Below are positions 1 through 64,000 of a stretch of 64,000 nt of DNA, one piece after another; position 1 is the stretch's first letter; every line of letters begins with the position of its first letter. Where the stretch lies: contig CAJYHN010000010.1 in assembly GCA_913774665.1 (NCBI GenBank), forward strand, positions 496,001-560,000, written 5' to 3'. Source of the stretch: an uncultured Microbacterium sp. GTDB taxonomy: Bacteria > Actinomycetota > Actinomycetes > Actinomycetales > Microbacteriaceae. The position numbers and the translations under genes are program-made. A model generated the notes under the pieces. The model worked only from the letters and a program-made list of their open reading frames with translations, was not told the origin of the DNA and ran no database searches.

Positions 1-1
1 G

Positions 2-190
2 CTCGGCCCCGATGTCCTCGTCGACGGCGACTACGCCCTGACGTTCGCGACGGGCGCCTACTTCCGCTCGCGCGGCATCGCGTCGTTCCACCCGATCGCG
101 ACGATCGCCTTCACCGTCTCGGGCGAGGCGCACCTGCACGTGCCGCTGTTGCTGAGCCCCTTCGCCTATTCGACCTACCGCGGCAGCTGA
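2..190 (+). CDS. uraH: 5-hydroxyisourate hydrolase, C-terminal part
   Basis: The gene enters from the left edge; the last 62 residues and the stop codon are present. The product hydrolyses 5-hydroxyisourate to OHCU (2-oxo-4-hydroxy-4-carboxy-5-ureidoimidazoline) in urate degradation. The fragment ends in YRGS, the C-terminal tetrapeptide that separates this family from vertebrate transthyretin. It also carries the conserved HVPLLLSPFAYSTYRGS stretch, in which the first His and the terminal residues line the active site of known family members. It lies eight bases before hpxO in the same direction, and hpxO makes its substrate, so the two probably form an operon. The family call is firm; the N-terminus is not in the window. 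Confidence 0.93.
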   Translation, partial: LGPDVLVDGDYALTFATGAYFRSRGIASFHPIATIAFTVSGEAHLHVPLLLSPFAYSTYRGS

Positions 191-198
191 GGAGCGAC

Positions 199-1383
199 AT
201 GAAGGTCATCGTCATCGGCGCGGGAGTCGGCGGCACCTCCGCCGCCCTCGCCCTGCAGAAGCTCGGCCACGAGGTCGTCGTGTACGACCGCATGCGCGAG
301 AACCGACCGGTCGGTGCGGCCCTGTCGCTGTGGTCCAACGGCGTCAAGGTCCTCAACTGGCTCGGCCTGGGGCCGCAGGTCGCCGCCCTTGGAGGCCGGA
401 TGGACGACATGGCCTACTACGACGGCCACACCGGCGACGAACTCTGCCGCTTCAGCCTCGGCCCCGTCACGGAGCAGACCGGTCAGCGCCCCTACCCCGT
501 CGCGCGGGCCGACCTGCAGCAGCTGATGATGGATGCCGTGGGCGCCGAGAACCTCCGGCTCGGGATGCCGCTGACCTCGGTGTCCGAGACCGACGGGGTG
601 GTCACCGCCACCTTCGCCGACGGCTCCACCGACACCGCCGACCTGCTGATCGGAGCCGACGGAGCCAGGTCGATCGTGCGGGACTACGTCACCGAGCCCA
701 CCGGCATCCGTCCCGAACGCTCCTACTCGGGATACGTGAACTTCAACGGCCTCGTCGCGGCCGACGAGCGGATCGGACCGCTGGATCATTGGACCACCTA
801 CGTCGGCGACGGCAAGCGCTGCGCCGTCATGCCCGTCGCGGGCGACCGCTTCTACTTCTTCGTCGACGTGCCCGGGCCCTCGGGGGTGGTCGAAGACCGC
901 ATGGCGGCGCTCGAGCACGCGTTCGGATCGTGGGGCGCTCCCGGAGTGCGGGCGCTGCTCGACAGCATCGACCCGGACGAGTCGCTCAACCGCGTGGAGA
1001 TCTGGGACATCGACCCCTTCGACACCTGGGCGCGGGGGCGCGTGGCGATCCTGGGAGATGCGGCGCACAACACGGCGCCCGACATCGGTCAGGGCGCGTG
1101 CTCGGCGCTCGAGGACAGCTTCGCGCTCGGCATCGTCTTCGCGACCTCGACCCTCGGCGTCGAGGACTCGCTGAAGCGCTACGAGCGCATCCGCACCGAG
1201 CGGGCGGGCGACCTGGTGCTGCGCGCCCGCAAGCGCGCCCATGAGACGCACGCCTTCGACGTCGCCGCGACCCAGGCCTGGTACGAGGGCCTCCGCCGCG
1301 AGGACGGCACGGGTGTGATCCGTGGGATCGTCGGCAACATCGAGGGCAGCCCGGTCGAGCTGGGTGCGAGCGTGATGCGCTGA
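199..1383 (+). CDS. hpxO: FAD-dependent urate hydroxylase (HpxO type)
   Basis: A 394-residue group A flavin monooxygenase predicted to turn urate into 5-hydroxyisourate with NADH and O2. It starts with a GAGVGG dinucleotide-binding loop (residues 7-12), has the middle ADGA segment near residue 154, and the second FAD motif GDAAHNTAPDIGQG near 285-298. From memory it aligns along its length with Klebsiella HpxO: VGAALSLWSNGVK, RPYPVARADLQ, GYVNFNGLV, DHWTTYVGDGKR and LRARKRAHETH all have counterparts. The Arg of the GDGKR segment (about 207) matches the urate-binding Arg region of HpxO. The ATG follows GGAG by five bases. It sits directly downstream of uraH, as expected for the pathway; a generic FAD monooxygenase is the only real alternative. 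Confidence 0.9.
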   Translation: MKVIVIGAGVGGTSAALALQKLGHEVVVYDRMRENRPVGAALSLWSNGVKVLNWLGLGPQVAALGGRMDDMAYYDGHTGDELCRFSLGPVTEQTGQRPYPVARADLQQLMMDAVGAENLRLGMPLTSVSETDGVVTATFADGSTDTADLLIGADGARSIVRDYVTEPTGIRPERSYSGYVNFNGLVAADERIGPLDHWTTYVGDGKRCAVMPVAGDRFYFFVDVPGPSGVVEDRMAALEHAFGSWGAPGVRALLDSIDPDESLNRVEIWDIDPFDTWARGRVAILGDAAHNTAPDIGQGACSALEDSFALGIVFATSTLGVEDSLKRYERIRTERAGDLVLRARKRAHETHAFDVAATQAWYEGLRREDGTGVIRGIVGNIEGSPVELGASVMR

Positions 1384-1440
1384 GGCGGCGCTTCGAACCT
1401 CGTCCCGCTTCAGGCCGCCTGCGCGGGCGGCGCTGCACCC

Positions 1441-1603
1441 TTGTCCCACTTCTGGTTGGGCTCGGGCGGCGCGGCGATGCGCCCTTGTCCCACTTCTGGT
1501 TGGCCTCGGGCGGCGCGGCGACGCGCCCTTGTCCCACTTCTGGCTGGTCCCGCGGGCGCCAGCCCGCACAATGTGGGACAGGGCCTGCACAAAGTGGGAC
1601 ATG
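1441..1603. repeat. Family D intergenic repeat cluster (TTGTCCCACTTCTGG)
   Basis: This 350-base gap between hpxO and the next gene has no gene. It holds three direct copies of TTGTCCCACTTCTGG at 1441-1455, 1485-1499 and 1529-1543, 44 bases apart, each followed by a GC-rich spacer. Two inverted relatives follow: CAATGTGGGACAGGG (1569-1583) and CAAAGTGGGACATGG (1589-1603). Any direct copy could pair with either inverted copy (TGTCCCAC with GTGGGACA), so alternative hairpins are possible. I see no coding potential. The remainder up to 1733 has no motif I recognise. Confidence 0.75.
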
Positions 1604-1733
1604 GTCTGCGCGAACGGGGATGCGGGCGCGCCGGCAGGGCCGGGCGTGTGACCTCGCGTGACGCGGACCGGCCGGCCCCTCCGGTCGCCCGTGGCACCGT
1701 GGGACGGACACATCCACGCCGCCGGGAGGCACC

Positions 1734-2084
1734 ATGTCCGAGTACTTCGACCGCACCGCCGACAAGACCTTCACGAAGGTCTACAAGGCCGAGACGCCCG
1801 ACATCCTCGCCGCGTTCGCCGCGTTCGACCAGGCCGTGTTCGCCCCCGAGGGGCGCGCGATCCCGTTGAAGTACCGCGAGCTGATCGCCCTGGCCGTCGG
1901 CATCACCACGCAGTGCGTGTACTGCATCGACGGGCACTCGCAGAACGCCGTGAAGGCCGGCGCCACCGAAGCCGAGCTCGCCGAAGCCGCCTGGGTCGCC
2001 ACCGCCATCCGCGCGGGCGGCGGCTACGCGCACGGACGCCTCGCTTTCAAGCTCGCCGACGACGCCCGCCCCCACGAGCACTGA
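1734..2084 (+). CDS. Carboxymuconolactone decarboxylase / AhpD-like protein
   Basis: A 116-residue single-domain protein of the CMD (AhpD-like) family. The signature CVYCIDGH gives a Cys61-x2-Cys64-x3-His68 redox centre, the arrangement used by alkylhydroperoxidase AhpD, so a peroxidase or disulfide-reductase role is more likely than ring-opening decarboxylation. The helix before it (YRELIALAVGI) and the C-terminal GGGYAHGRLAFKLA region fit the family, and the length is typical. The ATG is preceded by GGGAGG with suitable spacing. The gene stands alone after the family D repeats and its substrate cannot be read from context. Confidence 0.85.
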   Translation: MSEYFDRTADKTFTKVYKAETPDILAAFAAFDQAVFAPEGRAIPLKYRELIALAVGITTQCVYCIDGHSQNAVKAGATEAELAEAAWVATAIRAGGGYAHGRLAFKLADDARPHEH

Positions 2085-2096
2085 CGGTTCCTGCCC

Positions 2097-3422
2097 ATGG
2101 TCGACGACATCGGGTCTAGGTCGCCGCAATCGGGCGGACCGCCGCCCGACGCCCTCGAGGCGGAGGCGCTGGAGTTCGTGCGCGCCCTGATCCGTATCGA
2201 CAGCGTCAACACCGGAGACCCCGCCACGATCGGTGACGGTGAGACCCGGGCGGCGCGGTTCGTGCAGGCGCAGCTCGAGGCCGCAGGCTATGAAACCACC
2301 CTCGTCGAGCCCGTTCCGGGGCGCGCGAGCGTGATCGCCCGCTTGGCCGGTTCGGATCCGGATGCCGGTGCCCTCGTCGCCCACGCGCACCTCGACGTCG
2401 TGCCGGTCGACGCCGCCGACTGGACCCACCCGCCCTTCGGGGCGGAGATCCACGACGGCATCCTGTACGGACGCGGCGCGGTCGACATGAAGGACTTCGC
2501 CGGGATGCTGCTGGCGATCGCGCGGGCGTTCCGGCGCGAGGGGATCAAGCCCCGGCGCGACCTCGTCTTCGCGTTCTTCGCCGACGAAGAGGCCGGGGGC
2601 GTGTGGGGCGCGCGCTGGATCGTGCAGCATCGCCCCGAGCTGTTCGCCGGGGCCACCGAGGCCATCAGCGAGGTGGGCGGGTTCTCGCTGCCGCTGCCCG
2701 GGGACCGGCGCGCGTACCTCGTCGCCACGGCCGAGAAGGGCGTCTCGACCGCGACGCTCACCGCCCGCGGTCGCGCCGCGCACGGCTCCCGGCCCACCGC
2801 CGACAACGCCGTCGTGCGCCTCGCGCAGGCCGTCGCCGCGGTCGGCGCGCACGCGTTCCCGGTGGTTCACACAGCCGCGCTCGAGCGCTTCGTCGACACC
2901 TGGGAGCGCGCGGGCGGGCGTCTCGACGACCTGGGGTTCGCGGCATCCCTGATCGATGCGGGCATGCGCAACACGGCCTCGCCCACGGTGCTCGCGGCGG
3001 GAGGGAAGGCCAACGTCATCCCCGCGGCGGCGAGCGCGACGCTCGACGTGCGGATCGTTCCCGGGCAGCACGACGCGGTGCGCGCGGAGCTCGCCGCCGT
3101 GGTCGGCGACGACATCGAGGTGACGTGGGCGCGCGACATCGCCGCGATCGAGGCGCCGGTCGATGCGCCCCTGGTCGAGGTGCTGCAGCGGGCGATCGGC
3201 GCCGAAGACCCCGATGGAATGGTCGTGCCCTATCTGCTGCCCGCCAGCACCGACAACAAGCACCTCAGCCGGCTCGGCATCCGCGGCTACGGGTTCGTGC
3301 CCCTGCGCGTGCCCGCCGATTTCGACGTCTTCGGGCAGTTCCACGCCGCCGACGAATGCGTGCCGGTGGAGGCGCTCGCGTTCGGCACGCGGGTGACGGC
3401 GCGGATCCTGCGCGAGGCGTGA
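2097..3422 (+). CDS. M20-family metallopeptidase (ArgE/DapE-like deacylase)
   Basis: A 441-residue cytoplasmic zinc hydrolase of the ArgE/DapE/ACY1 branch of M20. The metal ligands are visible: HAHLDVVP with His98 and Asp100, GAVDMKD with bridging Asp130, and the DEEAGG box with catalytic Glu164 followed by Glu165. The central lid domain follows (ARGRAAHGSRP, near residue 225), then a C-terminal metal-binding region with STDNKHL. Likely substrates are N-acyl amino acids or small dipeptides; the sequence does not fix which. The start lies 12 bases after the preceding stop with a poor ribosome-binding site, so translation may depend on the upstream gene or begin slightly further in. Confidence 0.85.
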   Translation: MVDDIGSRSPQSGGPPPDALEAEALEFVRALIRIDSVNTGDPATIGDGETRAARFVQAQLEAAGYETTLVEPVPGRASVIARLAGSDPDAGALVAHAHLDVVPVDAADWTHPPFGAEIHDGILYGRGAVDMKDFAGMLLAIARAFRREGIKPRRDLVFAFFADEEAGGVWGARWIVQHRPELFAGATEAISEVGGFSLPLPGDRRAYLVATAEKGVSTATLTARGRAAHGSRPTADNAVVRLAQAVAAVGAHAFPVVHTAALERFVDTWERAGGRLDDLGFAASLIDAGMRNTASPTVLAAGGKANVIPAAASATLDVRIVPGQHDAVRAELAAVVGDDIEVTWARDIAAIEAPVDAPLVEVLQRAIGAEDPDGMVVPYLLPASTDNKHLSRLGIRGYGFVPLRVPADFDVFGQFHAADECVPVEALAFGTRVTARILREA

Positions 3423-3466
3423 GCCGGCGGTCAGCTCCGCGCGAAGCTCGTGCCGGCGCCCGGCAC

Positions 3467-3878
3467 GCACAACTCCTACAGAACCGCGGCTCCAGCGCCC
3501 CGCAACCGCGCCTGGTACGGGTCGTGCAGCAGTTGTGCGCGGCCCCGATGGGCCCGGCCCGGCAGGCCGCCCGGCCACGGGTAACCGCGCGCATCCCGCG
3601 GGGCCTGACCCGACGCCCGGCACGCACAACTCCTGCAAAACGGCGGGTGCAGGGCTCCGGAACCGCTCCCGACACAGGTCACGCAGGAGTTGTGCGCCGC
3701 ACCCACCGGCGCGGCCCGCCGCCCGGCCCGGCCCGGCGACCGGCCAGCGGCCCGGCCACAGGTCACCGCGCGCACTCCCCGCGGAGCCGGAGCCGACGCC
3801 CGGCCCGCACAACTCCTGCAGAACCGCGGCTCCAGCACCCCGCAACCACTCCTGGCACCGGTAACGCAGGAGTTGTGC
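3467..3878. repeat. Three family A hairpins, 72 nt each
   Basis: The 668-base gap before the amino-acid transporter carries three elements of exactly 72 nt at 3467-3538, 3624-3695 and 3807-3878. Each begins GCACAACTCCTRCA and ends TGCAGSAGTTGTGC or a close variant, so the ends form a perfect or near-perfect 14-15 bp stem. The loops share CCGCGGCTCCAGC in copies one and three. Spacers of about 85-111 bases are themselves similar (GGCCACRGGTMACCGCGCGC). From 3879 to 4090 there is the probable promoter region of the transporter, including the near-palindrome CGCATTGCGATGCG at 3963-3976, possibly an operator. Confidence 0.85.
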
Positions 3879-4090
3879 CCGCCCCGCCCGCCGGTCGCGC
3901 GGCGTGAGCCGGACGTACCCGACCCCACCGCCCGCCGTCCAGCGTGTTACCGCGCATGGCGTCGCATTGCGATGCGTGGCAGGTCGTTTCGACGTGTGAA
4001 TGGCCGCCTCGCGGCGTCCTCCGACACCGTCGTACCGTGACGCAACCCACCGGCACCCCGTGCCGTTTCGGAAAGCCCGAGGAGCACGTC

Positions 4091-5134
4091 ATGACCACCA
4101 CCGCGCCGGCCCCCGCCGACCGCTCGACAGCGCCCGCGACGGCGCCACGGCCGACCGCCAAGGTCGATCTCGGCACCATCGCCGTCGTGCCCACCCGCCA
4201 CTGGTGGCGCTGGATCCTCAGCGCCCTGCTGCTGTTCGTCGTCGCCCAGTTCGCCTGGAGCCTCGTGACGAACGACCGCTACATGTGGGGGACGTTCGCG
4301 CAGTACTTCTTCTCGGAGCCCGTGCTGATCGGCATCGGCTACACGCTCTCGCTCACCGCGATCTCCGCCGTCGTCGGCTTCTCGCTCGGCACGCTGCTGG
4401 CGCTGGGCCGACTGTCGGCATCGCCCCTGCTCAGCGCGGTGGCGTGGGGCTACATCTGGTTCTTCCGGTCGGTGCCCCTCGTCGTGCAGATCATCGTCTG
4501 GTACAACCTCGGCTACCTCTATCCGACCCTGGGCCTGGGCACCCCCTTCACCACCGATTTCTGGATCGTCGAGTTCCCCACGGTCCAGCTCGTCAGCGCC
4601 TTCGCCGCCGCGATCCTCGGTCTCGGCCTGCACCAGGCGGCCTACTCGGCCGAGATCATCCGCGGCGGGCTCGTCTCGGTGGACCCCGGCCAGCACGAGG
4701 CGGCCGCAGCGCTCGGCATCCCGGCATCCCGCCGACTGTTCCGCATCATCCTGCCGCAGGCGATGCGTTCGATCGTGCCCAACGCGACGAACGAGATCAT
4801 CGGACTCGTGAAGGGCGCGTCGGTGGTGTTCGTCATCGCGATCCCCGAGCTGTTCTACGCCGTGCAGGTGATCTACAACCGCAACAGCCGCGTGATCCCG
4901 CTGCTGCTGGTCTCGGTGGTCTGGTACACCCTCATCACGACGATCCTGAGCGTCGCGCAGTACTACATCGAGCGCCACTACGCCCGCGGATCCGCCCGAG
5001 CACTGCCGCAGACCCCGGCGCAGCGCGCCCGCACCTGGGTGAGCACGCAGTGGGCGCGGCTCGGAGACTCCCCGGCTCCCCCGGGAGGAACGGATGCCGA
5101 GACCCCTGCCACCCCGAAAGGAGGCCGGGCATGA
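4091..5134 (+). CDS. Polar amino-acid ABC transporter permease
   Basis: A 347-residue inner-membrane permease of the HisM/GlnP family. About five or six hydrophobic helices are visible, starting at WRWILSALLLFVVAQF, and the family's EAA loop appears as GGLVSVDPGQHEAAAALGIPASR, where the ATPase docks. The segment RSVPLVVQIIVWYNLGYL is typical of polar amino-acid permeases. I chose this ATG because GAGGAG lies eight bases upstream; the frame stays open further upstream but without family sequence. Stop and next start overlap as ATGA. One permease gene suggests a homodimeric channel. The substrate is uncertain: basic or sulfur amino acids are plausible given the neighbouring flavin oxygenases. 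Confidence 0.9.
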   Translation: MTTTAPAPADRSTAPATAPRPTAKVDLGTIAVVPTRHWWRWILSALLLFVVAQFAWSLVTNDRYMWGTFAQYFFSEPVLIGIGYTLSLTAISAVVGFSLGTLLALGRLSASPLLSAVAWGYIWFFRSVPLVVQIIVWYNLGYLYPTLGLGTPFTTDFWIVEFPTVQLVSAFAAAILGLGLHQAAYSAEIIRGGLVSVDPGQHEAAAALGIPASRRLFRIILPQAMRSIVPNATNEIIGLVKGASVVFVIAIPELFYAVQVIYNRNSRVIPLLLVSVVWYTLITTILSVAQYYIERHYARGSARALPQTPAQRARTWVSTQWARLGDSPAPPGGTDAETPATPKGGRA

Positions 5135-5913
5135 GCGCGGTCACCACCACCCGCGGACTCGTCGAGGTGCATGGAGTGCGCAAGAGCTTCCACGGCGTCG
5201 AAGTGCTGAAGGGCATCGACCTCACCGTCGAGCCGGGTGAAGTCGTGGCCCTGCTGGGCCCGAGCGGCTCGGGGAAGTCGACGCTGCTGCGCACCATCAA
5301 CCACCTCGAGACCGTGGATGCCGGCTCGGTCACGGTCGACGGCGACTTCATCGGCTACGAGCTGCGCCACGGAAAGCTGCACGAGCTGCGCGAGCGCGAG
5401 ATCCTGCAGCGGCGGACCCAGGTGGGGATCGTGTTCCAGAACTTCCACCTCTTCCCCCACCTGACCGCGCTCGAGAACATCATCGAGGCGCCGCTCGCTC
5501 TCAAGCGCCTGGTCAAGAGCGAGGCGCGCGAGCTCGCCCTCGGCCTGCTCGACCGGGTGGGCCTGGCCGAGAAGGCCGACGCCCACCCCCGGCAGCTGTC
5601 GGGCGGTCAGCAGCAGCGCGTCGCGATCGCCCGTGCCCTCGCGCTGCAGCCCAAGGTGCTGCTGTTCGATGAGCCGACGAGCGCACTCGACCCCGAGCTC
5701 GTGGGCGAGGTGCTGGACGTCATCCGCGACCTCGCGAAACTCGGCACCACGCTCGTGATCGTCACGCACGAGATCGGCTTCGCCCGCGAGGTCGCCGACC
5801 GCGTGGTCTTCCTCGACGAGGGACGCATCGTCGAGGAAGGCTCGCCCGACGAGGTGCTGGGTCGCCCGCAGCATCCGCGCACGCGCGAGTTCCTCGCGAA
5901 GGTGCTGGGCTGA
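5131..5913 (+). CDS. Amino-acid ABC transporter ATP-binding protein
   Basis: A 260-residue ATPase that powers the permease encoded just upstream. It has Walker A GPSGSGKST (43-51), Q-loop in FQNFHLFPH, signature LSGGQQQR (156-163), Walker B with Asp180-Glu181 in LLFDEPTSALD, and the switch His213 in THEI. Length and order of motifs are those of the polar amino-acid (HisP/GlnQ) group. The start is set by a strong AAAGGAGG at 5117-5124 and overlaps the permease stop by four bases. Substrate is not determined by this subunit. Confidence 0.95.
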   Translation: MSAVTTTRGLVEVHGVRKSFHGVEVLKGIDLTVEPGEVVALLGPSGSGKSTLLRTINHLETVDAGSVTVDGDFIGYELRHGKLHELREREILQRRTQVGIVFQNFHLFPHLTALENIIEAPLALKRLVKSEARELALGLLDRVGLAEKADAHPRQLSGGQQQRVAIARALALQPKVLLFDEPTSALDPELVGEVLDVIRDLAKLGTTLVIVTHEIGFAREVADRVVFLDEGRIVEEGSPDEVLGRPQHPRTREFLAKVLG

Positions 5914-6051
5914 CACCCCGCCGCCTCGACCGACCACCCGCGCAGGTGCGCGAGCCCCTCGACCGGGGCCCCACCCTCACCCGTCGATTCACCCGACCCC
6001 GCGGCGCGACACCGACCCCGCGGTATCCACACCCTCACGAGGAGACACAGC

Positions 6052-7032
6052 ATGGCTCTCAGCAGGAAACAGGGGATCGCTCTCGGCGTGATCGCCGCAG
6101 CCCTCGTCGCCGTCGTCGGCGTCGGCGTCACCATCGGCCTCAACCGACCGACCGATGCGGTCGCGGCGCCCGAGCCCTCGGCATCCGCCACGAACGCCCC
6201 CGCGGAATGGGTGCACACCGACGCCGTGCCCGACGCCGTCGCGGCCCTGAAGGCGAGCGGCTTCACCCCCATCGAGCCGGGCAAGCTGACGGTCGCCGTC
6301 GGCGCGTTCACCCCTCCCCTGAGCTACGTGCCCGAGGGTGAGACACTGCCGTCGGGCACCGAGCCCAACATCGGTTCGCTCATCGCCGAAGGGCTCGGCC
6401 TCGAGTACAACCCGGTCGTGGTGGCGTGGGCGGACTGGCCCCTCGGCATCCAGTCGGGAAAGTACGACCTGATCACCGCCAACGTCACGGTGACCGAGGA
6501 GCGCAAGGAACTGTACGACTTCGCGAGCTACCGGCAGGATCTGCTGGGCTTCGCGGTGAAGTCCGACAGCACGATCGACAAGATCGAGACCGCCGACGAC
6601 ATCTCGGGGCTGAAGATCGTCGTCGGCTCGGGCACCAACCAAGAGAAAGTGCTGCTCAGCTGGAACGAGAAGCTCTCCGCCGCCGGCAAGGCCCCGGCCG
6701 ACCTGCAGTACTACGACGACACCGCCGCAGCGACCCTCGCCCTGCTCTCGGGCCGCGTCGACGCGACATTCGGACCGAACGCGACCGCCGCGTGGGCGGC
6801 GCGCGATACCGGTGAGACGAAGGTCGTCGGCGTGGTTCCGGGCGGTTACCCGCTGCAGGCCGACATCGCCGCCGGCACCAAGAAGGGCAACGGCCTCGTC
6901 GAGCCGGTGCAGATCGTGCTGAACGACCTCATCGCGAGCGGGAAGTACGCCGAGGTCCTGAAGGCCTGGAACCTCGACTCCGAGGGCATCTCGACCTCGC
7001 AGATCAACCAGCCGGGACTCCCGAAGTCCTGA
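6052..7032 (+). CDS. Amino-acid ABC transporter substrate-binding protein
   Basis: A 326-residue extracytoplasmic solute-binding protein (SBP_bac_3 type) serving the preceding permease and ATPase. Residues 9-30 form one hydrophobic segment with no lipobox cysteine, so it is either anchored by an uncleaved helix or released after signal cleavage near AVA-AP. The binding fold follows: PGKLTVAVGAFTPPLSY, the Asp-rich DLITANVTVTEERKELYDFAS region, and the hinge region GLKIVVGSGTNQEK. An ATG with GAGGAGA upstream defines the start. A strong hairpin follows directly, closing this transport operon. The ligand is unknown. Confidence 0.9.
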   Translation: MALSRKQGIALGVIAAALVAVVGVGVTIGLNRPTDAVAAPEPSASATNAPAEWVHTDAVPDAVAALKASGFTPIEPGKLTVAVGAFTPPLSYVPEGETLPSGTEPNIGSLIAEGLGLEYNPVVVAWADWPLGIQSGKYDLITANVTVTEERKELYDFASYRQDLLGFAVKSDSTIDKIETADDISGLKIVVGSGTNQEKVLLSWNEKLSAAGKAPADLQYYDDTAAATLALLSGRVDATFGPNATAAWAARDTGETKVVGVVPGGYPLQADIAAGTKKGNGLVEPVQIVLNDLIASGKYAEVLKAWNLDSEGISTSQINQPGLPKS

Positions 7033-7040
7033 CTCCCCGC

Positions 7041-7072
7041 GCACGGCCCGGTCTTCCTCGACCGGGCCGTGC
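7041..7072 (+). terminator. Hairpin terminator after the amino-acid transporter
   Basis: GCACGGCCCGGTC (7041-7053) and GACCGGGCCGTGC (7060-7072) form a perfect 13-bp GC-rich stem with a six-base loop, eight bases after the substrate-binding-protein stop. There is no clear U-tract, which is common for actinobacterial terminators. Confidence 0.8.
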
Positions 7073-7101
7073 CGTGCGTTCGCCGGAGAAGAATGGATGC
7101 C

Positions 7102-7605
7102 ATGACCACGACCCTCACCGTCCGACGTGTCGCCCCGCACGAGTACGCGCAGGCCGGGCGGATCACCGCCGAGGCCTACCGCGCCAGCTACGACGGACTG
7201 TCGGAGGCGTACCTCGCCTCGCTCGCCGACGTCGCCGGCCGGGTGGAACTGGGCGAGGTGTGGGTCGCCCTCGACGGCGACGAGATCATCGGCACCGTCT
7301 GGACGCCGCGGCCCGGCGAGCGGCTCTCACCCCTCGCCCGCGAGGGAGAGCTCGACTTCCGCCAGCTCGCGGTGGCGCCCTCGGCGCGCGGCCGCGGCGT
7401 CGGCGAGCTGCTCACGCGACACGTGCTCGACCTCGCCCGCGATCGCGGCGCGACCCGCGTGGTGATGAACAGCGGCCCGGAGATGCTCGGCGCGCACGCG
7501 CTCTACCTCAAGATGGGCTTCCGCCGCCTGACCGAGCGCGAGCACCCGGTCGAGGTCGAGCCCGGGCGCGTCATCGACCTGCGGGCGTTCGGGATCGACC
7601 TGTAG
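7102..7605 (+). CDS. GNAT-family N-acetyltransferase
   Basis: A 167-residue acetyltransferase. The acetyl-CoA pyrophosphate loop is seen as LAVAPSARGRGVGELL (motif A, R-G-R-G-V-G), followed by the C-terminal strand-helix LYLKMGFRRL that closes the fold. GGAGAAG at 7085-7091 is ten bases before the chosen ATG; another in-frame ATG nine bases upstream and a GTG at 7069 are less well placed. It follows the terminator of the transporter operon. The acceptor substrate is unknown. Confidence 0.85.
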   Translation: MTTTLTVRRVAPHEYAQAGRITAEAYRASYDGLSEAYLASLADVAGRVELGEVWVALDGDEIIGTVWTPRPGERLSPLAREGELDFRQLAVAPSARGRGVGELLTRHVLDLARDRGATRVVMNSGPEMLGAHALYLKMGFRRLTEREHPVEVEPGRVIDLRAFGIDL

Positions 7606-7700
7606 AGCGCTGCGCACTCACTCCGCCGTCGGCGAAGGTCAGCCGGCTTTCCCCGCGTCGGATCGAGGTTGCGCGAAACGCCGAGCGGGCGCTCGGGGTC

Positions 7701-8210
7701 TCAGCCCGCCAGCACCTTCTCGAAACAGCGCGAGGCCGGGAACCTCACGTACGGCGGGTAGATGTCGATCGCCCGATAACCGAGCTTCTCGTACAGGCCG
7801 ATCGCCTCGGGCTGCCGGTTACCCGTCTGAAGGATGAGCCGTGCGGCGCCGCGCTCCCGGCCGAGGCGTTCGAGCTCGCCCATGAGCGCGTGGCTCGCCC
7901 CTCGACCGCGCGCGGGGGCGGCGACGAACACGCGTTTGACCTCGAGCTCGTCGCCCAGGCGACGCAGGGCGGCGTGGCCGACGGCGACGCCCCCGGCATC
8001 TCGAACGAGGATCACCTCGACCATCGTGGCCGGGTCGACCGCGAAGTCCTCGTCCAGCGCCGCGCGGGTCTCGTCATCGAAGCCCGCGTACACCTCGGCG
8101 TAGCGCGGGCTGATCTCCTCGTCCATGGCGGCGCGCAGCGCGACGGCCCGCTCGTCGTCCCACGAGACGCTCTCGATCGTCCACTCCTCGGCCACAGACC
8201 CGCCCGTCAT
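7701..8210 (-). CDS. GNAT-family N-acetyltransferase
   Basis: A 169-residue GNAT protein. Motif A reads VKRVFVAAPARGRGASHALM, and the C-terminal part has LILQTGNRQPEAIGLYEKLGYRAI, the NxxAIxLYEKxGY pattern of the family. Its start codon overlaps the stop of the DUF1684 gene as ATGA, so the two are translated together. It may acetylate an amino acid or small amine; nothing in the sequence decides this. Confidence 0.85.
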   Translation of the reverse strand: MTGGSVAEEWTIESVSWDDERAVALRAAMDEEISPRYAEVYAGFDDETRAALDEDFAVDPATMVEVILVRDAGGVAVGHAALRRLGDELEVKRVFVAAPARGRGASHALMGELERLGRERGAARLILQTGNRQPEAIGLYEKLGYRAIDIYPPYVRFPASRCFEKVLAG

Positions 8211-9043
8211 GAGCGGGCCGCCTGGATGCCGGCATCCGTCGCCACTCCCTCGACGCGCGCGAGCGGCGTCTTCTCCCCCGCCTCCACGCCGAACGGCAGA
8301 CGGTTCCGGGCGGGCGGCAGGGGGCAGGTCGCGAGATCGGTATAGGCGCAGGGCAGGTTCGTCGCGCGGGTGAAGTCGATGACCGTGCGGCCCTCGGCGT
8401 CCGGCGCGGGAATCGTGACCGACCGGTTCGCCGCGTACGTCGTGACGCCGCTGGTCGCGTCGGTGAAAAGCACGAGCAGCTCCCCGGCACGATGACCGGG
8501 AAAGGCGATGAGGCGGTGAGGGATGCCGTCGCGCTCGAAGACCACTTCTCCGGGAGCCTCGTAGACGTGCGTCAGCCCGTCGACGGCCGCGCCGACCTCG
8601 TACGCCCGTGGCTGCGCGTACGCCTCGAAGCGGGCGTCGAGACGCCAGCGGGGATCCGCCGCGTAGGCCGGGGTTCCGGCGTACCGCGACAGGTAGTCCG
8701 CGTCCGGGCGGCGAGGGCGGAGCAGGTCGCGGCCACCCCGGCGAGCCACCTCGATCACTCCGCCGTCGAAGCCGACGGTCACGTCGCCGCGCTCGTTCAG
8801 GGGGCCGAAGGCGAAGCGGCCGCGAACCGTCGCACCCTCGATCTCGAGCAGGTCGTCCTCGGCGAGGTCGACGACGGGCCCGTCTTCGCCGGTGTGCCAG
8901 GTCCCCGGAAGGCCCGGGATACCGGTCGGCCGCTCGCCCAGCCAGTACAGGCCCGTGATGGCGAGGAATCCGTGCGGGTCGGCGCGGCGACGCTCGTGCG
9001 CCTCGTGCCAGGCGGTCCACTGCTCGATGAAGGTCTCGGTCAT
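8207..9043 (-). CDS. DUF1684 domain-containing protein
   Basis: A 278-residue protein recognised as DUF1684 from FLAITGLYWLGE near the N-terminus and the C-terminal block NLPCAYTDLATCPLPPARNRLPFGVEAGE, which is the most conserved part of the family. There is no signal peptide or membrane helix, so it should be cytoplasmic. The molecular function is not known; members are often found beside oxidoreductases or transporters. It is first in a two-gene unit with the downstream acetyltransferase, and is transcribed divergently from the luciferase-like monooxygenase gene. Confidence 0.8.
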   Translation of the reverse strand: MTETFIEQWTAWHEAHERRRADPHGFLAITGLYWLGERPTGIPGLPGTWHTGEDGPVVDLAEDDLLEIEGATVRGRFAFGPLNERGDVTVGFDGGVIEVARRGGRDLLRPRRPDADYLSRYAGTPAYAADPRWRLDARFEAYAQPRAYEVGAAVDGLTHVYEAPGEVVFERDGIPHRLIAFPGHRAGELLVLFTDATSGVTTYAANRSVTIPAPDAEGRTVIDFTRATNLPCAYTDLATCPLPPARNRLPFGVEAGEKTPLARVEGVATDAGIQAARS

Positions 9044-9159
9044 CGTTCTCCCTCGAGGGACGGGTCCTTACAGCATGCCTCGCCTCGCGCCTTCCGTGGC
9101 GCGGTGGGAAACGCGGCGTCACGCATCATCACGGTCGGGCCCGGCACGGACAGCGGGTC

Positions 9160-9171
9160 TAGCGTGAGGGC
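9160..9171 (+). promoter_or_regulatory. Leaderless -10 box (TAGCGT)
   Basis: TAGCGT at 9160-9165 lies six bases before the ATG of the LLM oxygenase, leaving no room for a ribosome-binding site. Transcription would start at or next to the start codon. Confidence 0.55.
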
Positions 9172-10182
9172 ATGCCTCGCCCTCTGCGCTCCCTCGGCTT
9201 CCTCACCATCGGCCTCTTCGATCGCGAGAATCCGCGCGCCGGACACGAGACGACCCTGTCGATCATCGAGCGGGGCGAGCGGCTCGGCTTCGACAGCGCG
9301 TGGCTGCGCGATCGGCACCTGCAGTACGGCATCTCCTCCCCCGTCGCGGTTCTCGCCGCGGCGTCGCAGCGCACGAGCCGCATCCGGCTCGGCACCGCCG
9401 TGATTCCGCTCGGATGGGAGAACCCGCTGCGACTCGCGGAAGACCTCTCGACCGTCGACGTGCTCTCGGGCGGGCGCCTCGAGCCCGGCTTCTCGGTCGG
9501 ACCGCCCCGAGGTCTCGACGAGATCGCCCCCGCGCTCTACCCCGACACCGCCGAGCACGAGGACTTCGGGTACGAGCGGCTGGCCCGACTGCGCCGCTTC
9601 CTCTCCGGAGACCGGGTCAGCCCCTTCGCCGGCACGGAGGGGATCGAAGAGTACTCCGAGCGGGTCGAGCCGCACGCCGCGGGTCTCACCGACCGGCTCT
9701 GGTACGGCGCCGGGAGCCCCACCTCGACGACGTGGGCGGCCGAGAACGGCTTCCATCTCCTGACCAGCAGCGTCATCCAGTCGGTGAACTCGACCGACTT
9801 CGACGCCGAGCAGGACGCGCAGATCCGCCTCTACCGCGAGACGCACCCCGACGGCGAGACCGCCCGGGTGTCGCAGGGGCTGGTCGTCGTGCCCACCGAC
9901 ACCGCCACGCCCGAACAGCGCCGGCGCTATGGGGCGTACGCCGAGTCGCGGCGCGGGCGGGTCGGCATCCCCCAGGGTCCGCGTGGGCTCTTGTTCGCCG
10001 AGGATCTCGTCGGCACGTCGGAAGAGATCGCGGAACGGCTGCTGTCATCGCGGTCGTTCCCGCGGGTCGACGAGGTCGCGTTCGCACTGCCCTTCGACTT
10101 CGAGGCCGACGACTACGCGCAGATCCTGGAAGACATCGCCGGGCGGCTGGGGCCGCTGCTGGGATGGCAGCCGGCCGCCTGA
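9172..10182 (+). CDS. LLM flavin-dependent oxidoreductase, CE1758 type
   Basis: A 336-residue bacterial luciferase-like (F420/FMN) TIM-barrel enzyme. The start LGFLTIGLFDRENPRAGHE, then GFDSAWLRDRHLQYGISSP and RIRLGTAVIPLGWENPLR match the actinobacterial CE1758-type FMN-dependent family as I remember it. The substrate is not known for this family. Its ATG has no ribosome-binding site and a -10 box six bases upstream, so it is probably leaderless. It precedes three further flavin-enzyme genes and follows an amino-acid transporter, which hints at oxidation of an imported N- or S-containing compound. Confidence 0.85.
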   Translation: MPRPLRSLGFLTIGLFDRENPRAGHETTLSIIERGERLGFDSAWLRDRHLQYGISSPVAVLAAASQRTSRIRLGTAVIPLGWENPLRLAEDLSTVDVLSGGRLEPGFSVGPPRGLDEIAPALYPDTAEHEDFGYERLARLRRFLSGDRVSPFAGTEGIEEYSERVEPHAAGLTDRLWYGAGSPTSTTWAAENGFHLLTSSVIQSVNSTDFDAEQDAQIRLYRETHPDGETARVSQGLVVVPTDTATPEQRRRYGAYAESRRGRVGIPQGPRGLLFAEDLVGTSEEIAERLLSSRSFPRVDEVAFALPFDFEADDYAQILEDIAGRLGPLLGWQPAA

Positions 10183-10257
10183 CGGGCCACGTCTGCACCG
10201 GCGAGACCGACGACCTGCGCGAGCTGACCCCGCACAGGCCGGCCAGATCGACCGGGT

Positions 10258-10299
10258 CGAGCGTCCCCGTTCGAGGCGTCCGCACTTCTCGGACACTCG
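10258..10299. repeat. Shortened family C element
   Basis: CGAGCGTCC at the left and GGACACTCG at the right mark a 42-nt relative of the 57-nt family C element, with one mismatch in the left arm and about 15 bases missing from the centre. It lies between the two LLM genes and probably represents a decayed copy. Confidence 0.6.
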
Positions 10300-10431
10300 A
10301 CCAGGGCGCGAGAGCGGGGGCGTAACAATGACGCCTCGCGGCGCTGCGTTACATCCGCGATTGTGCCCGCGCGGGCTCGGCGGCACAGTGGGCCTCTCGG
10401 CGGGAGGCACCCGCCGCGGAGGGAATCCCCC

Positions 10432-11613
10432 ATGTCGGAGCGCATCCACCTCGCCGTCGCCCTGGACGGCGCCGGCTGGCACCCGGCCGCGTGGCGCGAG
10501 CCCACGGCCCGGCCCACCGAGCTGACCTCGGCCGCCTACTGGCGCGCCCTGGCCCGCACGGCCGACGGAGCGGGACTCGTCCTCGCGACGATCGAGGACG
10601 CGCTGAGCCTGGGCGGTCGCTCTTTCGAGCCGGATGCCGAGACCCGCCGCGATCGCGCCCGCGGGCGTCTCGATGCGGTGCTGCTGTCGTCGTTCCTGGC
10701 CCCGGCCACACGCCGGATCGGTCTCGTCCCCACCGCGACCACGACCCACCCCGAGCCCTTCCACCTGGCGACGGGCCTGCAGACGCTCGACCACGTGAGC
10801 CGCGGCCGCGCGGGCGTGCGCCTGGTCGCGGGCTCGACACCGCAGGAGCGCGCGAACTTCGGACGCCGCGCCGACGGACCGGCCGGGTTGCCGGCATCCG
10901 GTCGCGTCGAAGACGACCCGGCGCTGCTCGCCGCCTTCCGCGAGGCGGGGGAGGTCGCCGACGTCATCCGGCGTCTGGCCGACTCGTGGGAGGACGAAGC
11001 GATCGTCCGCGACCTCGAGTCGGGGAAGTTCCTCGACCGCGAGCGCGTGCACAACGTCGAGTTCGAGGGGGAGTTCTTCTCGATCACGGGCGCGTCGATC
11101 GTGCCGCGGTCGCCGCAGGGTCAACCCCTCATCACCGCTCTCGCGCACCAGACGGTCCCCTACCGTTTCGCGGCGGAGCACGCCGACCTCGTGTTCGTCA
11201 CCCCCGCCGACGCGGGGGCGGTCGGTGGCATCCTCGGCGAGCTCGACGGGGGCGACGACCTGCGCGTCTTCGCCGATCTGCTCGTGCTCGTGGAGGACTC
11301 GCGCTCCGAAGCCGAAGCCGTGTGGGCCCGCCTGCAGGAGCGTGCACCGCTCACGACCGACGCCCGGGTGGTGGTGGGGACCGCCGCCGACGTCGTGGAC
11401 GAGATCGGGGCCCTCGCCGCAGCCGGAGTCGACGGGGTCCGTCTGCGACCCGCCCGCCTCCCCGTCGACCTCGACGCGATCGCCGACCGGGTCGTGCCCG
11501 CAGCGGCGGCCGCCGGCATCCTGCTCCCCGACGACGGTGCGCCCACGCTCCGCGAGCGTCTCGGACTCCCGCGTCTCGCCAGCCGCTACGCCCGTCAGGA
11601 GGTCGGCGCATGA
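10432..11613 (+). CDS. LLM class flavin-dependent monooxygenase
   Basis: A 393-residue luciferase-fold monooxygenase related to the NtaA/SnaA/DszA group. It starts RIHLAVALDGAGWHPAAWR, has GLVPTATTTHPEPFHLATGLQTLDHVSRGRAG in the barrel centre and IVPRSPQGQPLITAL, the conserved SPQGxP turn. The ATG follows GGAGGG. It is the first of four genes in a row, three of which overlap by ATGA. The upstream region holds the pair GTAAC...GTTAC (10323-10350), which may be an operator. The enzyme needs reduced FMN from a separate reductase; the substrate is unknown. Confidence 0.85.
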   Translation: MSERIHLAVALDGAGWHPAAWREPTARPTELTSAAYWRALARTADGAGLVLATIEDALSLGGRSFEPDAETRRDRARGRLDAVLLSSFLAPATRRIGLVPTATTTHPEPFHLATGLQTLDHVSRGRAGVRLVAGSTPQERANFGRRADGPAGLPASGRVEDDPALLAAFREAGEVADVIRRLADSWEDEAIVRDLESGKFLDRERVHNVEFEGEFFSITGASIVPRSPQGQPLITALAHQTVPYRFAAEHADLVFVTPADAGAVGGILGELDGGDDLRVFADLLVLVEDSRSEAEAVWARLQERAPLTTDARVVVGTAADVVDEIGALAAAGVDGVRLRPARLPVDLDAIADRVVPAAAAAGILLPDDGAPTLRERLGLPRLASRYARQEVGA

Positions 11614-12962
11614 CCCGCCGTCAGATCCACCTCGCCGCGCACTTCCCCGGGGTGAACAACACGACCGTGTGGACCGACCCGAGCGCGGGCAGTCAGATCG
11701 ACTTCTCGTCGTTCGAGCACTTCGCACGCACGGCCGAGCGCGGGTTGTTCGACTACCTCTTCCTCGCCGAGGGTTTGCGCCTGCGCGAGCACCGCGGGCA
11801 GCTGCACGATCTCGACGTCGCGGGACGCCCGAACACCCTCGCGATCCTCACCGCCCTGGCCGCCGTCACCGAGCACATCGGCCTGGTCGGCACGCTCAAC
11901 ACGACCTTCAACGAGCCGTACGAGCTCGCGCGCCAGCTCGGCACCCTCGACCTCCTGTCGAACGGCCGCGCGGGGTGGAACGCCGTGACGAGTTCCGACG
12001 CGTTCCACGGCGCGAACTTCCGCCGCGGCGGCTATCTCGACCACGCCGACCGGTACGCGCGGGCCGCGGAGTTCGCCGCCCTGTCGAAGGCGCTGTGGTC
12101 GTCCTGGAGCGACGATGCGATCGAGGCTGATGCCGCGACGGGCGAATTCCTGCGCGCCGACGCCATCGCGCGCGTCCGCCACGAGTCGCGGTTGTTCGAC
12201 GTCGACGCGGTGTTCGACGTGCCGCGGTCGCCGCAGGGGCGACCGGTGATCGTGCAGGCGGGCGACTCCGCCGACGGCCGGGACTTCGCCACGCAGCACG
12301 CCGACGTGATCTTCTCGCTGCACACCGCCTTCGACGACGCTCGGCAGTTCTACCGCGACGTGAAGGGCCGACTCGCCGCCAACGGTCGCGACGAGGACTC
12401 GCTCAAGATCCTGCCGGCCGCGACCTTCGTGCTCGGCGACAGCGCCGACGAGGCCCTCGAGCGCTCGCGCGAGATCGCCCTGGCCCAGGTGCGGCCGCAG
12501 ACGGCGATCACCTACCTCGAGCAGATCTGGAACCGCGACCTGAGCGGCTACGACCCCGACGGTCCGCTCCCCGACCTCGAACCCGACACGGGCGTCGAGA
12601 CGGCTCAGGGCTTCGCGGGTCGTCACGCCGCGATCCGTGCCCGCGTGGGCAAGCTGCGCGAGCAGGCCGCGGCCGAGGGCCTCAGCATCCGCGAGCTCGT
12701 CATCCGCCTGACGGCGACGCACACCTTCGTCGGGACGCCGGAGCACGTGGCATCCGAGATCGACCGCTACGTGCAGGAACGCGCCACCGACGGGTTCGCC
12801 GTGGTCGGACACGTGACCCCGCACGGCCTCGACGAGTTCGCCGACACCGTCGTGCCGCTGCTGCAGGAGCGCGGGTCGTTCCGCCGTTCGTACGACGAGG
12901 GCGCCACGCTGCACGATCTGCTCGGGCTGCCCCCGGTCCCCTCGAACGCCGGGGTGCGATGA
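11610..12962 (+). CDS. NtaA/DmoA-family FMN-dependent monooxygenase
   Basis: A 450-residue enzyme of the nitrilotriacetate / dibenzothiophene-sulfone / dimethyl-sulfide monooxygenase family. Typical blocks are GLFDYLFLAEG, GLVGTLNTTFNEPYELARQLGTLDLLSNGRAGWNAVTS, GANFRRGG and SPQGRPVIVQAGDS. The long C-terminal insertion and the ATHTFVGTPEHVASEI segment are family traits. Known members cleave C-N or C-S bonds, so nitrogen or sulfur scavenging is a reasonable guess. It overlaps both neighbours by four bases (ATGA) and should be produced in fixed ratio with them. Confidence 0.88.
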   Translation: MTRRQIHLAAHFPGVNNTTVWTDPSAGSQIDFSSFEHFARTAERGLFDYLFLAEGLRLREHRGQLHDLDVAGRPNTLAILTALAAVTEHIGLVGTLNTTFNEPYELARQLGTLDLLSNGRAGWNAVTSSDAFHGANFRRGGYLDHADRYARAAEFAALSKALWSSWSDDAIEADAATGEFLRADAIARVRHESRLFDVDAVFDVPRSPQGRPVIVQAGDSADGRDFATQHADVIFSLHTAFDDARQFYRDVKGRLAANGRDEDSLKILPAATFVLGDSADEALERSREIALAQVRPQTAITYLEQIWNRDLSGYDPDGPLPDLEPDTGVETAQGFAGRHAAIRARVGKLREQAAAEGLSIRELVIRLTATHTFVGTPEHVASEIDRYVQERATDGFAVVGHVTPHGLDEFADTVVPLLQERGSFRRSYDEGATLHDLLGLPPVPSNAGVR

Positions 12963-14836
12963 CCGAGCTCGTGATCGTCGGGGCGGGGCCGCGCGCGGTC
13001 ATGCTCGTCGAGCGTCTGCTCGCGCGGCGGGCGCCCGCTCCGCTGAGCATCACCCTCGTCGACCCGTTCCCCCCGGGCGCGGGGCGCATCTGGCGGCGCG
13101 AGCAGTCGCCGCTGCTCAAGCTCAATTCGATGGCGCGCGACGTGACCGTCTTCACCGACGAGTCCTGCACGATCGCGGGACCGATCCGTTCGGGGCCGTC
13201 GCTCATCGAGTGGGCCGAGCGGGTGCGGGCGGGCACCCTCCCCGACGTCGCGATCGATGATCCCGAACTGGATGCCGAGCTGCGCAGCCTCCGCCCCGAC
13301 TCCTTCCCCACGCGACGACTGCAGAGCGCGTACCTCGACTGGTTCTGGCGCCGCTCGGTCGCGATCGCCCCGCCCGGGGTCGAGGTGCGGTGGCACGAGG
13401 GAACCGTGCAGTGGGTCGACGACACCGTCGACGGCTACGAGGTCGCCCTCGCCGACGGCATCCGTCTGTCCGCCGACGTGCTGGTCTACGCGATGGGCCA
13501 CAACGCGCGCGAGCCCGAGGAGGCCGTGGTCGCTCTGCGAGACGCCGCCGTGGGCGCGGGGCTGACCTACGTCCCGCCGGCGTTCACCGCCGACGCCGAC
13601 CTCGGCGTCTTCGCCCCCGGCGACGACGTGATCGTCCGCGGGATGGGGTTGGCCGCTGTCGACGCCGTCGTGCTGCTCACCGCCGGCCGGGGCGGGGTCT
13701 TCTCCCGACGCGACGACGGGCGCCTGCTTTACGAACCGTCGGGACTCGAGCCGCGACTGCACCTCGGATCCCGCCGCGGCGTGCCCTATCGCTCGAAGGT
13801 GTCGTCGCAGCTGCAGGGCGACCCGCCCGTGTGCGAGGTGCTGACCCCCGCCGCGGTCGCGGAGCTGCTCGCCCGCCCGGGCCCCGTCGACTTCCTCGAC
13901 GACGTCTGGCCGCTCCTCGCGCGCGAGCTCGTCTGGGGCCACTACCGGGAGCTGTTCACCGGCCACCCCGAGCGCGTCGCCACGACCTGGGAGGTGTTCC
14001 GCGAAACCCTTCGAGAGGTGGATGCCGACACCGCGGCCCTTCGCCGCGCCGCCGCCGCCGTGGTGCCCGATCCCCTGGACCGCTTCGACGTGCGGGCGCT
14101 GGACGGGCCGCTCGGCGACGAGAGCTTCTCGGGTCCCGCCGAGGTGCACGAGAGGGTGCTCCGACACGTCGTCGACGACCTCCACCTGCGCACGACCCCG
14201 GAGCGCAGCGCGGCGCAGGCGCTCTTCCTCACGATCTTGTCGTCGTTCCTGGGACTTGCGGACATCCCGACCGAACGGTGGAGCGCGCGGTCCCGCGCCA
14301 TCGACCTCCCGGTGACCTGGCACGCCTTCTTCAGCTACGTCGCCTCGGGGCCGCCGGCGCACCGGCTGGAGGAGTTCCTCGCCCTCGCCGAGGCCGGGAT
14401 CATGCGTTTCCTCGGGCCCGACATCACCGTGCGCGTCGACGCGGACCGGGGCTTCGTCGCGTCGTCACCGAGGACCGCGGGTGAGGTGAGCGCCCACGGA
14501 TTGATCGACGCGTGGCTGCCCGCAGCCACCGCCTCGGCGAGCGAGAACCCGGCGCTCCGGGAGCTCGCGAGCCGCCACGGTCGCGAGGTGCACGTGTCGG
14601 ACGAGACGTTCACCGGATCGCTGGGGCGCATCGACGTCGACGACGAGGGCCGCGTCATCGCTCGAGACGGGCACCCGCGCGCGGCGATGTTCGCGATCGG
14701 ACCCTTCACCTCGTCGATGGAGGCCGGAGCCTTCACCCGTCCGCGCTCCGACTCGCTGTCGCTGCGGCAGACCGACCGGATCGCCGGCGCCGTCGCCGCC
14801 GCCCTCGCCGCGCGGGCCGCCGCCGGGGTGCGCTGA
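12959..14836 (+). CDS. FAD/NAD(P)-binding protein (NAD_binding_9 type)
   Basis: A 625-residue flavoprotein with an N-terminal Rossmann loop (VIVGAGPRAVMLVERLL, residues 5-21), the LNSMARDVTVFTD segment typical of the FAD-NAD_binding_9 family, and a second dinucleotide fold near VIVRGMGLAAVDAVVLLTAGRGG. No catalytic domain beyond the two nucleotide folds is recognisable. Lying in the same overlapping operon as two FMN-dependent monooxygenases, it may supply reduced flavin or carry out an associated oxidation. That role is inferred from context only. Confidence 0.8.
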   Translation: MTELVIVGAGPRAVMLVERLLARRAPAPLSITLVDPFPPGAGRIWRREQSPLLKLNSMARDVTVFTDESCTIAGPIRSGPSLIEWAERVRAGTLPDVAIDDPELDAELRSLRPDSFPTRRLQSAYLDWFWRRSVAIAPPGVEVRWHEGTVQWVDDTVDGYEVALADGIRLSADVLVYAMGHNAREPEEAVVALRDAAVGAGLTYVPPAFTADADLGVFAPGDDVIVRGMGLAAVDAVVLLTAGRGGVFSRRDDGRLLYEPSGLEPRLHLGSRRGVPYRSKVSSQLQGDPPVCEVLTPAAVAELLARPGPVDFLDDVWPLLARELVWGHYRELFTGHPERVATTWEVFRETLREVDADTAALRRAAAAVVPDPLDRFDVRALDGPLGDESFSGPAEVHERVLRHVVDDLHLRTTPERSAAQALFLTILSSFLGLADIPTERWSARSRAIDLPVTWHAFFSYVASGPPAHRLEEFLALAEAGIMRFLGPDITVRVDADRGFVASSPRTAGEVSAHGLIDAWLPAATASASENPALRELASRHGREVHVSDETFTGSLGRIDVDDEGRVIARDGHPRAAMFAIGPFTSSMEAGAFTRPRSDSLSLRQTDRIAGAVAAALAARAAAGVR

Positions 14837-14902
14837 CCCGCGCGGAATGCGCGACGCTCGCCGCCGTTGTCTTCTGTGCACCTCCCCCGAGAACGGATGC
14901 CC

Positions 14903-15619
14903 ATGACCACCACCTCGTCCCTCCCCGTCCCGCACGCCGACGCCACGGTCCTCGACAACGCCGCATGGCACGCCCTGTCCGGCCCGCACGCGCACTTCGC
15001 GATCGGCGGCGAGCTCGTCAAGCGGTATCCCGAAGACGTCGCCCCCTTCGTCGCCGTGCGCACCTGGGACGACCCCGGCGTGTGGGACGCCCTGCGCGAC
15101 CTCGTCGGGCCCGGCGCCGACGTGGGCCTCTCGGGCTTCGAGGGCGAGATTCCGGCCGACTGGGAGTGGGTCGGTGGGGGCGAGGGCGTGCAGCTCGTCG
15201 AGACGGATGCCCTTCGCACCCGTCCCGATGACGAGGCCATCGAGCTGGGAGCCGACGACGCCGCGGAGATGATCGACATCGTCGCGCGGAACCAGCCCGG
15301 TCCCTTCCGGCCCCGCACCTACGAGCTCGGCCGATACATCGGCATCCGTCGCGACGGTCGTCTGGTCGCGATGGCGGGCGAGCGCCTCCACCCCGCCGGC
15401 TGGACCGAGATCAGCGCGGTCGCCGTCGACGCCGACCACCGCCGCCAGGGACTCGCCTCTCGGCTCGTGCTCGACGTCGCGTTCCACATCCAGCAGCGCG
15501 GAGACCGCGCGATGATGCACGCCGCCGCGAGCAACGTCGGCGCGATCGCCGCGTACGAGCGTCTGGGCTTCGCCCTGCGTCGGCGCAACCGCTTCGCGGC
15601 GGTGCGCACGCCCGCGTGA
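14903..15619 (+). CDS. GNAT-family acetyltransferase (FR47-like)
   Basis: A 238-residue protein whose C-terminal half is a GNAT domain: ISAVAVDADHRRQGLASRLV carries the acetyl-CoA loop, followed by NVGAIAAYERLGFALRRR. The N-terminal half, with DNAAWHALSGPHAHFAIGG, is the extension seen in FR47-like members. I chose the second of two near ATGs because GAGAACGG gives it proper spacing. It follows the flavoprotein gene by 66 bases and probably belongs to the same transcript, so acetylation of the oxygenase product or substrate is possible. Confidence 0.8.
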   Translation: MTTTSSLPVPHADATVLDNAAWHALSGPHAHFAIGGELVKRYPEDVAPFVAVRTWDDPGVWDALRDLVGPGADVGLSGFEGEIPADWEWVGGGEGVQLVETDALRTRPDDEAIELGADDAAEMIDIVARNQPGPFRPRTYELGRYIGIRRDGRLVAMAGERLHPAGWTEISAVAVDADHRRQGLASRLVLDVAFHIQQRGDRAMMHAAASNVGAIAAYERLGFALRRRNRFAAVRTPA

Positions 15620-15625
15620 TCGCGG

Positions 15626-16483
15626 TCAGTGCGCGAGCGGTGTGGCCGTCCCGCTGACGCGCACTCCGCCGCTCGCCGGGACGTCGACGTGCAGTTCGCT
15701 CGGCCGCCCCACGTGCCGCCCCTGACGGACGGTGAACGAGAAGGGCCCCGTGCGCCCCACGCGGTCGCGCAGGTACGCCCCGAGCGACGCCGCCGCCGAC
15801 CCGGTCGCCGGGTCCTCGGTGATCTCGCCCACGGGGAACAGGTTGCGGGCCTCGAACACCTCGGCATCCGGGCTCTCCGCGTGCACGACCGTCACGGTGC
15901 CCGCCCATCCGCGCTCGTCCATCAGCGCGCGCAGGGCCCCCGGGTCGAAGCCGAAGGAGTCGAAGCGCTCGCGTGAGGCCACCGCCACGACCGGGTGCGT
16001 ATTGCCCGCGAAAGACTGCGCCAGCGGCAGGCGCACGTCGAGATCGCCCTCGGAGAGATTCAGGATGCCGAGCAGCCGCCGCCCCACCTCGGCGGAGAGT
16101 TCGCTCTGCACCGGGTCGACGCTCGTGAAGCCCGCCGTCACGCGACCGTCGGCGTCGAGGCTGGTCTCGAGGGCGATCTCGCCGGCCGCGGAGTCGAAGA
16201 CGAAGGGACCTGTGCCCTCCGCCTCGGCCAGGGCCACGGCGGTGGCGATCGTCGCGTGTCCGCAGAACGGGACCTCGGCGCCGGGCGAGAAGTACCGCAC
16301 CCGCGCGCGCCGATCGCCGCGCGCGGTGACGAAGGCCGTCTCGGGGTAGCCGAGGTCGGTCGCGATCTGCTGCATGCGCGGCTCGTCGAGGCCCTCGGCA
16401 TCGAGGACGACTCCCGCCGGGTTCCCGCCGCCGGGCTCCGCGGCGAAGGCGAGCAGGTGCAGGATGCCGGGGCGGGTCGTCAT
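15626..16483 (-). CDS. PhzF-family isomerase-like protein
   Basis: A 285-residue protein of the PhzF / diaminopimelate-epimerase fold. It begins with the family pattern GGGNPAGVVLD, carries the catalytic-type Glu48 in LGYPETAFV, RVRYFSPGAEVPFCGHATIATA (the conserved CGHAT block) and near the end ITEDPATGSAAASLGAYL, the DPATGSA signature. Family members isomerise or epimerise small acids; very few have a known substrate, and presence of phenazine synthesis is not implied. The ATG lies 332 bases from apt, which runs in the same direction, with family B repeats between. Confidence 0.88.
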   Translation of the reverse strand: MTTRPGILHLLAFAAEPGGGNPAGVVLDAEGLDEPRMQQIATDLGYPETAFVTARGDRRARVRYFSPGAEVPFCGHATIATAVALAEAEGTGPFVFDSAAGEIALETSLDADGRVTAGFTSVDPVQSELSAEVGRRLLGILNLSEGDLDVRLPLAQSFAGNTHPVVAVASRERFDSFGFDPGALRALMDERGWAGTVTVVHAESPDAEVFEARNLFPVGEITEDPATGSAAASLGAYLRDRVGRTGPFSFTVRQGRHVGRPSELHVDVPASGGVRVSGTATPLAH

Positions 16484-16555
16484 GTGTCGATTCTGGTCGA
16501 CGGCGAAGGCGGCCGTGGCGCGGGGCCGTGGCGCGGGGGCCGTGGCGCGGGGGCT

Positions 16556-16776
16556 GTGCCAAACTCCTGAGGAATTCGGCGGAGGGGGCCTCTAGAGCCG
16601 CGGCGGGCTCGTTTTCGGCCGCCCGCTCAGGAGTTTCGCACGCGCCGCGCCAGACTCCTGAGGAATCTGGCGGTGGGGGCCGTGGCGCGGGGGCCGTGCC
16701 AAACTCCTGAGGAATTCGGCGGAGGGGCCCTCTAGAGCCGTGGCGGGCTCGTTCTCGGCCGCCCGCTCAGGAGTTT
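16556..16776. repeat. Two family B hairpins and a small palindrome
   Basis: The 332-base gap between apt and phzF-like holds two copies of an element with a 76-nt core, 16561-16636 and 16701-16776. Each runs from AAACTCCTGA to TCAGGAGTTT (perfect 10-bp arms), and they share the interior TCTAGAGCC and CTCGTTYTCGGCCGCCCGC almost base for base. Between them, at about 16650-16674, lies a small palindrome CGCCAGA...TCTGGCG around CTCCTGAGGAA. The left flank, with repeated GTGGCGCGGGGGC, is simple GC-rich sequence. No gene is visible. Confidence 0.82.
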
Positions 16777-16815
16777 CGCACGCGCCGCCCGGGCACGGCC
16801 CTCGCGGGCGCCGCG

Positions 16816-17340
16816 TCAGACGTGGAAGACGGAGTGCAGGTGGCCGCCGAGGGCCTCGCGGCCGCCCAGGCCGTCGATCTCGAGAAGGGTCGCGATGCCC
16901 ACGACCTCGCTGCCCACGGCCTCGAGCAGCTCGCGCCCCGCGCCGAGGGTCCCTCCGGTGGCGAGGACGTCGTCGAGCAGAAGCACGCGGGCGCCGTCCG
17001 CGGCGTCGTCGTGCATCTCGATCTGCGCCGAGCCGTACTCGAGGTCGTACGAGACGGTGGCCGCGGGGCGGGGCAGTTTGCCGGCCTTGCGGATCGGCAT
17101 GAGTCCCACGTTCGCGACGATGGCGGCGGCTCCGGCCAGCAGGAAGCCGCGCGCCTCGACTCCGGCGACGGCGTCGAAACGGCCGGCGAACGGCTCGATC
17201 AGCGCCTCCACCACGTCGCGGAGCGCCGCGGCGTCGGCCAGCAGCGGCGTGATGTCGCGGAACACGATCCCGGGCTTGGGGTAGTCGGGGATGCTCGTGA
17301 TGAGCGATTCAGCGCGGGCGAGGGCGGAGGCGTCGGGCAC
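16816..17340 (-). CDS. apt: Adenine phosphoribosyltransferase
   Basis: A 174-residue cytoplasmic salvage enzyme converting adenine and PRPP to AMP. The family blocks are DYPKPGIVFRDITPLL at the N-terminus, GVEARGFLLAGAAA, LPIRKAGKLP in the form MPIRKAGKLPRP, and the PRPP-binding loop VLLLDDVLATGGTL (Asp-Asp followed by ATGGT). It starts with GTG and has TAGGCT six bases upstream, so it is probably leaderless. It faces the alpha-glucosidase divergently. Confidence 0.93.
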   Translation of the reverse strand: MPDASALARAESLITSIPDYPKPGIVFRDITPLLADAAALRDVVEALIEPFAGRFDAVAGVEARGFLLAGAAAIVANVGLMPIRKAGKLPRPAATVSYDLEYGSAQIEMHDDAADGARVLLLDDVLATGGTLGAGRELLEAVGSEVVGIATLLEIDGLGGREALGGHLHSVFHV

Positions 17341-17352
17341 CGACCCAGCCTA
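17341..17352 (-). promoter_or_regulatory. Leaderless -10 box (TAGGCT) of apt
   Basis: On the minus strand TAGGCT (17347-17352) ends six bases before the GTG start of apt, with no ribosome-binding site between. Confidence 0.55.
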
Positions 17353-17441
17353 ATCGCGGCGCTCGCGAGGCGGGGCGCGGTCCCGCGGGGACAGGCTCGC
17401 CCCGCGGGACGCGCGCTCGGTGGGCGCTCGCCCCGACGCGT

Positions 17442-17498
17442 CGAGTGTCCACGATTCTCGGACGTCTCAGGAATTCGTCCGGGTGTTTTGGACACTCG
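17442..17498. repeat. Family C 57-nt hairpin
   Basis: A 57-nt element bounded by CGAGTGTCCA and TGGACACTCG (perfect 10-bp inverted ends) with an inner pair CGGACG/CGTCCG around a short loop. It lies in the divergent gap between apt and the alpha-glucosidase, upstream of both. Confidence 0.85.
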
Positions 17499-17601
17499 AT
17501 GGGGTTCGCGACCCCGAAGTGCGGCGGCCGCCGGCCCCGGCCCACAACATCCCCCGCCACCTCCCTCCCTGCGCCCGACAGACTTTCACCCGCCCCGCCT
17601 A

Positions 17602-17632
17602 TTGACCCCACTGCAAGCGCTTGCAGTAAGGT
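17602..17632 (+). promoter_or_regulatory. Promoter with embedded LacI-type operator
   Basis: TTGACC (17602-17607) is a good -35 and TAAGGT (17627-17632) a plausible -10. Between them is the perfect 16-bp palindrome CTGCAAGCGCTTGCAG (17611-17626), the classic operator form of LacI/GalR regulators with central CG. A bound repressor would block polymerase directly. The ATG follows the -10 by seven bases, so the message is probably leaderless. The LacI-family gene just downstream of the alpha-glucosidase is the obvious candidate repressor. Confidence 0.85.
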
Positions 17633-17639
17633 CGACGCC

Positions 17640-19319
<1,680 letters not shown>

Positions 19320-19345
19320 GCCGCGGCATCCGGAATCGCGCGACC

Positions 19346-20347
19346 GTGGCCGGTATCGACGACGTCGCCCGCGCGGCGGGGGTGTCGACGGCCACGGTCT
19401 CGCGCGCGCTGAGCGGGCGGGGGCCGGTGTCCTCCGCGACGCGCGATCGCGTGCTCGCGGCGGCCGACGGCCTCGGGTACGTCGTCTCGGCGGCCGCGTC
19501 GAGCCTCGCGACCGGGCGAGCACGCGCGGTGGGCGTGATCGTGCCGTTCCTCGACCGGTGGTTCTTCAGCACGGTCCTCGCGGGCATCTCGGACGCCCTG
19601 GTCCGCGAGGGCTACGACATCACCCTGTACAGCGTGAGCGCCGACACGGCCCAGCGCCGCCGCGTCTTCGACGACAACCTGCGCCGCCGCCGCATCGACG
19701 CCGTCATCACGATCGCCCTCGAATCGGATGCCGAGGAGTCGGCGTCACTGCGCGGCCTCGGCGTTCCGATCGTGGCGATCGCCGGCCCGAACCCGCTGCT
19801 GACGACCCTGACGGTCGACGATCTCGCCGTGGGCCGCGCGGCCACCGACCACCTGCTCGCGCTCGGCCACCGCCGCCTGGCTCACATCGGAGCGGACGCC
19901 GCGACCGCCGCGGGCTCGACGGTGCCGGGGCTGCGCCGCCGAGGTTTCGAGGAGCAGCTCGCGGCCGCGGGCATCTCCGAGGCGCGTGTCGAGCCCGCGG
20001 ACTTCACGATCGAGGGCGGCTCGGCGGCGGCGACCCGCCTGCTGGCGGCGGAGCACCCGCCCACCGCCCTGTTCGCCGCGTCGGACGAGATGGCGATCGG
20101 GGCGATCCTCGCCGCGCGCGACCTCGGTCTGCGGGTTCCCGACGACGTCTCGGTCATCGGGGTCGACGGTCACGAGCTCGGCCGGTGGTTCTCGTTGACG
20201 ACCGTCGACCAGTTCGCCCGGGGTCAGGGAGCGCGCGCGGCCGAGGCCGTCCTCGCCGCCCTCGACGGCGCCGAGCCGGGGCGCGGCCTGGGCACCCTTC
20301 CGTTCGAGCTGGTCGACCGCGGTTCGACGGCGGCGCCGCCGCGCTGA
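19346..20347 (+). CDS. LacI-family transcriptional regulator
   Basis: A 333-residue repressor-type protein. The N-terminus is the LacI helix-turn-helix (IDDVARAAGVSTATVSRALSG, hinge helix AASSLATGRA), followed by a periplasmic-binding-protein-like sensor domain with VGVIVPFLDRWFFSTVLAG and the DVSVIGVDGHELG segment. It begins with GTG 26 bases after the alpha-glucosidase stop and lacks a clear ribosome-binding site. It most likely binds CTGCAAGCGCTTGCAG at 17611-17626 and is relieved by an alpha-glucoside or its product. Cotranscription with its target would give autoregulation. Confidence 0.9.
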   Translation: MAGIDDVARAAGVSTATVSRALSGRGPVSSATRDRVLAAADGLGYVVSAAASSLATGRARAVGVIVPFLDRWFFSTVLAGISDALVREGYDITLYSVSADTAQRRRVFDDNLRRRRIDAVITIALESDAEESASLRGLGVPIVAIAGPNPLLTTLTVDDLAVGRAATDHLLALGHRRLAHIGADAATAAGSTVPGLRRRGFEEQLAAAGISEARVEPADFTIEGGSAAATRLLAAEHPPTALFAASDEMAIGAILAARDLGLRVPDDVSVIGVDGHELGRWFSLTTVDQFARGQGARAAEAVLAALDGAEPGRGLGTLPFELVDRGSTAAPPR

Positions 20348-20365
20348 GCGGGCGCCGCACCCACG

Positions 20366-20379
20366 TCATACGGCCGTAT
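20366..20379. promoter_or_regulatory. 14-bp perfect palindrome between convergent genes
   Basis: CATACGGCCGTATG is a perfect palindrome in the 68-base gap between the convergent LacI and DUF4190 genes. It is too short for a terminator stem with a loop and resembles a protein-binding site, although neither gene starts here. Function unknown. Confidence 0.4.
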
Positions 20380-20415
20380 GCCCCGCCGGCTCCGGGAGAA
20401 CGCGCCCGTCCGTGC

Positions 20416-21669
20416 TCAGCGCGCCGAGCCCGCCAGCGACCCGGTGGTCTCCTGGACGGCCGGGTCGTACAGCAGGCACGAGATCTCGCGGTCGCCGCCG
20501 GCCCAGGTGTCTTCGGTGGGAGCGACGAACTCGTAGTTCAGCGCTGACTGGTCGAAGGGGATGCCGACGAACGACGGGAACGCGGCGTCGCAGCCCTCCT
20601 GGGCCGCGGTCGCGATCGCGTCGTCACCCGGGAACGTCCCCTCGGGCAGGAGGAAGCTGCTGAACACCTCGTACGTGTGCGGGACCGCGCAGTCGACCAG
20701 GTTCGACGAGCTGATGAAGCCGCCCGGGACGTCGTCGAGGCAGGCGCCGACCGGCAGGGTGAACGTGCCCCCGTCGCCCGGGGCGGCCTCGCTCGGGCCC
20801 ACGGTGACGCCGCCGTCCTGCGGGTAGTCCGGAATGTCGAAGGGGTCCGACGAGGACGCCTGCGAACCGACCGCGATCGAGAAGATCACGAGACCGATCA
20901 CGGCGATGATCGCCAGGACGGTGATGACGGCGCCCGCGACGATGCCGGTGATGGCGAGGCCGCGTCCCTTCTCACCGGTGCGCTTGATCTGGGCGAGGGC
21001 CACGGCGCCGGCGATGATGCCGCCGACCGGGAACACGAAGCCGAGGATGATCGCGAGGATCGAGATGCCGTTCGTCTTCTCCGACGCGGCGGGCGCGGTG
21101 CCGTAGGGCGAGGCGGTGTACGCGGGTGCGCCGGCCGGGGCGGTCTCCGACGTCGCACCGGAGGCGGGAGCGGCGGTCGAGCCGTCGGCGGCGGGTGCTG
21201 CCGCGCCCGGGTACCCGGGAGGCGCCGGCGGAACCGGGGGCGCCCACGTGCCGTCGGTCGCGACCGGCTGCTGCGCGGCTCCCGCGTCGGACGGGGACGC
21301 CGGCGCGCCGCCGACGAGCAGACCCTGCTGAGCCAGGCGCTCACCGGTGAGATGAGCGGCCCGTCGCACCACATCGCCGGCCTTGGCCGCGCCGATCGCG
21401 CCGCCCTTGAAGAACCCGCCGACCGCGGAGTGCTCGAACGAGGCGAGCGTGCCCTCAGCGGCCTGCGAGAAGTGCACGTCGAAGCGGACGTGCATGTCCT
21501 GACCCGCGAAGGCTCCGGCGACGAGGGTCGTGCCCATGCTGCCGCGCGAGACGTCGAGGGAGCCGGACGCCGTGGGCTGCACCGAGAAGCCCTGCTCGGC
21601 GAGGGCGTAGCCGACCGCGTCGCGGGCTCGATCGACGGGGACGGACAGACGGAGTTCAGCGGTGGCCAT
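20416..21669 (-). CDS. DUF4190 / septum-formation-domain membrane protein
   Basis: A 417-residue protein in three parts. Residues 1-105 are a soluble domain of unknown family. Residues 120-200 are a Pro/Ala-rich linker. A DUF4190-like pair of helices follows (ISILAIILGFVFPVGGIIAGAVALAQIKRTGEKGRGLAITGIVAG, given here in segments of one family block). The extracytoplasmic C-terminus has the septum-formation-type pattern: VGACLDDVP, VDCAVPHTYEVFSSF, GCDAAF and ISCLLYDP, with paired cysteines. GGAGAG precedes the ATG. Such proteins are common in actinobacteria; a role in envelope or division is suggested by the domain name only. Confidence 0.75.
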   Translation of the reverse strand: MATAELRLSVPVDRARDAVGYALAEQGFSVQPTASGSLDVSRGSMGTTLVAGAFAGQDMHVRFDVHFSQAAEGTLASFEHSAVGGFFKGGAIGAAKAGDVVRRAAHLTGERLAQQGLLVGGAPASPSDAGAAQQPVATDGTWAPPVPPAPPGYPGAAAPAADGSTAAPASGATSETAPAGAPAYTASPYGTAPAASEKTNGISILAIILGFVFPVGGIIAGAVALAQIKRTGEKGRGLAITGIVAGAVITVLAIIAVIGLVIFSIAVGSQASSSDPFDIPDYPQDGGVTVGPSEAAPGDGGTFTLPVGACLDDVPGGFISSSNLVDCAVPHTYEVFSSFLLPEGTFPGDDAIATAAQEGCDAAFPSFVGIPFDQSALNYEFVAPTEDTWAGGDREISCLLYDPAVQETTGSLAGSAR

Positions 21670-21809
21670 CGGGCTCTCCTGGGGGTCTCTCGCGCCGAAG
21701 ACTGTCAGCGCGCGTCCAGGTTAGTGCCGCGGAGCCCCCCGCACGAGCGCGCAGCCCGAGGCAGGGCGAGGGGTGAGGCCGTGAGCACCTCGCGCCCTCG
21801 CCCGTCCCC

Positions 21810-23003
21810 TCAGCGGATTCGCCCGACGAGGTCGTCGCGCGTGAGCGTGTCAGCCTCGGCGAGCACCGCGCGGGCGGCATCCCGCGCCTCTTCGACGTTC
21901 CAGAGCAGGACGCCGACCACCCGGTCGTCGTCGAGGTAGTAGACGACGCCGCGCTCGGTGTCGATCCAGTCCTCGACCGTCTCAAGAGAGGAGTCGAGGG
22001 TTCCGACCGCCTCGTACCGGGTGCCGAAGACCGCCGAGTAGTAGTACGGCGTGTGGGTGTAGGCCTCGGCGGCGCCCGCGAGATTGCGTCCGGCCGCCTT
22101 GCCCTGCTCGTTGGCGTTGTCGACGTGCTCGACGCGGCGACGCCCGAGCAGGCGGTCGGGGTAGCTGGCGACGTCGCCCGCGGCGTAGACGTCGTCGGCC
22201 GAGGCGCGCAGCTGCGCGTCGACGTGCACGCCGTCGTCCACCTTCAGCCCGGCGTTCTCCGCCAGGTCGGTGGCGACCTCGATGCCGAGACCGCTCACGA
22301 CGGCATCCGCACGAACCTCGTCACCGTTCTCGAGATCGAGGCGGGCGCCCGCGGCATCCACTTCTCCTCCCGAGACCTTCGAACCCGCGACGATCTCGAC
22401 GCCGGCATCGCGGAAGAGCTTCTCGAACCGTTCCGCCAGCGCCGGCGGGAACACCGCATCGCCGAGCACCGCCCCGGTGTGGATCAGCACGGTGTCGACG
22501 TCGTTCTGGACGAGGGCCGCGGCGAGCTCCGACCCGATGTATCCCCCGCCGACCACGGCGATGCGATCGACGTCGTTCGCGAGGGCGCGCAGGCGTCGAT
22601 AGTCCTCGGCGGTTCGGAACGACAGCGCGCGCTCGCCGTTCGAGCGGTCGTCGACGGGGAGGGGCACGGGCGTGCCGCCGGTGGCGAGCAGGAGCTTGCC
22701 GTACGAGAACGTCTGGTCGTCGGCATCCACTTCGCGCTCGTCGGGACGGATCGCCGTGGCGCGCGTACGCAGCCGGATGTCGGCGCCGGTGTCCTCGGCG
22801 GTGCCGAGGGGCACCTTCTCCCACGTGAACTCGTCATCGGTCCACAGCTTCTTGCTCAGGGCGGGGCGTGTGTACGGCTCGTCGACGTCGTCGCTCAGGA
22901 TCCCGATGGATCCGTCGGCGTCGATCTCGCGGATGCCGCGGGCGGCGGTGTCGGCGACCATTCCGCCGCCGACGATGAGGTAGTCGAAGTGTGTGGTGGT
23001 CAT
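21810..23003 (-). CDS. FAD-dependent ferredoxin-reductase-like oxidoreductase
   Basis: A 397-residue flavoprotein of the pyridine-nucleotide-disulfide reductase superfamily. The FAD loop is YLIVGGGMVADTAARGI near residue 8; LLLATGGTPVPLPV follows; the NAD loop is IAVVGGGYIGSELAAAL near 150; and the second FAD contact is DVYAAGDVASYPD. There is no redox-active CxxxxC pair, which points to a ferredoxin/rubredoxin reductase-like or AIF-like enzyme rather than a disulfide reductase. The ATG before the TTTHFDYL segment is chosen because upstream sequence in frame is repeat-like. No ferredoxin gene is adjacent, so the electron partner is unknown. Confidence 0.88.
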   Translation of the reverse strand: MTTTHFDYLIVGGGMVADTAARGIREIDADGSIGILSDDVDEPYTRPALSKKLWTDDEFTWEKVPLGTAEDTGADIRLRTRATAIRPDEREVDADDQTFSYGKLLLATGGTPVPLPVDDRSNGERALSFRTAEDYRRLRALANDVDRIAVVGGGYIGSELAAALVQNDVDTVLIHTGAVLGDAVFPPALAERFEKLFRDAGVEIVAGSKVSGGEVDAAGARLDLENGDEVRADAVVSGLGIEVATDLAENAGLKVDDGVHVDAQLRASADDVYAAGDVASYPDRLLGRRRVEHVDNANEQGKAAGRNLAGAAEAYTHTPYYYSAVFGTRYEAVGTLDSSLETVEDWIDTERGVVYYLDDDRVVGVLLWNVEEARDAARAVLAEADTLTRDDLVGRIR

Positions 23004-23109
23004 GGCGCCAGCGTCGCCGCTCAACCTGACCGGAGCGGATGGGTTGCGGGGGTGAGCGGCATCCGGTAGCGCCCCGCGTCCGGGGGCGTCGCGGCGCGAA
23101 AACACGCGT

Positions 23110-23166
23110 CGAGTGTCCAGAACATCCGGACGACTTTCTCCGGTGTCCGGGTGCTGTGGACACTCG
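23110..23166. repeat. Family C 57-nt hairpin
   Basis: CGAGTGTCCA...TGGACACTCG with 57 nt in total and an inner CCGGACG pairing region. It lies in the divergent gap between the ferredoxin-reductase-like gene and the amidohydrolase gene. Confidence 0.85.
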
Positions 23167-23242
23167 TCGCGGCGGGGACCGGTTTCCCGCGCGCCGAAGC
23201 GTCCGCGGGCGAACGATCGGGCCGCGGTCGGACGCGGCTGAC

Positions 23243-23254
23243 TAGGCTCGGGGC
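23243..23254 (+). promoter_or_regulatory. Leaderless -10 box (TAGGCT)
   Basis: TAGGCT (23243-23248) is six bases from the ATG of the amidohydrolase gene and no ribosome-binding site intervenes. Confidence 0.55.
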
Positions 23255-24469
23255 ATGAGCGTCGACCTCGAAAGCCTCTACACCGACCTGCACGCCCACC
23301 CCGAGCTGTCGTTCCAAGAGACGCGGACGGCGAGTGTCATCGCCCGCCACCTCGCAGAACTCGGGCTCGACGTCGAAGAGGGCGTCGGCCGCACCGGCCT
23401 CGTCACGACCATCGCCAACGGCGAGGGCCCCGTCGTGTGGCTGCGCGCCGACATGGACGGTCTTCCCGTCGAGGAGCAGACGGGCCTCGCCTACGCCAGC
23501 ACCGCGCGCGGCACCGACCCGGCCGGCAACGCCGTTCCGGTGATGCACGCGTGCGGCCACGACATGCACGTCACCGCCCTGATCGGCGCTCTCGAGCGCC
23601 TCGTCGCCACCCGCGGCGAGTGGGCGGGGACGGTCGTCGCCGTCTTCCAGCCCGCCGAGGAGTACGGGGCGGGCTCGAAGGCGATGATCGCCGACGGCGT
23701 GCTCGATCGGTACCCGAAGCCCGACATCGTGCTCGGCCAGCACGTCACGCCCCTTCCCGCCGGCATGATCGGCGTGCGACAGGGCACGCAGATGGCGGCA
23801 TCCGACGGCCTCACCGTCGTGCTCCACGGCCGCGGGGGTCACGGTTCGCGCCCGCACTCCACGATCGACCCCGTCGTCATGGCCGCCGCCACCGTCATGC
23901 GCCTGCAGACGGTCGTCTCGCGCGAGGTCGACCCCCGCGACGTCGCCGTGGTCACCGTCGGTTCGATCCACGCCGGGCTGAAGAACAACATCATCCCCGC
24001 CGAGGCGAAGCTCGAGTTGAGCCTGCGCTACCCCGACGACGCAGCGCGCGAGCGCGTGATGACGAAGGTCGAGCGCATCATCCGCGCCGAGGCGGAGGCA
24101 TCCGGGGCCGAGCAGACGCCCACCATCACCACCGATCACACCCTGCCGCCCACCATCAACGACACGGATGCCACGGCCCGCCTCACCGCGGCGTTCCAGC
24201 GCTCGTTCGGTGAGGGCTCGGTCGTCGACCCCGGCATGTTCACCGGGAGCGAGGACGTGTCGTGGTTCGCGCGCGAGTCCGGCGCTCCTCTGGTGTTCTG
24301 GTTCTGGGGCGGCGTCGACCCCGAGACGTTTCAGAAGGCCTTCGCGGGAGGCACCATCGAGCGGGACATCCCGACGAACCACTCGCCACACTTCGCGCCC
24401 GTGATGCAGCCGACGATCGATCGCGGTGTCGAGAACCTCGTCGTGGCGGCGCGGGAGTTCCTGGGCTGA
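23255..24469 (+). CDS. M20D amidohydrolase (N-acyl amino acid / hippurate type)
   Basis: A 404-residue metal-dependent amidohydrolase. Metal ligands are in MHACGHDMH (Cys103 and His105), with ADMDGLPVEE upstream and the catalytic Glu pair in FQPAEEYGAG near 135. The dimerisation domain contains HGRGGHGSRPHSTIDPV, and HSPHFAP near the end supplies the last ligand. The cysteine ligand separates this M20D group (HipO, IAA-amino acid hydrolase, AbgA-like) from the ArgE/DapE enzyme at 2.1-3.4 kb. Expected reaction: removal of an acyl or aryl group from an amino acid. Probably leaderless. Confidence 0.88.
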   Translation: MSVDLESLYTDLHAHPELSFQETRTASVIARHLAELGLDVEEGVGRTGLVTTIANGEGPVVWLRADMDGLPVEEQTGLAYASTARGTDPAGNAVPVMHACGHDMHVTALIGALERLVATRGEWAGTVVAVFQPAEEYGAGSKAMIADGVLDRYPKPDIVLGQHVTPLPAGMIGVRQGTQMAASDGLTVVLHGRGGHGSRPHSTIDPVVMAAATVMRLQTVVSREVDPRDVAVVTVGSIHAGLKNNIIPAEAKLELSLRYPDDAARERVMTKVERIIRAEAEASGAEQTPTITTDHTLPPTINDTDATARLTAAFQRSFGEGSVVDPGMFTGSEDVSWFARESGAPLVFWFWGGVDPETFQKAFAGGTIERDIPTNHSPHFAPVMQPTIDRGVENLVVAAREFLG

Positions 24470-24485
24470 GGGCGGGGCGCGGCGT

Positions 24486-24522
<37 letters not shown>

Positions 24523-24554
24523 ACTCAGAGACCTCGACGCGCTCACGCGCCCGC

Positions 24555-25463
24555 TCACTTGATGCCGCTGCGCGCGAACCCCGCCACGAAGTACCGCTGG
24601 AACACGAGGAACACGATCGCGATCGGCACCACGTTCAGCAGCGCGTACGCCATCGTGGCCCCGTAGTCGCTGCCGAATTGACCCTGCAGGTAGAGCAGAC
24701 CGATCGGCAGGGTGAAGAGGCGGTTCTCGCGCAGAGCGATCAGGGGCCAGGCGAAATCGTTCCACGACGACAGCAGGCTCATGAACACCAGCACCGCGAT
24801 CAGAGGCTTCGACAGCGGCAGCACGACGCGCAGGAACGTCTGCACGTGCCCGGCGCCGTCGAGGCGCGCGGCCTCGATCAGCTCGCGCGGGATGCCGAGC
24901 ATGAACTGCCGCGCGAGGAAGAGCCCGAACGCCGAGGCCGACACGGGCAGGATCACCGCCCAGTAGGTGCCGTACAGTCCGGTGGCGGTGACGATGCGGA
25001 ACAGGGACACCATGATGACCTGCACCGGCAGCACGAGGGTGGCGAGCGCGAGGAAGAACAGCGCCGTCGACCCGCGGAAGCGCAGCTGGGCGAAGGCGTA
25101 GCCGGCGAGCAGGCTCGTGCTGACCGAGATGAGGGTCACCACGACGGCGATCGCCACCGAGTTGCCGAACCAGGTCGCCACCGGGAACGAGGCGAACACG
25201 CGCTCGAAGTTCTCGAAGGTCAGCTCGCGCGGCCACACGCGCAGCTCCCGCCCGCCGAGCAGCTCGGCGCGCGACGAGAAGGCGACCGCGAGCATCCAGT
25301 ACAGCGGCGACACGGCAGCCAGCCCGACCACCGCGACGATGAGCGTGCGCACGATCGCGCTCCCGCGCCGCGACCGGTCGCGGGCACGCCGACCCGGGGT
25401 CACGGAGGGTGGGGCGAGAGGGGACGCGGATGCCGTGGCATCCCGGCGCTCGTCGATGCTCAC
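24555..25463 (-). CDS. Carbohydrate ABC transporter permease (MalG type)
   Basis: A 302-residue permease with six predicted helices starting at RTLIVAVVGLAAVSPLYWML. The EAA loop GIPRELIEAARLDGAGHVQTFLRVVLPLS is present, and the protein ends in the typical YFVAGFARSGIK, close to the MalG-type VAGLTAGAVK/AGSVK terminus. It starts with GTG overlapping the stop of the partner permease (GTGA). It pairs with the MalF-type permease upstream to import a sugar. No ATPase gene is in the cluster, so a shared MsmK/MsiK-type ATPase encoded elsewhere is expected. Confidence 0.92.
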   Translation of the reverse strand: MSIDERRDATASASPLAPPSVTPGRRARDRSRRGSAIVRTLIVAVVGLAAVSPLYWMLAVAFSSRAELLGGRELRVWPRELTFENFERVFASFPVATWFGNSVAIAVVVTLISVSTSLLAGYAFAQLRFRGSTALFFLALATLVLPVQVIMVSLFRIVTATGLYGTYWAVILPVSASAFGLFLARQFMLGIPRELIEAARLDGAGHVQTFLRVVLPLSKPLIAVLVFMSLLSSWNDFAWPLIALRENRLFTLPIGLLYLQGQFGSDYGATMAYALLNVVPIAIVFLVFQRYFVAGFARSGIK

Positions 25464-26410
25464 TCGACCACGTCCTTGGTGCGGGAGGCGCGATACTGCG
25501 CCGCGGCGAACACGAGGGCGAACAGGAACAGCACCATGCCGATCGCGGCGGCGTAGCCCTGATCGCGCGTGACGAACCCGGTCTCGTAGGCGTAGGTGAC
25601 CAGCACGCTCGTCGCACCTCCGGGTCCGCCGCCGGTGAGCACGAACACGATGTCGAAGACCTGGAACGAGAAGATCACGTTCAGCACGACGAGGAAGAAC
25701 GACGTGGGTCCGAGCAGCGGGATCGTGACGTTGCGGAAGCGCTGCCACCGGTTCGCGCCGTCGAGGGTCGCCGCCTCGTACAGATCGGGGCCGATGCCCT
25801 GGAGCCCCGCCAGGTAGATGAGCATGTTGAAACCCGTGCGCCACCACACCGTCGCCAGCACGATGGTCGCGAACGCGGGCACGGGATCGGACTGCCACGT
25901 GACGGGCGACAGGCCCACGGCGGTGAGGATGCGGTTCAGAATGCCGGAGTTCTGATCGAAGACGAGCACGCCGATCAGCGCGGTGGCCACGCCCGACACC
26001 GCCATCGGCAGGATCAGCAGCGAGCGCCACAGCGGCCGGACCGGCAGCGCGGTGTTCAGCAGGGTCGCGGCCACCAGACCCAGCAGCATCGACAGGGGCG
26101 TCACGAGCAGCGTGAACAAGACGGTGTTGCCCAGCGCCCGCCAGAACAGCGGGTCGCTGACGAGTCGTGCGTAGTTGTCGAGGCCCGCGAAGGCGCCGTC
26201 GCCGAACCCGTCGGTGCGCTGCAGGCTGACGAAGAACGCCCCCACCAGGGGCACGAGCACGAACACCAGCAGCAGCAGGTAGTTCGGCGCGAGGAACCCG
26301 TACGCGGCGATCGCCTCGCGCCGGGCGCCGAGGCGGCGGGTGCGCAGGCGATCCCCCCGCTCCGGGCCACCCTGTCGCGAGAGCGGCCGCGCGACCGCGG
26401 TGTCAGCCAC
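25460..26410 (-). CDS. Carbohydrate ABC transporter permease (MalF type)
   Basis: A 316-residue permease with six predicted helices. The N-terminal AAYGFLAPNYLLLLVFVLVPL segment and the EAA loop GPDLYEAATLDGANRWQRFRNVTIPLL are typical, as is the GGPGGATSVLVTYAYETGF stretch. It begins with GTG and overlaps the binding-protein stop by eight bases, and its own stop overlaps the MalG-type start. The three genes therefore form one tightly coupled sugar-uptake operon. The sugar is not identified. Confidence 0.92.
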   Translation of the reverse strand: MADTAVARPLSRQGGPERGDRLRTRRLGARREAIAAYGFLAPNYLLLLVFVLVPLVGAFFVSLQRTDGFGDGAFAGLDNYARLVSDPLFWRALGNTVLFTLLVTPLSMLLGLVAATLLNTALPVRPLWRSLLILPMAVSGVATALIGVLVFDQNSGILNRILTAVGLSPVTWQSDPVPAFATIVLATVWWRTGFNMLIYLAGLQGIGPDLYEAATLDGANRWQRFRNVTIPLLGPTSFFLVVLNVIFSFQVFDIVFVLTGGGPGGATSVLVTYAYETGFVTRDQGYAAAIGMVLFLFALVFAAAQYRASRTKDVVE

Positions 26411-27704
26411 CGGTGGCCGCTCCGATGCCGGACTGCATGTTCGTCACCGTCGTCGCGGCATCCTGCGCCCCCGTGAACGCGAGGTCGAGCTGCTGTTTCA
26501 GGACGGGGATGATGCCCGACATCGACGGGCTCGCGACCTGCGCGACGTCCTGCGGCTGCACGAGCGACGCCTGACCGGCGAACACCGGGGCGAGCTCCGG
26601 CCGCACGTCGAAGGTGAGCTGGTCGTTCAGCAGATCCGCACGGGTGGGGAGGAGGGATGCCGCGCGGCAGAAGTCGCGCATCGGATCGGCGTTCGTCACG
26701 AACTCCAGGAACGCCGCGGCCAGCTCGGGCTGCTGCGTGTTCGCGGTCGCCACGAGCGCGTTGCCGCCGAAATCGCTGCCGGCGCGGACGTTGCGCGGGG
26801 CGTAGGTCGCCGTCCATTCGAAGTCGGCCGTGGTGTCGGCATCCGGGATCTGGAACGCCCCCGACCACACCATCGCCACCGACTGCGAGAACCACGACTC
26901 GGCCGCGTAGCTGGAGGAGGCGATCGTGTTGTTGGCGGGCACGTAGTTCTTGGTGAAGAACGAGCTCGAGAACTCCACGGCCTCGCGGGCCGCATCGGAG
27001 TCGATCGCCGGGGTCTTCTGGTCGGACTCCAGGAACGCGCCGTCGCACTGGAACAGCAGGCTGAGCCAGCGCGTCACGCCGTTGCCCTGCCAGTTGTAGG
27101 CCCACGGCCAGCGATCGGCCGGCAGGCCGGCGCGCAGCCGCGCTCCGAGGGCGTCGAGCTGGTCCCAGGTCCACGCGTTCTCGGGCGAGGTCGGGATCTC
27201 GGACGCGTCGATCCCGGCCTGGCGGAACAGGTCGAGGTTGACGAGGATCGCCGAGGTGTCGGTGTGATGCGGCAGGCCGAAGGTGCCGTCGCCGTTCTGC
27301 ACCGCGGCCCACGCCTGCGGGGTGAACTGGCTCTGCCGGTCGGCCGAGAGAAGGGGCGTGAGCTCGAGCAGCTGACCACGACCGGCGTACGCGCCGAACG
27401 TGTAGTACGGCACGCGGAAGATGTCGGGCGGGTTGCCCGCCTGCAGCTGCGCGTCGATGTTGGTGAACATCTGCTCGTAGGGCACGGCGTTCAGTTCGAC
27501 GGTCGAGCCCTCGTTGACCGCTTCGAACGCGGCGATCGCGGCACGGAAGCCCGCGAGCTCGGCATCCGTCCCCCACGTGGTGAAGGTGAGGGTGCCTTGG
27601 CGCTTCTCGGCGGGAGCGGTCTGCACGAACCCGCAGCTGGCGAGGAGGAACGGCAGCGCGAGGGCTCCCGATCCGGCGAGGAAGGTACGGCGTGTGACGG
27701 GCAT
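26403..27704 (-). CDS. Sugar ABC transporter substrate-binding lipoprotein
   Basis: A 433-residue extracellular solute-binding protein (SBP_bac_1 type). The N-terminus TRRTFLAGSGALALPFLLASCG combines a twin-arginine motif with a lipobox (LASC), so it is probably exported folded by Tat and lipid-anchored. Family features are GTLTFTTWGTDAELAGF, an internal NPPDIFRVPYY segment near residue 95, and NGDGTFGLPHHTDT. The frame stays open far upstream, but only this ATG gives a signal peptide. It is the first gene of the sugar-uptake operon. Confidence 0.92.
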   Translation of the reverse strand: MPVTRRTFLAGSGALALPFLLASCGFVQTAPAEKRQGTLTFTTWGTDAELAGFRAAIAAFEAVNEGSTVELNAVPYEQMFTNIDAQLQAGNPPDIFRVPYYTFGAYAGRGQLLELTPLLSADRQSQFTPQAWAAVQNGDGTFGLPHHTDTSAILVNLDLFRQAGIDASEIPTSPENAWTWDQLDALGARLRAGLPADRWPWAYNWQGNGVTRWLSLLFQCDGAFLESDQKTPAIDSDAAREAVEFSSSFFTKNYVPANNTIASSSYAAESWFSQSVAMVWSGAFQIPDADTTADFEWTATYAPRNVRAGSDFGGNALVATANTQQPELAAAFLEFVTNADPMRDFCRAASLLPTRADLLNDQLTFDVRPELAPVFAGQASLVQPQDVAQVASPSMSGIIPVLKQQLDLAFTGAQDAATTVTNMQSGIGAATGG

Positions 27705-27875
27705 GGGGCCTCCGATGTCTCTCCGCGAGGAGCGGACGCCGGGGCCGCGCTGCTCCTCGGGGGCGACGGTACGCGCGCGAATCCGTGGCGCCGGGGGTTG
27801 CGCAGACGGACGAGGTCTGCGCGAACCCCTCCCGCACGCGAAGTCCAGCCCCTCGAGGACGGTCCGGTCGGCGCG

Positions 27876-27888
27876 TAGCGTGACCGTC
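27876..27888 (+). promoter_or_regulatory. Leaderless -10 box (TAGCGT)
   Basis: TAGCGT (27876-27881) is seven bases before a GTG. This spacing is why I start the metallopeptidase at 27889 and not at the in-frame GTG three codons earlier, which overlaps the box. Confidence 0.55.
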
Positions 27889-28761
27889 GTGACGTTCAAC
27901 GACAATGCCCGCGTCGGCGGCAACTCGGCCAAGCGCCGAGGAGGAACCGTGGCGGCCGTCGGCGGTGGGGCCGTGGGTCTTGGCGCCGTGGTGGTGCTGC
28001 TGATCTCGATGTTCACCGGGACCGACCTGACCGGCCTGCTCGGTTCGGGTGGCGGCGCGGCACCCGGCAGCGGCGGCGAACAGGTCGCGAGCTGCGAGAC
28101 GGGCCGGGATGCCAACAGCGACGACGCCTGCCGCTTGGCCGCGGCGTCGCTGGACATCGACCAGTTCTGGGCGGAGCGCCTGGATGGCTATCGCAAGCCT
28201 CAGCTCGTCATCGTCGACCAGCAGACGGGGAGCTCGTGCGGCACGGCCTCGAACGCGACCGGCCCGTTCTACTGCCCGCCGGACGAGACGGTGTTCGTCG
28301 ACCCGACCTTCTTCTCGATTCTCCGCGCGCAGTACGACACCACCGCGGGCCCCCTCGCCCAGCTCTACGTGCTCGCGCACGAGTACGGCCACCACGTTCA
28401 GAACCTCACCGGCGTGATGGAGCAGTACCCGCACAACGGCACCGGCGCCGACAGCAACGGCGTCCGCACCGAACTGCAGGCCGACTGCTTCGCGGGCGCC
28501 TGGGTCGCCGCGGCCTCCGAGCAGGTGGACGAGAACGGCACCCCCTACTTGCAGCCTCCGACCGAGCAGCAGATCCTCGACGCCCTGTCGGCGGCGTCCG
28601 CCGTGGGCGACGACCACATCCAGGCCGAGGCGGGTCAGATCTCGAACCCCGACAGCTTCACGCACGGTTCGAGCGCACAGCGCACCCGCTGGTTCGACGC
28701 GGGCCGCCAGGGCGGGGTCAACGCGTGCGACACGTTCTCGGTGCCCGGCGGCAGCCTCTAG
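27889..28761 (+). CDS. Neutral zinc metallopeptidase (YpfJ-like)
   Basis: A 290-residue membrane-anchored protein of the putative neutral zinc metallopeptidase family. After a short basic N-terminus one helix (GGGAVGLGAVVVLLISMF) leads to an extracytoplasmic domain. The zinc site is HEYGHHVQ: His164, Glu165 and His168, with a downstream Glu in ELQADCFAGAW as the third ligand. RTRWFDAGRQGG near the C-terminus is a family hallmark. Cysteines in SCETG, DDACRLA, SSCGTA and FYCPP suggest disulfides. Physiological substrates are unknown. Confidence 0.88.
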   Translation: MTFNDNARVGGNSAKRRGGTVAAVGGGAVGLGAVVVLLISMFTGTDLTGLLGSGGGAAPGSGGEQVASCETGRDANSDDACRLAAASLDIDQFWAERLDGYRKPQLVIVDQQTGSSCGTASNATGPFYCPPDETVFVDPTFFSILRAQYDTTAGPLAQLYVLAHEYGHHVQNLTGVMEQYPHNGTGADSNGVRTELQADCFAGAWVAAASEQVDENGTPYLQPPTEQQILDALSAASAVGDDHIQAEAGQISNPDSFTHGSSAQRTRWFDAGRQGGVNACDTFSVPGGSL

Positions 28762-28923
28762 GCCTCCGGCGGTTCGGCGACGTCCCGTCGAGGGAGTCGT
28801 TCCGCGCCGTCCCGCGCCTCCGAGGACTCCCCGTCCGGCTCGGGATGCCGAAACCCGGCGCACCCGACCCCGGCTCCGCGGAACGGAACTCGGGGTGGGC
28901 CCGCCGGGTCATGGCATCCGGAA

Positions 28924-29532
28924 TCACTCGGATTCGGACGACTCCTGCTCCTCGCGGGGACGGCGGCTCAGAATGACGACGACGATCACGCCGACGAGCA
29001 CGACCGCCCCGCCGCCGACCAGCAGGCCGACGGTCAGACCCGACATCCCGCCCGAGGTCGAGGGCGCGGCGACCGGAGTCTCCGCCGGGGCGGCGCCCTG
29101 AGCACTCGCGCACGGCGAGGCGTCGGCACCGGCCGACACGCTCTCTCCGGTGTAGGTGAACGGGATCTCGCCCGAGACGGGATGACCGTCGGACGAGACC
29201 GCTCGCCACTCCACCGTGTACCCGCCGGACGCTCCGAGAGCGACCGGAAGGGTCAGGGTCGGACCCGCGAGGGTCACGCACTCGCTCTCGTAGTGTTTGC
29301 CGTCGGGTCCGACCACGATGACGATGTTGCCGCCGTCGTAGCCCAGGAGGTTGGCACTGAAGTCGAGGGTGACCTCCGACAGCGACGAGACGGTTTCGCC
29401 CTCCGCGGGCGTCGACGACACGAGGCTGTCGTGCGCGGAGGCCGCCGACGCCCCGCCGAGAGCGGCGATCGCCGCCGCAGCGACGACCACCGCCCCCACC
29501 AGGGCCCGGCGCAGAGCGCTCCGGGTGCCCAT
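28924..29532 (-). CDS. CopC-domain copper-resistance protein with C-terminal anchor
   Basis: A 202-residue secreted protein. A signal peptide ends at SAASA, leaving His as the second residue of the mature protein (AHDSLVSSTPAEGE), as in CopC where this His binds Cu(II). The CopC fold follows (VTLDFSANLLGYDGGNIVIV, YTVEWRAVSSDGHPVSGEIPFTY), with DGHPVSG supplying the other conserved His. A C-terminal helix (LTVGLLVGGGAVVLVGVIVVVIL) then anchors it. Copper binding at the outer face of the membrane is expected. It sits two bases after the YcnI gene. Confidence 0.92.
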   Translation of the reverse strand: MGTRSALRRALVGAVVVAAAAIAALGGASAASAHDSLVSSTPAEGETVSSLSEVTLDFSANLLGYDGGNIVIVVGPDGKHYESECVTLAGPTLTLPVALGASGGYTVEWRAVSSDGHPVSGEIPFTYTGESVSAGADASPCASAQGAAPAETPVAAPSTSGGMSGLTVGLLVGGGAVVLVGVIVVVILSRRPREEQESSESE

Positions 29533-29534
29533 GC

Positions 29535-30278
29535 TCAGCTGCGCTTCGGGCGGCGCGACACGGCGATGGCGCCGAGGACGGCACCGGCGATCGCGATCAC
29601 GAGAGCGGCGATGCTGAGACCCAGCGTCAGGCCCGAGGAGTCGCTCGTCTGGGCCGAGGCCGCCATGGAATGGTCGTCCATGGTCGGTGCGGCCGAGGCG
29701 GTGCCGTGGCCGCCGTGACCGCTCGCGGGAGGCGTGTCGTTGATGTAGAGCACGGGGGCGGGCTCGAGCGTGTCGTCTGCGGCGACCTGCTCGGGGGTGT
29801 TCGTCCAGTCGACGACCGAGCCGTCCGAGTACGTCTGCACGGCGGGGAGCACGAGGTGACCCGTGTCGGGGATCGGCCCGAGGACCGCCGAGAAGATCTG
29901 GAACTGGTCCTGCCCGATGCCCACACCGGAGTCGGCCTGCCACACGATCTTGAGCGGGCCGTCCGAGATGGTGTTGCCGTCAACCTCGACGGGGGCGGGC
30001 AGCGCCCCCTTCTCGACGGTGGCGGTCCAGCCCGGGACGGGCTCGACGAGGACCGAGGTCAGCGGGGTGTCGGTCGGCAGCGTCACCTCGACCTTGACGG
30101 TCGACGCGGTCTCCGACTCGGTGGGGACGCGGAAGTTCACGGTGGCGTAGCTGCCGGCCGTGGCGGTGTTGGGATTGACGGTGACGTGGGCCGACGCCGC
30201 GAGGGGGACGGCGATCGCCAGAGCCGCGCCGGCGGCGAGGCCGACGAGAGCACGACGAAGAGTGGTCGTTCGAGACAT
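29535..30278 (-). CDS. YcnI-family DUF1775 copper-binding protein
   Basis: A 247-residue secreted protein with a cleavable signal ending in ASA and mature start AHVTVNP. The His at this point and a conserved Trp in VPGWTATV form the copper-binding site described for YcnI. A DUF1775 domain covers residues 30-160, followed by a His/Gly-rich patch (GHGGHGTASAA) that may bind more metal, and a C-terminal helix. It probably delivers or buffers copper together with the adjacent CopC protein. Confidence 0.92.
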   Translation of the reverse strand: MSRTTTLRRALVGLAAGAALAIAVPLAASAHVTVNPNTATAGSYATVNFRVPTESETASTVKVEVTLPTDTPLTSVLVEPVPGWTATVEKGALPAPVEVDGNTISDGPLKIVWQADSGVGIGQDQFQIFSAVLGPIPDTGHLVLPAVQTYSDGSVVDWTNTPEQVAADDTLEPAPVLYINDTPPASGHGGHGTASAAPTMDDHSMAASAQTSDSSGLTLGLSIAALVIAIAGAVLGAIAVSRRPKRS

Positions 30279-30348
30279 GGTGCTGCTTTCTGAGAAGTGC
30301 GTACGCCGGTGAGGCGCTTCTTTCGCGCGAAGAATGAGGGGGTCGAGA

Positions 30349-30939
30349 TCAGGCCGCGAGCGGCGGACCCCGGTGCCTCATCGACGACAGCACGGTCATC
30401 GCCGTCGTCAGCAGCAGCGGCTCGGGCGCCGAGAGAACGGCATCTGTCCGCGGGGGGAGACCCCGGAAGGGGCGCAGCACAGAGAGGGCCGCCACGAAGA
30501 ACCGGGCGATCGCCTGCACCGCCCGCTCGCCCCGGCCGAGGGCGGCGATCGTCACGAGAGCGGCGACGGCGTGCGCCGTCCACATCCACGGCGACTCCGT
30601 GCCGTGGGCGGACGCACTGTGCGCTCCGGTCGCGCTGAAGACGGACGCCGCACCGTGGTGCGCGGCCGGAACGAACCCGCCCCGCAGATCGAGCACGAGC
30701 AGTGCGTGGAACAGCGCCTGGCTGAGCACGACCGCGAGCGACAGACGGGTCCACGACAGCGCGTGGCCCGCGAGCACGACGCAGACGGGAGTCGCGAGGC
30801 ACAGGGCCAGCACGATGTTGAGGAGGGGCGGCCGCTCGGCCGAAACGGCCGAGTGCGACAGGGTCGCCACGAACGTCGCGACCGCGGCTGCGGCCGTGCC
30901 GCGCCCCACCCGCTGCGCGCGCCCTGCTCTCGACGACAT
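30349..30939 (-). CDS. Hypothetical membrane protein of the copper cluster
   Basis: A 196-residue protein with about four hydrophobic helices (AAAAVATFVATLSHSAVSA, LLNIVLALCLATPVCVVLAG, LSLAVVLSQALFHALLVL, WMWTAHAVAALVTIAAL). A loop contains several His residues (AAHHGAASVFSATGAHSASAHG), which could bind metal. A GGAGGA ribosome-binding site precedes the ATG and TAGGCT lies 16 bases upstream. It is the first gene of a unit with ycnI and copC on the same strand, so a role in copper handling is likely. I do not recognise a named family. Confidence 0.75.
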   Translation of the reverse strand: MSSRAGRAQRVGRGTAAAAVATFVATLSHSAVSAERPPLLNIVLALCLATPVCVVLAGHALSWTRLSLAVVLSQALFHALLVLDLRGGFVPAAHHGAASVFSATGAHSASAHGTESPWMWTAHAVAALVTIAALGRGERAVQAIARFFVAALSVLRPFRGLPPRTDAVLSAPEPLLLTTAMTVLSSMRHRGPPLAA

Positions 30940-31149
30940 CGAATCCTCCGGGTCAAGCCTAGGTGGCGGGGCAGCCGAGGGCGGCGAGGGGTGTCCCACC
31001 GTCGAGACACCGGCGCGGCGTGAGCGCGCACAAGCGCGGGGCGTTCGTCCGACGCGCCGCCCCTCGGCCGACGCCGGCGGCGTGTCGGTCCACAGTCCCG
31101 CCGTTGTGCACGCGCCACGGCTCGGACGGACGGTGTCGGACCCGTTGGG

Positions 31150-31161
31150 TAGCGTCGGGGC
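31150..31161 (+). promoter_or_regulatory. Leaderless -10 box (TAGCGT)
   Basis: TAGCGT (31150-31155) ends six bases before the ATG of the acetyltransferase gene. Confidence 0.55.
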
Positions 31162-31746
31162 ATGGCCGACGACGCGATCCACGACACCGACACCGCCCTG
31201 GCATACGGTTCCGCCCTGCTGAGCGGCGAGCGCGTGCGGCTGCGCGCGCTGACCGACGCCGACCTCGACCCGCTCGTGGAGTGGTGGCTGCGAAGCGACA
31301 GCGCCGTGCTGCAGCAGAACAGTGTGAGCCCGCGCCCGGCGGCATCCGTCCGCGAGATGTTCCAGGCGTGGAGCCGCAACGACTCCCCCGGCGGGGCGGG
31401 CTTCAGCATCGACGACGAGACCGGGCAGCTCATCGGTCACGCGACGATGTGGGGGGCCGCCCTCCCGGCCCGCATCGCGACCTTCGCGATCATCCTCGGC
31501 CCCGACGCCGTCGGCCGCGGGTACGGCGCGGATGCCACGCGCACCATGCTGCGGTTCGCCTTCGACGAGCTCGGGGTGCACAAGGTCGAGCTCCGCGTGT
31601 GGGCCTTCAACGACCGCGCCATCCGGGCGTATGAGAAGGCGGGATTCGTGCGCGAGGGCGTGCGACGCGCGGTGGCGTTCCACGGCGGGCGGTTCCACGA
31701 CGAGGTCCTCATGGGCGTGCTGGCCGAGGAGTTCTCCGCGGGCTGA
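31162..31746 (+). CDS. GNAT acetyltransferase (RimJ/RimL type)
   Basis: A 194-residue acetyltransferase of the RimJ/RimL branch. It has GERVRLRALTDADLDPLVEWW near the start, the acetyl-CoA loop in LGPDAVGRGYGADATRTML, and HKVELRVWAFNDRAIRAYEKAGFVREG, the NxRAIRAYEKAGF signature. Targets may be a ribosomal-protein N-terminus or a small amine. It stands alone, divergent from the copper cluster. Confidence 0.88.
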   Translation: MADDAIHDTDTALAYGSALLSGERVRLRALTDADLDPLVEWWLRSDSAVLQQNSVSPRPAASVREMFQAWSRNDSPGGAGFSIDDETGQLIGHATMWGAALPARIATFAIILGPDAVGRGYGADATRTMLRFAFDELGVHKVELRVWAFNDRAIRAYEKAGFVREGVRRAVAFHGGRFHDEVLMGVLAEEFSAG

Positions 31747-31841
31747 CCGGCGTCTTCGTCGACGGTGTGACCGCAACTCATCCGAGTGGGAGATGTTCAT
31801 CGTGGCCCCCGAGCTGACTCTCCGCGCCAGGGCAGAGCTCG

Positions 31842-32933
31842 TCAGCGGACCCGAGCGACCCTGTCCACCGTCGGGCTGACCACCCCCGCCCGGTCGTCGA
31901 CCAGTCGGCGCCGGCCGATCCACCCGGTCAGTCCGCGGCCGTCGGGCCACACGAGCAGCAGCGCAGCGGTCGCCAGCACCACAACGACGGCGAGCAGCGA
32001 CCACGGCACCGGGAGGGCCTCGAGGACCGCGTACGCCCCCGCCCCGGTCGCGAAGCGCAGGGGGCGCGCGACCCAGGCCGGCAGCACGCCGTTCGTGAAC
32101 CGCACGCGCGTCGCGAGGTCGCCGATCGAACGACCCGTCGCCAGGACCACTCCGAGCCAGAGTCCCGCCGCCGCGACCGTGCCCGACAGCGACGCCACGT
32201 TCTCGGTCGAGAACGACGAGGCCCCGCCGCCCAGCAGCACGAGCACGGCCTGCACCACGACGGCGACCGCGAAGCCCACCAGCCAGACGCCCACGACGTC
32301 GCACACCACTCCCAACAGCCGGCGGCGACGGGTCACGGGGCGCGGGGTCTCGGCATCCGGAGCCTTCTCCACTCCGCGGTGCCGCGCCGGGACGACGAAC
32401 GCGAGGACCGACCCGAGCAGCGCACCGACCGTGTTCGCGAGAAGGTCGTCGACGTCGAAGACGCGGTACGCGCAGGGGAAGATCCCCCACACACCGGTCA
32501 GCTGCGTGGTCTCGATGATCCCCGAGGTCGCAAAGCCCACGAGACCGGCGATCAGGATGCCGCGACCTCCGAGCACGCGCAGGAAGAAGCCGAGGGGTGC
32601 GAACAGCAGCACGTTCAACGCCACCTGCAGCACCACCGGGTCGGTGAGGTACCGGCCCGAGACGGCGACCGCGGAGCGGACCTCGTCGACGAAGGCGAAG
32701 GGGTGGAGGTTGACGCCCGCGCAGCGGTAGACCTCGGAAGCGGGCACCGGGATGAGGGTGTAGGTCCAGATCGCCCAGAAGTACACGGCCGCCGCCGCCC
32801 ACAGCAGCGTGCGCCCCACCGTGAGCCGGCCGCGGCGTCGGTAGCTGATCGCGACGAACGGCACGAACGCGAGGACGGCGACCACCGCTCCCGCCACGAT
32901 GGCCAAGAGCCCCGATCCCACGATGTTGTCCAC
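31842..32933 (-). CDS. VanZ-like / RDD-like membrane protein
   Basis: A 363-residue polytopic membrane protein in two parts. Residues 1-175 are a VanZ-type domain with four or five helices and the conserved NVLLFAPLGFFLRVL and GIIETTQL...DVDDLLANTVGALLG pattern. After a basic linker (RPVTRRRRLLG), residues 205-340 resemble an RDD domain. VanZ itself gives low-level teicoplanin resistance in enterococci, but most homologues are of unknown role. The start is GTG with TAGGCT six bases upstream. Confidence 0.82.
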   Translation of the reverse strand: MDNIVGSGLLAIVAGAVVAVLAFVPFVAISYRRRGRLTVGRTLLWAAAAVYFWAIWTYTLIPVPASEVYRCAGVNLHPFAFVDEVRSAVAVSGRYLTDPVVLQVALNVLLFAPLGFFLRVLGGRGILIAGLVGFATSGIIETTQLTGVWGIFPCAYRVFDVDDLLANTVGALLGSVLAFVVPARHRGVEKAPDAETPRPVTRRRRLLGVVCDVVGVWLVGFAVAVVVQAVLVLLGGGASSFSTENVASLSGTVAAAGLWLGVVLATGRSIGDLATRVRFTNGVLPAWVARPLRFATGAGAYAVLEALPVPWSLLAVVVVLATAALLLVWPDGRGLTGWIGRRRLVDDRAGVVSPTVDRVARVR

Positions 32934-32945
32934 CCCGCGAGCCTA
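32934..32945 (-). promoter_or_regulatory. Leaderless -10 box (TAGGCT)
   Basis: On the minus strand TAGGCT (32940-32945) lies six bases from the GTG start of the VanZ-like gene. Confidence 0.55.
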
Positions 32946-33178
32946 GGCAGGATCGGCGGGGGACGGAGGGGAGAGGATGACGTGTACTGTGCCCCCGGCG
33001 TCCGAGCCCACGCCGTCCTGACGGCGACCGCGCGCGATCACGGTGGGGCCGACGCGGTCGCTGAGTTCATTGGGAATATCGCCGAGATGTGAGCGTTTCC
33101 TGCATTGCAGGGATTATTTCGCGCACGATCGCCAGGTCACGGTCCGGCGACCATGCGTTGAACGGTGTGCGCGTCAGA

Positions 33179-33215
33179 TTGCGCATGGCGTCCAGTGCGC
33201 GTAATGTCGCGCGCC
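33179..33215 (+). promoter_or_regulatory. Promoter of the KimA-like transporter
   Basis: TTGCGC (33179-33184) and TAATGT (33202-33207), 17 bases apart, make a good sigma-A-type promoter. The GTG chosen as start lies eight bases after the -10, again suggesting little or no leader. The preceding 230 bases hold no riboswitch that I can recognise. Confidence 0.55.
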
Positions 33216-35297
33216 GTGACTGACGAAAGTCGCGTTGACGGCGAAGAGACGCCGATCGCGAAACGCATCCTGATCGGCGAGCCCCTCACGTCGGAGAAAC
33301 TCGACGAGCAGCTCCTCCCGAAGAAGATGGCGCTGCCGATCTTCGCTTCCGACGCGCTGTCCTCCGTGGCGTATGCGCCGCAGGAGCTGCTGATGATCCT
33401 GCTCATCGGCGGAACGGCCCTGCTGACCCTCAGCCCCTGGGTCGCGGTCGCGGTCGTGACGCTGCTGGTCGTGGTCGTCCTGAGCTACCGGCAGCTCATC
33501 AAGGCCTACCCCTCGGGCGGTGGCGACTACGAGGTCGCCAGCAAGAACCTCGGCGAGGTGCCCGGCGTGGTCGTCGCCGCGGCCCTGCTGGTCGACTACG
33601 TGCTCACGGTCGCCGTGTCGGTGGCATCCGGTGTCGACAACATCATCTCGGCGCTGCCCGGATTGAATCCCTTCCGCGTCGAGATCGCGGTCGGATTCGT
33701 CATCCTCATCGTGATCGTCAACCTCCGCGGTGTGCGCGAGGCCTCGAGCGTCTTCGCCATTCCGACCTACCTCTTCATCGGTTCGGTCGGCGTGATGATC
33801 GTCGTGGGTCTCGGGCGCACGCTCCTCGGCGACGCCCCCGTCGCCGAGAGCGCCCAGTACGCCGTGCAGGCCGAGTCGCTCACGCAAGCGGCGCTCATCC
33901 TGCTCGTGCTGCGCGCCTTCTCGAGTGGCTGCTCGGCCCTCACGGGTGTCGAGGCCGTGTCCAACGGCGTGCCCGCCTTCCGCATGCCCAAGATCCGCAA
34001 CGCCCAGACGACGCTGACGATGATGGGCGGGATCGCCATCGTGTTGTTCGCGGGGCTCACGATCCTCGCGCTCATCTCGGGCGTGCACTACGCCGAGAAC
34101 CCCTGCCACCTGATCGGCTTCGACTGCGCCAACAACCCGCAGCCGAGCCTCATGGCCCAGGTCGCCGCCGCCACCTTCGGCATGGGCAGCATCCCGTTCT
34201 TCGTCATCCAGGCCGCCACCGCGTGCGTGCTGCTGCTGGCCGCTAACACCGCGTTCAACGGCTTCCCGCTGCTGGGCGCCGTGCTCGCCCGCGACGGCTA
34301 CGCCCCCAAGGCGCTCAACACCCGCGGCGACCGCCTGGTCTACTCGAACGGCATGATCATCCTCGGCATCGTCGCGATCGGCGTGCTGATCGTCTACCAG
34401 GCCAACCTCACGACGCTGATCCAGCTCTACATCATCGGCGTGTTCGTGTCGTTCTCGCTCGGCCAGATCGGCATGGTCAAGCACTGGCGACGCGTGCTGC
34501 GCGGCCTCAAGGACCTCCCGCCCGAGGCGGCGAAGCAGAAGTCGGCCGCGATCGAGCGCCGCTCGGCGATCTCGGGTCTGTGGATCAACTCGGTCGGCGC
34601 GGCGATGACCGTGCTGGTGCTGCTGATCGTCACGATCACGAAGTTCACCCACGGCGCCTGGCTGGTGTTCATCGCGATCCCGATCCTCGCGGTGCTGATG
34701 ATCGGCGTGAACCGGTACTACCGCGACGTCGAGCACGAGATCCGCATGGACGACACCGTGCACTTCGGCTCGTCGGGAGACGTGGCGATCGTCCTCGTGA
34801 ACCGCCTCCAGAAGCCCGTCATGAAGGCGATCGACTACGCCCTGGCGGCCAACCACCAGAAGACCCTCGCGGTCCACGTCGCCATCACCGACGAAGACGC
34901 GACGAAGCTGCAGAAGGAATGGGCCGACCACGACATGCCCATCCCCCTGGTCATCATCGACTCGCCGTACCGCACGTACACCTCGCCGGTGTCGGCCTTC
35001 ATCAAGAAGTACCGCGAGAACAACGGCTCGGCCGTCGTGACCGTCTACCTCCCGCAGTTCATCGTCGGGCACTGGTGGGAGTCGATCCTGCACAACCGCC
35101 GCTCGCGCCGCCTCGCGCACCAGCTCATGCTCGTGCACGGCGTCTCGATCACCCTCGTGCCGTGGCTGCTCGATTCGTCCGAGGTCATCTACGGCCGCCG
35201 CTCACGGCCGCTCCCCGGTCAGCAGCGCGGTGGTCAGCCCGTGGCCGAGGCCCCGGCGCACAAGGCGCGGAAGACGCCCACCGACTCGGCATCCTGA
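33216..35297 (+). CDS. APC-family potassium transporter, KimA-like
   Basis: A 693-residue membrane protein. The first part (ALPIFASDALSSVAYAPQELL, YPSGGGDYEVASKNLG, VTGVEAVSNGVPAF-like TGVEAVSNGVPAF) is an APC transporter of about twelve helices. A cytosolic C-terminal domain of about 190 residues follows (VHFGSSGDVAIVLVNRLQKPVMKAIDYALAAN, shown in part), resembling the USP-like domain of Bacillus KimA. KimA takes up K+ with H+ and is inhibited by c-di-AMP. In-frame ATG (33204) and GTG (33165) codons lie further upstream; 33216 fits the promoter. The Kdp system 1.8 kb downstream makes a potassium role more likely. Confidence 0.82.
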   Translation: MTDESRVDGEETPIAKRILIGEPLTSEKLDEQLLPKKMALPIFASDALSSVAYAPQELLMILLIGGTALLTLSPWVAVAVVTLLVVVVLSYRQLIKAYPSGGGDYEVASKNLGEVPGVVVAAALLVDYVLTVAVSVASGVDNIISALPGLNPFRVEIAVGFVILIVIVNLRGVREASSVFAIPTYLFIGSVGVMIVVGLGRTLLGDAPVAESAQYAVQAESLTQAALILLVLRAFSSGCSALTGVEAVSNGVPAFRMPKIRNAQTTLTMMGGIAIVLFAGLTILALISGVHYAENPCHLIGFDCANNPQPSLMAQVAAATFGMGSIPFFVIQAATACVLLLAANTAFNGFPLLGAVLARDGYAPKALNTRGDRLVYSNGMIILGIVAIGVLIVYQANLTTLIQLYIIGVFVSFSLGQIGMVKHWRRVLRGLKDLPPEAAKQKSAAIERRSAISGLWINSVGAAMTVLVLLIVTITKFTHGAWLVFIAIPILAVLMIGVNRYYRDVEHEIRMDDTVHFGSSGDVAIVLVNRLQKPVMKAIDYALAANHQKTLAVHVAITDEDATKLQKEWADHDMPIPLVIIDSPYRTYTSPVSAFIKKYRENNGSAVVTVYLPQFIVGHWWESILHNRRSRRLAHQLMLVHGVSITLVPWLLDSSEVIYGRRSRPLPGQQRGGQPVAEAPAHKARKTPTDSAS

Positions 35298-35305
35298 GCC
35301 CCTCT

Positions 35306-35337
35306 CGAACGCCCTCGCCCTTCGGCGGGGGCGTTCG
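35306..35337 (+). terminator. Hairpin terminator after the KimA-like gene
   Basis: CGAACGCCC and GGGCGTTCG pair around CTCGCCCTTCGGCGGG-type sequence, with CGCC/GGCG continuing the stem to a CTTC loop. The hairpin starts eight bases after the stop codon; only a short T-containing tail follows. Confidence 0.75.
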
Positions 35338-35411
35338 TCGTCGGGGCCGCGCCAACGGTGGGCTTCGGCGCCGGACGGGCACTCGGCGCGGCCTTCGGAC
35401 GGCCGCGGCCC

Positions 35412-35487
35412 AAACTCCTGAGAAACGCGGAGGAGGGCTGACCAGAACAGCCCCGCGGGTGCCGTGCGCGCGAACGGTCAGGAGTTT
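35412..35487. repeat. Family B hairpin, 76-nt core
   Basis: AAACTCCTGA (35412-35421) and TCAGGAGTTT (35478-35487) bound a 76-nt core, the same length as the two copies near 16.6 kb, while the interior differs strongly. It lies between the KimA-like terminator and the next gene. Confidence 0.8.
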
Positions 35488-35544
35488 CGCCCGCTCGCGA
35501 AGCGGTGGTGGACGCCACGGGGAGTCTCCGCCAGGGTGGATGCC

Positions 35545-35910
35545 ATGCCGATCCTCGCGCTGCTGACCCTCACCGTCATGGTGGTCGCCCTCATCGACGC
35601 CATCACGCGCCGCGAGGATCAGGTGAAGCACCTGCCGAAGTTCGCGTGGATCTTCTTCATCGTGCTGTTGCCGCTGATCGGTTCGATCCTGTGGTTCGCC
35701 CTCGGCCGCGAGTACGAGGCACGGTCGACGCCGATGTCGTTCGGCGACCCGCGGCGCTGGCAGAAGGATGCGCAGCCCACTCCCCCGCCCACCCCGCGCG
35801 ACAGCCGCACCACCGAGCAGCAGATCGCCGACCTCGAGCGCGAGATGCACCTCGCCGACCTCGAGGAGCAGGTGCGCCGCCGGCGCGCCGAGGGGGGATC
35901 GGCGGGCTGA
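35545..35910 (+). CDS. PLD nuclease N-terminal (PLDc_N) domain protein
   Basis: A 121-residue small membrane protein. Two hydrophobic helices (PILALLTLTVMVVALIDAI and FAWIFFIVLLPLIGSILWFALG) make up a PLDc_N domain, the membrane part found at the N-terminus of cardiolipin synthases. No HKD catalytic motif follows. The C-terminus is a charged, probably helical tail (EQQIADLEREMHLADLEEQV). Stand-alone PLDc_N proteins are frequent in actinobacteria and have no established role. An in-frame GTG three codons upstream is an alternative start. Confidence 0.82.
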   Translation: MPILALLTLTVMVVALIDAITRREDQVKHLPKFAWIFFIVLLPLIGSILWFALGREYEARSTPMSFGDPRRWQKDAQPTPPPTPRDSRTTEQQIADLEREMHLADLEEQVRRRRAEGGSAG

Positions 35911-35933
35911 TTCCCGCGCCGCGGTCGGCGATC

Positions 35934-35990
35934 CGAGTGTCCAGAACACCCGGACGATCTCGAGAAACGTCCGGGCGTTTCGCACACTCG
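35934..35990. repeat. Family C 57-nt hairpin
   Basis: CGAGTGTCCA at the left and GCACACTCG at the right (one mismatched pair) with inner CCGGACG/CGTCCGG, 57 nt long. It fills the gap between the convergent PLDc_N and arfB genes. Confidence 0.85.
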
Positions 35991-36013
35991 ACGCGAAAGA
36001 ACGGCCCCGCGGC

Positions 36014-36442
36014 TCAGTCGATCGGGCGCCGGCGCATCTTCTTCACATCGGTGCGGCGCTGCTTGGCCTGCAGGCGTCGTTCCGTCGACCCGCGCGTGGG
36101 TTTCGTCGCGCGCCGCGGCGGGGCGGGCGGGCGAACCGCCTCGGCGACGAGGGCCGCGAGCCGGGCGCGCGCGGCGTCGCGATTGCGCAGCTGCGCCCGG
36201 TGCTCCGAGGCCGCGATCGTCAGCACCCCGTCGACCAGCCGATCGCCGAGTCGCTCGAGCACACGCTCGCGCTGCACGCGGGACAGAACGGCGGATGCCG
36301 CGGCGTCCCACATCACCTCCGCTCGGGAGTCGGCGGTGTTCACACCCTGACCGCCCGGGCCCGACGAGCGCGAGAACCGCCACGACAGCTCCGCCGCGGG
36401 GATGGTGAGCCCCGCGTTCACGCGCACGTCCGTGTCAGCCAC
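36014..36442 (-). CDS. arfB: Alternative ribosome-rescue factor ArfB (YaeJ)
   Basis: A 142-residue peptidyl-tRNA hydrolase that releases stalled ribosomes. The catalytic GGQ is in SSGPGGQGVNTADSRAEV near residues 27-42. The C-terminal tail is strongly basic (RRLQAKQRRTDVKKMRRRPID, split by the GSTE linker), which in ArfB enters the empty mRNA channel. There is no stop-codon recognition domain, which distinguishes it from RF1/RF2. Length matches the 140-residue E. coli protein. The start is GTG; the frame is open further but only into a family A repeat. Confidence 0.88.
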   Translation of the reverse strand: MADTDVRVNAGLTIPAAELSWRFSRSSGPGGQGVNTADSRAEVMWDAAASAVLSRVQRERVLERLGDRLVDGVLTIAASEHRAQLRNRDAARARLAALVAEAVRPPAPPRRATKPTRGSTERRLQAKQRRTDVKKMRRRPID

Positions 36443-36464
36443 CCCTCCACCATGCGCGCTCGGC

Positions 36465-36536
36465 GCACAACTCCTGCAGAACCGGCCCACGGACCGCCTC
36501 ATAGCCCGCTGCCCGGCGGATGAGCAGGAGTTGTGA
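36465..36536. repeat. Family A hairpin, 72 nt
   Basis: GCACAACTCCTGCAG at the left and GCAGGAGTTGTG at the right bound exactly 72 nt. It starts 22 bases upstream of the arfB start codon, in the divergent gap toward the kdp operon. Confidence 0.82.
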
Positions 36537-36624
36537 GGCCCCCGGGAGGGGACCTCCGCGACCCGCGCCGGCGCGCGGCGCCCGCGGCTCCGACCCTCCG
36601 AGCGGGCCGGAGCCGGCGACTCCG

Positions 36625-36728
36625 CAACCCGCAGGAGTCATGCACCGACGCGGGCCTCGAACCGCCCCGTAAGCACACCCCAACCCGCAGGAGTCATGCG
36701 CCGGCACAAGCCTCGAGCCGCCCGTAAG
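36625..36728. repeat. Direct repeat of about 48 bp with family A half-arms
   Basis: Two copies 56 bases apart share CAACCCGCAGGAGTCATGC, then CCTCGARCCGCCC and end in GTAAGCAC. The CGCAGGAGTCATGC core resembles the right arm of family A without a left partner. They lie in the 428-base gap between arfB and the kdp operon. The rest of that gap (36729-36871) should contain the kdp promoter, but I see no convincing -35/-10 pair or KdpE site. Confidence 0.65.
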
Positions 36729-36871
36729 CACTCCGTATGTGTCCGTCAGCGACCCGTAGGGAAAGCGTTAGGACGCCGGGATGCCGCGGGCTCGAGGAGT
36801 TGTATCGACAGACGTGCCGCCCCGCGGCGCCCGCGGCCCACCCGCGGTACAGACCCGAATCTGGAGTCGTC

Positions 36872-37012
36872 GTGCTCGATGTCGTCTTCCTCGCCGTGAC
36901 CGTCGCGTTGTTCGCGCTGGTCGCGCTCGTCGCCAAGGGGGTCGAGAAGCTGGGCCCCGAGGCCCGCCCCTCCTCCGCCCGCACCACCGGTCGAGGCGGT
37001 GAGCGCTCGTGA
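36872..37012 (+). CDS. 46-residue membrane peptide leading the kdp operon
   Basis: A small GTG-started ORF encoding 46 residues: one strongly hydrophobic helix (VVFLAVTVALFALVALVA) and a charged tail (KGVEKLGPEARPSS). GGAG lies upstream with good spacing, and the stop overlaps the GTG of kdpF (GTGA), so it is translationally coupled to the Kdp complex. It is distinct from KdpF, which follows in its usual form. It could be an additional subunit or a leader peptide sensing translation; no function is known to me. Confidence 0.7.
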   Translation: MLDVVFLAVTVALFALVALVAKGVEKLGPEARPSSARTTGRGGERS

Positions 37013-37098
37013 TCTTCTTCTCGATCCTGGCCGCCGTGCTCGCGGTCGCCGCCGTCGTGTACCTCGTGGTCGCGCTCGTCCGCCCGGAGAAGTTCTGA
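37009..37098 (+). CDS. kdpF: KdpF, small stabilising subunit of the K+ ATPase
   Basis: A 29-residue single-helix peptide ([20 protein letters not shown] then ALVRPEKF). The ending [12 protein letters not shown] is the hallmark of KdpF, which stabilises the KdpABC complex in the membrane. It starts with GTG overlapping the stop of the preceding small ORF, and ends one base before the kdpA start, with GGAGAAG inside its last codons serving as kdpA ribosome-binding site. Confidence 0.93.
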
Positions 37099-37099
37099 C

Positions 37100-38785
37100 A
37101 TGGATTCCGGCATGATCTGGTCGATCGTCCTGACCAGCCTCACCCTCATCGTCGCCCTGGGCCTGGCGTACCGCCCCCTCGGCGACTACATCGCCCGCAT
37201 CTACACCGGCGAGCGCGATCTCGCCGTCGAGCGCGGCACCTACCGCCTGATCGGCGTCGACTCCCGCAGCGCCCAGACCTGGCAGGCCTACCTGCGCTCG
37301 GTGCTGCTGTTCTCGTTCGTCGGTGTCGTGTTCGTCTACGCGATCATGCGCCTGCAGGCGGTGCTGCCGCTGTCGCTCGGCTTCGACGCCCCGAGCGAGG
37401 CTCTGTCGTTCAACACCGCCGTGTCCTTCGTGACGAACACCAACTGGCAGTCCTACAGCGGAGAGACCACCCTCGGCTACACCGTGCAGTTCGCCGCCCT
37501 CACGGTGCAGAACTTCGTCAGCGCCGCCGTCGGCATCGCCGTCGCCGTCGCCCTCGTGCGCGGGTTCGCGTACCGCCGCAGCGGCGTGATCGGCAACTTC
37601 TGGGTCGATCTCGTGCGCGGCACCTACCGCCTGCTCCTGCCGTTCTCGATCATCGCGGCGATCGTGCTGCTCGCCGGTGGCGTCATCCAGAACCTCTCCG
37701 GCTTCACGGATGCCACCACGGTGGCCGGCGCGGCACAGTCCATCCCCGGCGGCCCCGTCGCCTCGCAGGAGGCCATCAAGCTGCTCGGCACGAACGGCGG
37801 CGGCATCTTCAACACGAACTCCGCGCACCCGTTCGAGAACCCCGCGCCCTGGACGAACCTCTTCGAGATCTTCCTCATGCTGGTGATCCCGTTCTCGCTC
37901 CCCCGCGCCTTCGGTCGGATCGTCGGTGACAACCGCCAGGGCTACACGATCCTCGGCGTGATGGGTGCCATCTTCGTGGCATCCACCGCCCTGCTCACCT
38001 GGGCCGAGACGGCCGGAGCGGGCACCGCCCCGATGATCGCGGGCGGGGCCATGGAGGGCAAGGAGGTGCGCTTCGGCATCTTCGGATCGACCCTGTTCGG
38101 CACCACGAGCACGCTCACCTCGACCGGGGCCGTCAACTCGATGCACGACAGCTACACCGCTCTCGGCGGCATGATGCCGATGATCAACATGATGCTCGGC
38201 GAGATCGCCCCCGGCGGTGTCGGCTCAGGCCTGTACGGCATGCTCATCCTCGCCGTGATCGCGGTCTTCGTCGGTGGACTGCTCATCGGCCGCACGCCCG
38301 AGTACCTCGGCAAGAAGATCGGGCCGAAGGAGATCAAGCTCGCGAGCCTGTACATCCTCGTCACGCCGACCCTCGTGCTCGCCGGGACCGCGCTGAGCTT
38401 CGGTGTCCCCGGCATCCGGGACGACGTCGAGACCACCTCGATCCTCAATCCGGGCGTCCACGGCCTGAGCGAGGTGCTCTACGCCTTCACCTCGGCCGCG
38501 AACAACAACGGCTCCGCGTTCGCCGGGCTGACCGCCAACACCCCGTGGTTCAACACCGCGCTCGCTGTGGCGATGCTGCTTGGACGCTTCCTGCCGATCG
38601 TGTTCGTGCTGGCCCTCGCCGGATCTCTCGCGGCCCAGGATGCCGTGCCCTCCACCGCCGGCACCCTGCCGACGCACCGTCCGCAGTTCGCCGGCCTGCT
38701 GGGCGGCGTGGCCGTGATCGTGACGGCTCTCACCTATTTCCCGGTCCTCACCCTCGGACCCCTCGCTGAAGGACTTACCCGCTGA
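37100..38785 (+). CDS. kdpA: KdpA, K+-binding channel subunit
   Basis: A 561-residue polytopic subunit that selects and passes K+. Four selectivity-loop repeats are visible: [35 protein letters not shown] (two halves), [18 protein letters not shown] and [10 protein letters not shown]. Ten or so helices and the ending [12 protein letters not shown] fit the family, and length matches E. coli KdpA (557). Its stop overlaps the kdpB start by one base (TGATG). Confidence 0.97.
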
Positions 38786-40923
38786 TGTCCACCCTCACCC
38801 ATGCCCCGGCCCCCGAAGCCGAACCGGCGTCGACCGCCCCGCGTCGCGCGTTCAGCGCCGCGCAGGTCGTGGCCGCCCTCCCGGGCGCGGCCAAGAAGCT
38901 CAACCCCGCCGCGCAGTGGCGCAACCCCGTCATGTTCCTCGTCTGGGTGGGCGCCGCGCTGACGACGCTCATCGCGATCGCCGAGCCGTTCCTCGGCGGC
39001 TCCGACGACGGTCTCCCCTTCGGTTTCACCTGGGGCATCGCGATCTGGCTGTGGCTCACCGTGTTCTTCGCGAACATCGCCGAGTCCGTCGCCGAGGGTC
39101 GCGGCAAGGCGCAGGCCGCGACCCTGCGCAAGACGCGTACGACGACCTCGGCCCGTCGCGTCGTCTCCTACGACGCGAAGGCCGACCCCTCGGCATCCGG
39201 TGCCGCGACCGAAGAGGTCCCCTCGGGCGACCTGCGCGTCGGAGACATCGTGCTGGTGGAAACCGGAGAGCTCATCCCCGGCGACGGCGACATCGTGTCG
39301 GGTATCGCGACGGTCGACGAGTCGGCGATCACGGGCGAGTCCGCTCCGGTCGTGCGCGAATCGGGTGGTGACCGCAGCGCCGTCACCGGCGGCACGCGCG
39401 TGCTGAGCGACCGCATCGTGGTGAAGATCACCTCGAAGCCGGGCGAGACGTTCGTCGACCGCATGATCGCCCTGGTCGAGGGCGCGTCGCGCCAGCGCAC
39501 GCCTAACGAGATCGCGCTGAACATCCTGCTCGCGAGCCTGTCGATCGTGTTCGTCGTGGTCGTGCTCGTGCTGAACCCCATCGCCTCGTATGCCGCGACG
39601 CCGGTGTCGATCCCCGTGCTCGTGGCGCTGCTTGTCTGCCTCATCCCGACGACCATCGGGGCGCTGCTGAGCGCGATCGGCATCGCCGGCATGGACCGCC
39701 TCGTCCAGCGCAACGTCCTCGCGATGTCGGGCCGCGCGGTCGAGGCCGCGGGGGACGTCACCACCCTGCTGCTGGACAAGACCGGCACCATCACCTACGG
39801 CAACCGTCGCGCGTCGGCCTTCGTGCCGATGACGGGCGTCGGCGGCCCCGAGCTCGCCGAGTACGCCTCGCTGTCATCGCAGGCCGACCCCACGCCCGAG
39901 GGCGTCTCGGTGGTCGAGTTGGCCGCGGCGCAGGGCATCGTCGCCGACATGCCCCGGGGTGCGGAGCCCGTGCCCTTCACCGCCCAGACCCGCATGAGCG
40001 GTCTCGACCTCGTCGACGGCACGCAGGTGCGAAAGGGCGCGAGCTCGGCCGTGCTCGCGTGGCTCGAGGCGTCGGGCAGCCCCGTCGCCCCCGCGCTGCG
40101 CGCGCAGCTGATGAGCGAGACGGATGCCATCGCCCAGTCCGGCGGCACGCCCCTGGTGGTCGCGACGATGTCGAACGGTGCGGGCCACCTCCTCGGCGTC
40201 ATCCACCTCAAGGACGTCGTCAAGGACGGCCTGCGCGAGCGCTTCGGCGAGCTGCGCGCGATGGGCATCCGCACCGTGATGATCACGGGCGACAACCCCC
40301 TCACCGCGAAGGCGATCGCCGCCGAGGCGGGCGTCGACGACTTCCTCGCCGAGGCCACGCCCGAAGACAAGCTCGCTCTCATCCAGCGCGAGCAGGAGGG
40401 CGGGAACCTCGTCGCCATGACCGGCGACGGCACCAACGACGCCCCCGCCCTGGCGCAGGCCGACGTGGGCGTGGCGATGAACACGGGCACCTCGGCCGCG
40501 AAGGAGGCCGGCAACATGGTCGACCTCGACTCCGACCCGACCAAGCTCATCGACATCGTCCGCATCGGCAAGCAGCTGCTCATCACGCGCGGCGCCCTGA
40601 CCACGTTCTCGCTCGCCAACGACATCGCGAAGTACTTCGCGATCATCCCGGCGATGTTCATGGGCGTGTTCCCGGGACTCGCGGCGCTGAACATCATGGG
40701 CCTGCACTCCCCGGCATCCGCCGTCACGAGCGCGATCATCTTCAACGCGATCGTGATCATCGTGCTCATCCCCCTCGCCCTGCGCGGTGTGAAGTACCGC
40801 GCAGCGAGCGCGTCGAGCATCCTCAGCCGCAACCTGCTCGTCTACGGGCTCGGCGGCGTCATCGTCCCCTTCATCGGCATCAAGCTCATCGACCTCGTCG
40901 TGAGCCTGCTCCCCGGCTTCTGA
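38785..40923 (+). CDS. kdpB: KdpB, P-type ATPase subunit
   Basis: A 712-residue catalytic subunit. The phosphorylated aspartate is in [14 protein letters not shown] (Asp about 331), the actuator loop is ITGES near 184, the nucleotide-binding lysine region is MSGLDL...RKGAS, and the hinge is [22 protein letters not shown]. KdpB is shorter in its membrane domain than other P-type ATPases, as seen here. In E. coli the Ser of the TGES loop is an inhibitory phosphorylation site, and it is conserved here. Confidence 0.97.
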
Positions 40924-40934
40924 AAGGCCCCGTC

Positions 40935-41519
40935 ATGCGCACCACCCTGCGTACCACCGGCGTCGCCGTCCGCGCGATGGCCGTCTTCACCCTGCTCCTC
41001 GGCGTGGGCTACATGCTGCTGATCACCGCGGTCGGCCAGGTCGCCCTGCCGTTCCAGGCGAACGGTTCGCTCATCGAAACCGCCGACGGCCAGGTCTCCG
41101 GCTCGCAGCTGATCGGACAGTCGTTCCAGGATGCCGACGGCAACGCGCTTCCGCAGTACTTCCAGTCGCGTCCCTCGGCCGCGGGGTACGACTCCTCGGC
41201 CTCGACCGGCTCGAACCTGGGCCCGGAGAACAGCGACCTGATCTCGTCGATCCAGGACGGCCGGGCGACGTACGAGTCGCTGAACGGCCCGGGCTCGGTC
41301 CCCGCCGACGCCGTCACCGCCTCGGGTTCGGGCCTCGACCCCGACATCTCCGTCGACAACGCCGAGCGCCAGGTCGAGCGGGTCGCGGAGGCCCGCGGCA
41401 TCCCCTCATCCGAGGTCTCGGCCCTGGTGTCGGAGCACACGCTCTCCCGCGATCTGGGATACCTCGGAGACCCGCGCGTGAATGTCGTTGAACTCAATCG
41501 CGCGCTCGACGCGCGCTGA
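40935..41519 (+). CDS. kdpC: KdpC, K+-ATPase accessory subunit
   Basis: A 194-residue subunit with one N-terminal helix (AMAVFTLLLGVGYMLLITAVG) and an extracytoplasmic domain. Family blocks are GSLIE, GSQLIGQSF, YFQSRPSAAGYDSSASTGSNLGPEN (in two pieces) and DNAERQVERVAEARGI followed by GDPRVNVVELNRALD. It is 11 bases after kdpB with GAAAGG upstream. It raises the ATP-binding affinity of KdpB in the E. coli complex. Confidence 0.96.
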   Translation: MRTTLRTTGVAVRAMAVFTLLLGVGYMLLITAVGQVALPFQANGSLIETADGQVSGSQLIGQSFQDADGNALPQYFQSRPSAAGYDSSASTGSNLGPENSDLISSIQDGRATYESLNGPGSVPADAVTASGSGLDPDISVDNAERQVERVAEARGIPSSEVSALVSEHTLSRDLGYLGDPRVNVVELNRALDAR

Positions 41520-41537
41520 GAGACGAGAATCGCTGTC

Positions 41538-41705
41538 ATGAACCTGTCGCCCGTCGCCGCCGTCGCACCCCGCGTGCGTCGGCGGCGCAGTGCGCCGGGG
41601 ACCCCGTCGGGTGTCCAGGACGCGCCGCGAGCGATGCCCGGGGGCGTCGGGTCGCGGACGGTTCACGGACTCCGGACCGGCGCGAGTGCGCGGAGCGCGT
41701 CATGA
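41538..41705 (+). CDS. Possible 55-residue ORF coupled to kdpD
   Basis: The gap between kdpC and kdpD contains an ATG-started ORF of 55 codons whose stop overlaps the kdpD start as ATGA (41702-41705). A weak GACGAGAA lies upstream. The product would be Arg/Pro-rich (PRVRRRRSAPGTPSG) without a helix or known domain. Composition is what random reading of GC-rich DNA gives, so it may be an accidental frame. The exact ATGA overlap is the only argument for translation, perhaps to adjust kdpD expression. Confidence 0.35.
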   Translation: MNLSPVAAVAPRVRRRRSAPGTPSGVQDAPRAMPGGVGSRTVHGLRTGASARSAS

Positions 41706-44224
41706 GGCGGGGACGCCTGCGCGTACTGCTGGGCATGGCGCCCGGCGTCGGCAAGACGTACGAGATGCTCGAGGAGGGGCGTCGACTGCGCTCCGAGGGC
41801 AACGACGTCGTCATCGCCATCGTCGAGACGCACGGCCGCGCCGCCACGGCCGCCCAGGCCGAGGGCCTCGACGTGATCCCGCGTCGAGCCGTCGCCCACC
41901 GCGGAGTCGCGCTCGATGAGATGGACCTCGACGCCGTTCTCGAGCGGCATCCGCGGATCGCCCTCGTCGACGAACTGGCGCACACGAACGTCCCGGGCTC
42001 GCGCCACGAAAAGCGCTGGACCGATGTCGAAGAGCTGCTCGACGCCGGCATCGACGTGATCACGACGGTGAACGTGCAGCACATCGAATCGCTCAACGAC
42101 GTGGTCGAGAAGATCACGGGCGTCGTGCAGCGAGAGACGGTTCCGGATGCCGTGGTCCGAGCGGCCGACCAGATCGAGGTGGTCGACCTGGCGCCGCAGT
42201 CCCTGCGCGACCGTCTGGCCGCGGGGTCCGTCTACCCGGCGGAGCGGATCGACGCGGCCCTGTCGAACTACTTCCGCCTCGGCAACCTCACCGCCCTGCG
42301 CGAGCTCGCGCTGCTGTGGCTGGCCGACGAGGTCGATTCCGCCCTACAGCGTTACCGCACCGAGCACGGCATCGAAGGCTCGTGGCAGGCGCGCGAACGC
42401 GTGGTCGTCGCCCTCACCGGGGGCCCCGAGGGCGAGACCCTTCTCCGCCGCGGCGCGCGGATCGCGGCCCGGTCGGCCGGCGGGGAGCTTCTCGCGGTGC
42501 ACGTGTCGACGCAGGACGGCCTGCGCGCGAGTGCCCCCGGCGCCCTTGCCGAGCAGCGCGCCCTCGTCGAGTCCCTCGGCGGCACGTACCACCAGGTCGT
42601 CGGCGATGACGTCGCCGTGGCCCTGGTCGACTTCGCCCGCTCGGTGAACGCCTCGCAGCTCGTCATCGGCGTGAGCCGCCGCGGGCGGCTCGGAGCGGCC
42701 CTCACCGGTCCGGGGATCGGGTCGACCGTCATCCGCGCCTCGGGCGACATCGACGTGCACATCGTCAACCACGCGCGCGCGGGCGGGCGGTTCGCCCTCC
42801 CCCGACTCACGGGGCCGGCGCTGAGCGCGAAGCGCCGCATCCTCGGCTTCGTCACCGCTCTCGTCGGCGGGCCCCTTCTGTCGCTGCTCATGATCGCCAC
42901 CGGATCCGACGAATCGATCACGGCCGATGTGCTGGCCTATCAGCTGCTCGTCGTCGTCGTGGCTCTCGTCGGAGGCATCTGGCCGGCGGTCTTCGCCGCC
43001 GTCCTCTCGGGAGTGACGCTCGACTTCCTCTTCATCGCCCCGATCTACACGATCACCATCAGCGACCCCGCGCACGCGCTCTCGCTCACCCTGTACGTCG
43101 TCATCGCCGTGCTGGTCAGCGTCGTGGTCGATCAGGCGGCCCGCCGCGCGAGGGCCGCCCGCCGGGCCGCGGCGGAGTCCGAGATGCTCGCCACGATCGC
43201 CGGCAGCGTTCTGCGGGGAGAGAGCGCGGTGCCGGCGTTGATCAGCCGGGCCCGCGAGGCCTTCGGCCTGGCCGGAGTGCGCCTCATCGCCGCCGACGGC
43301 TCGGTGCTCGCAACCGACGGAGAGCCGGTGCGCGACGATCGCGCGGTGTCCGTCCCCGTCGGCGACGGTCGCGCGACCCTCGAGCTGCACGGCGGCGACC
43401 TCGACGCCTCGGAGCGCCGCCTGCTCGACGTCGTCGTCGCGCAGCTCGCGGCCGCCCTCGAACGCACCGACCTGGCCGAGACGGCCGCCGAGGCCGGGGC
43501 CCTCGCCGAGACCGACCAGGTGCGCAGTGCCCTGCTGTCGGCGGTGAGCCACGACCTGCGGCGCCCCCTCGCCGCCGCCGTGGCCTCGCTCGGCGGCCTG
43601 CGCGCCGCGGGCGACCAGCTGTCGGACGACGACCGCCGCGAGCTGCTCGAAACCGCCGACGAGAGCCTCGCGACGCTCTCGGTGCTCGTGACCGACCTGC
43701 TGGATGTGAGCCGCGTGCAGGCGGGAGTGCTCGCCGTGTCGCTCACGCCGACGGATGCCGCGGGGGTCGTGCTCATGGCCCTCGACGAACTCGACCTGGG
43801 CCCCGACGACGTCGAGCTCGCCCTCGACCCCGACCTGCCGATGCTCAGCGCCGACCCGGTGCTGCTGCAGCGCGTGCTCGTCAACGTGCTGACCAACGCC
43901 CAGCGCTATGCGCCCGACGGCGAGCGCGTGCGCATCGCCACGAGCCGCCTCGCCGGCACCGCCGAGATCCGGGTGATCGACCACGGGCCGGGCATCGCCG
44001 CCGAGCGCCGCGAAGACATGTTCTCGCCGTTCCAGCGCCTCGGCGACACCGACAACACCGCCGGCCTCGGCCTCGGTCTCGCGCTCTCGCGCGGCTTCGC
44101 CGAGGGCATGGGCGGCACTCTCACCCCCGAAGACACTCCCGGCGGCGGACTCACCATGGTCGTGGCGCTCCCCGTCGCGGGCGCGGAAACCGTGGCATCC
44201 GGAACCTCCAGGAGGACGCCGTGA
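41702..44224 (+). CDS. kdpD: KdpD, osmosensitive K+ channel sensor histidine kinase
   Basis: An 840-residue membrane sensor. The N-terminal KdpD domain has Walker A GMAPGVGKT (11-19) and a Walker-B-like IALVDELAHTN. A universal-stress-protein domain follows (residues 225-355), then four helices (DUF4118), a GAF-like linker, the phosphoacceptor His617 in SAVSHDLRRPLA, and a HATPase domain ending AGLGLGLALSRGFAEGMGG. It phosphorylates KdpE when K+ is low. It begins 182 bases after kdpC and its stop overlaps the kdpE GTG (GTGA). Confidence 0.96.
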   Translation: MRRGRLRVLLGMAPGVGKTYEMLEEGRRLRSEGNDVVIAIVETHGRAATAAQAEGLDVIPRRAVAHRGVALDEMDLDAVLERHPRIALVDELAHTNVPGSRHEKRWTDVEELLDAGIDVITTVNVQHIESLNDVVEKITGVVQRETVPDAVVRAADQIEVVDLAPQSLRDRLAAGSVYPAERIDAALSNYFRLGNLTALRELALLWLADEVDSALQRYRTEHGIEGSWQARERVVVALTGGPEGETLLRRGARIAARSAGGELLAVHVSTQDGLRASAPGALAEQRALVESLGGTYHQVVGDDVAVALVDFARSVNASQLVIGVSRRGRLGAALTGPGIGSTVIRASGDIDVHIVNHARAGGRFALPRLTGPALSAKRRILGFVTALVGGPLLSLLMIATGSDESITADVLAYQLLVVVVALVGGIWPAVFAAVLSGVTLDFLFIAPIYTITISDPAHALSLTLYVVIAVLVSVVVDQAARRARAARRAAAESEMLATIAGSVLRGESAVPALISRAREAFGLAGVRLIAADGSVLATDGEPVRDDRAVSVPVGDGRATLELHGGDLDASERRLLDVVVAQLAAALERTDLAETAAEAGALAETDQVRSALLSAVSHDLRRPLAAAVASLGGLRAAGDQLSDDDRRELLETADESLATLSVLVTDLLDVSRVQAGVLAVSLTPTDAAGVVLMALDELDLGPDDVELALDPDLPMLSADPVLLQRVLVNVLTNAQRYAPDGERVRIATSRLAGTAEIRVIDHGPGIAAERREDMFSPFQRLGDTDNTAGLGLGLALSRGFAEGMGGTLTPEDTPGGGLTMVVALPVAGAETVASGTSRRTP

Positions 44225-44892
44225 AGGTACTCATCGCCGACGACGACCCGCAGCTGGTGCGCGCTCTGCGCATCACGCTCGCCGCACACGGATACGACGT
44301 GGTGGCCGCGGCCGACGGCGCCGCGGCGATCACCCTCGCCGCGCAGGCGCATCCCGACATCGTGCTGCTCGATCTCGGGATGCCGCACCTCGACGGCGTG
44401 CAGGTGATCGAGGCTTTGCGCGGGTGGACGACCGCGCCGATCATCGTCGTCTCGGGCCGCACGGGTTCGGCCGACAAGGTCGAGGCGCTCGACGCCGGCG
44501 CCGACGACTTCGTGACGAAGCCCTTCCAGATCGACGAGCTGCTCGCGCGCCTCCGCGTGCACGCTCGGCGATCGGTGCCCTCGGCGGGCGACGCCGTCGT
44601 GCGCTTCGGCGAGGTCGAGGTCGACCTGGCGGCCAAGGCCGTGCTGCGCGACGGCGCGCGCGTGCACCTCACGCCCACGGAGTGGCGGATGCTGGAGTTC
44701 CTCGCCCGAAACCCGGGCTCGCTCGTGACGCGCCAGACCCTTCTCAAAGAGATCTGGGCGAGCGAGCAGGTCGCCGATTCGGGCTACTTGCGGTTGTACA
44801 TGTCGCAGCTGCGCAAGAAGCTCGAGGCCGATCCGTCGAACCCGGTGCACCTGCTCACCGAGCAGGGGATGGGGTACCGGCTCGTGGTGTGA
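44221..44892 (+). CDS. kdpE: KdpE, response regulator of the kdp operon
   Basis: A 223-residue OmpR-type regulator. The receiver domain has acidic pocket DDD (residues 6-8), phosphorylated Asp51 in IVLLDLGMPHLDG, and Lys in FVTKPF. The winged-helix domain (residues 125-223) ends LLTEQGMGYRLVV. It starts with GTG preceded by AGGAGG inside the kdpD end. It should activate the operon from the gap upstream of position 36872, although I could not identify its binding site there. Confidence 0.96.
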   Translation: MKVLIADDDPQLVRALRITLAAHGYDVVAAADGAAAITLAAQAHPDIVLLDLGMPHLDGVQVIEALRGWTTAPIIVVSGRTGSADKVEALDAGADDFVTKPFQIDELLARLRVHARRSVPSAGDAVVRFGEVEVDLAAKAVLRDGARVHLTPTEWRMLEFLARNPGSLVTRQTLLKEIWASEQVADSGYLRLYMSQLRKKLEADPSNPVHLLTEQGMGYRLVV

Positions 44893-45038
44893 GCGTCGCC
44901 CACCCCGTACACGGTCAGTCCCGGGTGCACGTTCTGGGGCTGTATGTCAGATCGCGAGCGACTCTTCGAAACCGCAGATGACAGATGATGGGCGCTACGA
45001 GCTTCCATCGCCGCTGGCCCGCACTTCGTTTCGCCAAT

Positions 45039-46532
45039 CTAGGACGACCGGACGCATCTGACCGTCAGGGGGGAAGGGTCTGTCGCGACCTTGAAGTTGG
45101 CAGATGACGACGCGTAATAGGTGATGGTCTGTGTCCTTGCAGAGCTAACCGCCTCAGCGGTCAGAGTGTCCGGAACCGATGCGACGCCCTTGTCGTCCGT
45201 GACAGCGGAGGTCGCCCGCCAGATGCTCCTTCTTGTGCCCTCCGGCCAGGAAGACTTCAAGCCTTGTGATTGACGGCTCTCGAAATAAATTCTGCGATTG
45301 ACGACGGGAGCCCCGTTCTCCGTCACCGTAGCCGTGACCATGGTGTTTAAGGTCGCGGCCCCCACACCTCCGACATTAAACTGGGAGGGATACACAGCCA
45401 GAGAAGTCCCGTTCGCAATCATCTCGATTGTCCGCGACCGAACGATCTTGGTAGCGCCTACCGTCATCGTTACGGTGATGGTCTGCGAACCATGAACTGC
45501 ACCGGGGAATGCTGTGGTAGCCCACCTGCCGTAGACCATGAATCCGTCAGCCCGTTCCCGCCCATCAGTAGTCGCGAAGGTCATCCCGTTCGTGCCCGTT
45601 ATGCTGATCAGCTGGTCATTCCGATAACTTCCGTCTGATGGCGTCCGAACAGTGACGTCGACGCTCTGCCCCGGCAGGATCGACGTCGATGATAGCTGCA
45701 GGGTGAGCGGGCCGAAGTATGTTGCGAACGATGCAGATGCGGTGAACTCCCCGCACTTCGCTGTGATCGTGCTCACGCCCTCGTCATATGGAGCAGTGAA
45801 TGTCGTTACGAACTCTCCGGAGTCGTTCGTCACTCCCGCAATGGATGTGGACAGAGGGCCCGACGAGGAAAGAGCCACCGCGACACCAGCGCCGACAGGA
45901 GCGCCAAACACGCTAAGGACCCGCGCGGTGACGACCACCTCTGTCTGTCCCGCCTCGGCGTTGTTCGTCGACAACACGACGTCCACAGACGCCGGGTCGG
46001 GCACGAGGGCCTTCGAGATCGTGACGGTGCCGCTGGCAGAAGGCGATGTAGCGACGACGAGTGGCGAGGTCGCAGGACCCGCCGTCACGGTAGCAACGGT
46101 CTCGAACATTCCGAACGCATCGGTCACTCCGCCGGACTGCGCGAAGGACACTTCGCTGGGCCCCGTTAACTGCACGACCTGCCCGAGCAAGCCGGAAAAG
46201 TTGTCCGCGTCAATCACTTTGACCCTGACCTTCCAGTCATATCCGGGCTGCGCCGAGCTGACAGAATCTGCCACCGTCGCCTGCGAGACCTGCGCCGCTG
46301 ATGTGGACCTATATTGCGCGACCGTAGCCGCCTGTGAGCTGCCGCTCGAACGATGAGGGTCCGGGACAACTTCCATGCGCATCGACCGCGCGCCCGATGC
46401 CGCGAACGCCGGTGTCGACACCGCCAGCGCCACCGCGGGCACCACCAAGGCCGTCGCGCCGATCATCGTTCGACGTGAGACGGGCGCACCCCCCTGAACA
46501 GTCAGTACCTTCGTATCTTGACCCGCCACCAC
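45039..46532 (-). CDS. Secreted Ig-like-repeat protein with Tat signal
   Basis: A 497-residue exported protein of unknown role. The N-terminus has SRRTMIGATALVVPAVALAV and cleavage site AFAA, a twin-arginine signal. The mature part consists of four or so Big_1/invasin-like beta domains. Recurrent patterns are GVTDAFGMFETVATVTA, GVTNDSGEFVTTFTAPYDEG and SAVTDDKGVASVPDTLTAE, each the xTDxxGxF/xS strand turn. No sortase motif or anchor is seen, so it may be released or held by the wall. Codon use is less GC-biased than neighbours. AGGGAGAGGG precedes the GTG start. Adhesion or surface structure is a guess. Confidence 0.8.
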   Translation of the reverse strand: MVAGQDTKVLTVQGGAPVSRRTMIGATALVVPAVALAVSTPAFAASGARSMRMEVVPDPHRSSGSSQAATVAQYRSTSAAQVSQATVADSVSSAQPGYDWKVRVKVIDADNFSGLLGQVVQLTGPSEVSFAQSGGVTDAFGMFETVATVTAGPATSPLVVATSPSASGTVTISKALVPDPASVDVVLSTNNAEAGQTEVVVTARVLSVFGAPVGAGVAVALSSSGPLSTSIAGVTNDSGEFVTTFTAPYDEGVSTITAKCGEFTASASFATYFGPLTLQLSSTSILPGQSVDVTVRTPSDGSYRNDQLISITGTNGMTFATTDGRERADGFMVYGRWATTAFPGAVHGSQTITVTMTVGATKIVRSRTIEMIANGTSLAVYPSQFNVGGVGAATLNTMVTATVTENGAPVVNRRIYFESRQSQGLKSSWPEGTRRSIWRATSAVTDDKGVASVPDTLTAEAVSSARTQTITYYASSSANFKVATDPSPLTVRCVRSS

Positions 46533-46910
46533 GCGACGCCCTCTCCCTAAAGTCAGCTACCCTGAGACTTCGGCAACGCCACCCCTTGCAGGTCAGATGC
46601 GGATTCTTTTTCACCCAAGGCATCGGCGATTTCACCCTCCGCGCGAGAACTTGACTCGATCGGCGAGGAAGCCCCCAGCCCCGTGCTGATCGCTTCCATC
46701 TCAGAGACTCCGTTCACATCGCTTACGCAGCGACCCCCTCACTGCAGGGACGACGACCGTCGCCGTTCCGAACCCCCCTCACGCACGTGCTGTTTGCCGC
46801 CGAGTGGGGCGTGCCCGCATGTTCTCGTGCGTCACCCTTCGGCGCCACTCGAGTACGGCGCCACAGGGTGTCGTCCCGCCGCCATTCATCGCACGGGTCG
46901 ACCACCGCTC
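46533..46910. other. 378-base stretch with no recognised gene
   Basis: Apart from the ribosome-binding site of the Ig-like gene (about 46540-46549, minus strand) I find no gene, repeat or RNA here. Composition rises from the lower-GC island back to the genome average across this stretch. A minus-strand run of A's (GGTGAAAAAGAATC, near 46605-46618) may belong to a promoter. Confidence 0.5.
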
Positions 46911-47030
46911 TCAACGCGGGTCGAGGTCGGAGAGCGCGTCGTCTCTCGCCTCGTCATCGGCCGCGCACGCCTCGAACTCGGCCTGCACGCGCGCGCAGCG
47001 GCAGGCGTAGACGATCGACTGCAGCAGCAT
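46911..47030 (-). CDS. 39-residue Cys-containing acidic peptide, coupled to upstream gene
   Basis: A minus-strand ORF of 39 residues begins at an ATG that overlaps the stop of the 158-residue protein gene (TGATG). It has a cysteine-rich start (YACRCARVQAEFEACAADD) and an acidic end (DDEARDDALSDLDPR). The reading frame shows the expected G/C bias at third positions. Spacing and overlap suggest that it is translated after its partner, but there is no recognised family, and annotation pipelines would usually miss it. Confidence 0.5.
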   Translation of the reverse strand: MLLQSIVYACRCARVQAEFEACAADDEARDDALSDLDPR

Positions 47031-47506
47031 CAGCGCACCTCGCCGACGGTGTGGCATCCGGGGCAGGGGAAGGCGATCCGATCACCGACCCGCACATCCC
47101 CCGGGAGCACGACGGTTCCGCACGGCTCCTCCCCGTGCGCGTCGAGCACCGCGAAGGGCTCGTCGTACGCGTGCGAGACGCGACCGAGCAGCCGCGCCTC
47201 GCGCCAGACCGCGTCGAGTCCTGCGGCGCACGCGTCCAAGCGCACCGTGTCGGGCGTGGCGTCCACCACCGTCGCGACCACCACGGTCGTCGACAGGACC
47301 GCGGATGCCACCCCGCCCGACGCCGGGATCACCGCCGGCCCCGTGCAGACGCAGGGCGTGCCGCAGATCTCGGCGTAGCGGCCGACCGACATCGCGAGCA
47401 CGGTGACGTCGTCGAGCGTCGGGGCGGAGCCGGCGGGCCACACCGCGGCGTCGAAGGGCGCCGGGATGCTGGCGCGCAGGGTGGGGAGCAGGGCCGTGAG
47501 AGTCAT
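47030..47506 (-). CDS. Conserved-looking hypothetical protein (158 residues)
   Basis: A 158-residue protein without signal or membrane helix. Cysteines are placed at CGTPCVCTG in the middle and at CPGCH near the C-terminus, the latter resembling half of a zinc site. It starts TLTALLPTLRASIPAPFDAAVWP and has a clear ribosome-binding site (GTGAGAG) before the ATG. I believe related short proteins occur in other Microbacteriaceae but cannot name a family. It is divergent from sufS and followed by a coupled 39-residue ORF. Confidence 0.65.
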   Translation of the reverse strand: MTLTALLPTLRASIPAPFDAAVWPAGSAPTLDDVTVLAMSVGRYAEICGTPCVCTGPAVIPASGGVASAVLSTTVVVATVVDATPDTVRLDACAAGLDAVWREARLLGRVSHAYDEPFAVLDAHGEEPCGTVVLPGDVRVGDRIAFPCPGCHTVGEVR

Positions 47507-47663
47507 GGCATCCGGTCTACGCCGCGGCGATGACCTTCCCCGTCGTGCTTACGGTTCGCGAACGGCCGGGGCCGGCGTTCCTCACTCTTCGCTCGCGGGG
47601 CGGAGGGGCCACGGGGTTCGCGCGGGGCGGGTCACGCACGGCACCCACCCACCCGCCGCCGCG

Positions 47664-47675
47664 TAGCCTAGAACC
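47664..47675 (+). promoter_or_regulatory. Leaderless -10 box (TAGCCT) of sufS
   Basis: TAGCCT (47664-47669) is six bases upstream of the GTG start of sufS and there is no ribosome-binding site. Confidence 0.55.
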
Positions 47676-48980
47676 GTGACCCTCCCCTTCGACGTCGACG
47701 CCGTGCGCGCCGACTTCCCGATCCTCGAGGCCGAGGTCGACGGCCACCCCCTCGTCTACCTCGACTCCGGCGCGACGAGCCAGAAGCCGCGCGCCGTTCT
47801 CGACGCCGAGCGCGACTTCCTCGAGCGCGCGAACGCCGCCGTGCACCGCGGTGCCCACACCCTCGCCGCCGAGGCCACCGAGCTGTTCGAAGACGCCCGC
47901 GTCACGGTGGCGGAGTTCGTGGGGGCCGAGCCCGAGCAACTGGTCTGGACGAGCGGCGCCACCGCGGGCCTCAACCTCGTCGCCGGATCCCTCGGCTACG
48001 CCGGACGCCTGCGCGAAGGCGACGATATCGTGGTCACCGAGGCCGAGCACCACGCCAACCTCATCCCGTGGCAGGAGCTCGCCGCTCGCACGGGAGCGCG
48101 ACTGCGCCACATCCCCGTGCTCGACGACGGCACGCTCGACCTGCACGCCGCCGCCGACCTCATCGGCGAACGCACGAAGATCGTCGCGTTCCCGCACGTC
48201 TCGAACGTGCTCGGCATCGTGAACCCGATCGCGAAGCTCGTCACCCTGGCTCGCGGCGTCGGCGCGCTGACGGTGCTCGACGCGTGTCAGTCGGCTCCGC
48301 ACCTGGTGCTCGACCTGCCGGCATCCGGAGTCGACCTCGCCGTGTTCTCGGGTCACAAGATCTACGGACCGTACGGCATCGGGGCGCTGTGGGGGCGCGA
48401 CGAGGTGCTCGAGTCCCTGCCGCCGTTCACCACGGGCGGGTCGATGATCACGACCGTCACGCTCGACAAGGCCGAGTACCTCCCCCCTCCGCAGCGTTTC
48501 GAGCCGGGGACGCAGCCGGTGTCGCAGGCCGTGGCCCTCGCGGCAGCGGTTCGCTGGCTCGGACAGCACGACCTCGAGGCCGCGCACGCGCACGAGGCGA
48601 TGCTCGAGAAGCGCATGCGCGAGGGACTCCGGTCGATCGACGGCATCCGCCTGCTCGGAGACACGGATGCCGCCGACCGCGTCGCCCTGCAGGCCTTCGA
48701 GGTCGAGGGGGTCCACGCGCACGACGTGGGCCAGTTCCTCGACAGCCGCGGCGTCGCCGTGCGCGTGGGGCACCACTGCGCCCAGCCGCTGCACCGGCGC
48801 TTCGGGATGACCGCGTCGGTGCGCGCGAGCGCGGCGATCCACACGACCGAGGCCGAGGTCGACACCTTCCTCGACGCGGTGTCCGGCGTGCGCGGGTTCT
48901 TCGGGGTCGGCTCCACGGGCGCGGGATCGGGCGCGTCGCGCGCGAGCTCGAGCGCCACCACGACGGGGGTGACCGCATGA
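47676..48980 (+). CDS. sufS: SufS-family cysteine desulfurase
   Basis: A 434-residue PLP enzyme that takes sulfur from cysteine for Fe-S cluster assembly. The PLP lysine is Lys228 in VFSGHKIYGPYGIGAL. The persulfide Cys368 is in RVGHHCAQPLHRRFG, the form typical of SufS (group II). YLDSGATSQKP at the N-terminus and TEAEHHANLIPWQ complete the fold. A Ser/Thr/Gly-rich tail of about 30 residues follows the family end. Its stop overlaps the sufU start by four bases. The scaffold genes sufBCD are not in the window. Confidence 0.95.
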   Translation: MTLPFDVDAVRADFPILEAEVDGHPLVYLDSGATSQKPRAVLDAERDFLERANAAVHRGAHTLAAEATELFEDARVTVAEFVGAEPEQLVWTSGATAGLNLVAGSLGYAGRLREGDDIVVTEAEHHANLIPWQELAARTGARLRHIPVLDDGTLDLHAAADLIGERTKIVAFPHVSNVLGIVNPIAKLVTLARGVGALTVLDACQSAPHLVLDLPASGVDLAVFSGHKIYGPYGIGALWGRDEVLESLPPFTTGGSMITTVTLDKAEYLPPPQRFEPGTQPVSQAVALAAAVRWLGQHDLEAAHAHEAMLEKRMREGLRSIDGIRLLGDTDAADRVALQAFEVEGVHAHDVGQFLDSRGVAVRVGHHCAQPLHRRFGMTASVRASAAIHTTEAEVDTFLDAVSGVRGFFGVGSTGAGSGASRASSSATTTGVTA

Positions 48981-49432
48981 GCGGCCTCGAATCCCTGTAC
49001 CAGGAGCTCATCCTCGACCACGCGAAGAACCGTCGCGGCTTCGGGCTCGTCGAGCCCGGCGCGCACAGCGCCACGGTGCACCAGCGCAATCCGGTGTGCG
49101 GCGACGAGATCACGCTGCGGGTCTCCGTCGACGGAGATCGGATCAGCTCAGTCACCTGGGAGGGCGCGGGATGCTCGATCTCGCAGGCCTCGGCGTCGAT
49201 GCTGGTGGCCCTGCTGCAGGAAGACGGGGGCGACGAGGGGATGCCGCGCGCCGACGCCGAGACCCTGATCGCGTCGTTCCGTGAGGCGCTGCGCTCGCGC
49301 GGCAAGATCCCCCTCGACGAGGAGACCTTCGCCGACGCCGCCGCCCTGTCGGGGGTGTCGAAGTACACCGCGCGCGTGAAGTGCGCGATGCTCGCGTGGG
49401 TCGCGCTCGAAGAGGGGTTGCGGCAGGCCTGA
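48977..49432 (+). CDS. sufU: SufU, Fe-S assembly sulfur-transfer protein
   Basis: A 151-residue NifU/IscU-like protein that accepts persulfide from SufS. The zinc/sulfur ligands are Cys41 and Asp43 (NPVCGDEI), Cys66 (GAGCSIS) and Cys136 (RVKCAMLAW). The insertion of about 20 residues between the second and third Cys, seen here as the GGDEGMPRADAE region, separates SufU from IscU. It is coupled to sufS through ATGA, which matches their known one-to-one interaction. Confidence 0.94.
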   Translation: MSGLESLYQELILDHAKNRRGFGLVEPGAHSATVHQRNPVCGDEITLRVSVDGDRISSVTWEGAGCSISQASASMLVALLQEDGGDEGMPRADAETLIASFREALRSRGKIPLDEETFADAAALSGVSKYTARVKCAMLAWVALEEGLRQA

Positions 49433-49493
49433 GGTCGTGGCATCCGGGCGTCCCCGCTCCCACGCCCGCGCTGGGTTCCACGCCCACGCCCGT

Positions 49494-49550
49494 TGAGTGT
49501 CCAAAACCCTCGGACCTTTCAAACAATCGTCCGGATGTTTTGGACACACG
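49494..49550. repeat. Family C 57-nt hairpin
   Basis: GTGTCCAAAAC and GTTTTGGACAC form a perfect 11-bp stem, and CGGAC/GTCCG a second inner stem, within 57 nt. It lies between two genes of the same orientation (sufU and the DUF1801 gene). The outermost bases no longer pair. Confidence 0.85.
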
Positions 49551-49606
49551 ACGGGCGGGCGTGCCGCGGCGATATCCTGCGTCCATCACGGGAGAGGGCG
49601 GATGCC

Positions 49607-50041
49607 ATGGCCAACGGATTCAGCGCGGAAGAACGCGCGGCGATGAAGCAGCGGGCCGAAGAACTTCAGGCCATGAAGGGCTTGAAGGGCTCGGCGAAGC
49701 TGCAGAAGGAGAACGAGGCCTGTCTCGAGGCGATCGAGAAGCTCGAGGGCGCCGACCGCGCGATCGCCGAGCGCGTGCACGTGATCGTTCTCGAAGAGGC
49801 ACCGCACCTGAACCCGAAGACGTACTACGGCTTCCCGGCCTACGCCAAGGACGGCAAGGTCGTGGTGTTCTATCAGCCGGCGTCGAAGTTCAAGACGCGG
49901 TACGGCACGGTCAGCTTCGACGAGACCGCGCAGCTCGACGACGGGCCGATGTGGCCGGTGTCGTTCGTCGTGCTCGAGGTGACGCCCGACGTCGAGCAGA
50001 GCCTGCGCGATCTGGTGCGCCGCGCGGCGCCCGCGGCCTGA
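49607..50041 (+). CDS. DUF1801-domain protein
   Basis: A 144-residue cytoplasmic protein. The C-terminal 90 residues form a DUF1801 (YdhG-like) domain with HVIVLEEAPHLNPKTYYGFPAYAKDGKVVVFYQP given here only as the region from residue 62 to 95. The N-terminal 45 residues are a charged helix (EERAAMKQRAEELQAMKGLK). Relatives are sometimes called iron chaperones by analogy with frataxin-like folds, but no function is established. The nearby suf genes make an iron link tempting, not proven. Confidence 0.8.
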   Translation: MANGFSAEERAAMKQRAEELQAMKGLKGSAKLQKENEACLEAIEKLEGADRAIAERVHVIVLEEAPHLNPKTYYGFPAYAKDGKVVVFYQPASKFKTRYGTVSFDETAQLDDGPMWPVSFVVLEVTPDVEQSLRDLVRRAAPAA

Positions 50042-50231
50042 CGAGAAGAGTTCTCAACTACCCCCGGTACGGGTGACAGCGATTGACGGCATGCCGGGTC
50101 ACGAGTTTGGCTGAGGGCATCCGCTCGTGACGCCGTGATCCGAGATCGCCCGCCGCGATCGGACGGGTCTGCGGGCCCCGCCCCGCAGGACACGACAAGG
50201 CTGGGCGGACGCCCGGCCGGAGAGGACGAAG

Positions 50232-51449
50232 ATGTCCGGCAACAAGGCAGTGGCGTACAAAGAACCCGGTGTCGTGGAGGTCATCGACACCCCGTATCCG
50301 GAGTTCGAGCTCAAGGACGGTCCCGGCGTCAATCCGGCGAACGTCGGCCGAAAGGTCCCCCACGGTGCGATCCTGCGCACCGTCTCCACCAACATCTGCG
50401 GCTCCGACCAGCACATGGTGCGCGGGCGCACCACCGCTCCGGCCGGTCTGGTGCTCGGGCACGAGATCACCGGCGAGGTGATCGAGGTCGGTCCCGACGT
50501 CGAGTTCGTCAAGGTCGGCGACATCGTCTCGGTGCCGTTCAACATCGCCTGCGGGCGGTGTCGCAACTGCAAGGAGGGCAAGACCGGAATCTGCCTCAAC
50601 GTGAACCCCGATCGCCCCGGCAGCGCCTACGGCTACGTCGACATGGGCGGCTGGGTCGGCGGCCAGGCCGAGTACGTGCTCGTCCCCTATGCGGACTGGA
50701 ACCTGCTGGTCTTCCCCGACCGCGAGCAGGCGCTCGAGAAGATCCTCGATCTCACGATGCTGTCCGACATCTTCCCCACCGGCTTCCACGGCGCCTACAC
50801 CGCGGGAGTGCGTCCGGGATCGACGGTGTACATCGCCGGCGCGGGTCCGGTCGGCATCGCCGCCGCCGTCGGCGCGCAGCTGCTGGGTGCGGCCGCCGTG
50901 CTCGTCGGCGACCTCAACGCCGACCGTCTCGAACAGGTGCGCTCGCTCGGCTTCGAGAGCGTCGACGTGTCGAAGGGCGACCCGCGCGATCAGATCGAGC
51001 AGATCCTCGGGACCCCCGAAGTGGATGCCGCCGTCGACGCGGTCGGCTTCGAGGCCCGCGGTCACGGCTCCGACTCGTCGCACGAAGCCCCGGCGACCGT
51101 GCTCAACTCGCTGTTCGACATCACCGCGGCGGGTGGAGCCCTTGGCATCCCGGGTCTGTACGTGACCGGCGACCCGGGCGGAGTCGACGAGGCGGCCAAG
51201 GTCGGTTCGCTGTCGTTGCGCCTCGGGCTCGGCTGGGCGAAGTCGCTGTCGTTCACGACGGGTCAGTGCCCGGTGATGAAGTACAACCGGCAGTTGATGA
51301 TGGCGATCCTGCACGACAAGGTGCAGATCGCGAAGGCCGTCAACGCCACGCCCATCAGCCTCGACGACGCGCCCCAGGGCTACGCCGACTTCGACAAGGG
51401 CGCCCCGCGCAAGTACGTGCTGAACCCGAACGGGTACATCACGGGCTGA
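50232..51449 (+). CDS. fdhA: Glutathione-independent formaldehyde dehydrogenase
   Basis: A 405-residue zinc-containing NAD+ enzyme that oxidises formaldehyde without glutathione (Pseudomonas putida FdhA type). Catalytic zinc ligands begin with Cys56 in STNICGSDQHMVRGR. The structural-zinc lobe is CGRCRNCKEGKTGIC. The NAD loop is VYIAGAGPVGIAAAVGAQLLG. The start NKAVAYKEPGVVEVIDTPYP and end PRKYVLNPNGYITG are family-specific, as is the inserted region around HGSDSSHEAPA. The ATG has GGAGAGGACG upstream. It probably detoxifies formaldehyde from demethylation reactions. Confidence 0.92.
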   Translation: MSGNKAVAYKEPGVVEVIDTPYPEFELKDGPGVNPANVGRKVPHGAILRTVSTNICGSDQHMVRGRTTAPAGLVLGHEITGEVIEVGPDVEFVKVGDIVSVPFNIACGRCRNCKEGKTGICLNVNPDRPGSAYGYVDMGGWVGGQAEYVLVPYADWNLLVFPDREQALEKILDLTMLSDIFPTGFHGAYTAGVRPGSTVYIAGAGPVGIAAAVGAQLLGAAAVLVGDLNADRLEQVRSLGFESVDVSKGDPRDQIEQILGTPEVDAAVDAVGFEARGHGSDSSHEAPATVLNSLFDITAAGGALGIPGLYVTGDPGGVDEAAKVGSLSLRLGLGWAKSLSFTTGQCPVMKYNRQLMMAILHDKVQIAKAVNATPISLDDAPQGYADFDKGAPRKYVLNPNGYITG

Positions 51450-51510
51450 TCGGACGCCGTCTCCCGCCGATGCGCCGAGGCGGGACCGGGAGGGGTACTC
51501 CGCCCGACCG

Positions 51511-52164
51511 ACACGACTCCTGCAGATTCGCGTCGTTCGGCCATTTCGGCCGGGAATTCGGCCGATCTGCAGGAGTCGTGCACGGGTGGGGGCTGGTTCC
51601 CGGCGTTCCCGGCCCGGCAGCCCGATCCCGCCGGTCCCCGCCGGATCCGGCCGGCCGGCACAACTCCTGCAGAACCAGCGCGCCCCCGGCCTCGGGCGCC
51701 GGGCTGCGCCCGATCTGCAGGAGTTGTGCATGGGTTGGGCCTGGTTCCCGGTCCGGCAGCCCGATCCCGCCGGTCCCCGTCAGATCCAGCCGGCCGGCAC
51801 AACTCCTGCAGAACCAGCGCGCCCCCGCCCTCGGCCGCCGGGCTGCGCCCGATCTGCAGGAGTTGTGCACGGGCGGGGCCTGGCTCCCGGCGTTCCCGGC
51901 CCGGCAGCCCGATCTCGCCGGTCCCCGTCAGATCCAGCCGGCCGGCACAACTCCTGCAGAATCCGCGTACCCCCGGCCTTTGCCACCGGGACCTGCCAGA
52001 TCTGCAGGAGTCGTGCACGGGTGGGGCGTGGCTCCCGGCGTTCCCGGCCCGGCAGCCCGATCCCGCCGGTCCCCGTCCGATCCAGCCGGCTGGCACAACT
52101 CCTGCAAAACCAGCGCGCCCCCGGCCTCGGCCGCCGAAACCCGTCCGATCTGCAGGAGTCGTGC
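51511..52164. repeat. Tandem array of five family A hairpins
   Basis: Five 71-72-nt hairpins at 51511-51581, 51658-51729, 51797-51868, 51945-52016 and 52093-52164 repeat every 139-148 bases. Each has GCACAACTCCTGCAG (or close) at the left and CTGCAGGAGTYGTGC at the right, a 15-bp stem. The spacers are conserved too, with CCGGCGTTCCCGGCCCGGC and CCCGATCYCGCCGGTCCCCG in nearly every unit. The array fills the 721-base gap between the convergent fdhA and SRPBCC genes; no coding sequence is visible. Confidence 0.9.
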
Positions 52165-52170
52165 GGCCGG

Positions 52171-53148
52171 TCAGCCCAGCACGACCCGCTCCATGCGGCC
52201 GAAGCTCTCCTCCATACCGTCGACCATGCCCGTGGCGAGCACGGCGTCGCGGGTGGCGGCATCCGGATACTCGATCAGCAGGGTAACCAGCGTCGCGCCG
52301 TCTTCCTCGTACAGCGAGAGGTCGTTGGTCGTGGTCGGCAGGTCGGTGCCGGTCATGTGCTCGGTCTGCACCATGCGCCGCGGCTCATCGAGCAGCAGGA
52401 TCTCTCCGTCGAAGCCGAACGACTCCCCCTCGGTTCCCGGCTCGGGCTCCCACGCGATGCGGTAGCGGCCGCCCTCGCGGCGGTCGATCTCGCTCACCGA
52501 CATGCGCCAGCCGTCGGGTCCGAGCATCCATCGCCGCATGAGCTCGGGGTCGAGGTGCGCGCGCCAGACGAGCTCGCGCGGCCCTTCGATCAGCCTCGTG
52601 ATGCGCACGTGCTGGTCGCTGAGGATCTCGAGTCGCGTCCCCTGGCCTTGGGCGAAGGCGCGCAGGCCCTGCAGCACCGCGTCGAGCTGATTCATCGCGA
52701 GGGTCGAACCCTCCACGGCGCCCATCGCCACGACCTGCTCGAGGGCGTCGACCGAGGCGAAGCGGCTGACGTTGGTCATCCGCGAGCCCTCAGACGTGGC
52801 CTCGAAGGTGAAGGCCATGCGCATGGACGGCATCCCCTCGATCGGCTCGCCGGTCTCGTCGGCGAACGAATCGACCACCTCGAACGCGCGCGGTTCGTCG
52901 ATGGCGGTGAACTCCCACGCCCCGCCCGCGCGCTCCCCCCGCGGCGAGGTCATGTGGTACTTCGCGTGACCGCCGACGCGGAAGTCGAACGCGTCGAAGG
53001 TCGACGGCCAGCCGGGCGGCCCCCAGAAGCGTTCGAGCTGCCGCGGATCGGTGAACACGGCCCACAGGCGCTCGGGCCCGACGGCGAAGTCGGCGACCAG
53101 GGTCAGAGTGAGCGCATCGAGGTCGGTCTCGACGGATGTGACGGGCAT
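52171..53148 (-). CDS. Tandem SRPBCC (AHSA1-like) protein
   Basis: A 325-residue protein with two copies of the AHSA1-type START-like fold. The first covers residues 1-150 (VADFAVGPERLWAVFTDPRQLERFWGPPGWP), the second residues 165-320 (RLIEGPRELVWRAHLDPELMRRWMLGPDGW), both shown here only as their opening strands. Each copy ends in an LLIEYPDAATRDAVL-like helix region. Such proteins bind hydrophobic ligands or act as Hsp90-cochaperone-like folds; the ligand is unknown. AAGGAG precedes the ATG. It follows an ArsR-type gene by 18 bases, the usual two-gene arrangement for this family. Confidence 0.88.
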   Translation of the reverse strand: MPVTSVETDLDALTLTLVADFAVGPERLWAVFTDPRQLERFWGPPGWPSTFDAFDFRVGGHAKYHMTSPRGERAGGAWEFTAIDEPRAFEVVDSFADETGEPIEGMPSMRMAFTFEATSEGSRMTNVSRFASVDALEQVVAMGAVEGSTLAMNQLDAVLQGLRAFAQGQGTRLEILSDQHVRITRLIEGPRELVWRAHLDPELMRRWMLGPDGWRMSVSEIDRREGGRYRIAWEPEPGTEGESFGFDGEILLLDEPRRMVQTEHMTGTDLPTTTNDLSLYEEDGATLVTLLIEYPDAATRDAVLATGMVDGMEESFGRMERVVLG

Positions 53149-53166
53149 GACGGACTCCTTCGTCGG

Positions 53167-53562
53167 TCAGTTCTCAGGGGTGGATGCCGTGCGCGCGGGC
53201 GTCTCGCGATTCGGAACGGATGCCGCGGCATCCGCCTCCTCGGACAGCAGCGCGTCGAGTCGATCGATGCGCCCGCGCCAAAGCTCTTCGTACGAGCGGA
53301 GCAGCCGCTGTACCCGGTCGAGGGCGGCGGGGTCGGCACGCACGAGCCTGACCCTCCCCTCCGCGCGCTTGGTGATCAGCCGCGCCTCGGCGAGCACGGC
53401 GATGTGCTTCGACACCGCCGCGAACGACATCGCGTAGGCAGCCGCGAGCTGGGTCACCGACTGCTCGGCAACCAGCGTGCGCCGCACGATGTCGCGCCGC
53501 GTGGCATCGGCGAGGGCGTGGAACACCCGGTCGATGTCGGCGTCGCTCTGTTGCTCAACCAT
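53167..53562 (-). CDS. ArsR-family transcriptional regulator
   Basis: A 131-residue winged-helix repressor (SRPBCC-associated ArsR group). It starts VEQQSDADIDRVFHALADATRRDIVRR and has the recognition region SVTQLAAAYAMSFAAVSKHIAVLAEA, split over two helices. No CxC metal site is present, so it does not sense arsenic in the classical way. The ATG sits inside a palindrome that overlaps the promoter, pointing to autoregulation. An in-frame TTG four codons upstream is a less likely start because it would lie in the -10 region. Confidence 0.9.
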   Translation of the reverse strand: MVEQQSDADIDRVFHALADATRRDIVRRTLVAEQSVTQLAAAYAMSFAAVSKHIAVLAEARLITKRAEGRVRLVRADPAALDRVQRLLRSYEELWRGRIDRLDALLSEEADAAASVPNRETPARTASTPEN

Positions 53563-53576
53563 TTGGTTGAACAATA
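53551..53576 (-). promoter_or_regulatory. ArsR operator overlapping -10 and start codon
   Basis: TTGCTCAACCATTTGGTTGA continuing to ACAA forms a 24-bp palindrome (53551-53574) with one mismatched pair; the core TCAACCA-TT-TGGTTGA is perfect. On the minus strand TATTGT (53571-53576) is a -10 box eight bases from the ATG. A bound regulator would cover both promoter and start codon. Confidence 0.75.
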
Positions 53577-53733
53577 GCGCCGCTCAAGCGCGATGGCAAG
53601 GCCCCTCACTGTCGGATACCAATCAGCCCACGCTCGAGGTCTCCCTCTCGCCCGTGAAAAATCACAATCTCATCGCGAGCGACCGAGTGGAGAGTCAGCG
53701 AGCTCTAGTGAACATGCTTCGTAAGGTAATCCG

Positions 53734-54240
53734 ATGAGACGCGGACTCAGCCCCCTGATCTTGACTTTGGCTCTTCTCGGAGCGCTCAGCGGCTGCTCGA
53801 CGGCAACGAAAGGCAACACTGTGGACGAGACCTTGGCCGTGTGGGGCGCTAAGGCAATCGCGCAATCGATGGAGAACGAGTTGGCCGAGTATGTACCTGC
53901 AAGCAGCGTTTTGTCGACGGAGCAGCTAGACAAGGGCATTCTTCTGAGTTGCGACATCGATGGCGTCTACCAATGGACGGGGCACAAGTACGTGGCCCTC
54001 TCTGGTCCAGTCGACGACCAGCAGGTGGTAGACGAGGTTGCGCAGACATTCGCGAATAGACCGCCCTTCGCAGCTCAAATTGAGATGACGCAGGATGGCG
54101 CCCCCCGCGCGCGAGTGGTGGGCCCGGCGGGCTCGTCATACTCCATCGTCGCCAGCGTCGACCGCTCCCGCATCGAGATCTTCTCCTTCTCGCCGTGCTT
54201 CCGGCTGCCCGATGACATGAGCCGGCGCGCAGAGTACTGA
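53734..54240 (+). CDS. Hypothetical lipoprotein in lower-GC DNA
   Basis: A 168-residue protein with a lipoprotein signal (LILTLALLGALSGCST, lipobox LSGC). The mature part has one further pair of cysteines (LLSCDID and SPCFRLP) and no recognisable domain. Local GC is clearly below average (53701-53760 is 53%). The ribosome-binding site is weak (GTAAGGTAAT). It stands between an ArsR operon and convergent genes and may be a recent acquisition. Function unknown. Confidence 0.7.
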   Translation: MRRGLSPLILTLALLGALSGCSTATKGNTVDETLAVWGAKAIAQSMENELAEYVPASSVLSTEQLDKGILLSCDIDGVYQWTGHKYVALSGPVDDQQVVDEVAQTFANRPPFAAQIEMTQDGAPRARVVGPAGSSYSIVASVDRSRIEIFSFSPCFRLPDDMSRRAEY

Positions 54241-54364
54241 GCGGAGAAAGTCCGCGGGGCTCTGCGACGACGCCTGAGCCTTGGCACCCGCGCTCTATCC
54301 GGCCCCGAGAATCACGCGCTGACGACCGCGCAGAACGACAAACCGCAGGATCCCGGCCCGCCTG

Positions 54365-55438
54365 TCACAGGTGCCGCAGATTCCCCTCGTCATCCGCGGT
54401 GACGAGCACCAAGAAGTCGACGACGAGCTGGGCGACCGCGCCCGCGTCGTCGAGCCCCCAATAGACCGGGTACTGGCCGTCGCCGTAACCGGATTCCGCG
54501 ACGATACCCACGTCACTCGAGCCGAGCGCGACCTCCTGCACGCTCGGCGACGGCGCGTACACGAAGTCCGTGAATGCCGCCGCCTTCGCCCGGCGACTCA
54601 TCGTCGCGTAGGCAGGCAGGTCGACGATGCAGGCCGAGCCGGCGTCGACGCCGAAGAAATGCCCCGGGCCGGTCGGCAGGTCGGCGGGATGCCAGGTCAC
54701 CGGCATCCGTTCGCTGAAGCGCACCCGCAGGGCGGCGTTGCGACCGAACCCGGTCACCCGCTCGACGGGGTACGACCCCGGGGCCACGCTGCGGGCGAGC
54801 GGACGCGCGTCGTCGTTGTCGTAGCCGAAGTCGAGCACCGCGAGCACACCCGAAGAAGTGACGAGCGTCCCCGCCGGCGAGACGTGCACCTCCGACGACT
54901 CCCCGCTACGCCGGTGGACGACCGCGCGCTCGGTGAAGTTGCGCACCTCGTCGAGGGCGCGTTGCTCGTCGGGCAGGTCGTCGAGGGGAGCATCCGGTGC
55001 CGCGTCGGCGGCGCGAACACGCGCCTGCTCCGGGGACGCGAAGGGGCTCCGCGGGTCCTCGAAGTGCTGCTCGATCGCGCTGATCTTCCACCCGCGCCCC
55101 TCACGTTCGAGGACGTACTCGTGCTTCTTGCGCGTCTGCGACTCGATCATCTCGGTCAGCACGAACGCGCGGTCGCCCTCGACCTCCGTCCGCACGATCC
55201 GTTCCACGGCGACTCCGTGACCCGGAGGAGTTCCGAAGGACGAGTCCAAGCGCACCCGCTCGCCCACGACGTGCTCGCGCGTCAGGGGGGCGACGAGCTC
55301 GCGCCACAGGGCGAACGCATCGCGCCTCGTGGACCGGTCCTCGAACACGGGCGCCGCCCGCCGCCACTGCGCGTCGTAGTCCTCGAGAAAGCGCTGCACG
55401 CGCTTCTCGGCCGCCTTCGCTCCGCGATCACCCCACAT
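54365..55438 (-). CDS. NTF2-like plus DUF4241 domain protein
   Basis: A 357-residue cytoplasmic protein. Residues 1-130 resemble an NTF2-fold immunity-type domain (HEYVLEREGRGWKISAIEQHF). Residues 165-350 form a DUF4241 domain (SYPVERVTGFGRNAALRVRFSE, FFGVDAGSACIVD, GYGDGQYPVYWGLDDAGAVAQLVVDF, quoted in pieces). DUF4241 and NTF2 immunity domains are often found in proteins that protect against polymorphic toxins. No toxin gene is adjacent, so this could be an orphan immunity gene or have a housekeeping role. TAGGCT six bases upstream suggests a leaderless message. Confidence 0.75.
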   Translation of the reverse strand: MWGDRGAKAAEKRVQRFLEDYDAQWRRAAPVFEDRSTRRDAFALWRELVAPLTREHVVGERVRLDSSFGTPPGHGVAVERIVRTEVEGDRAFVLTEMIESQTRKKHEYVLEREGRGWKISAIEQHFEDPRSPFASPEQARVRAADAAPDAPLDDLPDEQRALDEVRNFTERAVVHRRSGESSEVHVSPAGTLVTSSGVLAVLDFGYDNDDARPLARSVAPGSYPVERVTGFGRNAALRVRFSERMPVTWHPADLPTGPGHFFGVDAGSACIVDLPAYATMSRRAKAAAFTDFVYAPSPSVQEVALGSSDVGIVAESGYGDGQYPVYWGLDDAGAVAQLVVDFLVLVTADDEGNLRHL

Positions 55439-55450
55439 GCCGCCAGCCTA
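55439..55450 (-). promoter_or_regulatory. Leaderless -10 box (TAGGCT)
   Basis: On the minus strand TAGGCT (55445-55450) ends six bases before the ATG of the DUF4241 gene. The box overlaps the 3' end of the DUF429 gene upstream. Confidence 0.55.
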
Positions 55451-56197
55451 GGTGGCCGCGAGGGCCTCGAACGGTCCGTCCGGCAAGACGACCCAGCCCT
55501 CGCGTCGCGCGACAGAGAGCATCCCGGATGCCGGGCGCGCGAACGACCCGAGAGCCCCGGCGCGCGTGGCCAGAGCGGCGATGACGGCGTCGAACGCGTC
55601 GGCCTTCGAGATCGCGAGAGGACCGAACCCGCCGAGGTCGAGCCACGGCGCGCGCTGGCTCAGCGCGTCGAGCAGGACGGCCCGGCGGGTGGCATCCACT
55701 CGATATCCGCTCGTGTCGAAGCCCCAGAGGCGCAGCGACCCGCCGGGATAGACCTCGAAGAGACGCCCCTCGGCCGCGCGATCGACGGGGAATCCCCCCG
55801 CGGCCAGGCGACGCAGAAGACCCGCGCCGCGTAGCGCCGTGACCCCCAGCCGGTCGGTCGAGACGCTCAGCGGCCACCGACCGATGCGCTCGCGCACGAC
55901 GTGGTCCGTGTGGCGGTACACGAGCGGGCGGCGCCAGTCCGCTCCGCCGTCCACCGGTCCGAGCAGCGGGTCCACGTCAGCGTGGTGGGCCTGCACGAAG
56001 TCGACGAAGGCGTCGGGCCAGCCGAGGGGGCAGTCGACACCGAGCCAGGCATCGCCGGGCGAGACGGATGCCACGATGTCGGCATCCTGGATCCCGATCT
56101 CCACCCGCGTGAGCCGGGCCGCGCCGCCGGACCAGACCATCTCGGCGAGAGCGGTGCCGGGGGCTCCGGCCGCGAGGTCGACTCCGACGGTTCTCAT
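55448..56197 (-). CDS. DUF429-domain protein
   Basis: A 249-residue protein of the DUF429 family, which adopts an RNase-H-like fold. Visible family features are VGVDLA at the N-terminus, LGVDCPLGWPDAFVDF near residue 55, YRHTDHVVRERIG, and FEVYPGGSLRLWG, followed by KADAFDAVIAALATR. The Asp residues in GVD, GVDCP and ADAFDA fit an RNase-H-type metal site. The substrate is unknown. The start has TAGGCT seven bases upstream and no ribosome-binding site. Confidence 0.85.
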   Translation of the reverse strand: MRTVGVDLAAGAPGTALAEMVWSGGAARLTRVEIGIQDADIVASVSPGDAWLGVDCPLGWPDAFVDFVQAHHADVDPLLGPVDGGADWRRPLVYRHTDHVVRERIGRWPLSVSTDRLGVTALRGAGLLRRLAAGGFPVDRAAEGRLFEVYPGGSLRLWGFDTSGYRVDATRRAVLLDALSQRAPWLDLGGFGPLAISKADAFDAVIAALATRAGALGSFARPASGMLSVARREGWVVLPDGPFEALAAT

Positions 56198-56280
56198 CCC
56201 GTCGAGCCTACGCGCCGCCGCCGACCGCGCGGCCCGTCAAGACCTCGCCGAAAGGCCGCGCGACCTGGGAGGATCAGCAC

Positions 56281-56652
56281 ATGGCAGACGACGACCTCCC
56301 CGATTCGCTCGAACCGGCCGTCGACATTCCCCCGCGCAAGGAACCGCCTGCGCCCTCGACGCCGAAGGGCGACCTGCGCGCCGTGTCGATCGTCGCCATC
56401 GTCACGGGTGTCGTCGTCATCGCCTGGTACCTCTTCATCGCCACGGCGAGCGCGATCGCCGAGATCGACAACCTCCCGTTCATCCAGATCGGCATGTGGG
56501 TGCTGGCGGTGGTCTCGTTCGTGTGCGGCATCCTGAGCCTGAACGCGCGCATGGCGCGCGAGCTCGCCGCGGCGGGGTTCATCGCCGGGGTCGCCGCGGG
56601 GCTGCTTTCGGTGACGATCGGTCTGTTCAGCGGTCTCGAGCTGCTGGGCTGA
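56281..56652 (+). CDS. Small membrane protein of unknown function
   Basis: A 123-residue protein with a charged, Pro-rich cytosolic start (residues 1-36) and three hydrophobic helices (VSIVAIVTGVVVIAWYLFIA, IQIGMWVLAVVSFVCGILSL, FIAGVAAGLLSVTIGLFSGL). GGGAGGA precedes the ATG at a good distance. It stands alone, divergent from the DUF429 gene. No family recognised. Confidence 0.75.
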   Translation: MADDDLPDSLEPAVDIPPRKEPPAPSTPKGDLRAVSIVAIVTGVVVIAWYLFIATASAIAEIDNLPFIQIGMWVLAVVSFVCGILSLNARMARELAAAGFIAGVAAGLLSVTIGLFSGLELLG

Positions 56653-56689
56653 GCGGAATACCGCCCGACGCACGGCGGTTCTCGCTCCT

Positions 56690-57571
56690 ATGACGCCGGA
56701 TGCCGCTCTGGAACGCGCCCTGTCGAGCATCGATGTGCGGCCGGGTCACGCGTGGCGGCAACCGCTCGCCGCGGGCGACACCCTGTCGCTGAAACACGGC
56801 GAGGCAGCGATCGTCTACCTCCGCGACGGCGAGATCACCGGCCGCACGACAGCGCGCTCGGCCTGCACCGTCGATGCCTCGTCTGGTGAGGCGGCAACCC
56901 TCGACGGCAGCCGCACGTTGCTCTCGGGAGACGCCCTCATCTCGCTCGGGTGCCACGCCGTCGCCGTATCGTCGCAGTCGGGCGCCGAGGTGACGGTGGT
57001 GCCGCTCGAGGTCGTCCCCAGTCTCGACACGCGCGCTCTTCCGCCCCTGATCTTCGTCAGCGGTTTCGCCGGGGCCGAGCCGGCCGCCGCCGGACTCGCC
57101 GCTCACCTGGGTCTGCCGAAGCCGGGCTCCGGTCGCCAGGGCGATGAGACGATCTGCCGACTCATGGTCACGACCGTGCTGCTGTCGGCGCTGCGCGCAT
57201 GGGCCTCGTCCCAGCGCGAGGCGGCGTGGCCCCCGCTCAGCGACGACCCGTTCCTCTCGCGCGTGGTCACGGCCGTCGCCGACGACCCCGGGCGGGAGTG
57301 GACCCTCGACCAGCTCGCGGCGCTCGGGGCGATGTCGCGGTCGGTTTTCGCCGCGCGCTTCCGCGAGGTGTTCGGCACCTCGCCCGCCTCGTACGTGACC
57401 GACGTGCGCATGCGCCGGGCGAAGGAGCTCCTCGATGCCGGCACCTCGGTGTCGGAGACGTCGCGGTCGCTCGGATACGGCTCGGACGAGGGCTTCCGCC
57501 GGGGCTTCCGCCGTTACACCGGCGTCGCCCCCTCGGCCTGGCGCACCGCACGGCGGCCGTTGACGGTCTGA
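56690..57571 (+). CDS. AraC-family regulator with cupin_6-type sensor
   Basis: A 293-residue regulator. Residues 1-190 resemble a cupin sensor (LSLKHGEAAIVYLRDGE and a SGFAGAEP segment). Residues 195-290 hold two helix-turn-helix units: WTLDQLAALGAMSRSVFAARFREVFG, then SVSETSRSLGYGSDEGFRRGFRRYTGVAPSAWR, listed in fragments. It converges on an MFS exporter gene and very probably controls it, as similar AraC/MFS pairs do. The start lacks a good ribosome-binding site. Confidence 0.88.
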   Translation: MTPDAALERALSSIDVRPGHAWRQPLAAGDTLSLKHGEAAIVYLRDGEITGRTTARSACTVDASSGEAATLDGSRTLLSGDALISLGCHAVAVSSQSGAEVTVVPLEVVPSLDTRALPPLIFVSGFAGAEPAAAGLAAHLGLPKPGSGRQGDETICRLMVTTVLLSALRAWASSQREAAWPPLSDDPFLSRVVTAVADDPGREWTLDQLAALGAMSRSVFAARFREVFGTSPASYVTDVRMRRAKELLDAGTSVSETSRSLGYGSDEGFRRGFRRYTGVAPSAWRTARRPLTV

Positions 57572-57600
57572 GAGGAACGCCAGACGAGCGGCCCACCCAC

Positions 57601-57627
57601 GGCCTCCGCGGGGAGGTGCGGGAGGCC
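57601..57627. terminator. Possible bidirectional terminator
   Basis: GGCCTCC (57601-57607) pairs with GGAGGCC (57621-57627) in the gap between convergent araC-type and MFS genes, with partial pairing continuing outside (GCGGCC / GGCCGC). Stem strength is moderate. Confidence 0.45.
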
Positions 57628-57639
57628 GCCCGTCGCGAC

Positions 57640-58839
57640 TCAGACCGCGGCGGGGCGGCGTGAGCGCAGGGACAGCCCGAACAGCACGGCCCCGAGGATG
57701 AGGAGCGCGATGCCGATGGCATCCGCCGCGAACACCCCGGCCGCGTCGACGAGGATGCCGCCGGCTCCCGCCGCGATCGTGATCGCGAGCTGGAAACCGG
57801 TGACGACCAGACTGCCGCCCGCCTCGAGACGGTCGGGCATGAAGTGCCCCACCCAGGTGTTCACGATGATCAGCCACGACGAGAAGAAGAAGCCCCACAC
57901 CAGCACGGCTGCCGCCACCGCGGCGAGAGACCCGGGCAGAAGGGCGACAGTCGCGATCGCGAGGGCGATCGCGAGGGGGCCGATGACAGCGAGGCGGGCG
58001 AACGCCCGGTCGACGACCATGCCGACCGCGATGTTGCCGACGAACCCGCCGACGCCGAGCAGGGCGAGCAGCAGCACGATCGTGGAGGCATCGACGTCGG
58101 GGATGCGCTCGAGCGAGAGGCGCACGTAGGTGTAGGCGAGGAAGTGGCCGAGCACGACGAGCACGTGACCCGTCATGCCACCGAAGACGCCGGGCCGGCG
58201 CAGGGTGTCGCCGAGGATGCGCAGGCTCGACGCCGCCGCCGGAGGCACGGGCGGCAGCATCACCCGCACGGCGACGCCGACGAGGGCGCTCGCGACGGCG
58301 ATGAGCAGGAACGCGAGCCGCCAGTCGAGCGCCTCGCTGAGGGCGACGCCGATCGGCACACCCGCGACGGTCGCGAGCGACAGCCCCGCCGAACCGAACA
58401 TCATCGCCCGTCCGATGCGGTCGGGGCTCGACAGGCGCGCGGCCACGGTGATCGACATCGACCAGAACGCGCTGATGGCGGCGCCCAGCAGGAAGCGCGC
58501 GAGGAGGATCGCGGGCAGGCTCGGGGCGATCGCGACGACGAGGCTCGACACCGCGGCCGACGACGCCGCGGCGACCAGGAGCGAGCGGCGATCGAGCCGC
58601 GGCAGCAGCAGCCCCACGGTCGGCGCGAACAACAGACCCGCGAGGGCGGTGACGGTGACGGTCTGGCCCGCTTGCCCGGGCGTCACGCCGAGGGCGGCGG
58701 CCATCTCGGTGAGAACACCGTTGGGCAGGAACTCCGCCGTGACGAGCAGGAAGCTCAGCAGCATCACGACGACGAGTCCGCCGTAACGCATCACGGGGAC
58801 CCCCGCGACGGGGGTGGGAACGGGAGCGGTGGTGGTCAT
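57640..58839 (-). CDS. MFS transporter (arabinose-efflux / DHA1 type)
   Basis: A 399-residue twelve-helix transporter of the AraJ/DHA1 type. It has LLSFLLVTAEFLPNGVLTEMAAALGVTPGQAG at the N-terminus, the motif-A-like LLLPRLDRRSLL, and the motif-C region FGSAGLSLATVAGVPIGVAL (GxxxGPxxGG-like). The ATG chosen is preceded by GGAGC; the frame is open for 18 codons upstream, which would add an unlikely polar extension. Expected role is drug or sugar efflux, under the neighbouring AraC-type regulator. Confidence 0.88.
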   Translation of the reverse strand: MTTTAPVPTPVAGVPVMRYGGLVVVMLLSFLLVTAEFLPNGVLTEMAAALGVTPGQAGQTVTVTALAGLLFAPTVGLLLPRLDRRSLLVAAASSAAVSSLVVAIAPSLPAILLARFLLGAAISAFWSMSITVAARLSSPDRIGRAMMFGSAGLSLATVAGVPIGVALSEALDWRLAFLLIAVASALVGVAVRVMLPPVPPAAASSLRILGDTLRRPGVFGGMTGHVLVVLGHFLAYTYVRLSLERIPDVDASTIVLLLALLGVGGFVGNIAVGMVVDRAFARLAVIGPLAIALAIATVALLPGSLAAVAAAVLVWGFFFSSWLIIVNTWVGHFMPDRLEAGGSLVVTGFQLAITIAAGAGGILVDAAGVFAADAIGIALLILGAVLFGLSLRSRRPAAV

Positions 58840-58918
58840 GCTCCGATGCTCGTCCGACGCCGGAGCGGGCGCCCGACCGTTCGTCCGCGGCATCCGACCG
58901 ATCGTCCGGGCGAGGCGA

Positions 58919-60001
58919 TCACCCCGTGAACGGCCTCCCCACGTACCGTGCGGCCGGGCGGATGATCTTGGGGTCGGCCGCCTGCTCGAGCACGTGAGCG
59001 GTCCAGCCGATCGTGCGGGCCAGAGCGAAGGTGGGCGTGAACATCGCGCGCGGGATTCCGCACTGCTCCATCACCACGGCGGCGTAGAACTCGACGTTGG
59101 CGTGCAGCGGGCGCTCGGGCCGGCGTTCCGCGAGCTGCCGCTCCGCCTCCCGCTGGAAGGCCAGGGCCTGGGCGACGCGGTCTCCGCCGAGCCCTTCGGC
59201 GACCCCGCGGAGCAGCTCTGAGCGAGGGTCGCTCGTGCGGTAGACCGCGTGCCCGAAGCCCATCAGACGCCGCCCCGCGGCGAGCTCCCTCGAGATCCAG
59301 GGGGCCGGGTCGTCGCCGGCGCGGTCGAGGCTGTCGAGGGCGCGAGCCGGGGCTCCGCCGTGCAGCGGGCCCGAGAGGGCGCCGAGCGCTCCGGTGAGGC
59401 AGGATGCCATATCGGCCCCGGTCGACGCGATGACCCGGGCCGTGAAGGTCGAGGCGTTGAAGCCGTGGTCCATCGCCGCGACGAGATACGCCGTCAGTGC
59501 GCGGACGTGTTCCGGGTCGGGCTCACGGCCCGTCACGCGCTGGAGGTAGTCGGCCACGACGCCTCGTCCGCTCGGGGCCCCGGGCGCAAGGGCGAGCGGT
59601 GCCACCGCGGCGAAGGCGATCGCCTCGTCGAGCCGCGCGTCGGGCTCGAAGTCGTACAGCGGTCCGGACGAACGGGCGGATGCCGCGAGCGTCCACACCG
59701 CGCGCAGGGCGGCGAGCGGCTGCTCGGTGCGGGCCGTGACCGCGGCGATCAACTCGGGCAGGGCGGGATCGGCCTGGGCCGCCGAGACGCGAGCGGCGAA
59801 GAGGGCTCGGGTCGCGGCATCCGGAAGCTCTCCGACCACCAGCAGGTGCCAGACGTCCTCGAAGGACCTCGTGCGGGCTAGATCCACCGCCGAGAAGCCG
59901 CGGTAGTGGTAGATGCCGGCGTCGCCGTCGACGTCGCTGATTCTCGTCTCGGCCGCGACGACGCCGTTGAGGCCGCGGGGTACTTCGATCAGGTCGCTCA
60001 T
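58919..60001 (-). CDS. citA: Citrate synthase (CitA/citrate synthase 2 type)
   Basis: A 360-residue citrate synthase of the short actinobacterial type. Catalytic His residues are in [14 protein letters not shown] and [13 protein letters not shown]. At the third catalytic position it has Glu in [11 protein letters not shown] in place of the usual Asp; from memory Glu is normal for mycobacterial CitA-type enzymes. It starts [21 protein letters not shown], as in that group. It condenses oxaloacetate with acetyl-CoA, or propionyl-CoA as methylcitrate synthase. It is divergent from a second, HTH-fused citrate synthase with 52 bases between. Confidence 0.88.
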
Positions 60002-60033
60002 GCGCCCAGTGTGCGAACATGACGAACACAGCG

Positions 60034-60043
60034 TCAACGTTGA
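60034..60043. promoter_or_regulatory. Palindrome in the divergent citrate-synthase promoter
   Basis: TCAACGTTGA is a perfect 10-bp palindrome in the 52-base gap between the two divergent citrate-synthase genes. The gap also has the near-direct repeat CGAACATGACGAACACA (about 60014-60030). Either could bind a regulator of both promoters, for instance the HTH-carrying enzyme itself. Confidence 0.5.
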
Positions 60044-60053
60044 TCGGATCAAG

Positions 60054-61235
60054 ATGAGCCCGCCTCCTCCCCGTCTTTCCGCCGCGCAGGTGGCCGCCCG
60101 CCTCGGCGTCAAACCCGAGACCGTCTACGCGTACGTGTCGCGCGGCCTCCTCCACCGCGAACGCGACGCCCGCGGCTCGACCTTCGACGCTCTCGAGGTC
60201 GAGGCATTCGCCGCGGGACGCCGCCGCACGGCCGCCCGCGTGCCGTCCCACCCCACGACGGGCATGCCCCTCGGCGTCGTCCAGACCGACGTCGCCGACA
60301 TCGAGGACGACGAGCTGATGTACCGCGGGCGTCGGGCCCGCGACCTGATGAATCAGCCGTTCGCAGAGGTCGTGGCGTGGCTGTGGGACGCGGAACGCAT
60401 CGACGCCCCCGACCCCGCGATCGGCAGCGCCCGGGCCATGGTCGAGGCCCTTCCGCTCCACGCGGGGCCGATGGACCGGCTCCGCGCCGCGTTGACCGGC
60501 TTCACCGCCGACGACCCGTTGCGCTACGACGCCTCGGCCGCCTCCGCCCATCGCATCGGCTGGACGCTCCTCACGGGGCTGCCCGTCGCTCTGGGCGGGC
60601 GTCCGCATTCCGATCTCGCGCGCTCGCTCACGAGCACGTGGACCACGACCGCCGGTGACGCGACGATCACCGCCGTCAACGCCGCGCTGGTCCTCGCCAT
60701 CGACCACGACCTGGCGGTCTCGACGTTCGCCGCGCGCGTCGCGGCTTCGGCGCGCGCCGACGGTTACGCCGCCGTCAGCGCCGCCCTCGGCGCGGCCGAT
60801 TCCCCGCTGCACATCTCCGCCGCGACCCGGACCGCGCGACTCCTCGCCCGCGTGCACCGCGGTCAGGAGCCCGAGCGGGCGCTGACCGATGCGCTGCAGG
60901 AGGGAAATGGCATCCCGGGCTTCGGACATCCCCTCTACGCCGGGGGCGACGACCGGGCAGCGGCCCTGTTGCCGCTCCTCGCGGAGCTCCCCGACGGGGA
61001 TCGGACGATGGATGCCGTGCGGCGATTGTCCGCGGTCGTCGCCGACCGGGCGGGGTTGCGGCCCAACGTGGATCTCGCTCTGGCGGCGGTGGCATCCGGA
61101 GCCCGACTTCCCGAGGACGCGGCGAGCACGATCTTCGTACTGGGGCGGATCGCGGGATGGATCGCGCACATCGCCGCGGAGTACGCCGAGCCCGCGATGC
61201 GACTGCGCCCGCGCGGAGAGTATGTGGGGCCGTGA
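60054..61235 (+). CDS. Citrate synthase with N-terminal helix-turn-helix
   Basis: A 393-residue fusion. Residues 7-40 are a MerR/excisionase-like helix-turn-helix ([29 protein letters not shown], split here at the turn) with a short wing ([17 protein letters not shown]). Residues 75-390 are a citrate-synthase domain. Catalytic His residues are in [15 protein letters not shown] and [10 protein letters not shown], and Asp in [11 protein letters not shown]. The loop after the first His departs from the usual GPLHGGA. It may be active, a DNA-binding metabolic sensor, or both. Fusions of this form occur in other actinobacteria. Confidence 0.85.
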
Positions 61236-61243
61236 GGCTGGCT

Positions 61244-61267
61244 CCTAGCCATCTTCCTGGCTAGGAT
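61244..61267 (+). promoter_or_regulatory. Toxin-antitoxin operator overlapping the -10
   Basis: CCTAGCCA (61244-61251) and TGGCTAGG (61258-61265) form a perfect 8-6-8 inverted repeat. The -10 box TAGGAT (61262-61267) overlaps its right arm and lies six bases from the antitoxin ATG. This is the usual layout for antitoxin autorepression, combined with a leaderless start. Confidence 0.8.
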
Positions 61268-61273
61268 GCCGAC

Positions 61274-61525
61274 ATGATGTACAACGTCCTGGAGGCGCGA
61301 AACAACCTCTCCCAGCTCATCGCCGATGCCGAGTCGGGCGTCGAGGTGACGATTGCTCGACGAGGTGTTCCCGTCGCCAAGATCGTGCCGATCGACTACC
61401 TGCCCGAGCGCGCGGGCAACGCTTTCGCGCAGTGGCTGGAGAAGAACCCCCTGACGCCCGAGCGCGCCCGCCCGGTGGACGAGATCGAGGCGATCATCGC
61501 CGAGAACCGGGCCGCCGGGGCGTGA
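61274..61525 (+). CDS. Phd/YefM-type antitoxin
   Basis: An 83-residue antitoxin. The N-terminal half is the Phd/YefM DNA-binding fold (YNVLEARNNLSQLIADAESGVEVTIARRGVPVAKIVP, residues 3-39, quoted in part by position), the C-terminal half a toxin-neutralising tail (PVDEIEAIIAENRA). It should bind the inverted repeat just upstream and repress the module. Two adjacent ATGs open the frame; either may be used. Its stop overlaps the toxin GTG (GTGA). Confidence 0.9.
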   Translation: MMYNVLEARNNLSQLIADAESGVEVTIARRGVPVAKIVPIDYLPERAGNAFAQWLEKNPLTPERARPVDEIEAIIAENRAAGA

Positions 61526-61935
61526 TCTACGTGGACAGTTGTCTGGTGATCTATGCGGTCGAGCGCGACGACGAGGTCGGTGAGCGCACACGCGCCACCC
61601 TCGCTCGCGCCGACGAGCCCCTCGCGACGAGCCCCCTGGTCATGATGGAGGCGTTGGTGAAGCCGATGCGGGCGAGCGATGCCGAGGCGCAGCTGACCCT
61701 GTGGAGCGCTTTCGATGCCTTCGAGCTTCTTCCGGCCGACCCCGACGCGTTCCTGGACGCCGCGCTGCTGCGTGCTCGCCACCGCGGGCTGAAAACGGCC
61801 GACGCCCTGCACCTCGCGATCGCCCGCCAGGCCGGATGCACGGCGCTGTGGACGAACGACTCGCGCCTGTCGGTCGCGTCCGGAGGCCTCGCCATCGACA
61901 TTCTCAACGATGCCGATGCGGGCCGGGCCGCCTGA
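61522..61935 (+). CDS. PIN-domain toxin (VapC-like RNase)
   Basis: A 137-residue PIN-domain protein. The acidic metal site is formed by Asp5 (IYVDSCLVIYAVE), Glu in MMEALV, Asp in KTADALHLAIA and Asp in WTNDSRL. Known VapC toxins cleave tRNA or rRNA when freed from antitoxin. It begins with GTG overlapping the antitoxin stop, and its own stop overlaps the next start (TGATG). The Phd-type antitoxin with a PIN toxin is a common mixed pairing. Confidence 0.92.
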   Translation: MIYVDSCLVIYAVERDDEVGERTRATLARADEPLATSPLVMMEALVKPMRASDAEAQLTLWSAFDAFELLPADPDAFLDAALLRARHRGLKTADALHLAIARQAGCTALWTNDSRLSVASGGLAIDILNDADAGRAA

Positions 61936-62393
61936 TGCGCCGCACCGCGGCCCTCGTCATCGCCGCCCTCTGCGTCTCGCTGTCCGCCTGCTCCGCCCCC
62001 GCGCCCGAGCCGCGAATCGCGGCGAAGCACGGCGATGGGCGCCTTCGCACCGACCTCGCCCCCCTCGCCGAGAGATATCCGCAGCTCGCGGCCGCCGAGT
62101 CGGTCGAGTGGATGGGCGGCACGCTCGGCTCGAGCGATGCCGGCCCCTCCACGTACTGGGTCGACGTGATCGCGGTCATGCCGGAGTCCGAGATCGACGT
62201 CTATCGATCCACCGCGGACCTCGTGAGAGTCGATCCGCCCACCCTCATCGAGGACCTCGCGCCGAAGCTCCCGACCGGTCCGTTCGAAGGAAGCCCGGAG
62301 CTCGACGACCTGTTCTCGTCGGGCGGTCACGGCGCGACGGTCGCCATCGACCCGCAGAAGCGCACGGTGGTGATGTCGGGGGTCTTCGACTGA
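61935..62393 (+). CDS. Hypothetical lipoprotein coupled to the toxin gene
   Basis: A 152-residue protein with a lipoprotein signal (AALVIAALCVSLSACSAP, lipobox LSAC). The mature part has no known domain; WMGGTLGSSDAGPSTYWVDVIAVMPESEI is its most ordered-looking segment, given here by its region 55-85. Its ATG overlaps the toxin stop by one base (TGATG). Being third in a toxin-antitoxin transcript is unusual for a lipoprotein; this may be a chance insertion of the module upstream of it. The 133 bases after it hold no recognised gene. Confidence 0.75.
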   Translation: MRRTAALVIAALCVSLSACSAPAPEPRIAAKHGDGRLRTDLAPLAERYPQLAAAESVEWMGGTLGSSDAGPSTYWVDVIAVMPESEIDVYRSTADLVRVDPPTLIEDLAPKLPTGPFEGSPELDDLFSSGGHGATVAIDPQKRTVVMSGVFD

Positions 62394-62526
62394 CTCTCAG
62401 CCCCTCGCCGCCCCGACGAGCGCGAGGACGCTGCTCAACCCCTCGGGCGTTCCCGGCCAGTGGCGCTCGATGGCCGGCATCCGGGCATGACGGATGGCGC
62501 AGGGCGATCGCGCGGGCATGGCCCGC

Positions 62527-63354
62527 TCAGTCGCTCTTCCACCCGCGGGCCATCTCGACGACGGCGGCGACCGCGGCCTCGGTGTCGGCGGACGAACCAC
62601 CGGCGCGACCGGCGACCAGACCCGCGACGAAGGCGCTGAGCGGCGCGGCCGGTCGGGCCACCCCGTTCGCGACGTCGCGAGCCAGATCGAGGATCAACGA
62701 GATGGGGATTTCGCCCTCGGCCAGGCCGAAGCGCTTCGCGAGAGCGGCGCTCCAGTCGTTCAGCGCCTCGGGCGGCAGGGTGCGGGAATCGGTCATGGCT
62801 CCTCCTCGGGCTACCCGGAGATCGTCCCACGTGTCGATGTCGCGCGTCAGAGCCGCGTCCGCCTCGATCGCCCTCACCCGCAGCCCACCCAGCAATGCGC
62901 GCATCGAGGCGTCGCGTCCCCCGTCGGGGAGGCCGGATGCCGCTGCCCGCAGCGCCGCGGAACGGTAACGCCCGATGAGCCACTGTCGGCGGCCGTCGTC
63001 CAGACAGGCACCGTCGACGTCCGAGGCCAGTTGGTCGGGCAAGAGACCGACCGCGGCTCGGACGGTCGGCAGATCGCACGCCAGTACGAAGACCTCCTCG
63101 GCCTCCACGCGGGTCAGGGCGGCGACGATCGCCGCAGCAGGTCCGCCGAAGGGCGGGTCTTCGCGCACCCACTCGACGTCGAGGTCGGCGTCGAGAACGG
63201 GCGAGGCCACGATGATCCGCTGCGCACCATGGGCACGCACGGCGTCGGCGGCCGCGCGCAGCAGCGTCGTTCCGTTCACCTCGAACAGCGGTTTCGTCGC
63301 CCCGTCGACGCGCGAAGCGCGTCCGCCGGCGAGCAGGATCGCGTCCACGCTCAC
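62527..63354 (-). CDS. mobA: MobA-like nucleotidyltransferase fused to DUF6457
   Basis: A 275-residue two-part protein. Residues 1-185 are a MobA-like molybdopterin guanylyltransferase with LLAGGRASRVDGATKPLFEVNG (GTP loop, cut here at its core), WVREDPPFGGPAAAI, LACDLPTV (metal Asp) and DIDTWDDL. Residues 190-275 are a DUF6457-like helical domain (LNDWSAALAKRFGL). It attaches GMP to molybdopterin for bis-MGD enzymes. The GTG start overlaps the moeA stop (GTGA); an in-frame GTG one codon earlier is possible. Fusion of MobA to DUF6457 is seen in other actinobacteria. Confidence 0.85.
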   Translation of the reverse strand: MSVDAILLAGGRASRVDGATKPLFEVNGTTLLRAAADAVRAHGAQRIIVASPVLDADLDVEWVREDPPFGGPAAAIVAALTRVEAEEVFVLACDLPTVRAAVGLLPDQLASDVDGACLDDGRRQWLIGRYRSAALRAAASGLPDGGRDASMRALLGGLRVRAIEADAALTRDIDTWDDLRVARGGAMTDSRTLPPEALNDWSAALAKRFGLAEGEIPISLILDLARDVANGVARPAAPLSAFVAGLVAGRAGGSSADTEAAVAAVVEMARGWKSD

Positions 63355-64000
63355 CACAACAGCACCTCGACGGGATCACCCGCGCCGGTCGCCCGCGTGC
63401 TCGGGGGGATCACGGCGAGGCCGTTCGCGTCGCCGAAGCCGCGCGTCCCCCGCTCGACCGGCTCGGCCACCGGATGCGCGGGGTCGGACCGGTCGATTCG
63501 GACCGGTACGTACTGCGCCCGCTCGGCTCGCGCGCGCCACTCCTGGACCAACGGCACGACGGCACGGGAGCGACTGAGCTCGCGAGCGCCCTCGAGCGCG
63601 CGCAGGGCGGGCCGCACGAAGAGCTCGAACGATACCGCCGCGCTCACCGGGTTGCCCGGCAGCCCGAACAGCAGCGTCCCCGTCTCCGAACGACCGAAGC
63701 CCTGCGGCTTGCCCGGCTGCATGCGCACGGGCTCGAACCGCATGAGATCGCCGAGGGTGTTCTTCACGACCTCGTAGGCCCCCGCGCTCACCCCGCCCGA
63801 GAAGACGACGACGTCGGCGCCGGCGGCCTCGGCGACGGCGATCGCGCGGCGGGGTCCGTCGCCGCTGTCGTCGACGCTGGTGCGCAGCACGACCTCGGCC
63901 CCCGCCTCTTCGGCGAGACCGGCGAGCAACAGGCTGTTCGACTCGGGGATCTGCCCGCGCAGCAGCGGCGTTCCGGCGGGTCGGAGCTCGGATCCCGTCG
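63351..64000 (-). CDS. moeA: MoeA, molybdopterin molybdenumtransferase, C-terminal part
   Basis: The gene runs off the right edge; about 215 C-terminal residues are visible. MoeA inserts molybdate into adenylated molybdopterin. Visible blocks are TGSELRPAGTPLLRGQIPESNS (the TGxEL...GQIxxSN motif, in two halves), FSGGVSAGAYEVVKNTL (GGVSxG loop), QPGKPQGFGRSE and LFGLPGNPVSAAVSFELFV. The C-terminal domain IV ends GDPVEVLLW. It is coupled to the mobA-like gene by a four-base overlap, so the two cofactor steps are made together. Confidence 0.93.
   Translation of the reverse strand, partial: TGSELRPAGTPLLRGQIPESNSLLLAGLAEEAGAEVVLRTSVDDSGDGPRRAIAVAEAAGADVVVFSGGVSAGAYEVVKNTLGDLMRFEPVRMQPGKPQGFGRSETGTLLFGLPGNPVSAAVSFELFVRPALRALEGARELSRSRAVVPLVQEWRARAERAQYVPVRIDRSDPAHPVAEPVERGTRGFGDANGLAVIPPSTRATGAGDPVEVLLW

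What the first reader, a model, noticed from the sequence alone, without database searches (positions are those of the whole stretch)
1..64000. Heptamer GGATGCC/GGCATCC is strongly over-represented and overrides codon bias
Reading by eye I find roughly 55 GGATGCC and 60 GGCATCC sites. A 70% GC random sequence would give about 7-8 per strand. Sites lie in genes of both orientations and in gaps. In genes they force Asp-Ala as GAT GCC where GAC is the norm, and Ala-Ser as GCA TCC where GCC TCG or similar is the norm. Some pairs form palindromes: GGATGCCGGCATCC (about 8224-8237), GGATGCCGTGGCATCC (25428) and GGATGCCGCGGCATCC (53219). None occurs between about 44.4 and 47.0 kb or between about 53.3 and 54.6 kb, the two lower-GC patches. 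The pattern fits a genome-wide functional site (Chi-like, nucleoid or methylation target) that acquired DNA lacks.
Basis: partly seen in the sequence, partly recalled or inferred. Interest (0 to 1): 0.78.

Follow-up and report, generated by a model that had tools for sequence, protein, structure and literature searches.

The report
Genome-wide signal word with dialects
Microbacterium genomes carry one short DNA word every few hundred bases, far more often than chance or codon use explains, and related species use different versions of it, which most resembles the self-recognition tags that some other bacteria use when taking up DNA.

Summary
The window has 56 GGATGCC and 63 GGCATCC; the genome has 2725 and 2762 against 375 for the reversed word. 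A codon-preserving shuffle gives 25 ± 4 in genes where 102 are seen. The site is GGATGCCR; one-mismatch words sit near expectation.

The genome is Microbacterium-like. Enrichment spans its family, from about 1x to 28x. Lineages switch words: GGATCC replaces GGATGCC in 5 of 109 congeners; TGGTTCCG, GGATGGCC, GGATGCTG, GGATGCG and CGGATCCT occur elsewhere. Sites are conserved above controls between near species and turn over further out. Stem-forming pairs outnumber the opposite order 36 to 8.

No strand polarity is seen, against Chi or KOPS. A family-wide orphan methylase is missing from the densest congener and C5 methylases from 7 of 16 GGATGCC genomes, so neither is required.

Best reading: a DUS-like uptake signal with dialects. 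ComEA, ComEC and Tad genes are present. But ComEC also occurs where no word was found, and uptake itself is untested: about 0.5.

The parts
531..62941 (+). 56 GGATGCC sites; starts: 531, 563, 2360, 5092, 5316, 7095, 8224, 8521, 10632, 13270, 14020, 14895, 15205, 16063, 16462, 17819, 18581, 18939, 19726, 20559, 22931, 24166, 24890, 25428, 26655, 28107, 28843, 31530, 32555, 35538, 36293, 36779, 37708, 38638, 40122, 41129, 42145, 43753, 44378, 47303, 48665, 49239, 49600, 51023, 53182, 53218, 54687, 55526, 56066, 56698, 57753, 59402, 59678, 61010, 61264, 62935
703..62482 (-). 63 sites on the other strand (read GGCATCC on +); starts: 703, 2457, 2942, 3276, 4715, 4723, 6180, 6445, 8231, 9964, 10893, 11227, 11515, 12749, 13457, 15341, 15863, 17958, 19325, 21876, 22302, 22353, 22722, 23058, 23797, 24097, 25437, 26457, 26838, 27561, 28913, 31341, 32352, 33623, 35288, 37978, 38411, 39192, 40264, 40713, 41397, 41946, 44194, 47053, 47507, 48320, 48642, 49439, 50116, 51144, 52258, 52829, 53227, 54702, 55691, 56081, 56527, 57718, 58889, 59816, 60909, 61091, 62476
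8224..8237 (.). inverted pair, gap 0, inside and 24 b from the 3' end of a called minus-strand gene
25428..25443 (.). inverted pair, gap 2, in a gap between convergent called genes, 24 b from the 3' end of the minus-strand one
53218..53233 (.). inverted pair, gap 2, inside a called minus-strand gene, 59 b from its 3' end
54687..54708 (.). inverted pair, gap 8, inside a called gene
56066..56087 (.). inverted pair, gap 8, inside a called gene

Best explanation
GGATGCCR is a genome-wide recognition word (one per about 650 bases, both strands together) kept up by selection or molecular drive in a Microbacterium species. Other Microbacteriaceae use the same word, a different one (mostly of the form GGAT...CC), or none that I could detect. 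The most likely role is a DNA uptake sequence: a receptor of the Tad-pilus plus ComEA/ComEC competence machine prefers DNA with the local word, and uptake followed by recombination spreads and restores it, so that species with different words exchange less DNA. Shown: enrichment beyond codon use, sharp 8-base specificity, no polarity, dialects, conservation above controls in near species with turnover further out, favoured stem-forming pairs, presence of the machinery's genes. Inferred: that competence is active, that uptake is word-specific, that a receptor changes with the dialect.
For: Whole-genome count 2725/2762 vs 212/163; codon null 25 vs 102; sharp site GGATGCCR; no polarity in 21 blocks. 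Dialects: GGATCC 6067-8244 in 5 of 109 congeners vs 341-1908 in 104, with GGATGCC at 812-1441 in those five; further words. Dialects with a shared core, and genera without a word, are also the pattern of DUS in Neisseriaceae (PMC3630211, passages). In near species 122 of 152 aligned sites intact vs 383 of 862 matched words; single-change remnants 13 of 152 vs 266 of 862 (the five species are related). Stem-forming pairs 36 vs 8 opposite, about 11 expected; 4 of 14 own pairs are intergenic and all 4 lie between convergent called genes, as DUS pairs in terminators do (PMC2397512 and PMC3630211, passages). comEA-comEC-holA and a tad locus in this genome, the gene set used by Micrococcus luteus (PMC4322843, passages). 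ComEC intact under all 50 handles tested, two pairs of which look like one genome each, including a 0.9-Mb genome.
Against: No uptake, binding or competence data for this family were found. ComEC and a T2SSE-type ATPase are also present in g69 (G104, G166), where GGATGCC is at control level (223-229 vs 245-248) and no other word was seen, and in other genomes without a clear word. No receptor that changes with the dialect was identified. The all-or-none site with a purine at one end also looks like an enzyme's site. Inverted pairs are a small share of sites, and for the other words pairs were too few to judge (TGGTTCC: none in stem order, 5 FF, 1 RF). One of five phages, Efeko, is itself 5.1x enriched. 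Positions at 77-79% identity are no better kept than controls.
Confidence: 0.5

Rival explanations
1. HIP1-like site: a DNA methylase modifies the word, and a methylation-guided repair or protection process makes and keeps it, with a changed methylase for each dialect.
For: Cyanobacterial HIP1 and alternate HIPs have similar density, GC-rich words, replacements in some lineages, and matching methylases (PMC4390886, abstract and passages). A beta-type N6/N4 orphan methylase is strong in 20 of 23 genomes, and missing in word-less g69; in a second set of 44 it is strong in 18 of 24 of the family and 2 of 20 of other families.
Against: That methylase is missing from 4 of 109 congeners (G026, G388, G425, and only a weak fragment-like hit in G442), and G425 is the densest of all (9877 sites), though an assembly gap cannot be excluded. 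Its central region looks nearly the same in all dialects (by eye). It is present in several genomes without a clear word. C5 methylases are absent in 14 of 28 genomes, including 7 of 16 GGATGCC ones. GGATGCC is not a palindrome.
Confidence: 0.18
2. Binding site of an unknown nucleoid, repair or recombination protein that varies between lineages and needs dense, undirected sites.
For: Sharp site, no polarity, about one per 650 bases, similar density in genes and gaps (1.55 and 1.33 per kb), conservation above controls.
Against: No candidate protein was found or sought. Free turnover of positions and quick switching of the word across the genus need a process that rewrites thousands of sites.
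Confidence: 0.22
3. Chi or KOPS-like polar site for a recombination enzyme or FtsK.
For: GC-rich, dense, differs between lineages.
Against: No strand bias in 21 blocks (chi2 12.6, P 0.92, where 65:35 would give about 84); GGATCC dialect is a palindrome.
Confidence: 0.04
4. By-product of codon use, protein composition or context-dependent mutation.
For: High GC; Asp-Ala and Ala-Ser pairs are common.
Against: Codon shuffle 25 vs 102; excess also between genes; no neighbour word is drained in its favour; discrete switch to GGATCC in 5 of 109 congeners.
Confidence: 0.02

Closest known systems
DNA uptake sequence (DUS) dialects of Neisseriaceae, and USS of Pasteurellaceae (PMC3630211, PMC2397512: passages; PMC2346458: abstract)
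   Same: Thousands of copies of one short word, in both orientations in genes and gaps; dialects with a shared core between related species; genera without a word; copies more conserved than their surroundings; inverted pairs, some at gene ends; competence genes present.
   Different: Actinomycetota with Tad-type, not Neisseria-type pilus genes; 8-base word with near-zero tolerance; dialects include a palindrome; inverted pairs are rarer; no receptor known and no uptake data.
HIP1 and alternate HIPs of cyanobacteria (PMC4390886: abstract and passages)
   Same: Dense GC-rich word, replaced by another in some lineages.
   Different: HIPs are palindromes with matching methylases; GGATGCC is asymmetric, and neither methylase group tested here is required.
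Chi and KOPS sites (recalled)
   Same: Over-represented short words that differ between lineages.
   Different: Those are polar; no polarity here.
Methylation-marked transformation by the orphan methylase CtsM in Campylobacter jejuni (recalled, no paper seen)
   Same: Would join an orphan methylase, a common word and self-DNA uptake.
   Different: Here the orphan methylase is missing from the densest congener.

Membership tests
DUS/USS uptake signal | one short word hugely over-represented genome-wide beyond codon use | tested here: met
DUS/USS uptake signal | no polarity, both orientations | tested here: met
DUS/USS uptake signal | related species use dialects of the word | tested here: met
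DUS/USS uptake signal | copies more conserved than matched words | tested here: met
   near species only; not at 77-79% identity
DUS/USS uptake signal | inverted pairs acting as terminators | tested here: inconclusive
   order bias 36 to 8 and 4 convergent intergenic pairs; termination not testable; other words too few pairs
DUS/USS uptake signal | scarce in foreign or recently acquired DNA | tested here: inconclusive
   phages 77 vs 47.5 expected, one of five at 5.1x; low-GC bins poorer, window gaps not significant
DUS/USS uptake signal | competence machinery present | tested here: met
   TadE match below Pfam's cut-off; also present without the word
DUS/USS uptake signal | word-dependent DNA uptake and a word-binding receptor | not testable with these tools
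   needs bench work
HIP1 / alternate HIP | palindromic word | tested here: not met
   GGATGCCR is asymmetric; the GGATCC dialect is a palindrome
HIP1 / alternate HIP | methylase specific for the word present where it is abundant | tested here: inconclusive
   two methylase groups not required; other groups not tested, specificity unknown
Chi / KOPS | strand bias along the replichore | tested here: not met
   replichores not mapped, but no block is biased beyond chance overall

The most novel reading that the evidence does not exclude
A DNA-uptake dialect system in a Gram-positive phylum: Microbacteriaceae tag their own genomes with a lineage-specific word read by a Tad/ComEA/ComEC competence machine, and changes of word act as barriers to gene exchange between species.
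Probability: 0.45. Interest if true: 0.9.

Novelty: new variant of a known kind. Interest (0 to 1): 0.75.

Why it matters
Uptake words are known from Neisseriaceae and Pasteurellaceae; none for Actinomycetota turned up in the searches made (open-licence PMC papers only, listings seen). If this is one, a large family with several dialects and apparent losses becomes available to test how such words arise, switch and limit gene flow, and the word would be a practical tag for transforming Microbacterium. If it is not, a family-wide word that needs neither of the two methylase groups tested still lacks a cause.

Tried and rejected
Maximum-order Markov ranking hid the word because its own sub-words are inflated; lower orders and the codon shuffle were used instead. 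tRNA and Rfam scans of the window found nothing. A C at +21 was strong in own DNA but not flagged in near relatives and was left aside. The methylase idea was followed at length and rejected in its simple form. Pilus ATPase counts did not track the word. A plasmid search with 25 kb of the window gave only short matches, the largest 3% of the query (20 of 70 records listed). Whole-genome equality of the two strands is no test of polarity, since two equal replichores would give it too; blocks were tested instead. No clear word at the sampling used: G415, G422, G390, G373, g54, g68, g63, g36, g34, g69, g35; samples of 20-80 kb can miss weak words. Left out of the table: loci under 4 kb (L109, L110). 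Gene calls are crude (G+C by codon position). The relative sets include loci of the same region from near species, so their pairs are not all independent.
Full report
What was checked. The window holds 56 GGATGCC and 63 GGCATCC, 7.8-fold the 15.2 expected from base composition. In 464 kb of the same genome, 699 sites stand against 103-135 expected from Markov orders 1-3; GGATGCC is the top-scoring 7-mer and GGATGCCG the top 8-mer there. The whole genome (3.58 Mb, 14 contigs) has 2725 forward and 2762 reverse, against 212 and 163 for the reversed word. Shuffling synonymous codons within 47 crudely called genes gives 25.0 +- 4.1 where 102 are seen.

What the site is. Changing one base of GGATGCCG at any of the first seven positions leaves words at 0.56-2.07 times expectation, while GGATGCCG is at 11.0x and GGATGCCA at 10.6x; C and T at the last position are at 1.3x and 0.46x. 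So the site is GGATGCCR, read almost all-or-none, and no neighbour word looks drained in its favour. It lies in genes and gaps (1.55 and 1.33 per kb) and in both orientations to the gene (248 and 317). Spacing is near random (coefficient of variation 1.10). In 21 blocks the strands are balanced (353 to 346) with no more scatter than chance (chi2 12.6, P 0.92); a 65:35 bias would give about 84.

Whose genome. A KdpA search names Microbacterium proteolyticum, M. testaceum, M. enclense and an unnamed Microbacterium as nearest, at 90-94% identity. In 34 congeners the ratio to the control word is about 4.7-24, and in 23 genomes of other families of the order 1.3-3.5. Across 299 genomes of the family (78 genera) it runs from about 0.9 (g69: 229 vs 245, 223 vs 248) to about 25 (G110: 7364 vs 293). 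In 109 congeners it runs from 2.2 (G439: 507 vs 234) to 28 (G425: 9877 vs 351).

Dialects. GGATCC is split among the same 109 congeners: 6067-8244 sites in G206, G386, G393, G433 and G436, and 341-1908 in the other 104; those five have 812-1441 GGATGCC, among the lowest. Other words, as both-strand counts in samples against order-2 expectation: TGGTTCCG in M. mitrae (131 vs 7.1), GGCCATCC in G032 (39 vs 5.4), GGATGCTG in G380 (18 vs 1.3), CGGATCCT in Frondihabitans (35 vs 3.3), GTGGATGCG in Schumannella (24 vs 0.9), GGATCC in g53 (86 vs 21) and in the MAG SZAS-7 (318 vs 79). Several sampled genomes show no clear word. A methylase tree of 19 proteins places the GGATCC congener G206 next to a GGATGCC and a GGATGGCC congener (support 0.84; the split below it 0.06), inside a Microbacterium clade (0.97).

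Evolution. Against five near species (84-86% DNA identity) 122 of 152 aligned sites are intact, against 383 of 862 matched words, and remnants with exactly one change are scarce (13 of 152 against 266 of 862); the five are related, so the counts are not independent. Against two species at 77-79% identity positions are no better kept than controls (8 of 29; 4 of 15), and against two species with other words none is kept (0 of 26; 0 of 21). So the word's density lasts while its places change.

Pairs and foreign DNA. Close pairs (gap 0-14) in the stem-forming order number 36, against 8 in the opposite order and about 11 expected; for the other words pairs were too few to judge. Of 14 such pairs in own DNA, 4 are intergenic; all 4 lie between convergent called genes and within 20-62 bases of at least one gene end, two of them within 20-29 bases of both. 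Five Microbacterium phages have 77 sites against 47.5 expected: four at 0.6-2.0x, Efeko at 5.1x. The window's two empty stretches are not significant (P 0.55), but low-GC bins elsewhere are poorer in sites.

Mechanism tests. An orphan beta-type N6/N4 methylase looked promising: strong in 20 of 23 genomes and lacking in g69. In a second set of 44 it is strong in 18 of 24 of the family and 2 of 20 of other families. But it is missing from 4 of 109 congeners, including G425, the densest, and its central region hardly differs between dialects by eye. C5 methylases are absent from 14 of 28 genomes, 7 of them among the 16 GGATGCC ones. Neither is required; other methylase families were not tested. 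Lack of polarity and a palindromic dialect speak against Chi and KOPS.

Reading. The features match a DNA uptake sequence with dialects as described for Neisseriaceae (PMC3630211 and PMC2397512, passages). This genome has ComEA (SLBB and HHH_3), ComEC and a DNA polymerase III delta subunit in a row, and a tad locus with T2SSE and T2SSF proteins, a DUF4244 small protein and a sub-threshold TadE match, the kind of gene set that Micrococcus luteus needs for transformation (PMC4322843, abstract and passages). ComEC is intact under all 50 handles tested, two pairs of which appear to be one genome each, and a T2SSE match is in 34 of 34. This machinery also occurs where no word was found, and nothing here shows uptake. 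I hold the uptake reading at one half, with an unknown DNA-binding protein and a methylation-linked site as main rivals.

Noticed in passing
L169 5206-6159 (own genome C7, about 20.2-21.2 kb): An orphan beta-type N6/N4 DNA methylase with no restriction enzyme recognised beside it, found in most Microbacteriaceae tested, even a 0.9-Mb genome; nearest solved relatives are M.RsrI and CcrM. Its target and role are unknown.
   Followed up: partly
L232 (Microbacterium phage Efeko): A 17.5-kb phage with a repressor-like gene has GGATGCC at 5.1x, unlike four larger Microbacterium phages.
   Followed up: no
window 45039-46532 and 53734-54240: Called reading frames in the two lower-GC stretches have no Pfam match at E 0.01; their frames may not be genes.
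   Followed up: partly
window 37100-44224: A kdp potassium-transport cluster: KdpA, a P-type ATPase and the KdpD sensor kinase.
   Followed up: no
own-genome sites, offset +21: C at 58% (z 7.8) 21 bases from the site start in own DNA, not flagged in near relatives.
   Followed up: partly
G362 and G439: Contig C1 has the same length (1483109) under both handles, so they are probably one genome, M. mitrae.
   Followed up: no
L125 (G005 C1 start): A 20-kb stretch with TACAACC and TGAGGGTG-type words repeated 14-15 times, a local repeat not looked into.
   Followed up: no
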